Source: Athripsodes cinereus (taxonomy: Eukaryota; Arthropoda; Insecta; Trichoptera; Leptoceridae). From it: 64,000 bases of DNA. Below the pieces are notes generated by a model, which saw only the letters and a program-made list of their open reading frames with translations, was not told the origin of the DNA and searched no databases. Location: assembly GCA_947579605.1 (NCBI GenBank), contig OX388317.1, positions 14,775,384 to 14,839,383 of the forward strand, in the 5' to 3' direction. Both the position numbers and the translations under genes were made by a program. Positions within the stretch are counted from its first letter, which is position 1, and every line of letters starts with the position of its first letter. Of the stretch, positions 1 through 64,000 are shown piece by piece.

Positions 1-499
1 AAAAATTCTTCCAGCCAACCATTAGAGTGATTAGAGTAACCTATTTTGACAATATTCTTGTACCCGTTATCTAATAAATATCTTATCCATTTGTTTAACC
101 GAGCGATTAAAAAATAAAAGATTAAATTTGTATTTTATGAATTCAAATATCTTAAGCATTTTCACTCATATTTCTTACAATTAACAGAACATTGGTGTCA
201 ATAAACCTCACGAATTATCATCGCAGATTTATGAAAAAATGTGAGCATAAAATATTTTATAACATGCATAATTTATATACGTATGGGATTCCATCTAGAG
301 GAATAAATTCTCATTCTCCCAAATGATTCATAACAGTGCATCTCGATTCGGATGGGATAATTCGAGTCATTTTAAATTTACAACGTACCTACTATGTACA
401 GTATATCCTCACACTAATTTCGTACGTACAAATTTCGAGTAATTTTCTTATTCCAAATAATTCTTGATTGTGTTTTTAAATTATTGAACATATTTTGCA
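1..499. other. AT-rich DNA, nothing recognised
   Basis: No coding frame, RNA gene or repeat that I can name. The base composition is strongly AT-rich, like the rest of the window. Confidence 0.5.
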
Positions 500-656
500 T
501 CCGAAATTCAGCGATGAGGTTTGCCACCCATTCCGAATCTCTTATTTTTTGTTGGTTCGGAGTGGAAGCTTGTATGTTTATTGCATGCAGCTGGTCTTCT
601 GGCTACCCCAGTTGTGGGGATATGCCGTGATGGGATAATAGAAGTAGTAGTAGTTA
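500..656 (+). repeat. Dispersed repeat family A, copy 1
   Basis: This copy shows the family hallmarks in order: 'GCGATGAGGTTTGCCACCCA', a T-rich stretch leading to 'TTTTTTGTTGG', 'CTTGTATGTTTATTGCATGC', then 'CTGGCTACCCCAGTTGTGGG' and 'GATATGCCGTGATGGGATAA', ending in a (GTA)n run. Comparable blocks lie near 27.3, 28.2, 31.8 (plus) and 12.0, 13.3, 28.1, 37.7, 43.6, 45.0, 58.0 kb (minus). No protein is visible. The ordered ends and trinucleotide tail suggest a SINE-like or other short non-autonomous element; the mechanism is inference. Confidence 0.75.
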
Positions 657-1924
657 TCATTAAAGTTTTACACTATTTATCTATCATTTAAGTAGAATAA
701 TACATAGGCATACACTCAAACACAATAATTCTAAGTATTAGCTATTAGCATTAAGAAAGAATAAGGTACATACTTTTTTGCATTATTCACATAAATACTT
801 GCTTTCGAAGATCTGATAATTTTTTTATTGTTTTTACATCCGAAATAATGATTTTTTAAGCCTTTCGTTTTTGAAACTGAATGTTTTTTCTGAAAAAAGG
901 TTTACTTAAAAACTTCCACGTATAATATAATGTAGAAAACGTCTTGATAAAATTATTGCTTGTAGAAAATGTCTCGATAGAATTATTTACTTATTTATTG
1001 ACATGGTTAGATGGAGTAATAAAAAAACATAGGCTTATTTATTACATAATTTTTTAATCGGTTTTGCTTAATTTTGGAAAAGGAATGTTGAAAACATCGG
1101 CATTTAACAGAGTGTACTGGCATGCGTATCAAAAAGCTTATATCTAGCAGTGAGTGGAAATGGGCTGAAAAAAGGAGAAACCTCTTATAATCTTTGACTC
1201 TTTAAAATGAGTCGAGTATGCAAAAAACTTGAATAAAATTTACATGATCGAAGTTTTATAGTATTAGAAGTAATTTATTACATTTTCAATATATTATGAT
1301 AATATCCAGGTGCTAGCAGATATCGATAAGAACGACGAATCTTCAATTATTCATAATATTCCATTCTGATAATAGCATTATAACATTACCATGCAAAGGA
1401 ATGATATAAAATTTATACAGATTTAGTCTAGACGATATGGTATCCGTAGAAAACTTTCATGTTTTTTCAATATTTCATACTCGCGCGCTGCTTAGAATGA
1501 TTAAATAATAGAAAAAGAATTATACAAAAACATTTTTGTGTTTCTGGAAGAAATATTAGCTTTGCATTTTTATTTGAACTTATCCTTACTTTCTTTTCTT
1601 GTTTTTCGTAAAAAATTAATATTTGCATTAAAAAAGCAATATTTCAAAAAAAGTGCTCAAATAAAATGTGAAATGGTTTGTTCAAAGATTGTGAATTCAG
1701 AAAAGAAAAAAAAATATTTCGTGATTAATTTAACACTCGACTGATAACTAAAACATCAATCTCATTGACTCATTCACTATCACTATACCTACCTGTCTGT
1801 GTATTGGCAACACGCCTTTAATTTTTTTATTCTTTTTGCCATAATTTCGCCGATTTCAAAGCTTTTTTTAATTTGTTTATTTGATCACGCACTTTGTTTC
1901 TTTTTAATATATAACATTACATAA
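657..1924. other. AT-rich DNA, nothing recognised
   Basis: The one longer open frame (1538-1744, 68 codons) is low-complexity Lys/Phe/Leu with no family resemblance and is best treated as chance in AT-rich DNA. I see no repeat shared with the rest of the window. Confidence 0.4.
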
Positions 1925-2130
1925 CATACATAGACAATTCACACAGATCGAGCTAGTCCCAAACTAAGATGATTCTTGTATTATGGGTACTAACGCGACG
2001 ATACACACATATACAATGCACAACACATATATACATGTAACACCCAGACCCAGGACAATTTGAAAAAGGTCATTCTTCACTTTGCCCTGGCCGGGAATCG
2101 AACCCGGGACCTCGTGACGGTCATTGTTGC
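1925..2130 (-). mobile_element. tRNA-derived SINE, B-box half and tail (interrupted copy)
   Basis: Read on the minus strand, this block begins inside a tRNA-like head with a textbook Pol III B box (GGTTCGATTCC, within 'GAGGTCCCGGGTTCGATTCC' at about 2092-2113). A body follows, then the tail motif 'TTAGTTTGGGACTAG', a TGTGTG stretch and AT-rich sequence. The A-box half is missing here but lies at 5627-5690, beyond an RT element that runs the opposite way. The two halves read as one SINE split by a later LINE insertion. Another copy of the tail lies at 13376-13450. Confidence 0.8.
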
Positions 2131-4470
2131 CTTCCAACTGAATCTGTTGATGCTTCTTCTTCATCACTGGTAGATTTCTTGTCGCTTGGTGGTCTTTCCC
2201 AGCATAATTATCATAAAAATGCTCATGGAAGGATTCTTGACCTTGTGATTTCAAACATGGATTTTGTTGCGATAGCGCGATGCTCTGAGCCTCTTACACC
2301 CGAGGATGCACATCATCCGTCCATGGTTGTGACGATTAGTGTTGGCAGTTGTCCGATCGTGGCTTCTCCGGCGCGTGAAATCCTTCTTTTTCACAAGGCT
2401 GACTACTCTGTAGTAAAACATCGGTTGTCTGAGCAGGATTGGCTACGAGAACTAGGGTCTGCTGATGTGAATGAGGCTGCTGCTCGATTTTATTCTATCC
2501 TTAATGGGATAATCAACGACTGTGTTCCACGTAGGATCGTCCAAGCAAAAAATAGATTTCCTGTTTGGTACAGCCGAGCTCTTGTGAAAATCATAGCTGA
2601 GAAATTAAGGTATCATAGGCGCTGGAGGCGGTCTGGTGATGTGTCCGATTACGCAACTTTTCGTTTGTTGAGATCCAGACAGAAGAGAGTCTCAAAGGAA
2701 TGCTATGCTAAATTCATATCAGGAACAAGGGAGCTGATAAGGGATGATCCTAATAAGTTCTGGTCATTTGTCAAATCGACGAGATCCTCGTCTGCTTTGC
2801 CGGCTGCAATGCACCATAATGGTGAAACCTTCACGAACAATGAGCTGATATCGGAAACATTCAGCAAATATTTCCACTCCGTTTTCGTCGACAGTGATAT
2901 TGACCTTCCGCACGTGGAGCGCAAAGCTGAGATTGATGTGTGTAGTGTCTGCTTCTCTCCAGAGGTTATATTGAGGAGTGTCAAGGATATCGACCCGAAT
3001 GGAGGGTCCGGTCCTGATGGTATTCCGGCAATCTTTATTCAGCGTTGTGCTGAGGAGTTATCGGAGCCTCTCTGTATCCTCTTTAAGAATTCTCTCAGGC
3101 AAGGAGTTTTTCCAGATATCTGGAAAACTTCTTTCATCACTCCAATACACAAGTCAGGGGATAGGCAGAGTATTGCGAATTACAGGCCCATATCCAAATT
3201 ATCTATTTTTGGTAAGCTTATGGAGAAAGTGGTCGTGAAGCAGCTATCGGCTGAAGTGAGTTCTTTCATACTGCCCAATCAGCACGGATTTATTAGTGGG
3301 AGATCTGTTGAGTCTAACCTTTTGGAATTTACTGGTTACATAGCGAGGTCAATGGGTGGCGGTGGACAGGTAGATGCCATCTATACAGACTTTTCAAAGG
3401 CCTTTGATAAGATCAGCCACAAAATTCTGTTGCATAAGCTGCATTGTTATGGTATACATGGTGATCTTCTCAGGTGGCTTGCATCATATGTTGAGGGTAG
3501 ATCCCAGGCAGTTGCAATAAATGGTACTATCTCCCAATTTCGTCCATGCCCTTCCGGGATTCCTCAGGGGTCACATTTGGGCCCTTTGCTGTTTTCCCTG
3601 TATGTTAATGATATGGGTAGCTGTTTTCATGACTCAAAATTTTTAATGTTTGCTGATGATACCAAAATATTTCGAAAAATCAACAGTATCCGGGATTGTC
3701 AGGAAATGCAAAGTGATCTTCAGCGCTTATTGGACTACTGTCACGCTAATCAGTTGTACTTAAATGTATCTAAATGCAACAGTATAACATTCACGAGGGC
3801 TCTGCGTCCAATTAAGTTTACATATAATTTGGATGGAGAGGTATTAGCCCGTTGTGAGCAGATAAGGGATCTGGGCGTTATTCTTGATTCTAAAATGTTA
3901 TATAGAGCTCATGTTGATCTTGTTCTGGAGAAGGCCCATAGAATGCTGGGATTCATACTAAGAGTGAGTAAACCATTTAGATGTCCATTTACTTTGAAGG
4001 TGCTGTACTATGCCTTTGTGCGCAGTCAGTTGGAGTTTTCATCTGTGGTATGGAATCCTCAGTATGTTACGTACATTGATAGAATTGAGGCGGTGCAGAG
4101 GAGGTTCATAAAACGCCTTAGTTTTTTGGAGGGTCAATACTTTGAAGGTTATGGAGATGCAATTAGATTTCATGGAATTCGTTCACTCGAAAGTAGAAGA
4201 ACCCAGAATGACATGATGTATCTGTTTAAAATTATCAATAATGAAGTTGACTCTCCAGGACTTTTGGGTGAAATATATTTCAACTGTCCAGCACGTAACA
4301 CTCGAACAAATTATCTTTTTAAATTACCTCCCTGTAATACTAACTACCTACAGAGCTCCTATTTACAGCGTAGTTGTTCGATATATAATACATTTTTCAG
4401 AAGTCTGGACATTTTTAGCATGAGTAAGAGTGAATTTAGGAGCGGCTTGATTCGTTTGTTGTTATCCTGA
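2131..4470 (+). CDS. Non-LTR retrotransposon ORF2 remnant: end of endonuclease domain plus reverse transcriptase (Jockey/CR1-like)
   Basis: The frame is open with no stop from about 2131 to TGA at 4468. It begins inside the protein, so there is no genuine start codon; 2179 is only a TTG. The first ~60 residues carry the end of the endonuclease domain (ILDLVISN near 2236). The RT domain covers roughly codons 310-560 counted from 2179: YRPISKL (about 334), a palm motif FSKAFDKI (about 404), GIPQGSHLGP (about 460) and the catalytic FADD (about 490). A ~200-residue C-terminal region follows. Such proteins nick the target and copy their own mRNA by target-primed reverse transcription. The RT core looks undamaged, but loss of ORF1 and most of the endonuclease makes this copy non-autonomous. 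A related 3' fragment lies at 24.03-24.62 kb. Confidence 0.9.
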   Translation, partial: LPTESVDASSSSLVDFLSLGGLSQHNYHKNAHGRILDLVISNMDFVAIARCSEPLTPEDAHHPSMVVTISVGSCPIVASPAREILLFHKADYSVVKHRLSEQDWLRELGSADVNEAAARFYSILNGIINDCVPRRIVQAKNRFPVWYSRALVKIIAEKLRYHRRWRRSGDVSDYATFRLLRSRQKRVSKECYAKFISGTRELIRDDPNKFWSFVKSTRSSSALPAAMHHNGETFTNNELISETFSKYFHSVFVDSDIDLPHVERKAEIDVCSVCFSPEVILRSVKDIDPNGGSGPDGIPAIFIQRCAEELSEPLCILFKNSLRQGVFPDIWKTSFITPIHKSGDRQSIANYRPISKLSIFGKLMEKVVVKQLSAEVSSFILPNQHGFISGRSVESNLLEFTGYIARSMGGGGQVDAIYTDFSKAFDKISHKILLHKLHCYGIHGDLLRWLASYVEGRSQAVAINGTISQFRPCPSGIPQGSHLGPLLFSLYVNDMGSCFHDSKFLMFADDTKIFRKINSIRDCQEMQSDLQRLLDYCHANQLYLNVSKCNSITFTRALRPIKFTYNLDGEVLARCEQIRDLGVILDSKMLYRAHVDLVLEKAHRMLGFILRVSKPFRCPFTLKVLYYAFVRSQLEFSSVVWNPQYVTYIDRIEAVQRRFIKRLSFLEGQYFEGYGDAIRFHGIRSLESRRTQNDMMYLFKIINNEVDSPGLLGEIYFNCPARNTRTNYLFKLPPCNTNYLQSSYLQRSCSIYNTFFRSLDIFSMSKSEFRSGLIRLLLS

Positions 4471-5626
<1,156 letters not shown>

Positions 5627-5690
5627 GGCAAGAGCGTTACCTCCGCGCCACACCGGCCGACGCGCACGAGGGACATCACTCATCTTAAAA
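5627..5690 (-). mobile_element. A-box half (5' head) of the split tRNA-derived SINE
   Basis: Read on the minus strand this GC-rich block contains 'TGGCGCGGAGGTAACGC', which fits a tRNA A box (TGGC-NN-GG-AGG). It directly abuts the A-rich tail of the LINE. The B-box half continues at 2130 reading down to 1925. Together they form a normal tRNA-like SINE head, so the LINE landed between the two Pol III promoter boxes. Confidence 0.7.
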
Positions 5691-5734
5691 TAAAACTTTA
5701 TAAGCGTGTGAAAAAAGTTTTGTAATATTACCAT

Positions 5735-5876
5735 GTATTTTTAATTGCGTCGTTTTTCTTAGTATTGCCCCGGAACAAATTTTAGTCTAGTGGGGTAATA
5801 TATTCCATAATGTTGTTTTTATGTTATTTTTTTGTATCTTATATTTTTGGAAAATAAATAAATAAAACAGTGTTTC
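5735..5876 (+). mobile_element. 3' end fragment of the RT family seen at 14.1-15.4 kb
   Basis: The block with 'TTAGTATTGCCCCGGAAC', a 'TCTAGTGGGG' motif and a tail of AAATAAATAAATAA type matches, in reverse complement, the 3' UTR of the minus-strand element at 14139-14260 ('TAGTATTGCCCCAGAACAG', 'ATCTAGTGGGGC', AAATAAATAAATAA). It is therefore a severely 5'-truncated copy of that LINE with only the UTR left. Confidence 0.8.
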
Positions 5877-7190
5877 CATTGGTTGTCTCATTCGTGGAAA
5901 TACTGTGATGGCCTACGTAGATTTTTACTGTGCGATGCGAGGGTAAGACTTTTATCAATTGTAAAAAAATTGAGTTCAAACATATAATCAATTAAGTCTA
6001 ATTTAGTTTATTTAATAGGTCTAGTGATATCAGTATATTCAGTATGTTTGTACAAATAACTTGTGTAGAAATTTGGTCCTAAATCACTCGGTGAGGTCAT
6101 ATTTTTTAGCTTAGTGCTTCATCTGTATTTCAACGAACGTACGTGTAAATCATTTCATACAACATTATGTAAAATACATTTTTACAATTTCACATTTCAT
6201 ATGTCATTTTAGTGTAGGAAGTTGGTGGGAGGATGTTGGAATAAAAAAAAACACTTAGGTGTAAGTGAGAATATAAATGTGTGAAAGATAAAGAGGGAAA
6301 TAGTAAGTAGGTAGTATGTTAGTATGTAACGTGTAAAAAGGGACAAAATAATAAAATTGTAATTTTTATCACGGATAAAGTTTGCAACTTGAACATAATA
6401 AAATATCAATTTCTAGAAAAATCACGTAGGACGTTCACCATTAGGAGACGCCATCGCATTATCCCAGTCGTGTCTCGCAGGACTCAATGGTATGTAATAA
6501 CAATATTAAAAAAATAAATTCCTCCTATTTACTACACTCCGTAGAAAATAATATTATTTTTATTTCATTTGTATTTTAGCTTTTTCAAATGCTTCCATTA
6601 TTTTAACGCTCATTTTTTACTGCTTCATTATAATTATTAGTAGTATTGTCCGCTTTATAAGAAGTAAAAGACGAAGTGGAATACAATAGAGTTTGAAGTT
6701 TAATAAATTTATTTTTATATTCGACACTAAAATATTATGAAAGCATTCTGGCAATAGAGATCGCTCGATTTCTGAGTGCATTGACGTATTATTATTTTTA
6801 TAAAAATTCTGCTTGAACAATAGCGTAAGAAGATTTCATATGTGAAATTTTCAGTTAATTTCCTTACATGCGTTTAATAAAGTATTTTTGTTGTATGAGT
6901 TCGAAACTGGACCTTTTTTACATTTGGTTTTATAGAAATTCAAATAAGAAAAAAATTGCATCTGAATTTTCACTGGAAATAAAAATGGATTTATTAGAAC
7001 AACTTAGCATAATCAGTATGATTTTTTTATTAAACCAATTTAGATTTTTTTTTTATTCATCTCTTATTCGTACATGTCTATTAAATTTTAAATGTAGGAT
7101 CGACTGTGAAATTCGTGTAATGTATACAAATTTTCATGCATATATTTCATCTACTCATTTACTTACTATACTTTTCGTGTGGCTTGGTTT
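5877..7190. other. AT-rich DNA, nothing recognised
   Basis: Open frames at 6209-6409, 6617-6820 and 6868-7194 are Phe/Leu/Ile/Lys-rich with no domain signature. I do not call them genes and see no repeat shared with the rest of the window. Confidence 0.4.
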
Positions 7191-7204
7191 CTAGGCTTCA
7201 CCCG

Positions 7205-7250
7205 TGTGGGCTATAAAATCTTGGCTCCAGCGCTGACACTCAGTTCACCG
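7205..7250 (+). promoter_or_regulatory. Candidate insect Pol II core promoter (TATA box + initiator)
   Basis: A TATAAAA box starts at 7212 and an arthropod-type initiator TCAGTT at 7240, with its A at 7242, exactly 30 bp downstream of the first T of the TATA box. The surroundings are noticeably richer in GC than the flanks. An ATG at about 7268 opens a very short frame ending at CAG|GT, which would be a weak donor. No gene can be followed further, so a chance match or a promoter inside an unrecognised repeat is possible. Confidence 0.35.
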
Positions 7251-8380
7251 CCTCCGGTTTTGCCTTATGGATGTCCTGCAGGTCCATATTTCATCTATTG
7301 AGCAATGTAGTTGACTCGACTGTCATTAAATTACCCAGATTGAGAAAATATTTTTTATTAAAAAAAACGAGATCAAGTGCGAATGTACTTCTTCCACTTT
7401 TGTCACAACGCAACACTTTTTTATGACGTAGAAAATGAGAAAAAAACATCATATTTTTTTGAAAATAAAATATTATAATTACTTTATCCATCAGTTTTAT
7501 GACTATTGTTTCTAAATAAAGCTACGTATCTATTGGGGGCAGATATACCGTTCTACTGAGTAATAAGATATGGAATTGGTACCTTTGACATTGAGCTATA
7601 AATATCATTAATAATGTGGTTCTCACTCCCCATACAGAGAGTTGCAATAATACCGTTGTCAAAAATAATGTTGGTTCATTTTTCAACTAGGAATCGCGTT
7701 GGCGCTGCTTGTTCTAACATTACATTTATGTACGTAGGGACCCTATTCTCAAACGTTTACACTGTGCATAGTACCTACCTATGTATGTAGTGGTAAGCTG
7801 TCATTTTATCCTGTCTAGCTTTTAATGGGGAATTTTATACAAATTAAGAATAACACACAATAATCAAATAACAATATTTTGAAAAATCGTTCTTATAAAA
7901 ACTTTATTTATTACTAAAAAAAACGCATATTGAAGATTTTTTCATTCATATACATACATACCATAGGTAACAAATACATTATACAAAGTGAATGTGATAA
8001 AACATAAATAAATGTGAAAGAACTCAAATAGTTATGTACAAAAGTCATTTACACTGAAATTTATTTATTTACATGTTTTTTTTAAGGTATAATTATAACT
8101 TTATAAAATTAAAGAAATAAAAATAATAAATAAATATTCATATCATCACGGAATTTCAAAGTAATAGAGTGGCTCAAGGACCAACTGCATATTATAACAA
8201 GCATGCAAGACTCCCTCTTCATGCCAATAAAAGTGAAAATATTCAGGACGGCAGGCATACAAATACAATGTGATATCTTACGAATACCTGTCTTTGATAA
8301 GTACTCCAAAACTTAGTGAATATAATAGGAAACCTATTATTTGCCAGGGACTGTATGAATTCAAACAAAATGAGTATGTA
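7251..8380. other. AT-rich DNA, nothing recognised
   Basis: Short open frames only, all of low-complexity composition. There is a G-poor block at 7900-8110 but no shared repeat or gene that I can support. Confidence 0.4.
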
Positions 8381-8439
8381 AGTTTTTCAAGACCAATTTC
8401 GGTCCACCAAAGTTAGAGTTTTTTTTATAATCTTAACCT

Positions 8440-8650
8440 TTTTAGGTATAAAAGTGAAGATATTAAAAGACATGCTTCTAAACGAGTGAGTGGTGATAGA
8501 CTTCCCCAAGCAGCCACAAACAACGTTCCAACGGAAACCCGCCAACCTGGAAGGCCTGTAAAGAAAAGTTGGAGCACTGTGTCCCAGAAAACCTCGATGC
8601 CATAGAAACAGATCCACAGATCTATTAAAAGAGGAAGAAAGAAGAAGATA
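8440..8650 (+). pseudogene. Probable C-terminal fragment of a non-LTR retrotransposon ORF2
   Basis: The plus-strand translation contains 'SGDRLPQAA' followed by 'RQPGRPVKKSW'. This fits the basic 'GRP-x-K/R-x-W' region close to the C-terminus of many LINE proteins. The frame then meets a stop and a likely frameshift in a Lys/Arg-rich stretch. No RT core is present, so this would be a short, decayed 3' piece. The identification rests on motif style only. Confidence 0.45.
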
Positions 8651-9119
8651 CCTACATGTATTATTTTTTATCACGATTTAATCAAATAGTTGAAAACAAT
8701 ATAGGTATTCAAAATATTATTTTTTAATAATTCCATTGCTAGTCTCCTCTCTCTTTACACACGTGCACATAGTTCTACTGTGCCTGCTGTTGTTACTATT
8801 ACTACTACAGTATATCCACTTTTTACGTACATCCGCTCTCCCAGATAAGTATTAAGATACATACATAGGTACTACACTGTTTTACTAGCTGATATATTAG
8901 ATAATATATAACTCCACTTGTTATTGTTTCCACGTTTGAAATCGTCACACGTGTCTTGCCTTTTACCTTATGTCTCATGACAGATTTACACTCTATACTT
9001 TGCCTTAGATATTTTTGAATACTGAAAAAATGACTGTCACAATAGTTGCTTGATAAATTTAATCACTTCTGTTTAAAAAAATTCAACAATATTTAAAAAA
9101 GTTACTGATATATACGTCG

Positions 9120-9349
9120 TTAGATCCGGAATAGAAAGGGTGACTAAAGGTATTCTGCAAGGTTTACCAGAGGGCAGAAGACCGTATGGCAGACTAAGAC
9201 GAAGATTGTTGGATAACTTCAATCGAAGTCTAAAGAAGCTAAATGCTAAAGATGACTGGCAGTCCATTGTTCACGAAAGAAAGACTTGGAGATCTATTGT
9301 TTCGGAGGCAATGATCCTTCAAGGACTGTTCGGTCATCGGAAGCAGTAA
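9120..9349 (+). pseudogene. C-terminal fragment of a non-LTR retrotransposon ORF2
   Basis: An open frame carries 'EGRRPYGRLRRRLLDNF', then 'DDWQSIVHERKTWRSIV' and 'EAMILQGLFGH', ending at 9349. LINE proteins of this type typically end in 'GRRSxGRPRxRWxD', then 'L...NW...A.DR..WR' and 'EA...GL', so the order of motifs agrees. The RT domain is absent. The fragment has no internal stop but cannot be autonomous. Confidence 0.75.
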
Positions 9350-9419
9350 GTATAGATATATAAAAACACTGAATATTTATAGAATCTTTTTATGTTTGTG
9401 CAGATATAAAAATAAATTT

Positions 9420-9575
9420 AAAAATAACTAAACTTAATCCAGAGTGCTCCCTCGGGGCAGCATTTCTCGCTTTAATGCGACATTAAATCCCGTTTGTGCA
9501 TGTGTGTGTCGTTATGGAGAAACATATCTCCAGGTACGGCACAAGTTATGTGAAGGGCGCTGCTCTTTTAAAAAA
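9420..9575. other. Unassigned GC-richer block
   Basis: This stretch ('CTCCCTCGGGGCAGC' to 'GAAGGGCGCTGCTC', followed by an A-run) is clearly richer in GC than its flanks and ends in a poly-A-like run. It could be an old SINE or LINE 3' end. I cannot assign it to a family. Confidence 0.3.
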
Positions 9576-10139
9576 AAATGACAAAATAAAAATACTTTTA
9601 CGAGTATATTTCAATAATATCAGTTTGACATAAGATATTTTATTCATCATTAATTTTAATGAAAAATGAAAGAAAATAATGCTAATGATTTCACTAACCT
9701 ATATACGATATTAATTGTGGAATACTCTAAAATTATATTTACAAGCACAATTTACAATTATTTCAAAATATTTGTTTTCAATCAGTAATCAACAACAATG
9801 TTAAAAGGTAAAAGATGAAAATATTTGTAACACTTTAAATATTTCTATTAATACCTAAGTTCCCTATTAAGATTATATGTAAGATTGTTTCCGTTTAGCC
9901 AACAGATCGGAATGGAAACTTTATATCATGTACGTGGGCGCATATGTTACAAGAGGAAAAATGTAAAAAATACATAGGGGCGTTGAAAACAATTGGACGA
10001 TTTGTCGATACGTGGTACAGAATCTCTCAACTGTGCAGAGATTGTTTCACTACACACAGTGGTGTAACATAAAATAAGAATTTGTCATCCATAAACTATT
10101 GAAACTCATAAATAATTCCGCCTTTTGTGACATTATTTA

Positions 10140-10372
10140 AATGTTCTATAAAGTGTTTTTGTTACCTTTTTAGGGTACATGCTTTCCGTTGAGAATCCCC
10201 TGTAGTTACTATTGTCATGTTTTTGTATTCATTGTCACTTATGTGTTGATTGTGTTTGTTTCAAGTGTGTTTTTGTAAGTTATTGTACTTTAAAGGCTAT
10301 TCAGCCGTATATTATGTTAATAAATAAATAAATAAATAAATAAATAAATCAATAAATAAATAAATTATTTAT
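10140..10372 (+). mobile_element. 3' UTR/tail of a non-LTR retrotransposon (tail type H)
   Basis: A T/G-rich UTR leads to 'AAAGGCTATTCAGCCGTAT' and then an (AATA)n tail. The minus strand at 57595-57700 has the parallel 'AAAGGCTATTATGGCCGTCC' followed by the same (AATA)n tail, and 19990-20080 has a shorter 'GTGCCGTATATATTATT' version. No coding sequence remains in this copy. Confidence 0.6.
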
Positions 10373-10693
10373 TGCGTTGATAATATGAATCATTTATGGT
10401 ACATTCATCTAATCTTCGGTCTTTATCGCTTCACAAAACTACTCTTATCATAAACCTACTTCAATTTATTGTAACCTGTGAATGTGAATGCAATCAACAA
10501 ATATCAAGTAATTTAGACTATGTAAAACTATTTTTTTTTATATATAAAAAAGGTCCTTAGGTGTCTATTGACTGAGTTGAACTATTTGTTTTTCTTTACA
10601 TACAAATATATGGTTGAAGTTTTACCATTTTATATAATAAAGTGACCAGGTTTTGACTTATAAAGAGTTTGACAATGACTTTGTAAATCAAAA

Positions 10694-10814
10694 CCAGTGG
10701 GCCTAGTCAAGGCTTTAGCAACGAAAATTGACGCGCTCTCGCAACGTCGTTTACATTCGAACGAAAACGAAACGAAAATAAAACGCTTAAATGTGTTTTG
10801 ACCAGGCCTACTGG
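10694..10814. mobile_element. Small TIR element (MITE family B), copy 1
   Basis: Terminal inverted repeats of 17 bp: CCAGTGGGCCTAGTCAA at 10694-10710 and TTGACCAGGCCTACTGG at 10798-10814. The interior has 'TTTAGCAACGAAAATTGACG' and 'CGCAACGTCGTTTAC', which also occur in the larger relatives at 46.63-46.83 and 63.20-63.38 kb. It encodes no protein. The superfamily cannot be fixed because I see no convincing target-site duplication. Confidence 0.65.
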
Positions 10815-11358
10815 TCAATATATTATCATTAAAAATAACAAAATTTAAACTATTTGTGTTTCTGTACATTAAGTACTAAGTTGTCGTTAAAGTTAAGTAG
10901 ATAGAAGATTGGAGTCAATTTTTTTATGCTCAAATTATACCTACCAATGTTAGATTAGTAGGATTTTTTTGTAACATAGTTTTAAACGATAAGTCTAGAT
11001 ACCCATTTATCCAAGTCAAACCGAGAGCATTCCAATAAAGATCCATCACTTTCTTTTATGTAAAATAATAGAGCTTTATTTTCTATTTGTTGTTTCGTCT
11101 TTCACACTTTTAATGGGTCAAAAAGGACCTATGATTTTGGTATGCCACTGTTTAGACAACGTATGAACAATGTACAATCATATTGTATACCAGATATTGT
11201 AGGTATTACCCACTATTGTATTATACTACGTAAGTAGGTATATGGCGCATCCTGGATTTCATTTCACGTAAGGATAACTTTCTGAGATTCTTTATACGGA
11301 TTCACAACGAACGTGCATGCATGCAAATTGTGTTTAAGCATACGTAAGTATTAATAAT
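10815..11358. other. AT-rich DNA, nothing recognised
   Basis: No coding frame or shared repeat that I can support. Confidence 0.4.
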
Positions 11359-11399
11359 ATGTATCTTTTTTCACCTAGAAAACATCTATGTACAAGCGA

Positions 11400-11571
11400 A
11401 AGAAATATTCATCTTTTATTTCTTAGGGGCCTAAAATATTCCTTCCAAATCTTCAGGTCGGCTGTACCATCCACGAGGAATGATCTTTCTGAACAAGTGC
11501 GTAAGGCACAGTCTCTTGCTCTGTTCAAGAGTCGATTGAAAACACACTTGTTTGGCATACCTATCATATAG
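11400..11571 (+). pseudogene. C-terminal fragment of a non-LTR retrotransposon ORF2
   Basis: The end of the frame reads 'FRSAVPSTRNDLSEQVRKA', then 'SLALFKSRLKTHLF', and stops at 11569-11571. The series 'P.....WN.LP..vr...sl..FK..LKthLF' closes many Jockey/CR1-like proteins. The usual Trp is missing, which indicates decay. Only the last ~50 residues are present. Confidence 0.65.
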
Positions 11572-11625
11572 TTAAATGAAATAAATTGTACAATTTATTG
11601 TTAATTATGTATGTTTAGTTTTATA

Positions 11626-11926
11626 ATCTAATATATAAAATTCTCGTGTCACGATGTTTGTTATCATACTCCTTCGAAACGGCTGGACCAATTTTGATGA
11701 AATTTTGTGTGCTTATCGGGTAGGTCTGACAATCGGCCAACATCTTTTTCATTCCACTTATAGTTAAGGGTGGTCCACCCCGTTTTTTTTTATGGTGAGG
11801 CATTAAAAAATACATACAGCCCTAAATTTTCATCCTTCTACCATCAACTCCTATTTTTTAATTGCGTTTTTAGTAACTCAATCATAAATAATGTATATGG
11901 CAAAACAGCGTTTGCCGGGTCAGTAA
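11626..11926 (+). mobile_element. Non-autonomous repeat of the 'ATATATAAAATTCTCGTGTC...TTTGCCGGGTCAG' type
   Basis: The block starts at 'TAATATATAAAATTCTCGTG', continues with 'CCTTCGAAACGGCTGGACC', 'TCGGGTAGGTCTGA' and 'AAGGGTGGTCCACCCC', and ends at 'AACAGCGTTTGCCGGGTCAG'. From memory this whole pattern is abundant in arthropod genomes and is usually filed with Helitron-like or unclassified non-autonomous elements. I am sure it is a repeat, less sure of its class. Confidence 0.65.
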
Positions 11927-11979
11927 GTATGCATAACAATACTCAAAATATAAAATATATATAAATATTAGGTTTTCAA

Positions 11980-12150
11980 TATTTTAGGATGGAAAAATAA
12001 CGCATTCAGGATGGGTAGCATCTCTCATCGCTGAATTGTAGACGTCTATAATTATTGTCTTATACGTGAGTCTTGACGAACACCTGCCTATAATAGGATA
12101 TACAAAAGCTTTCAAAAGAGAGTGGGAAATCTATTCTTTACCGGTGACTC
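11980..12150 (-). repeat. Dispersed repeat family A, copy (minus)
   Basis: Minus-strand match to the family middle: 'CAATTCAGCGATGAGAGATG', 'CTACCCATCCTGAATGCG', then 'TTATTTTTCC'. Next to it is 'AAAGAGAGTGGGAAATCTAT', whose counterparts lie near 18.26 and 45.05 kb, so the family may extend further on that side. Confidence 0.65.
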
Positions 12151-12540
12151 CACGATAAATGCAAATTTATGTAAATTTTAGTCTTGTTTGACATTCATTA
12201 TTATTTTAATTATGTGATCAAAGGGAAATAAATAATTGTGTTTAATGCATGTATGTATGTAAAAACATAGGTAGGTACTTTACTACCTACGTAATGTAGA
12301 AGAGACTGTTTTATTTTAAAAGGTTATAAGTATATTCATAATAATAATAATATATATTCATTTACTTACACTGGGTTTGTAATTGAAATGCGTAGCAGAT
12401 CAGGGCATTGTTAATAAAAATAAAAATCACTTTGTTAATCGTTAACTCGTTTATGAAAAGTTAACATAATATAGTTGATCGTTAAATCGATAATTTTATT
12501 AAAATGTAACGCAAGGTACGAGTACAGCAAATCTTACATA

Positions 12541-13147
12541 CATACATACATACCATCACGCCGCTTCCCTCGCGGGGTAGGCAGAAAGGATCGAGCGCCA
12601 CTTCCTTCTATCCTTGCATACATCTTTCGCTTCCGTCACTGTCATACAATTCCTCATGCATGTTCTCCTGTTCAACGTGCTCAACACGTGACCGTCCTGT
12701 AGGATTTGATTTAAATGATCTTGCCATTTAATCCTCGGACGTCCACGTCTCCGAGCACCATTTCTCTCAGCCAAATATATCTTCTTAGTCATTCTGTCCT
12801 CATTCATTCTTTCCACGTGCCCAAACCATCTTAACTTATTTACATTCATCCTTGTTATTACACCAACTTTCATTCCACATTCCTTTCGTATATCACTGTT
12901 ACGCACACGATCTCTCAGACTTTTACCACACATCCTTCTCAACGATCTCATTTCCACTGCATTTATGCCACTTTCATCCTTCTTTAACCATGTCCACGTC
13001 TCACTTGCATACATAAGTGTTGGCACTAAGATAGCAGAGTGCACCAACCTTTTAGCTGTGGTGGATATGTTTCTATTTGCAATAATTGGTCGGATTGCAC
13101 CATTTACCTTATTGCCAGCAACTTTTCTCCTTTCAATCTCCTTTCAA
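12541..13147 (-). pseudogene. C-terminal third of a non-LTR retrotransposon ORF2 (family C, copy 1)
   Basis: On the minus strand the frame reads from about 13147 to the stop near 12556. It contains 'NKVNGAIRPIIANRNIS', 'LVPTLMYASETWTW', 'LRWFGHVERMNEDR', 'ARRRGRPRIKWQDHL', then 'ACMRN'-like 'TCMRNCMTVTEAKDVC' and 'RRKWRSILSAYPAREAA'. The order 'ly.SEtW', 'WfGHveRM', 'GRPr.rW' is typical of the region after the RT core in one large LINE group. A (TATG)n-type tail follows at 12534-12552. The RT active site is missing. Relatives: 21.05-21.33 (plus), 37.92-38.11 and probably 50.04-50.59 kb (minus). Confidence 0.85.
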
Positions 13148-13229
13148 TACAGCAAATTTCAGGTGCTTATAAAATAAAAAAAAGATCATTTGAATGAAAA
13201 ACATGTCATTTCTACACTATATCATCAAG

Positions 13230-13350
13230 GCATAGTGTCCTATCCGTGCCAACAAAAAAATAAGACATTCTGGATGGGTGACAAGCCGCATCGCTGGATG
13301 TACCTACTAAAAATGTAATTTTTGTTAATCGTTGCCTTATACGAGTATAT
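13230..13350 (-). repeat. Dispersed repeat family A, copy (minus)
   Basis: Minus-strand match: 'CCAGCGATGCGGCTTGTCAC'-like sequence, then 'CCATCCAGAATGTC', 'TTATTTTTTTGTTGGC'. Both sides are truncated. Confidence 0.65.
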
Positions 13351-13375
13351 ACCCATAATACAATATTCATTTCTT

Positions 13376-13450
13376 AGTTTGGGACTAGTGCGATCTGTGT
13401 GTATTGGACTTGTAATGTTTGTTATAAATAATTTAAATACAAGTAATTAA
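13376..13450 (+). mobile_element. SINE/LINE tail fragment ('TTAGTTTGGGACTAG' type)
   Basis: 'TTAGTTTGGGACTAGTGCGA' followed by 'TCTGTGTGTATTGGAC' repeats the tail of the minus-strand SINE at 1925-1970. Only the 3' part is present. Tails of this type can be shared between a SINE and the LINE that mobilises it, so either source is possible. Confidence 0.65.
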
Positions 13451-14138
13451 TGTACTCGTTAGTTGTAAATGTCATGCGTATTTTGCATATTAACCGTAAT
13501 CCTCACATCTTTTAACCTGTTAATCCACATACCTTTACTCATAAAACAATGGATAAAAGCCTTTCAACTTTGATAATGAGAACAATTAAATAAATAAAAT
13601 GTATTTTCCAAGGTGCGTAAATTAATTTTGTTGTAACGTCTACAAATAATAATAATAATAGCAATAATAAGCGACATGAATAGCAAATTGATTAATCATT
13701 TTCTTTAAAGTAAGAGACCAAAGGTGAGCGGCTGAATACAATTAACTTGGGTGTTGCGTAAACATTGGATTACATCCATTATAAACTAGTTCAATGCCCG
13801 CCTTTATACCGGTTACAGTAAAAAAATCGAATAGCATAAGATTTTTTTCTTTAAAATGGTGTATCTGGATTTTTGTTATTAACCCTAAGGACACTTTATA
13901 CACAGTTTACAGTAAGTATAAAGCTTATGTCGTGAAAGAAGACTTATTAGCACCTCTTGTGCATGAACCTGAGGCTGTTGACAAATTAAACTCCAGAAAA
14001 ATGGTGATATTTAAAACTTTTTCCATGACTTAATGTTAAATATTTGCAACTTGAAACACCATTATGCTTTCAGTGTTCGTCAAGTCATAGATCACGATTT
14101 GTAATATTTTTATTTAAAAAGAATGGAAATGTCAGTTT
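13451..14138. other. AT-rich DNA, nothing recognised
   Basis: The frame at 13794-14033 (79 codons) has no recognisable domain and lies between transposon remnants. I do not call it a gene. Confidence 0.35.
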
Positions 14139-14422
14139 TTTTTTTTTTTTTTTTATTTATTTATTTCCAAAATTTTACATTCTTAAATAACAGTAAAAAT
14201 CATATTGGAATATAATGCCCCACTAGATCGAAATCTGTTCTGGGGCAATACTAAAATATTTTACATTTTACAACACAATAACTATAAAATAATCAAAAGA
14301 ATAATAAAATAAAATAAAATAATAAAGAATTTAAAGTATAAAAAATAAGATAATTTAATAATTAAGAATAAACAACACAAATTATAATATGACTAAATAT
14401 ACTCGCTCATTACATTAAGGCT
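14139..14422 (-). mobile_element. 3' UTR and poly(A)-type tail of the minus-strand RT element
   Basis: Minus strand downstream of the RT stop: AT-rich UTR with 'TTTAGTATTGCCCCAGAAC' and 'ATCTAGTGGGGCATTAT', ending in AAATAAATAAATAA plus a pure A run (a T run at 14139-14156 on the plus strand). The same UTR recurs at 5735-5876. Confidence 0.8.
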
Positions 14423-15433
14423 TTATTTTGTAATATGGATAAGATCATTCTCACACAACTCTCTGCCCCTGTCCATCAACCACCTCGTGAGTAATTTATT
14501 TAGGTTATTGTTATTTGGTAATAGTAAGTCAAGTATGTCTGGGATTATTTTATTGTATATTCGTGGTGCTAAGTGAATGTAATGTCGTTGTGCAAAAGTA
14601 GTGTGTACTATTGTGGGCTGTAATAAAGTTTTGTTTCTGGTATTTATCGCGTGTACATAATTAGGTAGGTATTTTTCCGGGTCTTTGTGCAGCTTTTTAA
14701 CAATTGTCTTGATATACAACTGGCGTATATCCAAAACACCGAACTCAGAAAACAATAGGTTCGTCGAGTATCTGTATGGTTTCCGGGATATGACTTTGAG
14801 TAATGCTTTTTGGGCTATTAAAATAGGGTAAATGTTTGTTTTAGCCATACCACCCCACCCAGCTATTCCATAAGACAGTATGGACTGTCCTAAAGCAAAG
14901 TATAACGATTTTAATAAGTTCAAATCAAATATTTCTCTTAGATTTCTGAATATGAACATTAGCTGTCTAGTTTTTTTGGAGAGGTTTGATATATGCTCTT
15001 TCCATTTAAGACAGTCATCAATGATGACTCCCAAGTATTTGTATTGCGAGGTTTTTGTAAGTTTAGGGCATGTACATGATAAGCCTTGGTTTTGACAATC
15101 GTGTATTGTGATGTGAAAGCCGTTTGATTCCTTTTGTAATCTTTTGTTAATAGCAAATGTCATGTATTTAGTCTTGTCGACATTTAGAGTTAGTAGGTTA
15201 CAGTCAAGCCGATGTTTTACTACATTTAGCCCTCTTTCGGCTTTTTCATAAACTTTGCTCCACGTTGACGATTTAATGAGCAAAACAGTATCATCTGCAT
15301 ATGAGATTATAGTTCCATCTATATTCAGGGAGCATAGGTCGTTAATATATAGCAGGAACAGTGTTGGTCCCAAGATACTACCCTGAGGAACCCCATAATT
15401 AACTGGAAGAGGCGCGCTAGTACATTTTGTCAT
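14423..15433 (-). CDS. 5'-truncated non-LTR retrotransposon reverse transcriptase, second half
   Basis: An open frame of 336 codons on the minus strand. It starts close to the second half of the RT domain: GVPQGSILGP at residues ~13-22, the catalytic YADD at ~45-48, then 'YLGVIIDDCLKWKEHI' near residue 133. A C-terminal region follows with 'LSYGIAGWGG' and 'LAPRIYNKIIP'. The ATG at 15431-15433 is incidental, as the fingers and endonuclease regions are missing upstream. The frame has no internal stop, so insertion may be fairly recent, but the copy cannot be autonomous. It belongs to a different family from the element at 2.1-5.6 kb. Confidence 0.9.
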   Translation of the reverse strand: MTKCTSAPLPVNYGVPQGSILGPTLFLLYINDLCSLNIDGTIISYADDTVLLIKSSTWSKVYEKAERGLNVVKHRLDCNLLTLNVDKTKYMTFAINKRLQKESNGFHITIHDCQNQGLSCTCPKLTKTSQYKYLGVIIDDCLKWKEHISNLSKKTRQLMFIFRNLREIFDLNLLKSLYFALGQSILSYGIAGWGGMAKTNIYPILIAQKALLKVISRKPYRYSTNLLFSEFGVLDIRQLYIKTIVKKLHKDPEKYLPNYVHAINTRNKTLLQPTIVHTTFAQRHYIHLAPRIYNKIIPDILDLLLPNNNNLNKLLTRWLMDRGRELCENDLIHITK

Positions 15434-15479
15434 TTTTACTGCCTGTGTTCTTTTTAAAAGTTAAAAATCAAATGTGGGA

Positions 15480-17655
15480 TTAATAATTGCCAAAAGAAGA
15501 AGAAGAAGAAGGAAATATCATTCATTTATAGGTACATATTGATCATTGATATAACCTTTCAAATTTCAGACGTGGTATCACAAAAACTGTAATATCATCG
15601 TAAATACTTAAAAAAAGTTTATCTTATTTTATTAGAAAGTACGTTTTTATTAGAGTACATACAGAAAACTTTTGTTTCCCTATTTCTTTTCTGGTAAAAA
15701 CCCTTTTACAGGATATAACAAACAAAATACGAGTACATACATGTAATCAGACTTAAATATTTATATTATTATGATAAAACAATAATACTCGTATTCTGTA
15801 GCTGTAATACTTGTATTCTGTTACGAAATGAAAAGGTGACAAATTTGATGGCTTTCATTAACAATGTTTGTATAGAGACAGAAAAGGTGGCAACATTGAG
15901 TTAAATGTAAAGAAAACATTTATTGAATATACATAGGGCGTTATACACAAAATCTTAAATTTTGTATAATTTTATGTAATTACTTTTCATGTTTTTTCCA
16001 GAAATGGACGTGGACTGGAAACCTCATGAAGATAAATGAAGACCCCCTACTCAATAGTGTAATAATATTAGAAGAATTAATGGTCACTGGTTGCAGGAAG
16101 CCCAAGACAGATATTCTTCGAGAATTATGGGAGAGGCTTATATTCAACAGTGGTAAATAGGAATAAGTGCTATAATTTAGTAAATGGATATAAAAACAAC
16201 AACAACAAAAAATATATAGACGTTGTCGTAGTATTCAGTTGAAGTTTTATGAATGGCAAAAATAATTATGTAAGTACATGTAAACTTTAAAGCTGACTTG
16301 CATTAAGAAAAATTAATGGAATCAAATAACGAAAACTAGAAAAATCCTTAATACCTTTATTTAATAGGCTGTTATTTTATTTTCGCAAAGTTGTAGACAC
16401 TGACGAATATTTAGTAGGAATAAAATATTCTCAGAAGGCAAAATACGTAACAGAAATTCTGAAAAATATTAATATTCAACGAGTCAAAAACGTTGACAAT
16501 CTTTGAGATGTATTTTTTTTTTAAAATAGACCGATTTCCAAGAATTATTTATTTAATTTAAAATAACTAAAGACCTAGTAACAGCTTGCCTTAAAATATT
16601 AAAATGATTATTTCTCATAATCAATAATATTTGTAATTAATAAATTCATCTTGCTCTATTATACCTTAGTAAATGTAGTTTGAAAACATGCCTCTCTCAG
16701 AATAATATCTGTTCATATCTCTCTTCAATATTTCACATCCGGTATCGTTGCTTTAATGTATCAGAACCATATTTCTTTTTATTTACAAATGCTTAAAATT
16801 TTCTTACTTAGTTACATAATGAGAACATTGCACCCAGGTTTTTTTTATATTTTGCTTCATGGTCTTCATCATTTAAAGTTTTTCATTACACATCTTTGAC
16901 TCTTTATCTTAATAGTTTTTTCAAGGGTGGCACACTGCACTTTTTCTTTCTCTCAGAGTTTTTAGAGATCTCAGTAGTAACATGGAATATGGACTACATG
17001 ATCCAGCCATTGTTATTTCAGTGTAAATATACAAAACAATATTTTCTTTTATTTGTCCTCGATCGTGATCCCATTCCATCTGAGTGCTTCCTCCAGATAT
17101 CCTTATGCATTGCTGCATTATGATTTTAATTGTTTTGAATTACATTTAGAGTTAAAATGAATAAAACATAATAAGAACAGGTTGTATAATATATTTGTCT
17201 AGTGCGAAAGGTAATATTATTATCGTGTGGGCTCCAGACAAAAGGGAGGAGTGATATCGTCCATATATTATTAGCAACAAAACAAATAGCACCAACACGT
17301 AATGTTGTAATTACCTTCTCTTATTATTTACACACAACCATATTGTGTTGCGTGTTGCTCAGTCCCATCCACTACATATTATTATATACTTATCTACTAC
17401 TCGAACTACAAACAACCCTTTCCATTCGCTACCACCCTTACGTGTGTTTTCGAGAGGTGACAGCGATATCTATTGGAAATCTAAAACACAGTGATCCTAC
17501 AACTTTAGATCTATGATGTATATATCGTAATATTTAGAAAATTGTGTAACTCTTTCTTTTTTGTAAGTTTTTAAATAATAATTAATGAAATTTCCGAACT
17601 ATAAAAAAACTTTCATTAATTGTATCGGCATTTACTTTGTAACACTTCATTTTAA
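15480..17655. other. AT-rich DNA, nothing firmly recognised
   Basis: Contains a (GAA)n-like run at 15493-15512 and several low-complexity frames (for example 16896-17123 and 17202-17516) that I reject as genes. No repeat in it matches the families seen elsewhere. Confidence 0.35.
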
Positions 17656-17721
17656 ATTATCAAATAAAATAAAATAAATATTTATTATTTTTGTTTTGTG
17701 TTACTGTTGAGTAAGACTAAC

Positions 17722-17764
17722 GCACGACCGGTTTCGCGGACTCCGAGTTCGCATCATCAGGTGC
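17722..17764 (-). ncRNA. Hammerhead ribozyme motif, mirrored copy
   Basis: The opposite arm of the palindrome encodes the same motif on the minus strand: stem I 17764-17761, core 17760-17754, predicted cleavage between 17726 and 17725. It matches the plus-strand unit base for base through the core. Confidence 0.85.
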
Positions 17765-17784
17765 TGATCTATAAGTATAGATCA

Positions 17785-17827
17785 GCACCTGATGATGCGA
17801 ACTCGGAGTCCGCGAAACCGGTCGTGC
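17785..17827 (+). ncRNA. Hammerhead ribozyme motif (small, short stem III)
   Basis: Order seen: stem I GCAC (17785-17788), core CUGAUGA (17789-17795), an extra U (17796), stem II hairpin 17797-17813 (GCG/CGC plus ACU/AGU with one A-C mismatch, loop CGG), GAA (17814-17816), stem III ACC/GGU (17817-17822, self-complementary with no loop), C (17823), then stem I GUGC (17824-17827). Predicted cleavage is between 17823 and 17824. All invariant core bases are present. A loop-less stem III cannot fold well in one molecule, so pairing between two RNAs is likely. Small dimer-acting hammerheads of this kind are known from Penelope-like elements. Confidence 0.85.
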
Positions 17828-18774
17828 GTTAGTCTTACTCAACAGTAACACGAAACAAAAATAATAAATATTTATTTTATTTTATTTGATAATATAAAAA
17901 AACTATTTATAGATTTCATAGTACTTTGCAAGAAGAAAATAATGATAATAATTCTGAATACTTTTTCTTTGGCGCAGTTTAACAGTTTTTAGACAGGTGA
18001 ATAGCCCAGTATTAAGTTTGCTTTTAAAACTTTCCATATGACTGGTCAGTCGACACTAGAACAAACCTTTTTTAAGGAATATCTTCACATTGTTTTTAAA
18101 AAAAATATATGATTAAGAAGTTTTTAATTTTATAATCCATGGGTTATTATTATTATTCAACCATTCATTAATTTGAAGCGGAATGAAGATGTTAAATTCA
18201 GTGTCATTGATGTTTGCCGCACATTTTCATATTGGATGATTCACAATACATACACAAAAGAGTGAGAAATCTATTCTACAGAATGAGTCATTAAAATACA
18301 TATTTAGTTACAAATCCCTAACGCATCTCATTTTGACATTTTGTGCTTTTCACGACTGAACGACACCGAAAGAAGTCTGTGTACAAGAAAATAATGATAC
18401 AGAACTTTTCATTTCATAGAGAAACATAATAACAACAATATTCTGTCTCTTTCTTCTACATGTAATTTTACTGTCTTTGTGTTATAAAAGAAGATTTCAG
18501 ATTTCCTTGTCACTTCTAATGTCATGTTTAGAATTAACTGAGGTGCTATGAACAATATTCTTGTTGAGGAATATAATAATGTGCTAAGATTAAATACACT
18601 ATTTATTATTAATAAACACTAGAAACGTTAAGTTATACTAACATACATACCTTGTGTGATATAAATATGGTAGATGTATGGAAAATTAATAGTTTTGTGA
18701 AAGAAATAACTACTTGTCGTTTAGCAATTATTATATTAATATATATGATTCTTTTTATCTTCGTTTTAAAAATC

Positions 18775-18905
18775 TCGTGAGTTGGAAGAGATAGCGTCTT
18801 TGCGATAAACTCGCTCTCTGCATATTGATTGTATCTAACTTGAATGTTTACCTTTTATGTAATTTTTTGTTACCAATGTACACCAAAGAATGAATAAATA
18901 AATAA
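18775..18905 (+). mobile_element. 3' end of a non-LTR retrotransposon (tail type D, copy 1)
   Basis: 'GTTGGAAGAGATAGCG', 'GCGATAAACTCGC', 'TTGATTGTAT', 'TTACCAATGTACAC' and a tail of AATAAATAAATAA type. The same order recurs at 23.70-23.85 and 32.66-32.80 kb, and in weaker form at 58.66-58.79 kb. Only the UTR remains. Confidence 0.7.
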
Positions 18906-18940
18906 GAATTAATTATCAAGATTATGTAATCTCCGTAATA

Positions 18941-19200
18941 CAGGAGAGACGATGGCCCTGGCTGGGACATGTTTTAAGAATGCCTAATGATAGTTAGCCA
19001 AAAAGAGCGCTGTTCTTCCGTCCGCAAGGGTTCCGTCGGCCCGGGCGTCCTTCTTTCACAATACACCGTTCCTATGACAACGACATCAGAGCGCAGGGAA
19101 TGTCGTGGAAAGAGGTGACGCAATTGTCGCAGAGACGCTCTGAATCGAGGAGGCTGGTTTCTGCCCTGTGCTCCCGAGAGGAGTGTTGAGGGCGATGGAT
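18941..19200 (+). pseudogene. C-terminal fragment of a non-LTR retrotransposon ORF2 (family E, copy 1)
   Basis: Plus-strand translation: 'LGHVLRMPND', a stop in place of Trp, 'PKRALFFRPQGFRRPGRPSF', 'YDNDIRAQGMSWKEVTQL' and 'RRLVSALCSREEC', then a stop. The layout 'W.GH..RMpnd..pk..l', 'GRP', 'W' is that of a LINE C-terminus. Three other copies (29.96, 56.8 and 62.4 kb) show the same sequence. The strand matters: the apparent open frame on the minus strand (18974-19216) is a shadow. Confidence 0.8.
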
Positions 19201-19985
19201 GGAATGGAATTATCAAGAACAGTTTAATTGAGGTATTAAATTAAAATTATTCAATTTAGTATAAACGTCCTACATAGAAGTGTAAAGCAATGTGGATTTT
19301 TTCTAACAAAGTAGGTTTTATTAAGTGTGCATTATTCTAAAATATTGAATACTTTATGTAAGTATGCAGTTTTCAAAATAATTTTATGTTTTGTTAAAGA
19401 TATTAATTGCTTCAATTTATTCTAGATGGTTGAAAGTTACAGTCTCAATTTATGTTTTGAATTTTTTACATTTTAATATTATACACATTATAAACGAACT
19501 TTTCAATAAGGATATTTCAAACCGAAAAAAAGGAAATTGCAAATTGTAGGAAATATTGTATCATTATAAGTACATATGTATGTACTATTTATATACATAT
19601 CAACAAGTGACCACAATTTACTTAATCGTGAGGAAGTTTGTAAGAGATTAAACTTAATAATAATAATATGACCAACTTTACATCCTAGGGGAGTAGGAAA
19701 AATATCCTTTCAAACGAGTTTTTATACTTTATACTGCAAACTTTTAAATTTATAATGAAGTTATAATATAAACCGCAACCTTTTGGGAATGGCTAATTTA
19801 TTCATCTGAACTCTAAAGTATCTAAATTGACAAAATGTTGTCCTAATTACAATTTGAAGCAATTTATACCGTACATAGTAATCAATTTGGGTGAATTTCT
19901 CAACAACAACAAAAAATATTGCTGCATTGTATAGTTGCGTGAATGTGTGTGTGTGATAAGTATGTAAATGTGACTGCGTTTGAAA
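19201..19985. other. AT-rich DNA, nothing recognised
   Basis: No coding frame, palindrome or shared repeat that I can support. Confidence 0.4.
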
Positions 19986-19989
19986 GGAT

Positions 19990-20080
19990 TGTTGTATTGC
20001 ATCGAACTATTTGTGTTTTTTTTTGTATATGTTTAATAACCTTGTGCCGTATATATTATTATAAATAAATAAATAAAAAG
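19990..20080 (+). mobile_element. LINE 3' tail fragment (tail type H, weak)
   Basis: 'CCTTGTGCCGTATATATT' followed by an AATAAATAAATAA tail resembles the tail at 10.3 kb. Short and AT-rich, so the family assignment is tentative. Confidence 0.4.
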
Positions 20081-20531
20081 TACATTTATTACAAAGTTGA
20101 ACCTACATAGCTACCTTCGTATTACATTTGTAAATATATACGGAAAAAATGATTGAGTTTCACATATTAATATTATTAAAACTTTGTAAAGTAAAAAGTA
20201 AACAGAAGAGAGAAACGGGGATAGTAAAATTGTGTCTTATAAAATAATTGTGTATAAGGTCAATTTTTTTGACTATTTTAGATTTTAAAAAAAAGAGGAT
20301 CCTGATTTGTATCGTAACTGGTTTTCTAAAAAATAGCGATCATTTTTTCAAATGTTTTTTTTAAACCTTGTCATTCACAATTTTTTTTTGAATTTTAGTC
20401 CTATTATAAAATTAACAAAAATCGTAAAAGAAGATACATTCACGGATGCTTATTTAATAGTCTTGTAAAAAAAAGAACAATAAGTACAAAATATAACTTA
20501 TTTTAGCATTATTCGATACAATCAGGAAAAA

Positions 20532-20731
20532 NNNNNNNNNNNNNNNNNNNNNNNNNNNNNNNNNNNNNNNNNNNNNNNNNNNNNNNNNNNNNNNNNNNNN
20601 NNNNNNNNNNNNNNNNNNNNNNNNNNNNNNNNNNNNNNNNNNNNNNNNNNNNNNNNNNNNNNNNNNNNNNNNNNNNNNNNNNNNNNNNNNNNNNNNNNNN
20701 NNNNNNNNNNNNNNNNNNNNNNNNNNNNNNN
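20532..20731. other. Assembly gap (200 N)
   Basis: A run of exactly 200 undetermined bases. Any protein frame drawn through it is meaningless. It lies immediately upstream of a hammerhead unit, so part of a retroelement may be missing here. Confidence 1.
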
Positions 20732-20732
20732 A

Positions 20733-20828
20733 CCATCCCGCCTCCATACCTACCATAACCCCTCCCACTACCCCTTCCACTACCTGCACCCTTCTCACCA
20801 CATGAACAACAACACTCACAATTTTTAG
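20733..20828 (+). pseudogene. Possible C-terminal end of a retroelement ORF running out of the gap
   Basis: A frame open from the gap ends at TAG 20826-20828 with a His/Asn/Pro/Ser-rich tail (ending MNNNTHNF), only 13 nt before the hammerhead core. A Penelope-like ORF would be expected just upstream of such a unit. Its composition is low-complexity and there is no domain to test, so this is mainly positional inference. Confidence 0.2.
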
Positions 20829-20834
20829 ATTTCA

Positions 20835-20880
20835 GTTTCCCTGAAGATGCCTACAAGTATAGGCGAAAACGTTCGGTATT
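20835..20880 (+). ncRNA. Hammerhead ribozyme motif (single unit)
   Basis: Core CUGAAGA (20841-20847; position 7 is variable in hammerheads), extra U (20848), stem II GCCUA/UAGGC with loop CAAGUA (20849-20864), GAA (20865-20867), self-complementary stem III AAC/GUU (20868-20873), C (20874), predicted cleavage 20874/20875. Stem I is weak (two G-C pairs and then a U-U mismatch). The unit continues to about 20940 and is nearly identical to the plus arm at 59.36-59.47 kb. Confidence 0.75.
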
Positions 20881-21044
20881 CAACCTAACATAGTGGAGAT
20901 TAAACAGTGCTCAATAATATATTTTTATATTTTATTTATTAAAATTCAAAATAATTATCTTGTTGAATGCGCTCGTGATTGTATAATAATAATTATTAAA
21001 CTTAACAATGTTATTGAGTAACTCGTTTTTTAAATTTCTTTAGT

Positions 21045-21330
21045 AGTGCACAAAACCATTCAAGGTTCCATAAACGAAACATGGACGGGGTTAAAAGAAG
21101 GACGAAAGTGGAATACATGCAGTGAAGATGTGTGCACATGTGTTATGAATGGATGGCAAAGAGGATATACTTATCAGAAAGAGGGAGTCTGGCTCATGGC
21201 TTGCTTGCGTGGATCAAATTCTCAAGGACCGTCGCGTCGTCTGGTGAGAAAGAGAAAACAACGACGTGCGTGTATGAGAAATGATATGAATGTAGTAGAA
21301 GCGAAAGAAGTATGTAAGAACAGAACTCTT
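21045..21330 (+). pseudogene. Non-LTR retrotransposon ORF2 C-terminal fragment (family C, copy 2), internally deleted
   Basis: Contains 'ETWTGLKEGRK' and later 'RACMRNDMNVVEAKEVCKNR'. These match 'ETWTWLKKDES' and 'RTCMRNCMTVTEAKDVCKDR' of the copy at 12.5-13.1 kb. The region between is shorter and scrambled by frameshifts (the 'WFGHVERM' and 'GRP' motifs are not readable), so this is a decayed copy on the plus strand. Confidence 0.75.
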
Positions 21331-21421
21331 TTTTTTGGTCTACTGTCATTCAATATCTTAATTAATCTCCTTTAATCGATTTTCGATGTTTTTGGCATTA
21401 ACTATGTGATAATTAAGCGAC

Positions 21422-21521
21422 ATGATTAGATAATGAGTTTTATTCACTATGTATTTAATTTATTACTTAATCATAAGTGATAATTTAAATACATAGTGAA
21501 TAAAACTCATTACCTAATCAT
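21422..21521. repeat. Inverted repeat, ~37-bp arms
   Basis: Left arm 21422-21458 and right arm 21484-21521 share 'AATGAGTTTTATTCACTATG' and its complement. The spacer is about 25 bp and itself AT-rich. There is no GAAA or CUGANGA core, so it is not one of the hammerhead units. It may be a small foldback element. Confidence 0.8.
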
Positions 21522-21539
21522 CTCCTTTAATCTATCTAA

Positions 21540-23447
21540 TCTATCTATCTCATAGCGAAATCAAATACAAATGGAGTGTCCTTTTACATGATTCATAGAA
21601 AAGTTAAAAGTCAAATTATAATCCAAAATCTAATATAATATTTTGATCTAAGTAAAAAAAATACCTTTATTGAATAACTCAGTCACAAATTATCATAATA
21701 TTTGTTTTTACTGCGATATACGCATTTATTCGCTCCTCAAAGTGCTTACCCAATAAGCTAAATGAAAGGTACGTTCCATTGTAGCCGCATACATTGTTTA
21801 ACAAATGCCATATAACCCTATCAAATGTATTGGAAAAATCCTACTACGCGCGCGTAATCGCCTCTTTTTCTGTTGAATTTAAGATAACAATATTGCGAAT
21901 TTTCTCTTTTGCCGATTGTATCAAGAAAGAAATGGTGTTTGAAATTCGGTCACGGAGATACCTACATACATATGTTCATATCGTAATATCCAGGGATGTA
22001 AAAAAATTACGTTCCCGGAACTTTAATAAAAGTATATGATGTGTGTTATTTTGAATATTGTTTTTTATGTTATTTTTTGCTTTGTTTGAAATAATAATGC
22101 TTCCGGAATATTCTCATTTGTAATTATTATAATATGAAAATTGCTGTATTCTTATGTGATAAAAATAATACATTTGAAATGAAAAAAATGTTACAAATCT
22201 TGTATCGAATCTGAAGTCAACGTAGCCTGACATTTAGACATTCTATTAGGTGAATCAAGTTCCATTACCAACTTTTCATATTTTTTGGAGACGTTACGCC
22301 TTTTTCAAGAATTAATTCAGCCTCTTATCCAAAGGAAGCTAATTTGAAAGGTTTTGGAAACATCACAAAAAGTAAGAACCTTCTTTGAAAAATAAATAAG
22401 TTTTTTCTTACAAAGCTTATCATGGCATAGCGCTATGGATTGGCGAAAACACATTTGATGATATACCTAAAAATATATCATTATATTTGTTTTGATGGTG
22501 TAAAATTCGAGATTAAATTCTAAATAAGAACTTTTTGTTATGTTAAATATGATTAAGTCAACTATCATTCCATAAACTGATTTTAAAATAAATTTAGCTT
22601 AACCTTATTTTCTTTTGTCCAATATTACATATTCTATTTATTTTAACTAAAAACTTATGAATGTTAACGTATTCAAATGATTTGTGAATTAAAACAAAAT
22701 TATTGTAAAAAAAATTGTGCTAAAAAATACCTGGCAAAAAAACGCGAGTAAATTCTAATATCTCAAGTTTTGTTAGAGCTTTCCGTTACGATTAAACAAC
22801 AGCAACAAAAAATATAGCATGGAAATGCTCCATTAAATCACATTGAATCCCAAAGGTATATTACTCTTCTTTACTTGATGCTATAACAAAAACAATAGAT
22901 TAGATAATAAGCTACCAAACAATTTTTCACGAAAGAAAAACTTTTCGTCATAACTGTGTAATAGCAAAACTTGGATACTCGTAAAATTGCTAAAAATGTC
23001 GTCAATGTTTATGGAAAGCCTTTACAAGGTGATACCGATATCGAAAAATGTATTAGTTGTGTATTTTTTCAAAAAAACTTCTTTCCTTAATCACCAATGT
23101 TATCTTTTGTCTTCATACTACTACTGTTTGAAACCCCCTCTTTTACGTATAGCGACTTGCAATATAATTCTTCACCCACCCATTACCCTCTTCCCCTCTT
23201 TCTCCCTATAACCAGTAATACTCGTACATACTACGAGACGCGAAGAACCTTATGCGAAGACAGTTTTTATGGTTTGTTAGTATCTACTGATTTCTAACGT
23301 TATCCTTTAGCTCTTATCAAACAGCCTGAATCTAAGCATTTAAGAGACGTGTTCTTACGAGGAGAATGTATGACTACAAGTAGGTATGTATTTATTATAT
23401 TATTGTGTGTACTTTCTTGGATACTTATGCAATCACGTTGTACGATT
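21540..23447. other. AT-rich DNA, nothing firmly recognised
   Basis: Short low-complexity frames only (for example 21794-22039 and 22987-23211). I see no repeat shared with other parts of the window. Confidence 0.4.
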
Positions 23448-23690
23448 ACGAGGGGTATTTGAAAATTATTTAGCCTCGTTGACTTTAGTTAATTGTATTT
23501 GTTTTCTGTAATCCTCTTCAAAACATTGTCAGTCAATAATGGAGAAAATTGAGTAGTGCATGGTTATGAAATTTCTTCATTTGACGCCTGTTTTTTTTTA
23601 ACGGTTAAAGTGGGATGGCCGAGTTCAAACATGGTGGTATGAGCATTTTAGATGAGGAATGTTCCAGCTTTGTCAAAAAATCTTTGCAGG
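23448..23690 (+). mobile_element. Mariner-like transposon relic: 5' TIR and start of transposase
   Basis: A TIR-like start 'ACGAGGGGTATTTGAAAATT' at 23448 is followed about 90 bp later by ATG (23540) and 'MEKIE', a stop, then 'MVMKFLH'. After a frame change comes 'MAEFKHGGMSILDEE'. Mariner transposases begin with 'MEKIE..-vIKFL' and later 'aEFkhGR.si.D.eRsGRP', so order and spacing fit. Only the DNA-binding N-terminus survives. A type-D LINE tail at 23695 cuts off the rest. Stops and frameshifts make it inactive. Confidence 0.7.
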
Positions 23691-23694
23691 TAAT

Positions 23695-23848
23695 GAAAAA
23701 ATCATGTTAGTTGGAAGACATCGCATTTTACCGATAAACTAGCCCTCTGTTCATTGAATTGTATAACTGTTATTTTTATGACACTATTTTATTATGTAAA
23801 ATTGTTACCAATGTATAGTGAAGAATAAAATAAATAAATAAAATCAAA
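23695..23848 (+). mobile_element. 3' end of a non-LTR retrotransposon (tail type D, copy 2)
   Basis: 'GTTGGAAGACATCGC', 'CGATAAACTAGCCCTCTG', 'TTACCAATGTATAGTGAAG' and an AATAAATAAATAA tail repeat the motif order of 18.78-18.91 kb. It abuts the Mariner relic and may have inserted into it. Confidence 0.7.
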
Positions 23849-24029
23849 CTGCAAAGCAAGGTTGTCGTTTGGGATGCTTGTTAATTGTTACCTAAATGGA
23901 TGAAAAAGATATGACATCAAAATTTGCAAATTAATTAATAATCAGAGCAATTGCTGTCGCGTTTGTTGACATTGATCAATCAAAAACTCATTGTTTGTTT
24001 TCAAGCTTTTTCAATTTTTTTCAGCAAGT

Positions 24030-24620
24030 TGAAAGGTTTAGAATATACCTTTTTGCTTGCCCCTCTCGGAATACGCGATCTTGTTTCTTGTTTAGATTGC
24101 CGCCCAGTACCACAAATTATGTTCGAGGATCATTTGTGAGACGTACTTGTACGTTGTATAATAGATCATACATAAATCTTGATTTCTTCTCGATCAGCAA
24201 GGCTGAGTTTAGAAGGGGTGTAAGAGGTTCACTGAATTCTTGATTCTGAAGAGAGACAGAGATTCGATCAATTTGTAATTTGAACTTTTTTAATCTCAAT
24301 TGTTTTGATTTTTAGTTATTATATGTGATTATTATTTATTGATTATTTACTTATTCGTTTATTTATTTGTTCATTTATATATTCTATTGCAGTGTAATTT
24401 TAAGCTACTCATTTTCGCGAGGTTTGTATTTTTCTTTTTTGCATTTGATATGGGTAGGGTAGTTTCTGTTATAATTATTTACTTGCAACGTGTTCGTCAT
24501 ACGCTTCGGTGATTTGCGGGACCTTGATTGGTTTGTTTTTTGATAACATATGACTGTTTATATTTGTTGATTTAACTGTTTGTGTCCTTAAGAAGAAATA
24601 AAATTAAAAAAAAAAAAATA
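24030..24620 (+). pseudogene. 3' fragment of the Jockey/CR1-like family at 2.1-5.6 kb
   Basis: The frame ending at 24243 reads 'CPSRNTRSCFLFRLPPSTTN', 'RRTCTLYNRSYINLDFFSIS' and 'KAEFRRGVR'. It aligns over ~60 residues with the C-terminus of the RT at 4280-4470 ('CPARNTRTNYLFKLPPCNTN', 'LDIFSMSKSEFRSG'). A ~360-nt UTR follows and ends in an A-rich tail at about 24597-24620. This is a strongly 5'-truncated copy of a related but clearly diverged subfamily. Confidence 0.85.
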
Positions 24621-24833
24621 CCTTGGACCAAAATTATCGAATTGCAGAGAGCTAGGATATTAAATAAATTATGCTTTTCTTTAAAAGGCTATGAACTTAT
24701 CACTTAGCCCTCGTACATACATACGATACACCTAAAAATCTTCGTAGTTAGTTTGCAGTATCAAGGATGTACAATTGTACATAATTATGTAGTAGCTTTT
24801 ATTATATGAGTTTGTCAAGGGTAGTATAATTTA

Positions 24834-25041
24834 TTTTTTTAATTGGCTTGAATAACTATGTATTTCGTTACATAATTTTAAAACACGCTGTCGCGATTTC
24901 GATGCATCTACACCATTAACGGGCTGTTAAAATCTTTGAAGTCTTAAACAGCTCGTCAATGGTGTTGGTGCACAGGAATCGCGATTGCATGTTTTAAATT
25001 CAAGTAACAAAATACATAGTTATTCAAAAGCCAATAAAAAA
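24834..25041. mobile_element. Foldback/MITE-like element with ~95-bp inverted arms
   Basis: Left arm 24834-24931 and right arm 24943-25041 are imperfect inverted copies (for example 'GGCTTGAATAACTATGTATT' and its complement, plus 'AATCGCGAT' versus 'TCGCGATT'). The loop is only about 11 bp. There is no coding sequence and no hammerhead core. The arms carry many substitutions, so this is an old insertion or one under weak constraint. Confidence 0.8.
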
Positions 25042-25925
25042 TGTCTAGAAACTATTACATAGTTTGTACCTCTCAGATAAATGAAATATAATAAATTGAC
25101 TTATTAACCACTTATTGAATATTTTTGATCCATCTTGAGTAGTTATGAACGCTAATAATCACACTAAATGCTTTAGTAGAATTTCTACGATTTCAAATAA
25201 ACTATTTTATTTTCTAATTTAAAGATAAGTTATGAAATTGAAGATTTAAAGAAACTTTCTATTTTTTGTACCAACGTGTTTTTGTTAAAATTTATATTTG
25301 ACAAACGAATTATATAAATGAGTCAATTTTGTGGGTTAATGTAAACTTTCTGCATGGTTTGTCCCTTCAGGTATGTTCTTCCGTGATTTAAATTCTCATT
25401 TATTTAATTTTCAGATTGTGTTCTCTTGGGATGAACCATAACACTAAATTAAATCACTTTCATCTATTCTATTTCGAATTCAGATGTTTATTTAGTATTT
25501 GTACCAGTTCGAATGTTAGTGAGGAGATAGCGTTGATTTACGTTTGCTCCGGCAGAACCTTCCATAAAGGCGAGATAAGGAAAGAAAGATGTCTCATACA
25601 TAACGTGTGGAAACACCTTTATATTACACAGGAATTTTATAGGTACTGCTCTATACCTATCTATATACAGACGCTAAACACTTCAAAATTACTCAAGTAC
25701 GATCAATGTTGTGCGGAAACCAATACAGAAGAAACAGTTTGCAGGTTTAATTATAATAATAATAAATTACATATAAATATGTTTTAAATACTATAATGAT
25801 GATTAATTAAGTTATAAAATATAGGTGATAACATAAAGTAAAATCATGTAACTACATATATACTCTAAAGATAATCAGTTTTTACAGTTTTCCTCTAACA
25901 ACTGATTTTCATAAGTGCTCTATCT
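25042..25925. other. AT-rich DNA, nothing recognised
   Basis: The 123-codon frame at 25416-25787 (Tyr/Cys/Asn-rich) matches no family I know. It lacks a promoter or splice context that I can support and is treated as chance. Confidence 0.3.
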
Positions 25926-25926
25926 T

Positions 25927-26078
25927 AAGGTAAATTGAAACTAGTTTTTCATGATTGATCAAGAGAGAGATGTCTTTCAATTGAGATTGATAATGACCCG
26001 ATGAGTCGAAAGACGTCTCTCTCGTGATCAATAATTTGTAGTAGAAAGAAACACTTGTTTCAATTTACCTTACTATGG
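25927..26078. repeat. Imperfect palindrome containing a hammerhead unit
   Basis: Outer arms 'TTAAGGTAAATTGAAAC' (25925-25941) and 'GTTTCAATTTACCTTA' (26057-26072) pair. Inside, 'ATTGATCAAGAGAGAGATGT' mirrors 'ACGTCTCTCTCGTGATCAAT'. The right half carries the complete hammerhead; the left half retains stem III and stem I sequence but has lost the core. Confidence 0.8.
25983..26023 (+). ncRNA. Hammerhead-like motif with U3-A8 core variant
   Basis: Stem I GAGA (25983-25986), core UUGAUAA (25987-25993), extra U (25994), stem II GAC/GUC with loop CCGAUGA (25995-26007), GAA (26008-26010), self-complementary stem III AGAC/GUCU (26011-26018), C (26019), stem I UCUC (26020-26023). Predicted cleavage is 26019/26020. 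Against consensus, C3 is U and G8 is A. Positions 3 and 8 pair in the folded ribozyme, so the change is compensatory on paper. Activity is uncertain because G8 takes part in catalysis. Confidence 0.6.
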
Positions 26079-26339
26079 AATTCTACTATGTTTGTCCGAC
26101 ACAAATAAATGCTCATCTTTACTATCACGGTAAATTCCATGAGTGAGGTAGCAAACTGACTTACTGCAATTATTGAATATACAGGTCGTATCAAAACAAA
26201 TAAAACATTCAGAGTTAACGGCATAGCTCATTACCAAACGTTTTTTGTTAATATATTAACAGTTTGTTATAACAAATTAGGAGTAATAGCTGAAAAAGGT
26301 AGTATTCACTGTGGTGGTGTTTAGAATTTCATAACGAAA

Positions 26340-26450
26340 TTATAAAAACAAAATAAAGTTTTCCTCAACTATATGTTTTATTGTCGAGAGAGACGCCTTT
26401 TGTCTTGAAAGTATAAAACATATTATGTAGTAGAAGAAAACATTTGTTTT
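26340..26450. repeat. Inverted repeat, possibly a decayed hammerhead unit
   Basis: 'GTTTTAT' (26375-26381) and 'ATAAAAC' (26413-26419) pair around 'AGAC...GTCTTGAAAGT'. Outer sequences 'AAAGTTTTC' and 'GAAAACATTTG' partly mirror. A stem II-like AGAC/GUCU followed by GAAA is visible, but core and stem III are not convincing. Confidence 0.4.
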
Positions 26451-27249
26451 TTTAATTTCGTACAAAAATGTTTTTTTTTGACATGTATAATTCCTATGCA
26501 TATTTGTGTGATATCGACTTTATTTGAAAATAAGTAGGTTCATTTTCTTTAGGTCGGAAATAATATATTTGGGTAAAAATTTAAGGACACATAAATACGT
26601 CTGTTGATATGATAAAATATTACATAATGTATGTTGGGTAGGAGTTGAAATAGAGACAAAGGGAAGAAAAAGAGTCGGATAATTTTATGAATGGATATAG
26701 AGAGTATTTAGGAACAGCCCGTAAATTGTAACCGCAATCCAGCCCAGACAGGAGAGTCCAGTGCGAGGATACAGACCGTTGGACGTGCTGTAAGTATAAA
26801 GGGGATTTCTTTCCATCTCTATCGTCGATTATCTTAAACGGGCTTCCTTTGCTACATCGATAAAGCTTTTTAGCCCCAATGCGGGTTATTCATTAATGTG
26901 GTTTGGACCTTTGGGTTCAGATAGCGGTCAGTTAAATGGCTATTGACAACACTTGATCAAATGATAGGATTTTTTAAATATAAATGAGCATTTAGAGAAT
27001 GACACAGAATTTAGCTTGATTAGGTTTCCGAGTTATCGATTGAATTCGTAATACTTTTCGCTTTAGTACACAAAAACAACCTTAAAGTTTATTTTAATAT
27101 ACATCTAGGAAGGAAAATCAAATGTCTTTTTAAAATTGTGCTTTTATCATTCACAAAGATAAATAATTTGTCATTTTTTTTACTTAAAACTATAAATATC
27201 CCCGTAAGAAGTGTTGCAAAAAAAATATCTGTCTTTTTAGCAATTTTTT
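26451..27249. other. AT-rich DNA with one GC-richer block
   Basis: Mostly AT-rich. A GC-richer patch at 26715-26800 ends in 'CTGTAAGTATAAAG', which resembles a splice donor. With no acceptor or conserved frame I do not call an exon. Confidence 0.3.
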
Positions 27250-27421
27250 GGGTATCCTGTAAGAAGTAGGTGCAACACAAAATAAAGACTTTTTACATTA
27301 TAAATTCAGGGATGAGATTTGCCACCTTGTCCTATTTTTTTGTTGGCACAGTGAGGAAAGCTTGTATGTTTTTTTACTTGCGTCTGCTGGCTACCCCACT
27401 TGTGAGATATGCCGTGATTTT
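27250..27421 (+). repeat. Dispersed repeat family A, copy (plus)
   Basis: 'ATCCTGTAAGAAGTAGGTG', 'AATAAAGACTTTTTACATTA', 'CAGGGATGAGATTTGCCACC', 'TTTTTTTGTTGGCACAGTGA', 'CTTGTATGTTTTTTTACTTG', 'TGCTGGCTACCCCACTTGTG' and 'AGATATGCCGTGATTTTA' follow the family order. Confidence 0.85.
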
Positions 27422-28039
27422 AAAGTATAAGATCTTGTTATCTATATTCACAACTTATTAAATATCTTCTCAAGTATTTGTTATTATGTACTAGTTAAAG
27501 GTTGTGACGAGTATTTTATCTCTTTACGACATCATCGAATTTATCAAGATGCTTTTAAATTGTTGTTACTTACCTTAGCCCAAATAAGTCACAAATATTT
27601 GTATTATATTATATTACCTAGATATTTTGTAAGATATCTTTGTTGTACATGTCCTGGAATGGTAATAATATTATTATTGTTGTGTTTAAATGTATGTGTG
27701 TTTATATGTAGGATGTGCTACTTACTAGGTATGTACATTGTGTTGTACCCTGACATGGCCGGTTAATTACCGGACATAGGCCAATCCGTTGGGATTACCT
27801 TATAGTAGTGAAATAATTTAAATTTACATCGGGCGTATCCAAACTAGGATTTCAGGGGTATAAGGAAGATCCTGCACAATACAAACAAACAAACAATGAT
27901 CATTATATTATATACCTATGTATATTTTGCGACAATTTAGAGAATGACAAATTATTTGTATTGTTATTTATTTCATTAGCATCGATTTTTGTATAATTAT
28001 TATGGTGCTGTTTTGGTTCTGTTTATACATTCATATCAC

Positions 28040-28125
28040 ATCCTGACATTTACCACAAATGGGGTAGCCAGTGGACTCACTGCATGTAATGGACAGACAA
28101 ATTGTCCTCTTTGTGGAGCATGAAG
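28040..28125 (-). repeat. Dispersed repeat family A, 3' part (minus)
   Basis: Minus-strand tail: a 'TTTGTGGTAAATGTC'-like end, 'GGCTACCCCATTTGTGG' and the Cys/His-codon-like middle also seen at 57.9 kb. It abuts a plus-strand copy, giving a head-to-head pair. Confidence 0.55.
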
Positions 28126-28144
28126 ATGAAACGTGAAGAATGAG

Positions 28145-28370
28145 TGGTGGTGCTCGGCGAAGAGTAAGTTTTCTACTCTTTTCTGTAAGTTTTCGAGTTT
28201 CCTTAAAAGGCGATCATTAAACTTCACACAAAACAAAATATCTACCATGAGGCTTCCCACTCATATTTTAGTGTATGAACTGATATTGGCCCGGAAAGGA
28301 CATTCCTATGTTTAATATATTGTGCAGTTAGCCCGCTGGCTACTCCACTAGTTGGCCATGATGGTGTGTA
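28145..28370 (+). repeat. Dispersed repeat family A, nearly full-length but diverged (plus)
   Basis: The head 'GTGCTCGGCGAAGAGTAAG' and 'CTGTAAGTTTTCGAGTTTCC' matches the head at 31.68-31.74 kb. The middle has 'CCATGAGGCTTCCCACTCAT', and the tail 'CGCTGGCTACTCCACTAG', 'CCATGATGGTGTG'. Heavily mutated. Confidence 0.6.
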
Positions 28371-29599
28371 TATATGTGCACGTAATAACTAAGTTTCATT
28401 TTCATCATACGTAATCTTGATTATTTCCACTTTGAACAAAACTGTATTAAAATGTTTTTGTTGTGCAACTAACTATTTTATTGCTATTTACTTATTTTTG
28501 TGCATTTTGTAGAGTAGGTACTCTTAAATTACCAACTTGGCTCAAATTACTCAGTTTTTGGGAAGACAGCCTTATTTACAAAAAAAAATATACGTTATCT
28601 CGAAATAACTATTTTCAAATTAACGTGACGTTTTTACAATATTGTCGTTTTACCCTTCCCTATACAAACGATGCTAGATGCTAACATTAAATTAAATACT
28701 GGATTAATACAAGTGTAAGCTTATAAGTTCTTGACACAAAGCTGAATTATTACTGTATGTACATATTATTATATTTTATACCTAAGGTAAGTATTTGCTC
28801 TTCAATGAGATTATTTTGAATACATCGATATGTGTCTGTACTTATTTTATTACTGCATACGTCCATTCGTATGACCGTCACGGCATTTCCTTGAAGCTAT
28901 CGCAGTGCTTCTGATAACATGTAATAACATGTCGATTGCTCTCTTTATACCATAAAAAAACGAAACTTTGTACCATAAAAAATACGAAACTTGTGATAGA
29001 TACCATGTCTCGCCGCTTACAATATGATTTTAATGTGGAAAATCATATAAGCTATGTATTTTTGCATTAAAAAAAAACTTTTGTTTCGTGAATATTCACA
29101 TTTCCAGCGCTCTTTCTCTGGACAATACTCGTATACATATCGGTATTTCCTTAGTCTATCCGTTCTTGTTTATAATCTTTCTACATGCCCAAAATAAATA
29201 ATGCGCTACATAATTAACTTTATATTAAAATGATTCCAGTTTTCGGACATTTTTACCATACATATCTGAAAGAAAACTGAAGTTCTGATTTAAATATAGG
29301 CACATTCTTACTTAATTGTAACAAAATGAATTGTCTTAATAAAAATCATTACGGAAAACAAAGCATAGAGATTCTCGTACTAGACACTTACTTATACTAG
29401 TGAATAGATATCGTTTTCCAAAGAGTGGTCACTATAAGTTCAAGTGAATCATAGTTTCAGTAACTCGGACGAATCTGTTTCAGCAAGTTTTCATGCTATT
29501 CAGACAATCGCTATCATGAAAACTACTGCATAGAACATTTGAGTGTTGCATACTGAGATATTGAGAACAATAGCATTTTAATTGCTGCTTCAAGAGAAT
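28371..29599. other. AT-rich DNA, nothing recognised
   Basis: Only short low-complexity frames. No shared repeat or palindrome above ~20 bp that I could find. Confidence 0.4.
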
Positions 29600-29758
29600 A
29601 AACACAACATTTAGTTATTCCACTATTGACTTTATTTATTTTTGCGAGCCGGCTTTCAAGTAAACTTTACTTTTGCCTGACGATGAGAGCGGAAGCTCTT
29701 GAAAGCCGGCTCGCAAAAATAAATAAAGTCAATAGTGGAATAACTAAATATTGTGTTT
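29600..29758. repeat. Inverted repeat with hammerhead unit; left arm truncated at stem II
   Basis: Left arm 29600-29660 and right arm 29697-29758 are near-perfect inverted copies ('GCGAGCCGGCTTTCAAG' against 'CTTGAAAGCCGGCTCGC', then 'AAATAAATAAAGTCAATAG'). The 36-bp spacer holds the core and 5' half of stem II for the right-hand unit only, so the left unit lacks its catalytic core. Confidence 0.9.
29671..29718 (+). ncRNA. Hammerhead ribozyme motif with strong stem I
   Basis: Stem I UUUUGC (29671-29676), core CUGACGA (29677-29683), extra U (29684), stem II GAGAGC/GCUCUU with GGAA loop (29685-29700), GAA (29701-29703), self-complementary stem III AGCC/GGCU (29704-29711), C (29712), stem I GCAAAA (29713-29718). 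All six stem I bases pair. Predicted cleavage is 29712/29713. The invariant core bases are intact. Among the units here this has the best-paired stems. Confidence 0.85.
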
Positions 29759-29959
29759 CGTTTTAAAAATTATTAATATGAACTTCCACCAAGAACCGTC
29801 GGTCGATAAATTAAACTTTAATAAACACAACGTTAATATAAACATTGCAAAAATGCATTGATATTTGCTTCGGAAGTTCAATTAATTAAATCACTTTCTT
29901 TAAAGTTTCCTTTATGGATATAATAATAAAAAAACTTATTTTAAGTGTTTTTTTTTGTA

Positions 29960-30190
29960 GAGCAAGTCATGTTCTGAGAATGCCCAATGATAGATGGCCA
30001 AAAAGAGCGCTGTTTTTCCATCCGCAAGGGTTCCGTCAGCCCGGGCGTCCCTCTTTCATAATACACCGTTCCAATGACAACGACATCAGAGCGTAGGCAA
30101 TGTCATGGGAAGAGGTGACGCGATTGGCACAGAGACGCTCTGAATGGATGAGGCTGGTCTCTGTCCTGTGCTCCCGAGAGGAGCGTTGAG
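29960..30190 (+). pseudogene. C-terminal fragment of a non-LTR retrotransposon ORF2 (family E, copy 2)
   Basis: 'SHVLRMPNDRWPKRALFFHP', 'GFRQPGRPSF', then a frame broken at 'IRA' by a stop (GCGTAG) where the relatives read 'IRAQG', then 'MSWEEVTRLAQRRSEWMRLV' and a final stop. The Trp lost in copy 1 is kept here. Same 3' end ('GAGAGGAGCGTTGAG') as the other copies. Confidence 0.8.
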
Positions 30191-30730
30191 TGACTTTTTA
30201 TGGAGTAGTGATTTTTTCTTGTCATAATTTTCTAGAAAAATATAACTAAGTATCTCATAACAAGTTCTTTTTTAAGTAACAAATGTAAATAATTTCCATG
30301 AAACTGAGCTTGTTTTTTTTCACAAGCTGGTAGCTATCAAATTGAAAAAAATATCAGTGCTATATTTCACAGCAACGATTATTCGTATAAATATTATAGG
30401 AGTTTTGTATATAATAAGAGTTTGTTTGAGAGCGTGTTACAGACAAGTGGAGTTTAAAACATCTGACCATAACAGAAATGTTTCTGAATTGTATTGGGTA
30501 ATTCAGGAGAAACACTGATAATATATCTTCAGAATTATCCAATATAATATGTTATATAAACTTCCATTTATAAGGAGCTATTTTTTATTATGCGATAATA
30601 AAAGAATTAATGGTAATAGGGAGTAGGCACAAAAAATATGACAAGTTCTGTGACTAAAATCGTAAATGAAATGAATGCACTTATGTTTGGAATATTTACT
30701 AATTTATTTATTGTTTGACCGGATTTGGGT
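30191..30730. other. AT-rich DNA, nothing recognised
   Basis: No feature that I can support. Confidence 0.4.
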
Positions 30731-30744
30731 GCAGATGACAAAAC

Positions 30745-30977
30745 CAATCAGAAACATCGATTGGAGAACCACGTCTACACAATGCAACATTGTGTAGAAT
30801 CTAATCGGAAGAAGTTAGAAAGGTGTCCCAACGCTTACGAATTGGCTCAAGGCTGGCTTAAGTGATCACTTTCGGTGTCCATGGACAGCGTTCACCAATT
30901 TTTCTCACTTCTTCCGATTAGATTCTACACAATGTTGCATTGTGTAGACATGGTTCTCCAATCGAGGTTTCTGATTG
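30745..30977. mobile_element. Foldback element with 71-bp inverted arms
   Basis: Arms 30745-30815 and 30907-30977 are inverted copies with few mismatches. Each also contains an internal palindrome, 'CTACACAATG' with 'CATTGTGTAG'. The 91-bp spacer is GC-richer and holds 'GTCCATGGAC' and 'AGTGATCACT', both self-complementary. On the minus strand the second follows GAAA, as in the hammerhead units, but no CUGANGA core precedes it. Confidence 0.85.
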
Positions 30978-31678
30978 AATGCACTTACATAGTTCATGTA
31001 CAATCAATGGTTGTACACGATATTTTTTTATGATTATTTACATGAATTGACGTAAATAATAAAAGCCTATGATTATCTCTACATGCAAAGTTACGATAAA
31101 AAGATGTAATGTGATATACCTACTATATGAATATGCTTTGTCAAGAAGAAATTATGACTATATCGTCGAAGTATAGTGATGATTAAGATTACACAAATTT
31201 AGTAAGGAATCGCCCAAAGAATGTCACGTATTTGTAAAACGGTAGTATACACGATGTTAAAGTCTTAAAGTTTTTATACATTTTGGAAAACATTACTTCC
31301 AATTGTCTCCGATATTATTAGCGAATCTGTTCTATTTCCTTGACGCCATCTGTCGCTTTCTTCAACTGTGACTGAAGACGGAATAAGGAGTTGATTTAAA
31401 TCGGATTACGTTTCTTATCTTATCCTACTTCAATATCTCTTCATTTCTTTACACGCTTCGGAGATCTTTGAAAACTGAAAAGACTTATCTAATGAAAGAT
31501 AATATCTACTTTAATTTCCTCTTTATCAATTTAACATTATAAAATAAGATAACATAACTCAATTATTATTGTTTAGAAAAGGGACTCAAAAAGTTCAATG
31601 GTAGGTACTTACTTCAGTTTTTCAATGCAAATTAAAAGATAATTTATAGGGATTTATTTACTTATATTAATTGGTCGT
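30978..31678. other. AT-rich DNA, nothing recognised
   Basis: No feature that I can support. Confidence 0.4.
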
Positions 31679-31922
31679 GGAGCACCCGGCAAAGAATTGG
31701 CCTCTCAATTTTGTCCGTAAGTTTTCGACTGTCCTGTAAGAGGCAGGTGTACCAAAAAATAAAGACGTTTTACATCTCAAATTCCGCGATGAGGATTGCC
31801 ACCCATCCTGAATGTCTTATTTTTTTGTTGGCACAGAGAAGACACATGTTTATTCAAGCAGCTGGTATGCTGGCTACCTCACTTGTGGGATATGCCGTGA
31901 TGGTGTAGTAGTAGAAGTAGTA
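31679..31922 (+). repeat. Dispersed repeat family A, nearly complete (plus)
   Basis: Shows both ends: head 'GAGCACCCGGCAAAGAATTG', 'CCGTAAGTTTTCGACTGTCC', middle 'AATAAAGACGTTTTACATCT', 'GCGATGAGGATTGCCACCCA', 'TTTTTTTGTTGGCACAG', and tail 'ATGCTGGCTACCTCACTTGT', 'GGGATATGCCGTGATGGTGT' with (AGTAGT)n. This gives a family length of about 240 bp. Confidence 0.85.
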
Positions 31923-32655
31923 AAAATGTAGAGATTTGTAGGTACTTTTTTAATTTTACTTCTTACAATCCACCCGAAACGAGTGACTTGTGAAATTTTG
32001 CTCTCACCGTGTATCTAAACAATATCAAATTTGAGCATACTACTATTAAAAAATGAAGTAATTTGAATGTTAGGAATATCCTGCAAAGAAGAAAAATAGT
32101 CAGCTGGTTAAAAAAAATCGTGCAGATAGGAGGAGGTTTCTTTTCGCCCCTTGTTCTCAAGAAGAACAAAAAGATTGAAAGAAAAAGACTAGGTAGTATT
32201 CTAAGAAATGTGTAAATTGATGTTAACGAAATTGCGACTTTTTTATTCTTCTGAAGGATTTTACCACTTGCGTGTTGCTCTTTTATGTTTTGCAATATCT
32301 TCATTCCAGTATATCTCCAAGGAATAGTTTGCTGCAAAAGACAGACGAATAATAATGTTTAACAAATTAAACTACGAATATCAGTATAGATAATTTACAT
32401 ATTTAAATTAATGTTGATATACTTTACAATCCATATGTGTTTATTTTGCTACCGTTAAAGCATCTGGCGTTAGGAGAAGTCCCAAAGGAACTCGGTGTTC
32501 TCGTATATATTCTCCTGAACGCTATAAGACTGATATAGATACCATCGTGCTACGCTAATCCTAGTCATTAGAAGTGATATAATATTATATACAACGGTAT
32601 CTATATTTACTAATAACTTAATTAAATGCGATAGTACTATGTACAAAGACTCAAA
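31923..32655. other. AT-rich DNA, nothing recognised
   Basis: The minus-strand frame at 31963-32337 is Leu/Phe/Lys-rich without a recognisable domain. I do not call it. Confidence 0.35.
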
Positions 32656-32659
32656 AATG

Positions 32660-32800
32660 TATCTAAAAAAAGGCTACTATAAAAAAATTGCGACAAGCTC
32701 GCCTTCTGTTTATTGATTGTATTTATTTTTAATGTATTCATTCTATAGAACTGTATGTTATCAATGTATGTACATATAAATTAATAAATAAAATATAGGA
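32660..32800 (+). mobile_element. 3' end of a non-LTR retrotransposon (tail type D, copy 3)
   Basis: 'TTGCGACAAGCTCGCC', 'TTTATTGATTGTATTTA', 'TATCAATGTATGTAC' and a tail ending AATAAATAAAAT reproduce the type-D order. Confidence 0.6.
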
Positions 32801-33214
32801 AATAGGTCAAAGAGTAGGTACCTGATCAATGAGGATCAAGAGAGATGTAGGCCAGTGTTTTTATGTTTTTAGTTAAGAGTTGTGAATGTTCAATTGTTCA
32901 TGTTTATATTCTTCTTCTTTATTTAACTTTTGTAATATTTTAATTGTTAGTCCCAATACAGGCGCACTGTACTTTGTGGGCCAACATTTGCAACACATGT
33001 GAATTCTGCCTAATAATAAATGAAAAGTGTTTTATAAATAAAGAAATTTAAAAATGAAAATTTAGGATCATTTGGTTTTGGATGTTAAGGCTTTTTAGCC
33101 ACAACTAAGTAGAGTTCTGATTTTGTTTTCACTAAATGAGTAAAACTCCATTTTTAAAATTAAAAATTTTTTATTAGTAAAAAATACTTAAGAGTTTTAA
33201 ATTTCTTTATTTAT

Positions 33215-33255
33215 CAGTTACACGTGTTTCGGGTTGCAAGCCCATATTCATACAT
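33215..33255 (-). ncRNA. Hammerhead-like motif, mirrored copy (A3-U8)
   Basis: The minus-strand twin in the left arm: core 33251-33245, predicted cleavage 33219/33218. Stem I keeps two pairs before a mismatch because the loop sequence differs between the arms. Confidence 0.55.
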
Positions 33256-33257
33256 CA

Positions 33258-33298
33258 TAGTATGAATATGGGCTTGCAACCCGAAACACGTGTAACTG
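33258..33298 (+). ncRNA. Hammerhead-like motif with A3-U8 core variant
   Basis: Stem I UAGU (33258-33261), core AUGAAUA (33262-33268), extra U (33269), stem II GGG/CCC with small inner pair (33270-33282), GAA (33283-33285), self-complementary stem III ACAC/GUGU (33286-33293), A (33294), stem I ACUG (33295-33298, last pair U-G). Predicted cleavage is 33294/33295. C3 is A and G8 is U relative to consensus: a compensatory exchange of the 3-8 pair. Confidence 0.6.
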
Positions 33299-33339
33299 AT
33301 AAATAAAGAAATTTAAAACTCTTAAGTATTTTTTACTTA

Positions 33340-34130
33340 TAAAATTTTTTTAAGTAGAGTTCTGCCCTTTCGTTTTGATATTTCAGTAAATTTGTGATCT
33401 ATGTAATTAAAAACTGTTCAGAAATATTGGTTGTAAACCGAGTTCTTTTTTCAGGAAAGTCCTGGAAATAAATTACATAAAAACTTTCATTCTCTTATTA
33501 AAATTACTCGGAAGACACGTTTACTAAATTTCACACTGTGATAATAATTTTACTAATTAGGTAGGTATGTAGTTTTCATGTTACAAGTAGGTAAGTAAGT
33601 AGTTTTATCCACCTTGGTATAATGATCATTTATACCTACATATAGTGTGGGTGTAGACATTGTACACCAAGAACACCGATTTTATATTATATTTTAAACT
33701 AATAGCTGCATATTATGTATAATTTTATATTAATAATAATACTCGTATTATAATACCTTAGTGATCCCGTATTCGGGTGCAATTGTTGGAAACGTTTTAT
33801 TGCATGAATATCTTACCATGAGTTTTGTTTTATATGTAGAAACTATCTACTACGCTTACATACTACATGATTGCGCTAATGGTTTTCTATCTCTTTCTGT
33901 ATTAACATTCATATAATATACCTACTTACACTGCAGCCATGTGGTGCATATTATTTTCAGAATATAAATAAACTAAGTATTGCGAATAGGTATACCACTA
34001 TTATGGAAGGCTACGTTTTTGATTCAGCAGTATAAAGTAGACCCAGACAACTTATAAAAACATAGAAGAAGCTTTTGTTCAAGATTTGTTTGAATTGGAT
34101 AAAACATCCGTATCCGTATCCAATCCATCA
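33340..34130. other. AT-rich DNA, nothing recognised
   Basis: No feature that I can support. Confidence 0.4.
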
Positions 34131-34139
34131 CTGTGGCTG

Positions 34140-34400
34140 ACCAATTCTGTACCATAAATTAATTCTCTGGATGCGGACTACGATTCAAAATTCTGAACCA
34201 TATATTAATAAATTCTCTGAATGCAGACTACGATTAACAATTCTGTACCAAGTATAAAATATACATTCTCTGGATGCGGACTACAATTCACAATTCTGTA
34301 TCATATACAAATTAATTCTCAGGATGCAGACTACGATTCAAAAATCTGTACCATTTTTAAAAACCCTCTCTGGATGCAGACTACGATTCAGAATTTGAAG
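34140..34400. repeat. ~50-bp minisatellite, about five units
   Basis: 'ATTCTCTGGATGC', 'GACTACGATTCA' and 'TTCTGTACCAT' recur with starts at about 34162, 34212, 34265, 34315 and 34365 (spacing 50-53 bp), with a partial unit before. The open frame at 34221-34469 runs through the repeat. Because the period is not a multiple of three, its repeats fall in different frames, so it is not a gene. Confidence 0.9.
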
Positions 34401-34553
34401 ACCCTAGTACCTATTGCGAAATTGAAATTGTCAGTTGATTGTATGGAAAAAGTGAAGAGACGCATTTAATCATTAAATAAATAGACAAACGACGAAATGC
34501 AGTGAAGATATTTGACATTCACTACAACCATGCTAGATAAAATGTCAATATAC

Positions 34554-34557
34554 ATAT
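34554..34557. repeat. Target-site duplication, left (ATAT)
   Basis: ATAT directly precedes the LTR start TGTGATGA and matches ATAT at 43253-43256 directly after the other LTR. Low complexity in AT-rich DNA, but the positions are exact. Confidence 0.7.
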
Positions 34558-37140
34558 TGTGATGATCCTACCTATTTTAAACCATTCTAAGCTCCGAATT
34601 TGCAACATCCTAGCTTCTAAACTATACCTACTGTAATAATTGATTCCCAAACTAGAAGTGACAACCCTATTCAGCTAGCTAAGAATTGTATGAATTTTCG
34701 CATTGTTGCAAATATACGTACGAAATATCGCATTCCTAATTGAATTAATTAACGAATTTTGGCCTTTCGTGATCGTCTCGATTTATCTATTAACTATTTT
34801 CATAGATTTGGACCCAGTACGTTGTGTTTTGACGATAATTTTACCTACGTTGTGTATTTTTAAAAACGCAAAATAAGTCACCTGAAATATACATTTCAAT
34901 AATCAAAAAGAACAACAAAATCACAAAATCAATAAAACAATTTAAACATGAATTTTGATACATATTAACTCTGAGGTCAACTTTGACGTCAGATCACTTA
35001 CCTTGAGATACTGTAAAATAACATAATAAAAATAGTGCATAATAAAACATAACGAAATATAACATAACAATCATCATAACATAAAATTCAAATAATATTA
35101 TTCTATATCATTACGAGAATGTTGTATGGTAACTGGTTGCCGATCTATGTCCCTACATAAGATAACCATTTCATAGTTTCTATAGCCGATGTATGTACAT
35201 ATGTTCTACAACATACCTACTAATTCGTTGCGTCGTAAAGGACAGTGGCGCACCCAAAAACATAACTTTATTACTTTTGAATATTAATTAAATTTCAACA
35301 CAATTGCTATGACATCATTTTCAGAGACTAACTACCATGTTAGTGCATGGAAAGCATGCTGTGTCCATGCTAAAGGAGCGCCGCCTCCGCTCCCTCACGT
35401 CTCAAACTGTCCCATGCCGCATTTTGAGCCCGAGTGCACAACTCTACTCGCGAATATATATAAAATAATATATATTATATAACCTCATTAGAACATGCAA
35501 TATTTTTGCTATATACCCTCATTAGAACATGCCATTATGCAACAAAAACATATAATAATATTAGTCCTAAAGATTCCTGATCATTGAGCTTCAGCCAAAG
35601 GGTGCAGATAACCCCTTCAAGCTATACTCTAGCAGAAATTCGAGGAATGGAGCTGTACCTGCTTCAGTCGGAGAACATTTGAAATAAATACCTTTTCATT
35701 GGTTAAGTTGATTTATACGCAGAGAAAGCACCACCAATCTCTACGCACATCCAACTATGTTAATGATTGCAAGGTGTGTTCTTACAGAACTGATAAGATA
35801 GACTACTAATATAGTTAGCAATATCACGAACAGTGATTTACCAACCAGTTATTAATAAATTAAAGTTTATTAAACATAATATCCATTTACAAATGCCCAA
35901 AGACCTTATAATGGATTGTGGGTCCTCCAGCATATAGGGAAAAGGAGAGAGTTTTGTTAGTTGAACTACTTATTTTTACAAAATTTGATTTAAATAATTA
36001 TCATGCATAATTATATACTACAATATCATATATTTTGTTAAGAAAGGAATAACGTCGTACCCAAATCGTCTGGGGCCTAACAAACGACTGGACAAAACTA
36101 CATTCCCTAGAAGGAAAAGGGTTTATGTAGGGATTTTTGGATAAATGGTATTAATATAAACATATTAATATAATAATACATAAACAATACGATATAACCA
36201 TGCCTTGCAAAAATGTTAATTAATACATTATAGAATGTCACAGCAATATAAGTAGAAAAATCCAGTAAGTTTATAGAAGACAAATGACATCGATGATAAA
36301 ATATGTAATTAAATAAATAAATAATATCCTGCTCTACATAAAACTCCTCTCCAAACTGCTTAATCCTTCGTAATGGTACAATAAATTAAATAAAAATATA
36401 ATATTAGCTAGATCTGTGCGCCACTGCTATCGGTCTGGTTCTAGGTGTGTCGTACCCCGCTATATTATATCAGTCACAGGTACATACATACATACAAAAA
36501 TGCTGAAAATAAATATACATACCTAATTCCTTTGTTTTCAAAATCTGTAAAATAATAAATCCTTGAGTACGACGACTACTTTGTAGACAACAATATCCTC
36601 CTAAATATCACGACACCTAGATTTGAATAAATTAATAATATTGAAAAATCTTATCTTATGACAGCTGGCAGGCTCACGGATTTTAAAATGTTAATTAAAA
36701 GTAATTTAGGATGATCTATATATATTCCCAAATGTGGAAATATCACTAAAATATAATGTACTAACTACTATCGAAGGTGGGTAAATAAATATTAAAATAT
36801 GTCGAATTCAAACACTGAGATTAATATGATTGAGTCCCACCTCTCCTAGGTTCAAAACTAAACTGCCCCGAGTCATCTATCCTACCTCTTCAGATCCTGA
36901 AAAATGCCCTAGCAACACACAAAAAAACAACTTCCATCTCTTTATGACACACACCAAAATATACCTGTCTCTGTCTCCTACATAGCTAGTTGTGTTCGAC
37001 AACCACTTGAGATCAAACTAAGTCTCATCCCTTTATTAATCACCTACTACAAACATTCGATCTAGGTATATGAAAATAATAATATTAAATTTACAATCTA
37101 AAATAATATTTACAACCTTGTATATATTCATTTCATCACA
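34558..37140 (-). mobile_element. 3' LTR (2583 bp) of an LTR retrotransposon in minus orientation
   Basis: Direct repeat of 40674-43252. On the plus strand it starts TGTGATGATCC and ends TTTCATCACA, so its ends are short inverted repeats with TG...CA, as in LTRs. The only difference I noticed from the other copy is a 4-bp indel near 36521, which points to very recent insertion. No coding frame lies within it. An LTR of 2.6 kb is unusually long for an insect element. Confidence 0.95.
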
Positions 37141-37156
37141 TACCCCCCCTTGAGAT
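37141..37156 (-). promoter_or_regulatory. Polypurine tract
   Basis: On the minus strand 'CTCAAGGGGGGGTA' lies directly before the LTR start TGTGATGAAATG. This is the expected place and composition for the second-strand primer, and it sets the orientation of the element as minus. Confidence 0.8.
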
Positions 37157-37619
37157 TATGCTGAAGACAAAATGGCTGAGGCATTATCTCACAACCAATT
37201 ATTTATTTTCTAATTATTTTTCACAATTATTTAATTCCAACTTTCGAGTCCGCCACTGTATATTCCGATAGGTCGTAGGTACCTCGTCAGCTGTGCTCCT
37301 CTATTCAAGTCATCAATAATAATAATACATGCATGCACATAATACACCGATGCGTCCACTTGAGAAATACTCGTTCAATATTATTGTCCCAACATAACAT
37401 AATATTTTAATATTCTGTTATATTTTATTATTTCGAGTTTTGTTATTATTTTATGTCATCACATCTATAGAACATAAAATAGTAATAACAAGTTTGTCCC
37501 AATACTTAAATATCCAAGTTGCATTTTGTTAAAATTCGTTTCATGTGATCATATTCACACATCATTATAATTATCCATAGTACTTGTGGTTCCCTATAGT
37601 CCCTATATGCATTCTTCAG

Positions 37620-37890
37620 GGTGATCCAATTCGCTGGTAACACCAATCTTGTACTACTCGCCAGATGTCTCATATCCATGATTCCTTTGCCGATGCAGCC
37701 AGTAGTCCTGCAGCACACAAATAGATACGCAAGTCGTCCTCTCCGTACCGACACAAATTCAAGACACTCAAAAACGGCGGCAAACCTCATCGTATCCAAG
37801 ATGCTAAATGTCTTAATTTTCTAGAACACCCGTCCTCCCACAGGACACCCGAAAACTCACGGAAGAAAGTGGGAGACCAACTCTCCACCG
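37620..37890 (-). repeat. Dispersed repeat family A, inside the LTR element (minus)
   Basis: Minus-strand matches: 'TTTAGCATCTTGGATACG', 'GATGAGGTTTGCCGCCG', 'TTTGTGTGCTGCAGGACTAC', 'ATCGGCAAAGGAATCATGG'. It retains the family order with many changes and lies next to the LINE fragment. Confidence 0.6.
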
Positions 37891-37919
37891 GCAACCCATC
37901 CTAAATAACCATTCATCTC

Positions 37920-38115
37920 TCAGCACCATCACGCTGCGTCTCAGATGGGGTAGACAGAGAGAACCAAACGACAAATCCTTCTATCTTGGCACACATCCCT
38001 CGCCTCCATCACTGCCTTACAATCCCTCACACAATGCATACCGATTTCTCTTACTCAACACGCGGCCGTCCATAAGAATCCGATCCACGTAATCAAGCCA
38101 CATAATTCTACAAGT
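37920..38115 (-). pseudogene. LINE ORF2 C-terminal fragment (family C, copy 3)
   Basis: The plus-strand text 'ACCATCACGCTGCGTCTC', 'GGGGTAGACAGAGAG', 'CCTTCTATCTTGGCACACAT' and 'CACGCGGCCGTCCATAAG' parallels 12556-12720 ('CCATCACGCCGCTTCCCTC', 'TTCTATCCTTGCATACATC', 'CACGTGACCGTCCTGTAGG'). Frame destroyed; minus-strand orientation. Confidence 0.75.
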
Positions 38116-39306
38116 AGTGCAATATCCTCCAGCTAACCAGCAAAATGCGTGATAATGTGTTGACAATGTGCCTAAATAACATCAAACGCGAACAGCTAAC
38201 TCAAAATACCTATAATTACGTACCTAAAATCACCTATAATAATACCACAAATAATTAAAAGGAAGATAACGTACTATGTTCTTGAACATCCAGGGGTAAG
38301 TGGTGGGAACCCCTCCCTCAATGTGTTTACGCACCTTCACGCATATAAGATACATAACACAATATTTAAACGAGTTGCATTGACAATATCTACATAATAC
38401 ATCCCAATATGTTATTCTATAATAGGTACGTAGAATTCCCCTTGTCTCCAATATTACAGTAACCAAATGTATATACCTACATATTATGTATTTATAAATG
38501 AATCGTCCTCATTCATTTCAAAAGTCCTGAAAAAAATCTATTTCAAACTATCACACACACAGCTAAATATAATATATTTACACACAACTATAACCACAAA
38601 GGTACATATCATAATATTCGTTCCACTTGTAAAATAATAATAACTAAACACTTTATAGTTCACATTTAAATAACTTCACTCTAACACTCTCGAATAATAT
38701 TATTACAATATTTGACACCACAATTTTAAAATTATAACACATTAAATTTTAAATAATATTCCATTTGTAACATCGATAGATCCGCAAGTGAATCTCAACC
38801 TGTTACATCATAGCGTTGTCCTTTCTTCTTACATTAGTCCTCTCCAGCAATTTATGTTATTGTACACCACTCTCCTTTGTGTTAACAGAGAGGATACAAT
38901 GCTACACAATCCTATCTAGTCGTCTTTTGGTTTCCATAAAACTTCTATCATCGCTGTCCAAACTTTCCACCAAGTTTCTTGCAAGTAAATCATGTTGTTA
39001 TCCTACCAATAAATATTCAATTGAAATAATTATCTCATTTTAGCGCACGCATAATTCCTAATACCCTTTGTCTCAGGTTTCTTTGTTCCATTCAGCAACA
39101 TCACAATGTCAGGCATACAGTTTAACAACCACTGATCGTATACATCCCGTTAGGTACTATAATATCCCGTATACCTATCTGCTTGCATCTTTATTTAAAA
39201 CTATAGTTTTTTGTCATTCCAGTAATAATATTATTTCCACTCTCGTTCTTGGTTTTAAATATTATAACGTATTAATTAATATCTTAGTATCTATAGGTTG
39301 TACATC

Positions 39307-39528
39307 TTATTTCTCTATTTGGAAGACATGATGTGTTATATCAGCGAACACCAGCCTCTTTCTTCTTAGAATATTTCCATAAATGAGTATTCTCTTGTCC
39401 TCAATTTTGAAATGATAGATACCACCTTTCAGGGTATACAAAGAGTTCCAACGTTTCCTAAAACTCAAGATCCTGGAATGCCCCTCCTGGTTTAAAAGAG
39501 TCTGCTTTCCGTGTAGACTGTCTTCCCT
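39307..39528 (-). CDS. Unrecognised short open frame inside the LTR element
   Basis: A 73-codon frame without ATG at its start, Lys/Arg-rich and protein-like in composition (contains 'SFRKRWNSLYTLKGG' and 'KRLVFADITHH'). It stops at 39307-39309. It lies in the sense direction of the LTR element. I know no family for it. It could be the remnant of a gag/pol end or chance. Confidence 0.2.
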   Translation of the reverse strand, partial: REDSLHGKQTLLNQEGHSRILSFRKRWNSLYTLKGGIYHFKIEDKRILIYGNILRRKRLVFADITHHVFQIEK

Positions 39529-40655
39529 CTAAGCCGATCATTCCCCACTTAGCCTGTAAGAATGAATATTCACTATTTCTTCCAGCTAACCGTTTAACAT
39601 ATAACTGTAAAAATAATCACCTAAATCGTGATTTTATCAAAACCCATCATTCGATTATTACCTATATACTTATCCGCTTCATTCATACATTGTATTATGT
39701 ATGTTATCAGATACTCATAAAATCTGGTCTAATATTATTTCAAACTCAATAATATATTCACCATTCATGCCTCGATCATAAATTTATTTCACACCCCAAA
39801 TAATTAACTTGACAGAATTCTAAAAGTTTAAAAACAAAACACTTAACTTACAAATACTGTAAATGTTAAGACCATATTCCTCAAGAAATAATAATACCTA
39901 TTATAATTAGGTACAATTCTAATCCTTAACAAACATCCACTTGATACATATAACTAACATCAATCTATATACCTATTATTTATCCATTTTACCCAAATAC
40001 TATAATATCTAAAAATCCTAAAAACTCTAGTCATATACCCATATACATAAAATAAACTCCACATACCTAATATTCATGTTTACAAGTCTACTTGGGAATA
40101 TAATATTCCATTTTTCTAACACCCAATCTTCTTATGAAAGTACATATTTTTGGTACCTACCTATATACATTATTGAATAAAATAAAGAACTATTCAGGAT
40201 TTCAACATATATATACCTATCCAATTTTATACCTGAATCACAAGCGCTCTTTATTAGACTATTCATAAAGACATAATTCCGAACGAACTCTTAAGGGTTC
40301 ACTATTCTTATGCATAATGTTAGATATATACCTATAGATAGACAAACATAAATATAATATCATGTTGCCTAATTCGACTAACACTATAATCCATGGATAA
40401 CCAACCCGCGGTTCTCGAAGTAAAAAAATCAACAACCAATTTCCTCGCTACATCTACCAAGAATAAATTTTATTCCTCCCCTCAAAAACCAAACACATTC
40501 CTCTGTCCATAACCCAGTTCTACTCCTCAAAACCCATTTATGCTCTCCCCCCCTCCAATATTCATGATTTTAGTTATTTATCATCGCAAACCCAAAACCC
40601 ACTTCTACTCCGTAAAAAAAACCCAGTTTATGTCTGCAATGACAGACATAATATT

Positions 40656-40673
40656 CTGGTCCAAGGCACCATT
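40656..40673 (-). promoter_or_regulatory. Primer binding site candidate
   Basis: On the minus strand, two bases after the LTR end (CATCACA), comes 'TGGTGCCTTGGACCAG'. PBSs start with TGG because tRNAs end in CCA. I have not assigned the tRNA. Confidence 0.7.
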
Positions 40674-43252
40674 TGTGATGATCCTACCTATTTTAAACCA
40701 TTCTAAGCTCCGAATTTGCAACATCCTAGCTTCTAAACTATACCTACTGTAATAATTGATTCCCAAACTAGAAGTGACAACCCTATTCAGCTAGCTAAGA
40801 ATTGTATGAATTTTCGCATTGTTGCAAATATACGTACGAAATATCGCATTCCTAATTGAATTAATTAACGAATTTTGGCCTTTCGTGATCGTCTCGATTT
40901 ATCTATTAACTATTTTCATAGATTTGGACCCAGTACGTTGTGTTTTGACGATAATTTTACCTACGTTGTGTATTTTTAAAAACGCAAAATAAGTCACCTG
41001 AAATATACATTTCAATAATCAAAAAGAACAACAAAATCACAAAATCAATAAAACAATTTAAACATGAATTTTGATACATATTAACTCTGAGGTCAACTTT
41101 GACGTCAGATCACTTACCTTGAGATACTGTAAAATAACATAATAAAAATAGTGCATAATAAAACATAACGAAATATAACATAACAATCATCATAACATAA
41201 AATTCAAATAATATTATTCTATATCATTACGAGAATGTTGTATGGTAACTGGTTGCCGATCTATGTCCCTACATAAGATAACCATTTCATAGTTTCTATA
41301 GCCGATGTATGTACATATGTTCTACAACATACCTACTAATTCGTTGCGTCGTAAAGGACAGTGGCGCACCCAAAAACATAACTTTATTACTTTTGAATAT
41401 TAATTAAATTTCAACACAATTGCTATGACATCATTTTCAGAGACTAACTACCATGTTAGTGCATGGAAAGCATGCTGTGTCCATGCTAAAGGAGCGCCGC
41501 CTCCGCTCCCTCACGTCTCAAACTGTCCCATGCCGCATTTTGAGCCCGAGTGCACAACTCTACTCGCGAATATATATAAAATAATATATATTATATAACC
41601 TCATTAGAACATGCAATATTTTTGCTATATACCCTCATTAGAACATGCCATTATGCAACAAAAACATATAATAATATTAGTCCTAAAGATTCCTGATCAT
41701 TGAGCTTCAGCCAAAGGGTGCAGATAACCCCTTCAAGCTATACTCTAGCAGAAATTCGAGGAATGGAGCTGTACCTGCTTCAGTCGGAGAACATTTGAAA
41801 TAAATACCTTTTCATTGGTTAAGTTGATTTATACGCAGAGAAAGCACCACCAATCTCTACGCACATCCAACTATGTTAATGATTGCAAGGTGTGTTCTTA
41901 CAGAACTGATAAGATAGACTACTAATATAGTTAGCAATATCACGAACAGTGATTTACCAACCAGTTATTAATAAATTAAAGTTTATTAAACATAATATCC
42001 ATTTACAAATGCCCAAAGACCTTATAATGGATTGTGGGTCCTCCAGCATATAGGGAAAAGGAGAGAGTTTTGTTAGTTGAACTACTTATTTTTACAAAAT
42101 TTGATTTAAATAATTATCATGCATAATTATATACTACAATATCATATATTTTGTTAAGAAAGGAATAACGTCGTACCCAAATCGTCTGGGGCCTAACAAA
42201 CGACTGGACAAAACTACATTCCCTAGAAGGAAAAGGGTTTATGTAGGGATTTTTGGATAAATGGTATTAATATAAACATATTAATATAATAATACATAAA
42301 CAATACGATATAACCATGCCTTGCAAAAATGTTAATTAATACATTATAGAATGTCACAGCAATATAAGTAGAAAAATCCAGTAAGTTTATAGAAGACAAA
42401 TGACATCGATGATAAAATATGTAATTAAATAAATAAATAATATCCTGCTCTACATAAAACTCCTCTCCAAACTGCTTAATCCTTCGTAATGGTACAATAA
42501 ATTAAATAAAAATATAATATTAGCTAGATCTGTGCGCCACTGCTATCGGTCTGGTTCTAGGTGTGTCGTACCCCGCTATATTATATCAGTCACAGGTACA
42601 TACATACATACAAAAATGCTGAAAATAAATATACATAATTCCTTTGTTTTCAAAATCTGTAAAATAATAAATCCTTGAGTACGACGACTACTTTGTAGAC
42701 AACAATATCCTCCTAAATATCACGACACCTAGATTTGAATAAATTAATAATATTGAAAAATCTTATCTTATGACAGCTGGCAGGCTCACGGATTTTAAAA
42801 TGTTAATTAAAAGTAATTTAGGATGATCTATATATATTCCCAAATGTGGAAATATCACTAAAATATAATGTACTAACTACTATCGAAGGTGGGTAAATAA
42901 ATATTAAAATATGTCGAATTCAAACACTGAGATTAATATGATTGAGTCCCACCTCTCCTAGGTTCAAAACTAAACTGCCCCGAGTCATCTATCCTACCTC
43001 TTCAGATCCTGAAAAATGCCCTAGCAACACACAAAAAAACAACTTCCATCTCTTTATGACACACACCAAAATATACCTGTCTCTGTCTCCTACATAGCTA
43101 GTTGTGTTCGACAACCACTTGAGATCAAACTAAGTCTCATCCCTTTATTAATCACCTACTACAAACATTCGATCTAGGTATATGAAAATAATAATATTAA
43201 ATTTACAATCTAAAATAATATTTACAACCTTGTATATATTCATTTCATCACA
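40674..43252 (-). mobile_element. 5' LTR (2579 bp) of the same element
   Basis: Second copy of the repeat at 34558-37140, offset by 6116 bp over most of its length and 4 bp shorter. In minus orientation it is the 5' LTR and would hold the promoter. It is followed on the right by the ATAT target duplication. Confidence 0.95.
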
Positions 43253-43256
43253 ATAT
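43253..43256. repeat. Target-site duplication, right (ATAT)
   Basis: Pairs with 34554-34557 to frame the whole 8.7-kb insertion. Confidence 0.7.
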
Positions 43257-43559
43257 GTAAGTCATCGACTTGGATGAAAAATTCCAAGATATGGAAATTT
43301 GATTTTGAATATTTCTGAAAAGAGAATATATTTCTTTAGATGTCGGTTCGTCCAATCATTCGGACAACATTATGATAATGTTCTCATTTTAAAATATCAA
43401 TGAATAATAATTATTACCCAAATTAAATATAATAAATATTCAATTATACGACACCCTTGTCATCTTGTTGTTGTTAAATGGCTACTCAAGCAACGAAACT
43501 GCTGGGGTGATTTATATTAAAAACCTTCCATAGTCCCTATCTAAATATATGAGTTCGTT

Positions 43560-43720
43560 CCTTTATTCATTCATTCATACAATCACGGCATTAAAACTAC
43601 GACATTCAGAATAAGTGACAAACCTCATCGCTCAATTAAAAATCATAAATCTCATATACTTTATATTTTACGAATAGGTACGTGTTTTTTACAGGAGACT
43701 CAAAAAAAAATCTATTTTTT
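43560..43720 (-). repeat. Dispersed repeat family A, diverged copy (minus)
   Basis: Minus-strand 'TTGAGCGATGAGGTTTGTC', 'ACTTATTCTGAATGTC' and a partial head. Weak but in family order. Confidence 0.5.
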
Positions 43721-44024
43721 ATAGGAGACTTTATGTAGCCTTCATTCATCTACCAATATATATTGTTATACCAGTATGTTAAATAACCATATTCACATGC
43801 TTGCTTTTATTGTAGGTATATATTCAGGGAAAATAAAATCATTCACATCTCTTGAAAACTTATTTACATAATTTCATATTATCAAGACGAATAATATATT
43901 TTAAAAAATATTTTCAATTTATCATGAAGGATGATGGTCCCATACTGATTTTTTTTGTGCAGAGAAGATGATTTCCGCGTTAATTCATTGCAGTTAGTCT
44001 GTTTATTACCCCATTTATGGTAGA

Positions 44025-44130
44025 TACTAGTGATGTAACGAATGTGTGATTTTGGATATTCGCGAACGCGAATATTTGTTGCCGACATTCGCGAATGCGA
44101 ATGCGAATAGCGAATATTAACTTGCTTAGA
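44025..44130. mobile_element. Possible hAT-like end rich in CGAATATTCG motifs
   Basis: 'CTAGTGATGTAACGAATG' followed by a dense series of GCGAATATTCGCGAAT-type motifs. From memory such ends occur on some hAT-type elements. A similar 'GAGCGAATGCGAATATGC' lies at 44649-44667 and might mark the other end. No transposase is visible. Confidence 0.3.
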
Positions 44131-44899
44131 TTTCTATAATATTGCTCAAACATTAAAATTTTTACCCCCCCGTCTCCGAATTTTCAAAATGGTATAGGAA
44201 TTTATAATATTTCAAAACTCCTCGGTTTTCTTAAAGAATATTTTCTTGCAGTATCTTTTTCTAGAATGTACCGGGTAAGTATAATTAATAGCGTGTTTTT
44301 TTATTTAATAATAATCATACTCAGAGTCAAGCCAGGTCAAAATGCAAATGCGCGTTGTTTACATAATACAGCGGAAATTTTCTAACGTAATAATAATTTT
44401 ATTATGACGATCATTATTCGATGAATGTTCCATGTCAAAAATCACTTGAGTTCTATTGAAACTTCACTTTTATTATCATCCCGTATATTAATTAGCAAGT
44501 CAGTGAAACTGATTAAATAATGGATTTAAATTTGTTCCTGAAAAGTACTTAGCTACATATTTATTTATTAAAATTTAAATGAACAATAAAGACATAAGGT
44601 GTCCATCCACCCAGATAACTGGCTGAGAAATTTACCGTTGAATCTATAGAGCGAATGCGAATATGCATTTCAAATATTCAAATTAAATTAAATGCATCTA
44701 TGATTATGCAAATAGTGTGTTATGGCTTTTCGGCAATGCACCCAAAACGAATAATTTATTTGTGTATTTCTATAAAGTGAGAGTACCTTTCGTCTTCATG
44801 CGGTATTAACAATCAACAAGAAATGTCATCATATTGAAATATCTTATTACATAATTACTTGTATTATCGAAGTGGACCAATTGCATATTATATAAAAAA
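44131..44899. other. AT-rich DNA, nothing firmly recognised
   Basis: May be the interior of the putative element above. No coding frame. Confidence 0.3.
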
Positions 44900-45080
44900 A
44901 AAACATGAAAGTCATTTTCTCTGAGCCAACAAAAGTAAGGTATTGAAGATAGTGGCAAGTCTCATCGGTTTAGTGAAAATGTTACATGTTTACATTTGAT
45001 GTTTTACGAATACATATCTTTTACATGGCAGCCAAAAATCAGCATAAAAGAGTGTATGTATAAACCTACTTATTCTTTAC
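44900..45080 (-). repeat. Dispersed repeat family A, diverged copy (minus)
   Basis: 'CCGATGAGACTTGCCAC' and 'CTTCAATACCTTACTTTTGT' on the minus strand, with the 'AAAGAGTGTATGT' extension also seen at 12.1 and 18.26 kb. Confidence 0.5.
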
Positions 45081-46630
45081 CGAGAATCAATTTCAAACTA
45101 AGATTACTGATGTTTTATATTAATTGTGAAATTTTAACGGTATTCAATTAAATCGTCGGAATAGGTATGTTGATAAGGTACTCCAAATATCAAGATAAAT
45201 TTCACTGATTTTACAGAAAAATACTACGTACTATGTATAAACTATAGGTACGTACCTAGTAACTTAAACATTTGAACAATATAATAAAATTTTCAGAAAA
45301 ACGTAGATATAAATAAAAAGCGAAGGTATACACAACAAATTTCTTTTGGAAAAAATATAATTCATAATTCATATGTTCACATCATATAAATAATTAATAT
45401 TGGTAGTTAATCTTTTGCACAAAATATATAATCTTTTCTTATGTATCATGGTTATGATATTGTCGCAGGAAATATTTTTTGTGTCGTCTATTAGTCTTTG
45501 ACTTCAGGAAATTTGTTTTTACGATGATATTTTTCCTTGTTGAGTAAATAATATATATTTTTGTTAATGATTAGTTTTTTAGCTATTTACGAAAAATAAT
45601 AAACGCGAATATGAGTTTTTGTATTACTTAAAGGTGATTGAATTTACAACACTATAATTTCACACATGTTGACATGAACATTCAATGGTGGAGCTTCTGG
45701 CAGGCGATAATAAACCAACCTCTGATTACAAAGTCGCTCCATTATCACTGAATTGTTTGTACTGAAAAACACATACAGGGCTGAAAATTGACATGTTTTA
45801 AACTGTTAGACATTCAACATGAATCTTTTGATTTTTATGAAAATATTGAAAGCAGACGAGGCACTAAATAATACGGTTTTGTATTATTTGTATTTAAACC
45901 TAAAAAATAATAAGACTTGAAATGCTAAGAAAATCCAAGCTCGTTGCAGACCAATCCAGTCAGTATAACTTACTAAAATTAATATATAAAATATTGGTAT
46001 AAATTTAATTTTGATTCCTAAAAAGCATAGAAAGAATGTTCTCTGCGATAAAATGATATAAGAGAATGAAAGATATACCTAAGAAAATGACGATAAAACT
46101 TGCAAAGTGAGAAAATAATGATGAACACAAAAAAATACAAGATATAAGCAATGTTATTTACTCGTACATGCATGAAACATGTTGTTGAGGCTATAGTAAA
46201 TATTATAAGTTTTAATTTCGTGTTTTCAAGATAACCTGCCTAAATGTGGTTAGCAATATTGCTAAGTCTTACTGTATGGTACAGTAATCATTCGTGTTTT
46301 CGTAAATTCATACAATTTGTTGGCGGTTCTATCTTAGTTTGATTCATATTTCTGTAAATTTTCAAATGAACCACAATGTAATTAATTAATGCGAGTAGAT
46401 ATTATAATATATGTGAGATAAAATATGCGGGATGTAGGTAAGTATTTCACATGAATATTACTTTTCCATCTATACCTATACAATATGATCTTAAAATTTA
46501 TATATCAAACTAGTATTATATTATGAAATTTAAAATTAAAGAATAAATAATTTTCATGGTTGGCTCAACAGAATGTTTTCAAACTTTTTTCGAATGATAT
46601 TTTTTTCTCCTTGGGCACGAAACATTCCAG
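45081..46630. other. AT-rich DNA, nothing recognised
   Basis: No coding frame of note, no shared repeat, no long palindrome. Confidence 0.4.
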
Positions 46631-46831
46631 AGGCCTGAGTCAACAACACACTATCGCGTCACGTTCCCGCTCCGCTAGCGTTCGGGTGCAGACGATGGTG
46701 CGCCAAAGTGTTAATTTTCGTAACTATTGTGTATCTTAGCAACGAAATTGACACTTGCTTGCAACATCGTCTGCACCCGAACGCTAACGGAGCGGGAACG
46801 TGAGACAAAAGTGTGTTGTTGACTCAGGCCT
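46631..46831. mobile_element. TIR element (MITE family B), copy 2, with long GC-rich arms
   Basis: Ends 'AGGCCTGAGTCAACAACACA' (46631) and 'GTGTTGTTGACTCAGGCCT' (to 46831) pair. The arms run on for over 60 bp through 'ACGTTCCCGCTCCG' and 'CGTTCGGGTGCAGACGATG' and their complements. The ~60-bp centre 'AACTATTGTGTATCTTAGCA' recurs, inverted, at 63.25-63.31 kb. The GC-rich arms stand out from the AT-rich surroundings. Confidence 0.85.
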
Positions 46832-47034
46832 CAGTTCTGCATATCTCGTCTCACTACTTCACGCCATTTGCTCTTTGGCCTCCATTTCCGAATGATAATT
46901 TGTAGTCGTAGTTCATAATATTATATTAAAGATATTAACACTTACATACCTACATATTATTATATGAATAAAATATTCTTAGAATTCAAAGTATGAATTC
47001 TGTTACTTTTAATTTTTTTTTTTTATTGATTTCA

Positions 47035-47280
47035 AGTTTGTAAGATCTTAGGTTTTCACAGCCAGCATTATAAGTACTAACTTGTTCCGGACTATGTGGC
47101 TGTGGTCTGGTTGGCAGAAATTCTCTCGATTCTCTGCCTATAGCTGTGGTAGGCATCTTAATGGAGGGAATGTCTAGAAGGGTTGGTGTGAATGTCTAGC
47201 TGACTCATGCAGCAACTAGAAATGAAACGATGAGGCCAAGTCCGCCTCTTATTTGTATCTTAAGTAAGTTTTTATTTCCT
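47035..47280. other. Unassigned GC-richer block
   Basis: Contains 'TGTGGCTGTGGTCTGGTTGG', 'CTCTGCCTATAGCTGTGG' and 'GTCTAGCTGACTCATGCAGC' after a T-run. It may be an old LINE UTR or SINE. It does not match another block in this window. Confidence 0.3.
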
Positions 47281-48455
47281 CAGTTATTAAGAGTTTGTAA
47301 TATTGGATATCTTGTATCTACTGTGTGTTATTTAAGAAACATCGTTTTGATACATTACTGTTTATTTTAAGTAATGGCTAAAAGATCTGAGAAAGCAATA
47401 ATACAAGGCAATATGTTATATTTATTGAAAGCTGTCACAATGTGGAGTCTATTATAACATGTACTAGTATCTATGTATGTAATACACCCACATATATTCA
47501 CAATCCCATATCTTTGTTTCTTATCCACAAGCAAGATTCTCAATAGAATACCACAAGTAATACTCCCATCTAGTTTTTCTTTATCATGACAAATATAAAT
47601 GTAGGTTCATTCTGCTAGTCTTCATTTCTTCACTGCTGGTAGACTTTTTCAAAACTCTTCTAGAATTGTTGATTAACTGATTTCCTTTAACTTGCTGGAC
47701 ACTATCATCAAACACAAACTTATTAGGATTTTTAACCAGCTTTCATACATATTTTTGTTCTCTCATGGTCTTCGTTTCAAAATTATCAGCAATTGAGGAA
47801 CACGACTAAGTAGAAAACAATGATTGAGGGTTCTTGTTTTCTATCAAAGTGTTTAACGAGTATCACGAATATTTTTAAGCTGAGGAATAAAAATAAACAT
47901 ATAAAATTATCGATTTTAACTTTATGTACCTACCACATAAAATATATGTATTATGGTGAAAAAACAAATTGCATTTCAGTTCACTATTCACATATAATGT
48001 ACCTAAGTTTTTCCTAATCGAAACGTAAATAGTATAGGTACCTAGAATGGTTAGAATGAGTAAAGATTGAAAACCATAAATAATAATTATTACTTGAATC
48101 GATAGGGGAAACTTAATACTATCGTTGTTTCGATACAGATCTTGTTATTTCCAGAGGATCAATTGGGATAAAAGCTGCAAATGGATAAGTTCTATAGAGA
48201 ACAAAGCTGTTAGGTACACATATAATAGAGGATTTCTATTGATTCCGTTATCTCGAGAGTCAGACATCTGATAAACACATTATCACCCGGAACATATTAT
48301 GTATTAACATCTTGTTTATCATCTACTATTTTCATCAATTTGTTATAGGATAATGCAATGATGAAAATTATATTATCTTCATTAATTAATTCTGTTGCGC
48401 GAAATTGACCCAAACAATTTTTTCAATTATTTTCTGTTATTCAAATACTCTTAAT
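47281..48455. other. AT-rich DNA, nothing recognised
   Basis: No feature that I can support. Confidence 0.4.
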
Positions 48456-48459
48456 ACTT

Positions 48460-48730
48460 TTCTCAAAACTCTTTCTCTCCCCGATTGCGCTACATCCCAT
48501 ATCGAGCTTAAGCGTCCCGCGAAAACGCCTCCAGCCCTGTCCTCGGACATCGACTTCCAATTTCTTACCTGGAGAAGCTGCGCCGCATCCATTCTAACTT
48601 CGTCCTCCCGCCTCAGTCTGGGTCTTCAAACTTTTCTCCTACCGCCTGGGTTTCCAGTCATAATTTGTTTAGGGACGCTTATGTTCGGCATTCTCTGAAC
48701 ATGCCCAGCCCATTTCAATTTGAGGAGTCT
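48460..48730 (-). pseudogene. C-terminal fragment of a non-LTR retrotransposon ORF2
   Basis: Minus-strand translation: 'LKWAGHVQRMPNISVPKQIM', 'GNPGGRRKV', a stop, 'RPRLRREDEVRMDAAQL' and 'VRNWKSMSEDRAGG'. The series WaGHvqRM, GGRR..GRPr, NW, DR is a LINE C-terminus. The stop replaces the first base of the usual Gly/Arg before 'RP', so the copy is dead. The plus-strand frame at 48405-48698 is its shadow. Confidence 0.8.
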
Positions 48731-48819
48731 CACATGGGTTGAAACTAAGACTAATATTTCTCAAAACTACAGACGAAAAGTATTTTTTTTTGTCCATAAT
48801 GATTTTGACGGTTCTGTTT

Positions 48820-49010
48820 TAGGAATTTCGGGAGTAACATCATTCTTCTATGAGAGGGACTTTGGTGTTGTTGGACCGGTTATGTGGAATCGCCTACCGG
48901 TGCTACTGAGAGATAGCAAATTAAAAACTGAACTCTTCACTGGCGCCCTTGAGATGGTTTAGGGACTGTTAAACGGCGTCGAAAATTAAATAAAATCATC
49001 ATCATCATAC
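48820..49010 (+). pseudogene. C-terminal fragment of a Jockey/CR1-like ORF2 with (ATC)n tail
   Basis: 'ERDFGVVGPVMWNRLPVLLR' and 'SKLKTELFTGALEMV' then a stop at 48960. This is the 'f...gP.lWN.LP...R...sl..F...L' end of such proteins. The tail ends in (ATC)4 at about 48998-49010. It lies next to the preceding fragment in opposite orientation. Confidence 0.65.
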
Positions 49011-49715
49011 ATAAATAATCAAAAATATTGTCATCAAAAACTAAACAGTATTATGACTTAATTGTTTAAAATAATAATATTGTTTTTTACGATTTATTCT
49101 GTCATTAACTTAGGAATTTTCATGTTTTTTTTTTTCATATCTGGAGGAGAATAAAAATAAATAATTAGATATTCGATGACGACTTTAACAAATTGGAAAT
49201 GTTAAACCAATTAAATTTCAAGGATTTATAAGCAAACTAATCCTTTTTTTTATTATTAATTAAAAAAATAAACAACATTTACCTTCTCTAACTGTTTGCC
49301 TTTGTTTATTATGCTTTTGGAAACGTAAAGAGAATGAAGTATAAAATCTTAATTGGATTTCTTTGATATCATCTACAGAATAAAACCTAATTACTTCAAC
49401 ATATTTATCATACATTTAAAAGGTTCTTAATATTCGTTAGTTATTAAATCCTGACAAACGCTTTTGAAAACCAATTAATTTTATTAAGTTGAAATAATCA
49501 GTTTTCGTTTTAACATTTGTTTTAACTTATTTACTAGAGAGCTTTAGATTTTTTTTAAATTATGGGAATTTTTAAATGTGCGACCAAAAAACCAAATAGT
49601 CGATTGACAATGAAATGCCTCTGATACTGTTAGTGCGACTAAAAACTAAGTTAGTGATTAATATTGAGTGTCAAAAATCATAACTCATCTGCAAAAGGTG
49701 GGTGATAGTAATATT
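49011..49715. other. AT-rich DNA, with degenerate relatives of the next tandem repeat near its end
   Basis: From about 49575, 'TGTGCGACCAAAAAACC' and 'TAGTGCGACTAAAAACTAAG' resemble the 21-bp unit that follows. Confidence 0.4.
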
Positions 49716-49719
49716 GGAT

Positions 49720-49792
49720 GAGCGACTTAAAATACTAACTGAGCGACTAAAAATACTAACTGAGCGACTGAAAATATTAACTGATGGACTAC
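49720..49792. repeat. 21-bp tandem repeat, ~3.5 copies
   Basis: Units GAGCGACTTAAAATACTAAC(T), GAGCGACTAAAAATACTAAC(T) and GAGCGACTGAAAATATTAAC(T) start at 49720, 49741 and 49762, then a partial GATGGACTAC. More diverged units seem to lie upstream. Confidence 0.9.
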
Positions 49793-50039
49793 ATACCTAC
49801 ATCAAATGATTGAAAGAAATTGCCAAGAAAAATACGTAAATTCAACTAAACCCACTCTTAATTTTTCAATAATATTTTTATCTCTGTGTATCTGTAAGCT
49901 CTTTATAATCGTTTTCTTCAGATGAATTGCTTTTTTTTATAAAAGTATATAATTAAGCCCTCTCTTAATATGTTTGTATCTCGAAGGTGGAGTAAGTCTG
50001 CAGCGGGGCTTGAACCGTGATTTATATAAAATGCAGCTT

Positions 50040-50595
50040 GTTTTAAATATGTTGTCAGCCAATTTTCGATTTATTTCCTCGCCACAATGCTGTAACCTAA
50101 ACAATTATATGGTCGTACAAATTGTTTTATGTGTTCTTCTTGTCGTATCTTTCATTGCTCGCAAACAAACTTTCCAAATAAACATATTCATTTACTTGCT
50201 CCAAATATTTATTTTCAACCTTTTATTTCACACATTTTCGATCAATCTCTCTTTCCACCACCACCACTTTCGTTTTCACGACATTCATTTTCATTCCGTT
50301 CATACTACAACATCGACACAATATTTTGGAAGTCACTTCCCCTCTCAGCCATTAATACCAAATCATATGCGTACATCAACGCTTTCATCCGGTTTTCATT
50401 AAGTTCGACTCCACCATTTATTTCTATCACAGGTCGCATTCAGTAGTCGAAAAATAGGTTGAACAGCCAAGTAGACATGACACAGCCTTGCTTCACTCCT
50501 TTCATGAAGGTAAACCATTTTGAAAGGGTATTATTTACCCTCACGCAAGCAGAGCTATCCACGTAGAGTGAAGAGATTGCGTGAATCAACTGGCT
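50040..50595 (-). pseudogene. Decayed reverse transcriptase fragment of a non-LTR retrotransposon (probably family C)
   Basis: Minus-strand translation from about 50587: 'SSACVRVNNTLSKWF', 'GVKQGCVMSTWLFNLFFDY', a stop, 'MRPVIEINGGVELNENRMK', then 'LMYAYDLVLMAE' where the RT active site should read YADD (here YAYD), 'GSDFQNIV' and, after frameshifts, 'LEQVNEYVYLESLF'. Motifs 'RQGC..SPwLFN..md', 'YADDlvl.ae' and 'vneFvYLGs.f' are in the correct order for the RT region that precedes the family C C-terminus. One catalytic Asp is lost and stops interrupt the frame, so it is inactive. The plus-strand frames here are shadows. Confidence 0.8.
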
Positions 50596-50689
50596 GCTCC
50601 CTTCATACTACAACACCATAATTCACTATTTTTCCTGGTCCATATGATTAAGATCATACACTCAATGTCACCATACACAAAACTCGTTG

Positions 50690-50740
50690 GGTCTGCTGAC
50701 TGTCCCATTTGTAGGAGATGTCGTGATAGCAAAGAAATGT
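50690..50740 (+). repeat. Dispersed repeat family A, tail only
   Basis: 'GTCTGCTGACTGTCCCATTT' and 'GTAGGAGATGTCGTGATAGC' match the family end in diverged form. Confidence 0.4.
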
Positions 50741-51780
50741 ATAAAAATATTTCCAATTTTTTTTTAGTATAAGTTTTTTTGATCTCAAATATTTACCAAC
50801 AAATAAAATAATGTAAGTATTATTGCTAGCGTTCAAGATACTTACGCGATAGGATGCTTACAACAATACATTTCTTAAAAGAACGAATCGTAATTATTAG
50901 ACTGTCAGTTTTTCTTTGATAAAATAATATTATTTCCTAATGATTGGTATTAAGTTGTCTTCTTTTGGAACTTTAATAAAAATTCAGCAATATTGTTTAT
51001 TCAAGATAATAATTTATAAATAGGTACCTACCGACATAAAACTGAATAAACGACCAACAAACGAACAAAAATTCATAACAAAACCTTGTTTTTAAATGAT
51101 GTCCATTGTGTTGTAGATACACGGTGTGCTTTCATTAACAATAGGATTTAACATTCATAATACACACAGACATACATACACTCTACACTGAAAACTGAAA
51201 AGAGCTGTCAAATCCCACCACCTCCCTCTACTCTACTATTGCTACGCTACAGACTACAGGCTACGCTACTCTGCCGTGTACATAGGTACTGCTACAAAAA
51301 CCTTCACAAAGCAAAGTTCTATTGCAATAACGAGCTTTGCATATGATATTGAGATAAGTACAACTTTCATTTCATCAAGATGTATATTTAGATACATATA
51401 CTGATAATATTTATCTATGTATTACATAAAGAAGATAACTCCTTTATCTGTTTGATAAACATAATTATTATCGTCAGTCTTCAGAATAGGTAGATCAACA
51501 ATGTTATCTCTGCAAAAACAAGACGTTGGTAAGAGTGTCTTTAGTAAAAGATTATGGAGGACACCTATATACAGGTGTGGAAAAACAGTTGAAGTAGACA
51601 AGGACGCTTATTTCTTTTGTATAGATATAAATCTTTAGTAAAGCAGCTAGCGTGTAAAATTTGACTCATCATAGTTAAAAATGAAGGCTTACAAATGATA
51701 AAGTGTAATATGCACAACTAACATTAGTTTATTTTGTCCTTTTAATTCATATTTTTGACAGTAACCGTTACAGGTTTGAA
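50741..51780. other. AT-rich DNA, nothing recognised
   Basis: Contains a small tandem-like patch of 'GCTACGCTACAGACTACAGG' type near 51241. No gene. Confidence 0.35.
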
Positions 51781-51837
51781 GCATTCAAATGACCGCATTA
51801 AACGGACATAGGACAAGTGGTGAAAGCTGTGTTAGAA

Positions 51838-51885
51838 TGAAGTGATGAGTAAAAAAAAATAAACTTTCGATAGAACCCTCATCAG
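51838..51885 (-). ncRNA. Weak hammerhead-like candidate
   Basis: Minus strand: CUGAUGA, a poor stem II (GG...UC), GAAA, then AGU...ACU as a possible stem III around a T-run, then C. Stem I does not pair. It lacks the extra U that marks the other units here. Could be a decayed unit or chance. Confidence 0.25.
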
Positions 51886-52286
51886 GATATGAAACAATGA
51901 GATCAAATGATGAACTTATATAGTATAGACTGTACATATGTACCTACTGCAAATGGTTTGTTCCGCCGAGTGTTTCTGTTTTTATTAAATACAAGGGTAG
52001 TTTGTCGTTCTCATCCGGAGTTGAAAAGCTTTAGTACTTAGTACGACCTTTGATAATTTAATATTATTATGTCCATTGTAATTTTAAATACTAGGTAAGT
52101 AATGTTTTATTGTGTTCTGCAGTAAATTATGATTGGAATATTTTTTGTTCACTTATTTTGTATCCATTGTATAATTATTTTTTTTAAGAAAATAATTAAA
52201 TTTTACTATTAATTTATATTAAAAGAAACTTTGTATTTTCCACTAGAACAATTTCAATTATAGTCAAAACGTTTTATATCAAACTA

Positions 52287-52334
52287 TTTGTTCAAACTAC
52301 TTTTCGGAACTACTTGTTCCATCATCAGTAACAA
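52287..52334 (-). ncRNA. Hammerhead ribozyme motif (single unit)
   Basis: Minus strand: stem I UUGUU then A (52334-52329), core CUGAUGA (52328-52322), extra U (52321), stem II GGAAC/GUUCC with loop AAGUA (52320-52306), GAA (52305-52303), a two-pair stem III AA/UU with loop GUAG (52302-52295), U (52294), then G and AACAA (52293-52288). Predicted cleavage is 52294/52293. Invariant bases are intact. An A-G mismatch sits at the base of stem I. Unlike the others, stem III has a loop. Confidence 0.7.
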
Positions 52335-53735
52335 TACTAATTTTTACATTGTACAGCTTTGGTTAATGCTAATTTGGAAGATGCGCATAGGGATATAAAT
52401 ATAGTAGCTAAAAATTGACTATTTTTAAGAAGAATTCAAATCTGCAATGTAGTTTTTAAATCAACAAAAATCAGAAATTTGTATTTCTATTTACAAAAAG
52501 GACATATACCTAGGTATTAAAAACGATGAAATTGATTCAACCTCATGATACACGTGAACAAAATATTATAATGTAAAATTCACTGAGTTTGCTTTTATTA
52601 TTTCATTATTATCTTAAATCAAAGATGTTTAATTTCAAATTCCCGGAAAAAAAAAACAATATTGTGATATAGTTAAGTGCTCCAGACTCCAGTGTCATCG
52701 CAATTTCATTATTTCATACTGAAGATTATATTATTATTTTTCCAGTTATTTTCCCCTATCAAACGTTTACTCTCGTGTAATTTAAAGAGATTTACAAGGC
52801 GATTCACAAGAATGCTCAACTTCTATAGACTTTTCTAATGGGAGTTTTTTAAAGCCTCGTTTAAAGAAAGTATGTGAAATTGGTGTGGGGGGGGGGAATG
52901 AATTTTCTTTCAATCAATAATTATATTTTATCTTGAAAAAGTTATTTTTTGTAAGTCTCTGCGAAAGTAATTTAAAAGTAGAAAATTTAGAAGTGGATGA
53001 AAGTAGATGTAAACGAGAATTATGTATTCAACATTTTTGAAGATCTCGTGCGAAATAGTAGTCAAGTGACAGAAATCATGTTGTAATACATCATAACTTT
53101 TCGTGTATAAAATTATCAACGCTACAAATAATTTCTTGCCACGAAGTCGTTTTCTGATGTAAAATCTATTTTTATAAAGACAAATACTGTCATACAAATC
53201 AGTGAACTGGATATATAGTAAAATTATAGATACCTACATCTTTTGCTAAAGTAAGATTTAAGCTTTAGTCCTAAAACGGATATTTTGATTAAAAACTCAC
53301 AATAAAACCTGTTACAACAATTTTAAGCGTTACTTAAGAGATTGATCAGGAAAGAAAAACCATTCAAAAAACAAAATAGTAGGTGAGTAAGTAGGCACTC
53401 ATTAGTATGTTAGACTAAACCTTTACTTTATTATGGATTATTTTTGTACTTCGTAGAGTATGTTTTTATATGTATATAGAAACAAAAAGAACACTGTATA
53501 GTAGTGTATAGGGATATGTAAATATTTACAAATACTCGTAGGTAGCTAACTAATGTTATTATCGTCTATCTGTTTTACGTAAATATCGGGTATTTGTACA
53601 TACAATGTAGATACAATTCCCTTTCGACATTTTACAAATACCTAATAATACGTACCTACATATGGTGTTTGTGTGCGGCTAGGCAATTTTAATTTGTATA
53701 AAACCGTATTGTTTTTACCTACCTAACATATCCTC
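52335..53735. other. AT-rich DNA, nothing recognised
   Basis: Contains a G10-type run at 52888-52897. No gene or shared repeat that I can support. Confidence 0.35.
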
Positions 53736-53940
53736 TCGTAATATTTTATTCCCGGCAAACACATTACGCTCGGCGGGGTCTTTTGTGATAAACAAAAGAT
53801 TTTTATTTTATTTTATTTTTGTTTAAACGTGAGAAACGGACTAACTTGGTATGCGGGTCTTGCTTCTGGTAGGTTCTACACCGCTTCAGGTGTTTTTGGT
53901 CCAACAATCCCTTTCATCCGCAAACCATTCGACATGTTGT
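53736..53940. other. Unassigned GC-richer block
   Basis: 'CATTACGCTCGGCGGGGTC' and 'GGTATGCGGGTCTTGCTTC' stand out from the AT-rich flanks. The plus frame 53829-54038 begins here but has no recognisable domain. Confidence 0.3.
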
Positions 53941-56625
53941 TATATTATTTATATGAACACACATACATACACATAAAACTCGTGTACATTTTATCAAAAT
54001 CTCTTGTACATTGTGTAGGCTATAATACAAAGCAATAGAAAGTGGATTTAATGCAAAACCTAATATTTTTTTATATGTAAAAGTAGGCATAGTTACATAA
54101 CATAGAGCATTACTCAAAACTTGTAAAATACCCCTAAAGGATTTTTTTCAAAATGATACGTGTTAATCAAGTGAGTTTTATGTTTTTTTATTTATTTAGC
54201 AAGAATGTCTTTTTTGTAGTTATTCTGTTCTGTACCTATTCTGTTCTTTACTATCTGCTCCAATCAAAAAATATATTGAAAATACAGAGAGTGATAAAAC
54301 TTTTAATTTGACAAAAATGTCAAAAGACAAAAACTTTACGAAGAACATGTCTTTTTTTATTAAGTAAGCACGTCGCATTCCTGATTTAGGTTTTTAAGCC
54401 TGTGTTGTTGTGTATATGTATATTGCTTATATATAATAAAGTGTTAATATAACTGTCACATTAACAAAATACCTATATCTGTTTTAACATTCACTTAAGT
54501 TAAACAGACTCAAAATTTTAGTTGTTCATTGAGAATCATTGTAATCTATTTTCGGAATGTAATGTAGATCCAAATTTCCTCGTTTGATGTAATTTATTTA
54601 AGAAACCCAACATCATCATTTTGTGTTTATAAAGGTTATTTTATTGAATTCTTAAAATAAATTACGTATTTGCATTGTGTTAATTGAAATTAATAAATGA
54701 ATAAAGCGGTTATTAACTTTTTTATTCTCATTCACGTTCAGCTAAAATAAATTTATAAAACATATGACGTCAATAACAAAAAAAAAAATGAATCCGACAA
54801 TATTTGGGTATCGTAAAAAATATGTCCCTACTTTCATCGATTCGCGTACACACATAGAATTTTTTTAAATTCCGCTCCAAACGAGTACTAGTGTACAGTG
54901 TTGGTTTTACAGAATCTATCGGATTAAGGATGAAATAATTCAAATCTTTTGAAATCTATCCTGTAAATAAAAAAGTTACCGCAGTACTTCACTCACTTCC
55001 TAGTTTACTACGCCCAGTTTCATTAAAAAAATCTAGGTTTGATAAATAAACTATAGTTTTACAGTCATCGTGGTTTACTGGTTGAAAATACAACTATTGG
55101 TCACATTCAGTTACTGGTTTGATGATGAAGATTCTGGATGATTTTGTTTTGACGCCGATAGGGTTGTTTAAGAACTTCATAGCTGTTAAATAACTTTGTT
55201 CGTGAAGAACTTCATGGTCGACTTTATATGGATTTGGTAAATAATCTTGATAGAATTGGCTACCATTGGAATTTTGGTATGTACAAAATATGCTTGTTTA
55301 TGCTTTGTCTATTAAGAAGAATCTTTAACGATATAAATAGCATAATACAATTTTTGTGTATGACATAATATATCCAAATTTTATCACAAAAGATATATCA
55401 ATTTGTTTTATGTATTTGTATATTACTCCTATAAAATGAAATATAGAAAGCATAACAAATTCGCCAGTCATATTATTTTGTACCGTGAGTACAATACCCT
55501 ACCAATTACGATCACGCTAACCCTTCCATTTATCAAATAACATCATATTAATCAAACTATTAGTTAGGAATTTAGGTCGGGAATATTTCGTCTTTCCATT
55601 GATTATAGCATAACTTCATGTTTGTTATTATTTAGTACACAATTGTTTTATCTGAAGGAGACATGAAATTGAGCGGAAAATTAACAAATATTTTAAAACA
55701 GCTTAGGAACATAACATAAAACTTATACCAGAAGTAGCAAAATTAAAAAAAAATATAATATTTAAATGTCGATGGTACATAGGTTTCAAACATCAGATTT
55801 ACTATTTTTTAATCAACTATCTAATTATGTTAAGTTTATTTTATACCATAATACAATTATTCTATTTATTGACTAGAAAATATAACAAGCAACTGCGTTC
55901 ATAGAACAAATTATTTGAATAGAATGTATAGCAGTATTCAATCACTAAATTTATTTGTGTATTTTGGTTGTTTTAACACTGTACTTGCTCTCAACCCTAT
56001 CAGAGATATGTGCTTAAAAGATAGAGAAAGTTGGTGGAGAACTTCATGGTCGACTTTATAAGATTTGGAAAATAATTGTAATGAAATTGGCTGCAATTGG
56101 GATTGACTAATTGACCGATGAGTCGCATCATTATAAAACATCGTGATGGTGTTCGCTCGGAAATAACAACTAAAATATAAAAATATTTTATTGTTATAAC
56201 AGGAGTTCTCGTTAACAAATTATTATAGTGGTTTACGTTATATTACCTTAAAGCTCACATGTAAATGAGATAAAGTGACATGCTTTATTTCCGTAATTAA
56301 ACATGGACTAACTGGATGTCAGAAAATACATAACGTGAAACTAGTTTTGTCTTCTCTGTATTATTACCAAACACTTTATCTTATATTCAACCACGATAAA
56401 ATAAGTAAATGCATATTGTAACTCTGTATAGTAATACAGGTATTAAATTTGCATTACTTTTATCACTGTATTCTAAATTTACGTGCACGAATTGTGTTTT
56501 GTAATTTGAAACAAACTTAATTTTAGGATTGCTATTAAATGAGAATATCATAATGGAACGGAAAGAATGCCAAATATGAACTTACAATAATTTAGGAAAA
56601 TTGTGGGTTTTGCCGAGAAATATTT
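53941..56625. other. AT-rich DNA, with one short internal duplication
   Basis: 'GAACTTCATGGTCGACTTTATA' type sequence occurs at about 55206 and again at 56039, followed in both by a related 'GATTTGG.AAATAAT' stretch. This suggests a diverged repeat of ~80 bp. No gene. Confidence 0.5.
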
Positions 56626-56629
56626 ATTA

Positions 56630-56777
56630 TATTTGGAGGTGGTCGGTAGCCTAATAGTAGAGTTTTGGATTTTCAATCGAGAGATCCCGCGTCGAAATCC
56701 ACTAGCTGCAGTAAAATTCCACCTTTACAACAGAAGCGTTATGCTTAATAAAGGGGTGTCTGGGGTGTATTTGGGAT
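56630..56777 (+). mobile_element. tRNA-derived SINE
   Basis: The head 'GTGGTCGGTAGCCTAATAGT', 'AGAGTTTTGGATTTTCAATC' and 'GAGATCCCGCGTCGAAATCC' has the A-box, anticodon-arm and B-box order of a tRNA. Both boxes deviate from consensus, so it is probably silent. It runs into the (ATC)n stretch at 56778 shared with the LINE fragment on the other strand. Confidence 0.65.
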
Positions 56778-57048
56778 TATCATCATCATCATCATCATCA
56801 TCGCCCTCAACGCTCCTCTTGGGAGCACAGGGCGGAAACCAGCCTCCTCCATTCAGAGCGTCTCTGTGCCAATTGCGTCACCTCTTCCCACGACATTCCT
56901 TGCGCTCTGATATCGTTGTCATAGGAACGGTGTATTGTGAAAGAGGGACGCCCGGGCCTACGGAACCCCTGCGGACGGAAGAACAGTGCTCTTTTTGGCC
57001 AACTATCATTGGGCATTCTCAAAACATGTCCCAGCCAGGACCATCGTT
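56778..57048 (-). pseudogene. C-terminal fragment of a non-LTR retrotransposon ORF2 with (TGA)n tail (family E, copy 3)
   Basis: Minus strand: 'LGHVLRMPNDSWPKRALFF', 'PQGFRRPGRPSF', 'YDNDIRAQGMSWEEVTQLAQ', 'RRSEWRRLVSALCSQEER', stop, then (GAT)n at 56801-56778. This is the least damaged of the four copies. The (GAT)n run directly after the gene is a plausible 3' terminal repeat of this family. A plus-strand frame across it (56603-57115) is a shadow. Confidence 0.85.
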
Positions 57049-57594
57049 TATTTGGGATTATAATAAATACTATTTTTTTCCTTTATTGCACGAAGAAAAA
57101 TTGTGGCATAACTAACAGTCTGGAATTTTATTTGAATCAATATGATATATTATTATACCAATGTAAACCATATCACAAAGATTATACTTTAGAAGAAGGT
57201 TAAGTAATTATTTCTTAACAAGAATCTAAATAACCTTTGAACTTACATGTCAAAGACCCATCATCAAAAGCTTTCCGATTTTTGTTTTTTTTTGTTATTA
57301 TAAATATCCAAATATGGAATAAAATATTATCACTTTTAAACACTGTTGTAATATCATGCCTACCTACATTTTCCCCCCATTTTTCACAAAGCTATTTTTT
57401 TGTCCTGTTTAAACTTAATGTTATAGATGAAAGAATATTCCTGAAAATTCAATTTAAACGACTGACAACGCTATTATCTTGGCTCATTTTCATTATAAAG
57501 AAATAAATTTCTTATCAAATAATATATGATAGCATTATACTATTGTTGAGATAGGAAATTTACGGCGACGTGTATGGGAGATTTATAGCGACTC
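57049..57594. other. AT-rich DNA, nothing recognised
   Basis: No feature that I can support. Confidence 0.4.
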
Positions 57595-57604
57595 TAACTA
57601 CAAT

Positions 57605-57635
<31 letters not shown>

Positions 57636-57700
57636 TTAATACAATGGACGGCCATAATAGCCTTTGACAGAAAAAAAGAAAGATATAGAAAACATACATA
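57595..57700 (-). mobile_element. LINE 3' tail (tail type H) on the minus strand
   Basis: Minus strand: 'TCTGTCAAAGGCTATTATGG', 'CCGTCCATTGTATT', then an (AATA)n run of about 40 bp. Parallels 10.3 kb. Confidence 0.65.
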
Positions 57701-57874
57701 AAACTCAATACACTAACAATAACAATGTTTCCACCAATAAAATACTCAATATCTATGTGCATACAGTAATATCATAAAAATACATTGTGAATAGTAATAT
57801 AGTAAATGATACAAACAAAAATTCAACAAAATAATACATTTATGTAAAACCAATACCCCTACTACACCATTAGC

Positions 57875-58135
57875 ACCAATAGTACAATTACCACTACTAC
57901 ACCATTATAGCATATCCCACACGTGGGTTGCCAGCGGACAGCTGCGTGTAATAAACATGCAAGCTGTCTGCACTGTGGCAACAAAAAATTAAGACATTCA
58001 AGATGGTTGGCAAGCTTCATCGCTGAATTGAAGATGTCAAATGTCTTGATTTTCCACGAATTCTTTGTTACTTTTACAGGACACTGGAAAACTTTCAAAG
58101 TGAATGGGACATTATTTTTTGCCGGGACTTCACGG
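57875..58135 (-). repeat. Dispersed repeat family A, best-preserved copy (minus)
   Basis: Minus strand: 'GAAGTCCCGGCAAAAAATAA' head, 'CCAGTGTCCTGTAAAAGTAA', 'TTCAGCGATGAAGCTTGCCA', 'GTTGCCACAGTGCAGACAGC', 'CAGCTGTCCGCTGGCAACCC', 'ACGTGTGGGATATGC' and a (GTA)n-like tail. It contains both ends and serves as the reference copy. Confidence 0.85.
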
Positions 58136-58659
58136 AACAATGTACGTTTTAAAATAAAAGAAATATGTCAATTTACTTTTATAACACATTCCTAACCCCC
58201 AAGTGATCTTAATCTCATCATATTTGGTCTATCTTTTAAATTTTTCCTATCGGTACTCTTTTTTTAATATTTTATCTTTTTCAAACAATACAGGATTTTG
58301 TATGTTTATTTTTTTTATATCTTTTATTAATATTTTTTTTTTAACATTTTTTTTTCAAACATTACAAGTTTTTGTATGTGTTCTTCTTCTTTTCTTTCTT
58401 TTATTAATAGTTTTTATCTGTACTTATAATTAATACGTTTCAAACTATGTTTTTGTGTGTTAGTGACGGCTGCTTGTGCGATATGCAAGTGAGAACAGAT
58501 GAATGAGCGGAATTTACGATACTTAAATAATTGACTTAACTGTGGTACATGTTTGTGGATGACAGCTGAGTTATGAACGGCTTATTTTTATAAACCATAT
58601 TTATGGTTGTCTTCTGTTTTGTACTTTATACCATTAAATTACATTACATTCGTGGTTAG

Positions 58660-58790
58660 ATAGAAGAAATCACTATATAGTGATAATCTCGCCACTGCAC
58701 ATCATCACATTTTTTCTTGTGTATATCGCTTTGTTTTATTTGTTATATGAATGATGATAAATAAATAAAGAAATAAAATGAAAAATAAAT
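58660..58790 (+). mobile_element. LINE 3' tail (type D-like, diverged)
   Basis: 'GTGATAATCTCGCCACTGCA', 'TTGTGTATATCGCTTTG' and 'GATGATAAATAAATAAAG' follow the order of the type-D tails with many differences. Confidence 0.45.
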
Positions 58791-59313
58791 ATAATAGCAC
58801 TTACAATTATTTATATGGATACTTTTTTAATACTAATATTTGTGACTCAGCTATAAGTGTACGTAGTATATTTAGAAGGCTTCTCATGTATTACAAATCA
58901 GAAAATTCCTAGCGTGTATGACACAACATACGACATAATAATGAAGTTAATATGTATGAGTGTGAATTCACTGCTCGCTTGGCAGCTCCTGTCATATCTA
59001 TTATGATGTTGATATTTCAAGATAGTTACTTATGCTACCCATCATGAGAACTATGTATTCTACTATTATATTACATAACTAGTAACTACAAAACTGTTGA
59101 TACATCCAACACTACATACATGATACTCTTTATAATAGTTCGTACTATCTATAGTACCTACAAAGTATTTTCATTATAGGCATACTTGTGTAAGTTTTTT
59201 TTTAATGTCAAATGTATTACTTATGTCTATATATATATAAATATATAATTTTAATAAATAAAATATAAAAATATATTATTGAGCACTGTTTAATTTCCAC
59301 TATGTTAGGTTAA

Positions 59314-59356
59314 ATACCGAACGTTTTCGCCTATACTTGTAGGCATCTTCAGGGAA
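59314..59356 (-). ncRNA. Hammerhead ribozyme motif, mirrored copy
   Basis: Minus-strand twin in the left arm: core 59352-59346, predicted cleavage 59319/59318. Same bases as the plus unit through the core. Confidence 0.75.
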
Positions 59357-59364
59357 ACTTCAGT

Positions 59365-59407
59365 TTCCCTGAAGATGCCTACAAGTATAGGCGAAAACGT
59401 TCGGTAT
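59365..59407 (+). ncRNA. Hammerhead ribozyme motif
   Basis: Core CUGAAGA (59369-59375), extra U (59376), stem II GCCUA/UAGGC with loop CAAGUA (59377-59392), GAA (59393-59395), self-complementary stem III AAC/GUU (59396-59401), C (59402). Predicted cleavage is 59402/59403. Stem I has only CC/GG before a mismatch. Confidence 0.75.
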
Positions 59408-59470
59408 TTAACCTAACATAGTGGAGATTAAACAGTGCTCAATAATATATTTTTATATTTTATTTGATAA

Positions 59471-61301
59471 AATTAAAAATGGATTTCCACAGCGTAAACA
59501 CAAAAAACTCTTGAATTATTATATAAATATATATATATTTATTTATTTTGCTTTGATATTTGTTATTGGTTTTACCTCTGATACCAGCAATCCTGATTGC
59601 TGTCTTGTGGTTTTATTTTGAATAAATTAAAAAATTAAATTAAGGTCTGAAGTCCAGACCCGAAAAGTTAGTAAGTATGTACAGAAAAATTGGAGTATCG
59701 ACGTCAAATAATATAAAGCAAGATCCAGAAACAAGATTTATGATAAGACCTTCATATCCAGCAATAAAAGCTCTTGTGGCTAAGAATGACTTAACAGCAC
59801 TTGTGATGTTACTGAAATATTGTTAACAGAAAATATACCTATTTTATAAATTAAATGCGGTATGTAAAATTTCGCAGAATTTAATATTATCGAAAATTTT
59901 ACACATGATCTCCATATTTTGTTTATAAAAAAAGAAGTGATATAAAAAAGTATATAATTCATTTGATTCCGAAAATTTGTCTTGGATACAAGAAGAAAAA
60001 AGATATTAACTAAATGGAACGACAAGACAACGAAGGTAATCAATGAACTCAGTAATTTATATTTGTATAAATAAAATTAAAAATGTAAAGAATAAGGAAG
60101 AGTGCTATTACTACACATCAACGACACGACAAGAGGGAATCCTTTCTAATTGCATTACATTTGACTCTGTCATCATTTAGTCTCAATTAGTCCCTTGGGG
60201 GGCATTGTTGTTTTATTGCTATAATCTCAACCATAAAATTAATACACTACGTGCCCCGTCTCTTTGTACAACTTTATAATTAACTGAAGATAATCTATGA
60301 ATCGGTTGAGTTGTATTATTATTAATACTTATTCATTTGAATAAATACTTTGATAAGGGATAATGATAATTATATAAGATTAAGTTTAGTCAAATGATTT
60401 TTGAGACTACGTTTAAAATATTGAATATTAATTAAAATTTCTTAAATTTTCATACTATCTAACAATCCTATTTCACATAAATTTATTGAAATAAATATTT
60501 ATATAAATTAAAAATCGAAGGTTCCACTTGATTGAATTCGCTTATCGTCACTTTGCATAGTAATTTTTGCACAAATCAATTTTAGAAAAATTTGCTTTTT
60601 GTTCAAAAGCAATTTCTTATATAAAATTGTTAATTTAAATTCAATGTGGGATCATGAACTGTCCAAAAATCTAAAATTTATGAATATGTTATGGAAGTTT
60701 ATTTTCGTTGGATTCTTGGTTTCAAATATTTTATTAGTATTTAGGTAATTAACAAAGCATTTAATTAACATCCGTAAGATTTTCAACTCCTTGCAAGACA
60801 TTCATTCCCAGGACCCAGGATCAAATAATAATGTCATAACTTAGTTATTTTGAGTTTAAAAAGAGGAAGATGAAAACTACAGTTTAAATAATAATCAGCG
60901 TTAAAAATAAATTCAAGTTTCTTTTTGCGAGACACTGAGTGGGTGATTAGTCTAACACTGCAAGGTTCATTTGCTCCGCATAATGAAACAGTTCTTCTTG
61001 CACAAAATGAGACTATGAGTCGAGCAGTGGCAGGTACAAAAATATAAATAAAAAAAATTAATATGATTATCATCAATTCATACTGAATATCGATATAGTT
61101 TGATGAATCTATTTAATTATTTTATAATTTTTTTTGTTGGAATGACCATAGAAAATTTATTCACTGTGTCGGTGCTTAGGTAGTAGAATTCCATATTAAA
61201 TATTTGCCATATAAAAACTATAGTTTTTGTAATACTATTTATTGACTTACTTATTTATCCTATAATATCTTACACCAGTAACTAATAATATCCAAAAAAT
61301 A
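59471..61301. other. AT-rich DNA, nothing recognised
   Basis: Frames at 59421-59621, 59780-60043 and 60834-61076 are low-complexity. No shared repeat. Confidence 0.4.
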
Positions 61302-61890
61302 ATTCAAATTCAAATATTTTTATTTAAATAAAATTTACAAATTAATGATATTACATACACACCTTATTACTAAAAAAACACATTTATTATATAATAATAT
61401 ACAAACGATATTTACAAAATTATAATATATTAATAATATAAGCGTATACAATTTTTTTTTGTTTTTTGTCAGTTGCTCTACAGCCCGTTGTGAGCCTTGG
61501 CCTCCTCAAACATTCGCTTCATCTCCCCCTATCTTGGCATGTACTCCTCCAATCCCTGAAGCCAATGATGTCCACATCCTTCCGTACACCATCCATCCAA
61601 TGGAGTTTGGGTCTACCAACGCTACGTCTACCTTGTGGTCTTGTGTGGAGGATTTTTTTTGGCACTCTTTCCTCACTCATTCTCTCCACGTGCCCAGCCC
61701 ATCTCAGTGTTCCAACTTTGATACATTTTATTATGTTTGGCTCATCGTACAAGTTGTAGACGTCTTCGTTGTACCGAGTTCTCCAAACTCCGTTGTCCCG
61801 CATAGGTCCGAATATCCTTCTGAGTATCCTTCTTTCAAATATTAATAGGGATGCCTCGTCCTTTTTACTCAAAACCCAGCATTCGGATCG
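61302..61890 (-). pseudogene. C-terminal fragment of a non-LTR retrotransposon ORF2 with UTR and (TTGAAT)n end
   Basis: The minus frame (61872-61519) reads 'KKDEASLLIFERRILRRIFG', 'VWRTRYNEDVYNLY', 'LRWAGHVERMSEERVPKK', 'GRRSVGRPKLHWMDGVRKDV' and 'GFRDWRS'. These are the ordered C-terminal motifs of a very common LINE group: 'LliFERkilR.ifGp', 'RyN.el..ly', 'WaGHv.RM', 'GRP..rW.dgV..D'. The frame ends early in the last segment ('CQDRGR', stop). An AT-rich UTR follows and ends near 61302 in AATTTGAATTTGAATTAT. 5'-truncated and lacking the RT core. Confidence 0.9.
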
Positions 61891-62149
61891 CTAGATACTA
61901 CTTGTCATACAAGATTTTGATCACCATAAAAATGTTAATTCCGCCACTGTAGTAATATACGAGTATGAAGACTAATTTTCCAGAATTCTTGTCTCTCTCA
62001 TAAACATGAATATTACAGAGCCTCTATTCAGTGGACATCTGCATTTTACACGATATGTTTTTCATATTTACGCGAGGCTTTTCAAAAAGGTGAAGTTTGT
62101 TGGTTGTAACTTTTTAATTTTCTGCAGATGATTGAAAAAGCGCATAACT

Positions 62150-62310
62150 TTATGAAATTGTGTAAAAGTTAATAATGATGAGTGACTTCTCCTGAACAGT
62201 AGCGTTTTCAACTTGGTCCTAAATGTGGTGATGGACTGATTCTCTTTGAGGTCTGCGAGCAATCTGTTCCATGCAGTAATAAAAAATCTATTCAGCTCCT
62301 GCATTTTTTC
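62150..62310 (-). pseudogene. C-terminal end of a Jockey/CR1-like ORF2
   Basis: Minus strand: 'FFITAWNRLLADLKENQSIT', 'TFRTKLKTLLFRR'. It fits the final 'WN.LP..l....s...Fk..Lk..LF' motif of such proteins. The frame starts at 62304 and runs beyond the motif into low-complexity sequence to 62068. Confidence 0.65.
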
Positions 62311-62404
62311 ATTTACTAATGGAATTTTTAAAATGGAGAAAAAAAAATTATAAGTATTTGAAAAAAAATCGTTTTCAATGTCATATTTCGTAGGTATGAT
62401 TAAA

Positions 62405-62571
62405 CATCATCATCATCATTGCCCTCAACGCTCCTTTCGGGAGCACAGGGCAGAAATTAACTTCCTCCATTCAGAGCGTCTCTGTGCCAATCACGTCATC
62501 TCTTCCCACGACATTCCCTGCGCTCTGATGTCTTTGTCATAGAAACGGGGTATTGTGAAAGAGGGACTGGT
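62405..62571 (-). pseudogene. LINE ORF2 C-terminal fragment with (GAT)n tail (family E, copy 4)
   Basis: The plus-strand text 'CATCATCATCATTGCCCTCA', 'ACGCTCCTTTCGGGAGCACA', 'CATTCAGAGCGTCTCTGTGC' and 'TATTGTGAAAGAGGGAC' matches the copy at 56.8 kb. It stops after about 165 bp, so the 5' truncation is even shorter. No open frame. Confidence 0.85.
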
Positions 62572-63190
62572 TAATACATGATAAATATAATTATAATCTA
62601 TAATATTTTCAACCGATGTTTAGAATGAGTATTTAATGTTGGGTCGACTGAAAGTAAAAACCGAATGGGACAAACCTGCTTTTCATTAACTTTTCCGTTA
62701 CATAAATTTTACCATAAACTTTTTTATTTGCAAAATTATACTTTAAGAATTAATTTGATTTGATAAGATTGACTGATTCATGAAATATGATCAATTTCTT
62801 CATTGCATGAAACATAGAGAAACGTTGAACATTTTAATAAAATAATAGAAATTTTATTTTTATGCGTGGAATGGAAAATGGTAAAAAATAACTTTTCTCA
62901 TTTACACGAAAAGTTTTTGTCCTGTTTTACATGAATAGGTACCTATGTACTTACTGAAATTATTGAGAATGTAAAATAAATGAAAACATCCCAGACATTT
63001 TAATAATTACAAACCTACACGTGCTGAAAAGGATGAATTTTGGATGGCCTTGAGAGAATAGAAAAGAACGATCTTATTTTCTAACTATTTCCGATTATTG
63101 ATTTTCGATTAATAATTAGGTAAGTATATTTAATAAAATTCGCGATTAACATACCTACGTAATAATTACATTTTGAAAAATTAACGATTA
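62572..63190. other. AT-rich DNA, nothing recognised
   Basis: No feature that I can support. Confidence 0.4.
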
Positions 63191-63194
63191 TCAT

Positions 63195-63381
63195 GTGTGT
63201 CCGTACGTTTTCGTTCCGTTAGCGATTGAATTTCAGACGACGTTGCAAGCAAGTGTCAATTTCATTGCTAAGATACACAATAGTTACGAAAATTGTCACT
63301 TTGGCGCAACGTCGTCTATACTCGAACGATTGGAACACGAAAACGTAACGCTAAAATGTGTTTTTACTCAAGTCCCAGCAC
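63195..63381. mobile_element. TIR element (MITE family B), copy 3, diverged arms
   Basis: The centre 'GCAAGCAAGTGTCAATTTCA', 'TTGCTAAGATACACAATAGT' and 'TACGAAAATTGTCACTTTGG' is nearly the inverse complement of the centre at 46.70-46.77 kb. The arms ('GTCCGTACGTTTTCGTTCCG' and 'GAACACGAAAACGTAACG') are inverted but differ from those of copy 2. The frame at 63195-63386 is read through the element and is not a gene. Confidence 0.75.
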
Positions 63382-64000
63382 CATAAAAGAACGCTCGACC
63401 CGCCACGAATACAATGCATGAGATCGTGTACATTTTACCTGCCATTTATTTATAGTACATGATGCTTTCGCTGGACGCATCGGCTCCCCTCATAATTATG
63501 ATCAAGCATTGAATGAGATATAATGATTCTCTTACGATCTGTATTATTGTGATTATCTTTTTTTTGCCAATTTGTCCTTATCTACTGCATAAGTATCTGT
63601 GGTATTTTCCACATCTGAAATATTTGAGTTTTATTAAACTATGTTTTATTAATATTTTTCCCAACAACTTTTGAAATATCTTTATTGTTTTGGTCTGTTG
63701 TTAAGTAAGTCGACATTGCTAACTGAATTTGATAAAGAGAGTAATTTGTGTAAATTATATTTTTTTACAAATTTTGTTGGTAAGTATAGTATTCTAATTT
63801 AAATAAAAGGCCGTCATCTGTTCATTGAACAAGGAATTGTCTGGGTCTTTCATAAATTTGTCACAGTTGAACGATTCACTCAAATATTTAAATCAGTACC
63901 AAATAAAATATGCGATGTTATTTTTCCCAGATAAACGTTTGCGTAGTTGCGTATTTGAAGTAAAAAATTAAATTTTTAGAGTTTTAGTTTTTTTTAACAG
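63382..64000. other. AT-rich DNA, nothing recognised
   Basis: No feature that I can support. Confidence 0.4.

Follow-up and report, generated by a model that had tools for sequence, protein, structure and literature searches.

Short paired insertions with minimal hammerhead motifs in Athripsodes cinereus, probably copies of the 5′ leaders of Penelope-like element RNAs

Penelope-like elements (PLEs) carry minimal type I hammerheads, reportedly described by Cervera and de la Pena in 2014 and by Lunse, Weinberg and Breaker in 2017. The motifs analysed here, from a 64-kb stretch of Athripsodes cinereus DNA (the window) and from relatives elsewhere in the genome, resemble those ribozymes in a near-absent stem III, occurrence in animal genomes, association with PLEs and a cleavage presumed to involve dimers; they appear to differ from them in a link to insertion structure, an A3–U8 core and ends of the copied RNA that map to stem I. 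Shared with the Penelope elements of Adineta vaga are inverted pLTRs, an optional single tail, a target-site duplication, head-to-head palindromes and an Inr-like pLTR motif (PMC3846280). The Poseidon element PAc of Anolis is comparable in having two internal start sites of reverse transcription, extension of both strands and a hammerhead near the start codon (PMC11167929), and metazoan retrozymes in being non-autonomous and hammerhead-bearing (PMC7229834). The role of the hammerhead in PLEs and the formation of head-to-head copies are called open in published work. We propose that the short copies described here probably derive from several PLE families and represent 5′ leaders of sense RNA, primed on both target strands and joined head-to-head.

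A strict scan of the window, requiring CUGANGA, stems, GAA and H17, gave seven matches with scores of 11–18 at five of the seven loci named in the initial annotation: 17.8 kb (both strands), 20.8 kb, 29.7 kb, 52.3 kb (minus strand) and 59.4 kb (both strands). Markov-shuffled windows (n = 60) contained 1.07 strict matches each, and a score of at least 11 was reached by 6 of 64 such matches. When positions 3 and 8 were unconstrained, the scan gave 27 matches (16 listed), with the 26.0- and 33.3-kb loci now among them. Stem III is fully palindromic in nine of these, compared with 0.29 per shuffled window, and the 3–8 pair is Watson–Crick in all nine (six C–G, one U–A and two A–U). A tolerant scan, allowing up to two deviations anywhere and requiring a stem I of at least 3 bp, returned six window matches; those with two deviations lie at 25987 (UUGAUAA) and 33262 (AUGAAUA), each departing from the consensus at C3 and G8, and a weak one-deviation match at 59048 scores 6, the level of shuffled sequence. 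Absent from the tolerant scan is the family at 20.8 and 59.4 kb, because its stem I has only 2 bp.

The shared architecture claimed in the initial annotation is confirmed. The complete minimal layout, made up of the core with one extra U, stem II, GAAA, a palindromic stem III and stem I, is present at six of the seven loci; at 52.3 kb, stems I and III are imperfect. All type I core positions (C3 U4 G5 A6 N7 G8 A9, G12 A13 A14, A15.1–U16.1 and H17) are found at 17.8, 20.8, 29.7, 52.3 and 59.4 kb, and all except C3/G8 at 26.0 kb (U3–A8) and 33.3 kb (A3–U8), so that the CUGANGA-type core holds for five loci and fails for two. The number of motifs becomes ten, since the loci at 17.8, 33.3 and 59.4 kb each hold two facing ribozymes. 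Rfam hammerhead covariance models gave no match at E values up to 10, either across the whole window or for the 29.7- and 17.8-kb loci alone, an outcome that the initial annotation had itself counted against its reading; we read it as probably reflecting an Rfam collection without the stem-III-poor hammerhead form. Rfam matches to microRNA and MAT2A were set aside as long hairpins.

The motifs are grouped here into families F1–F6. Flanked by exact 12-bp copies of TATAAAAAAACT (17600–17611 and 17893–17904), taken as a target-site duplication, the F1 insertion consists of a long arm (17612–17773, RNA sense on the minus strand), whose tail begins at an ATG (MKCYKVNADTINE), and a short plus-strand arm (17776–17892). 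Its two hammerheads (17722–17764, minus; mirror copy at 17785–17827, plus) have a C3–G8 core, stem III ACCGGU and stem I GCAC/GUGC. F4 is bounded by exact copies of AATAAACACAAC (29597–29608 and 29820–29831) and comprises a short inverted arm beginning inside stem II (29609–29660, minus) and a long arm with tail (29661–29819, plus; ATG: MNFHQEPSVDKLNF); its hammerhead (29671–29718, plus) has a C3–G8 core, stem III AGCCGGCU and a 6-bp stem I, with no TCAG adjoining the core upstream. The F5 insertion lies between exact copies of TAAGTAGAGTTCTG (33106–33119 and 33351–33364) and has a long arm with tail (33120–33253, minus; ATG: MEFYSFSENK) and a short arm starting at the AG of TCAG (33259–33350, plus). 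Of its A3–U8 hammerheads, that on the plus strand (33258–33298) has the core AUGAAUA and stem III ACACGUGU, and that on the minus strand (33217–33253) has its stem I cut to 2 bp at the junction.

F3 is represented by a leader arm with tail (25984–26104, plus; tail ATG: MEFYYVCPTQ) and a short inverted arm containing the 3′ part of the leader only (25921–25975, minus); its hammerhead (25983–26023, plus) has the U3–A8 core UUGAUAA and stem III AGACGUCU, and a possible decayed left repeat (25911–25920) matches 26105–26114 at nine of ten positions. F2 occurs twice. At 20839–20876 (plus) its hammerhead, with stem III AACGUU and a 2-bp stem I, lies in a single arm extending upstream of TTCAG. The paired copy, flanked by the low-complexity repeat TATATAAATATATA (59234–59247 and 59520–59533), has a short arm (59246–59359, minus) and a long arm with tail (59362–59519, plus), which carry C3–G8 hammerheads at 59317–59354 (minus) and, as a mirror copy, 59367–59404 (plus). 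The imperfect F6 hammerhead (52285–52334, minus) retains a C3–G8 core; judged by eye, its stem III is one base off a palindrome and its stem I has an A–G mismatch, and a similar unit is present at another locus (L003). Exact flanking repeats of 12–14 bp bound four of the five paired insertions in the window; when two random stretches, 126 and 130 bases long, were compared in 400 trials, a shared repeat of at least 12 arose in 6. For F1 and F4, anatomy was assessed within the window.

Among genomic copies drawn from first-look candidate lists (627 for F5, 902 for F2 and 1960 for F3), head-to-head pairs were found at 31 of 38 places examined for F5 and 20 of 30 for F3. F2 pairing is not universal: 17 of 40 listed places have a listed partner, and three of four others fetched are single arms. 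The F2 pair set contains the 17 pairs with both outer ends visible, one locus (L112), in which the end of the stretch truncates an arm, being excluded; the F5 and F2 counts include the window copies at 33.3 and 59.4 kb. Exactly one arm reaches the end of the tail in all 48 F5 and F2 pairs (31/31 and 17/17), the shorter arm stopping inside the tail in one F5 pair (L040). In 41 of the 48, the arm ends are bordered by direct repeats of 12 bp or more (26/31 F5, in two batches of 22 and 9 pairs, and 15/17 F2). Between flanks of different F5 loci the longest shared repeats were 11 (n = 462) and 10 (n = 72), and in the F2 control the maximum was 12, seen once in 306. The 20 F3 pairs have one tail in 16 cases, none in four and two in none; their flanking repeats are barely above control (at least 8 bp in 6/20, compared with 19/380). 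F5 and F2 therefore show the PLE combination of inverted or partial tandem pLTRs, a single tail and a target-site duplication.

Inverted repeats that are long and near-perfect, with short direct repeats beside them, would also be expected of foldback or MITE-like DNA transposons in which the likeness of these repeats to hammerheads is accidental. We regard this as extremely improbable: in all 48 F5 and F2 pairs the tail sets one outer end apart from the other, so that these ends are not identical terminal inverted repeats, three Markov sequences of 311 kb contain no instance of the full layout with palindromic stem III, and long relatives contain an open reading frame (ORF) of the RT/GIY-YIG type.

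Long relatives of the 33.3-kb family contain this ORF, as the initial annotation had anticipated for full-length relatives, immediately upstream of the A3–U8 hammerhead. In one (L080), a 672-residue frame with a reverse transcriptase (RT) domain (RVT_1, 1.3e-16) is followed by a 3′ UTR and then the hammerhead; F5 is the family in which the RT domain was identified. Of 14 related C-termini, 12 matched the GIY-YIG domain (Pfam PF01541; best 2.9e-6). A single F5 piece gave no Pfam GIY-YIG match and contains the conserved motif common to the related members; against PDB profiles, the match to I-TevI reached no better than E = 0.38. Many related ORFs occur in the genome. The position of this ORF supports a Penelope-like origin for the F5 family, and the link of the other families to Penelope rests on shared anatomy: one tail, a repeat of about 12 bp, head-to-head arms and tails starting with ATG. 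The AUG within the hammerhead was rejected as an ORF start of the PAc kind for F1–F5, its frame stopping after 3 to 27 codons. We favour the tail ATG as the likely start. Four of the five window tails encode MxF(Y/H) and that of F1 MKCY; the F2 tails of listed relatives begin MDFHSVNTKTLE, unlike the window copy, whose frame ends at codon 12 (MDFHSVNTKNS).

Inner arm ends concentrate at TCAG, a motif that precedes the core by three bases in F5 and F3 and lies seven upstream of the hammerhead in F2. Of the F5 arms whose core is intact (n = 56), 23 start at +1 of TCAG and 16 at +2, and eight extend well upstream; some further F5 arms, outside this count, begin deeper within the unit. For F3 (33 arms), 17 begin at +1 and five at +2. 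F2 ends are less sharp, with 6 of 39 exactly at +1, 22 between −3 and +3 and 17 farther upstream. Head-to-head pairs were attributed in Adineta vaga to self-priming of an antisense PLE transcript, the resulting hairpin then being inserted, a mechanism that was preferred there for such palindromes while leaving room for a sense template (PMC3846280); unequal arms might then be hairpin loops. For the copies here we consider it quite improbable, since the 3′ end of an antisense RNA has no reason to match the sense-strand TCAG at which F5 and F3 ends cluster, and complete fold-back would place the tail in both arms, not in the one arm seen in every F5 and F2 pair. A model in which both target strands prime on sense RNA accounts better for the data.

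Under such both-strand priming, the copied part would span about 95 to 160 nt from the start of the RNA. Judged by insertion ends, that start would be the adenine of TCAG (in F5 and F3, and more diffusely in F2), just upstream of the minimal type I hammerhead that would form the 5′ end. The element RT would start within the leader, either near the likely ORF ATG or about 30–45 nt further on, the latter giving the tail. Priming may occur once per strand, from each end of a break with a stagger of about 12 bp, with both cDNAs extending to or near the RNA 5′ end and being joined there, to leave a head-to-head palindrome with the ribozymes central and the tail on one side. A PLE protein has been found in vitro to cleave and extend both target strands, with reverse transcription beginning internally at two adjacent sites (PMC11167929). 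In PAc the same start sites are used on both strands; a constant single tail is therefore not predicted by PAc, which counts against our proposal. The terminal repeats of Penelope-like lineages suggested by the initial annotation thus keep their Penelope link and are better described as probable RNA 5′ leaders copied onto both target strands.

Stem III is a palindrome of 6 or 8 nt in five of six families, the diminished, dimer-suited form of PLE hammerheads, and self-cleavage would probably proceed best as a dimer through it. In an energy model of six units, the double-hammerhead fold was the lowest-energy dimer for F4 only, and the dimer energy gain exceeded mononucleotide shuffles at the 5% level in none. 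A speculative and, in our estimation, unlikely reading is that the palindrome serves mainly to tie two leader RNAs, like a retroviral dimer site, and not mainly for cutting; one PLE protein dimer would then prime both target strands at once, each strand being served by one RNA and each RNA using one start site, and cleavage would later free the joined leaders. If true, this would explain the constant one-tail asymmetry, the retention of the palindrome while its letters change and the position of the ribozyme at the first bases of the RNA.

At two loci C3 and G8 have changed jointly, to U3–A8 (26.0 kb, F3) and A3–U8 (33.3 kb, F5). It is possible, if rather doubtful, that these cores are inactive ribozymes merely carried along: one PLE inserted in vitro independently of hammerhead activity (PMC11167929), so that an inactive ribozyme could still spread, and stem II has at least 4 bp in only 22 of 47 distinct U3–A8 matches listed. 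Three observations argue against this. Among 104 distinct motifs, which are not independent and are mostly F5 and F3 copies, 66 deviate when up to two deviations are allowed anywhere, and all 66 alter C3 and G8 together and remain paired; the U3–A8 pattern has 542 genome matches compared with 30 for its reversed pattern, the comparison on which the genome-wide case for the core pair rests; and near-identical F5 copies in the genome retain A3–U8. Among the genome matches listed, U3–A8 occurs in F3 and two further sequence groups. By eye, some U3–A8 matches (for example, TTGAGAATGCCC...) resemble a non-LTR repeat at 18.9 kb and not a hammerhead. Families that multiplied with U3–A8 and A3–U8 cores offer a natural test of the C3–G8 pair.

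The pattern informs both PLE insertion and the tolerated variation of the ribozyme core, and the checked pairs amount to a natural experiment recording RT start sites, copied-RNA ends, cut stagger and strand joining. Natural U3–A8 hammerheads were described by Perreault et al. in 2011 (PMC3088659), as seen here in F3 and the two further groups; that study set aside core mutants within repeated elements, and its available part contains no mention of A3–U8. In PAc, a C3G/G8C double change left the hammerhead partly active (PMC11167929). The PAc ORF starts at hammerhead stem II, whereas the likely ORF ATG here lies downstream, in the tail. Retrozymes consist of tandem 170–400-bp repeats with canonical type I hammerheads (PMC7229834), in contrast to the single or head-to-head leader copies found here. 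Compared with Adineta vaga, for which target-site duplications of 8 to 10 bp are shown (PMC3846280), those here are about 12 bp, dozens of ORF-less pairs were checked, and the mechanism that we favour differs.

The hammerhead families of the window are named here by locus: F1 (17.8 kb), F2 (20.8 and 59.4 kb), F3 (26.0 kb), F4 (29.7 kb), F5 (33.3 kb) and F6 (52.3 kb, imperfect). A strict descriptor scan finds seven motifs (1.07 for each shuffled window), which fall at five of the seven loci listed in the initial annotation; the other two, at 26.0 and 33.3 kb, are recovered when core positions 3 and 8 are freed. With these positions free, nine motifs have a fully palindromic stem III, all nine with a Watson–Crick 3–8 pair, against 0.29 per shuffled window. 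Stem III is its own reverse complement in F1 (ACCGGU), F2 (AACGUU), F3 (AGACGUCU), F4 (AGCCGGCU) and F5 (ACACGUGU), and by eye is one base off a palindrome in F6. The extra U proposed before stem II lies between A9 and stem II in all families, forming AUG with the first stem II G. The proposed two-strand fold is obtained for F4, the only family with a double hammerhead as its lowest-energy structure, but not for the other units; in lowest-energy folding of the hammerhead units, no dimer energy gain exceeds shuffles at the 5% level.

The CUGANGA-type core ascribed to these loci does not hold at F3 and F5, where C3 and G8, partners in the active hammerhead fold, are replaced by U–A (UUGAUAA) and A–U (AUGAAUA), respectively. 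In the window, only these two cores show two deviations when up to two are tolerated at any position of the motif, and a weak one-deviation match at 59048 is at the level of shuffled sequence. The fetched sequence as a whole, 311 kb in which these families are over-represented, yields 104 distinct motifs that pass the scan with a palindromic stem III; 38 have no deviation, 66 deviate at positions 3 and 8 jointly and none deviates elsewhere, giving 47 A–U, 38 C–G and 19 U–A pairs; three Markov control runs gave none. As F5 and F3 copies make up most of the 104 motifs, these are not independent events. Genome-wide (716 Mb, 160 contigs), the pattern CTGANGATG-N16-CGAAA has 407 + 406 matches (reversed, 1 + 7) and TTGANAATG-N16-CGAAA has 279 + 263 (reversed, 16 + 14). 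Among the roughly 100 matches listed per pattern, a stem II of at least 4 bp is present in 22 of 47 distinct U3–A8 sequences and 23 of 49 distinct C3–G8 sequences (6% when shuffled); matches lacking it may be decayed or non-hammerhead. By eye, the stem II base in an F3 variant group (L063, L070 and L078, stretches from outside the window) has changed from GAC/GUC to GUC/GAC, a compensatory change. Passages of PMC3088659 already describe natural U3–A8 hammerheads, and passages of PMC11167929 a C3G/G8C double change with partial activity in the hammerhead of a Penelope-like element (PLE). A natural A3–U8 hammerhead is not reported in the part of the hammerhead literature that was searched.

Many copies are head-to-head arm pairs, in most of which one arm alone reaches the tail end. 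The 30 F5 loci represent 27 distinct places, of which 22 hold pairs and 5 lack a full partner arm, and eleven further listed places comprise 9 pairs and 2 singles. The long arm runs to the end of the tail (133–135 of the unit) in 31/31 pairs, the short arm stops at 65–105 (120 in L040), and the tail ATG lies at 104. Exact direct repeats of at least 12 bp occur at the arm ends of 26/31 pairs (12 bp in 16, 13 in 5, 14 in 3 and 15 in 2); between different loci, the longest repeat shared by flanks is 11 (n = 462) or 10 (n = 72). At the arm junctions of L019, L011 and L023 the last bases of one arm are often repeated (CATATTCATAC twice in L019), as if the reverse transcriptase (RT) had copied the RNA 5′ end again before joining.

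The F2 search gave 57 matches at 40 places, 17 listed as pairs (best 40 of 902 candidates scored). Its set, drawn from 16 pairs outside the window, 4 of 23 other places and the two window copies, holds 18 pairs and 4 single arms. With pair L112, cut by the stretch end, left out, a single tail is present in 17/17 pairs and the flanking repeat measures 12 bp or more in 15/17 (control maximum 12, once in 306); short arms stop at 92–119, 14/17 of them at 113–119, and the tail ATG is at 118. For F3 (61 matches, best 40 of 1960 candidates scored), which is older, with mostly 89–95% identity, 30 loci contain 20 pairs, with one tail in 16, none in 4 and two in 0, and flanking repeats scarcely exceed control. 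As only the best candidates were scored, with a bias toward near-identical copies, copy numbers and pair fractions of F5, F2 and F3 are not genome-wide values. Among the window copies, flanking repeats measure 12–14 bp in F1, F2, F4 and F5, that of F2 being low-complexity, and the F3 flanks match at 9/10. Upstream of the single F2 arm are 200 N (20532–20731), followed by C-rich letters resembling sequence upstream of the hammerhead of L002, a fetched stretch.

Other repeats occur nearby. A palindrome at 46630–46832 (two 88-nt arms, 88% complementary) has a related inverted copy at 63234–63365 (83%), and further long inverted repeats lie at 24848–25027, 21412–21531 and 30745–30977; the scans found no hammerhead in any of these. 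Those at 21.4 and 30.8 kb, flanked by one-mismatch direct repeats (16 and 14 bp), are possibly other foldback or palindromic insertions. Two 300-bp segments each occur twice, 6.1 kb apart at 99–100% identity (34557–34856 and 40673–40972; 36511–36810 and 42623–42922), pointing to a recent tandem duplication of about 6.1 kb within a region of strong GC skew (36–42 kb). Long RT-domain frames at 2041–4470 (+ strand, RVT_1 1.6e-30) and 14423–15460 (− strand, RVT_1 1.3e-14) look by eye like non-LTR elements rather than PLEs, and four related fragments (18936–19197, 29968–30190, 56799–57060 and 62417–62567; 88–91% alike) resemble the 3′ termini of a single non-LTR element.

The F5 genome search gave 69 matches at 90–100% identity (best 40 of 627 first-look candidates scored). 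Two of the stretches, L013 and L080, are predicted to encode a PLE-type protein between or beside the arms, and the anticipated frame with RT and a GIY-YIG-type motif is present in these long F5 relatives. The 672-residue frame of L080 (RVT_1 1.3e-16, YVDD motif) ends in SG(I/V)Y..C..C...YIG.T.R, a motif kept in 14 related C-termini, including L013; Pfam GIY-YIG matches 12 of the 14 and has no match in the F5 piece itself. In L080 the frame is followed by a short 3′ UTR and then the A3–U8 hammerhead of F5. A protein search of the genome (35–100% identity, best 150 of 2509 candidates scored) is read as indicating many PLE lineages.

The inner end of an arm is the point at which cDNA synthesis stopped. 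Counting intact-core arms only, F5 inner ends lie at the A of TCAGT (+1) in 23/56, at the next base in 16/56, at +3 in 2/56, 1–2 bases upstream in 7/56 and further upstream in 8/56; F3 inner ends lie at the A of TCAGA in 17/33 (four from L073 alone) and at the next base in 5/33. F2 is more dispersed (+1 exactly, 6/39; −3 to +3 of TCAG, 22/39; further upstream, 17/39), and F4 lacks a TCAG at this place. TCAG is similar to the arthropod initiator, and on the plain reading the copied RNA would start at its A; the stem I 5′ strand would then be the first three RNA bases (AGU in F5, AGA in F3), and the ribozyme would be made first. The tails open with ATG (F5 MEFYS, F2 MDFHS, F3 MEFYY, F1 MKCYK, F4 MNFHQ), which suggests a true ORF start, and the short arm stops at or before this ATG in most pairs. 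In the partial literature covered, no listed paper places hammerheads where PLE transcription begins or describes palindromes made of leaders.

Head-to-head palindromes were seen by Arkhipova and co-workers, who favoured self-priming on antisense RNA and, in the parts of PMC3846280 available, left sense RNA possible and called for more tests. Against antisense self-priming stand the inner ends at sense-strand TCAG and the single tail, constant across pairs, which together favour priming on both strands from sense RNA. In such priming, an RT start inside the leader of an ordinary RNA would copy the leader alone, and copying on both strands would leave two leaders head to head. A full copy would require read-through RNA from a tandem element, with upstream ORF sequence before the leader. 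Longer copies of this kind are seen in L080, L013, L024, L028, L034 and L043. The one-tail rule could arise through two dimerised RNAs or through one RNA used in turn. In the portions of PMC11167929 available, the protein of PAc, a Poseidon PLE of Anolis, cuts and extends both target strands, and internal RT starts at two adjacent sites account for the tail. The PAc start sites are the same for both strands, whereas the pairs described here keep the tail on one arm, a constancy that those PAc data leave unexplained.
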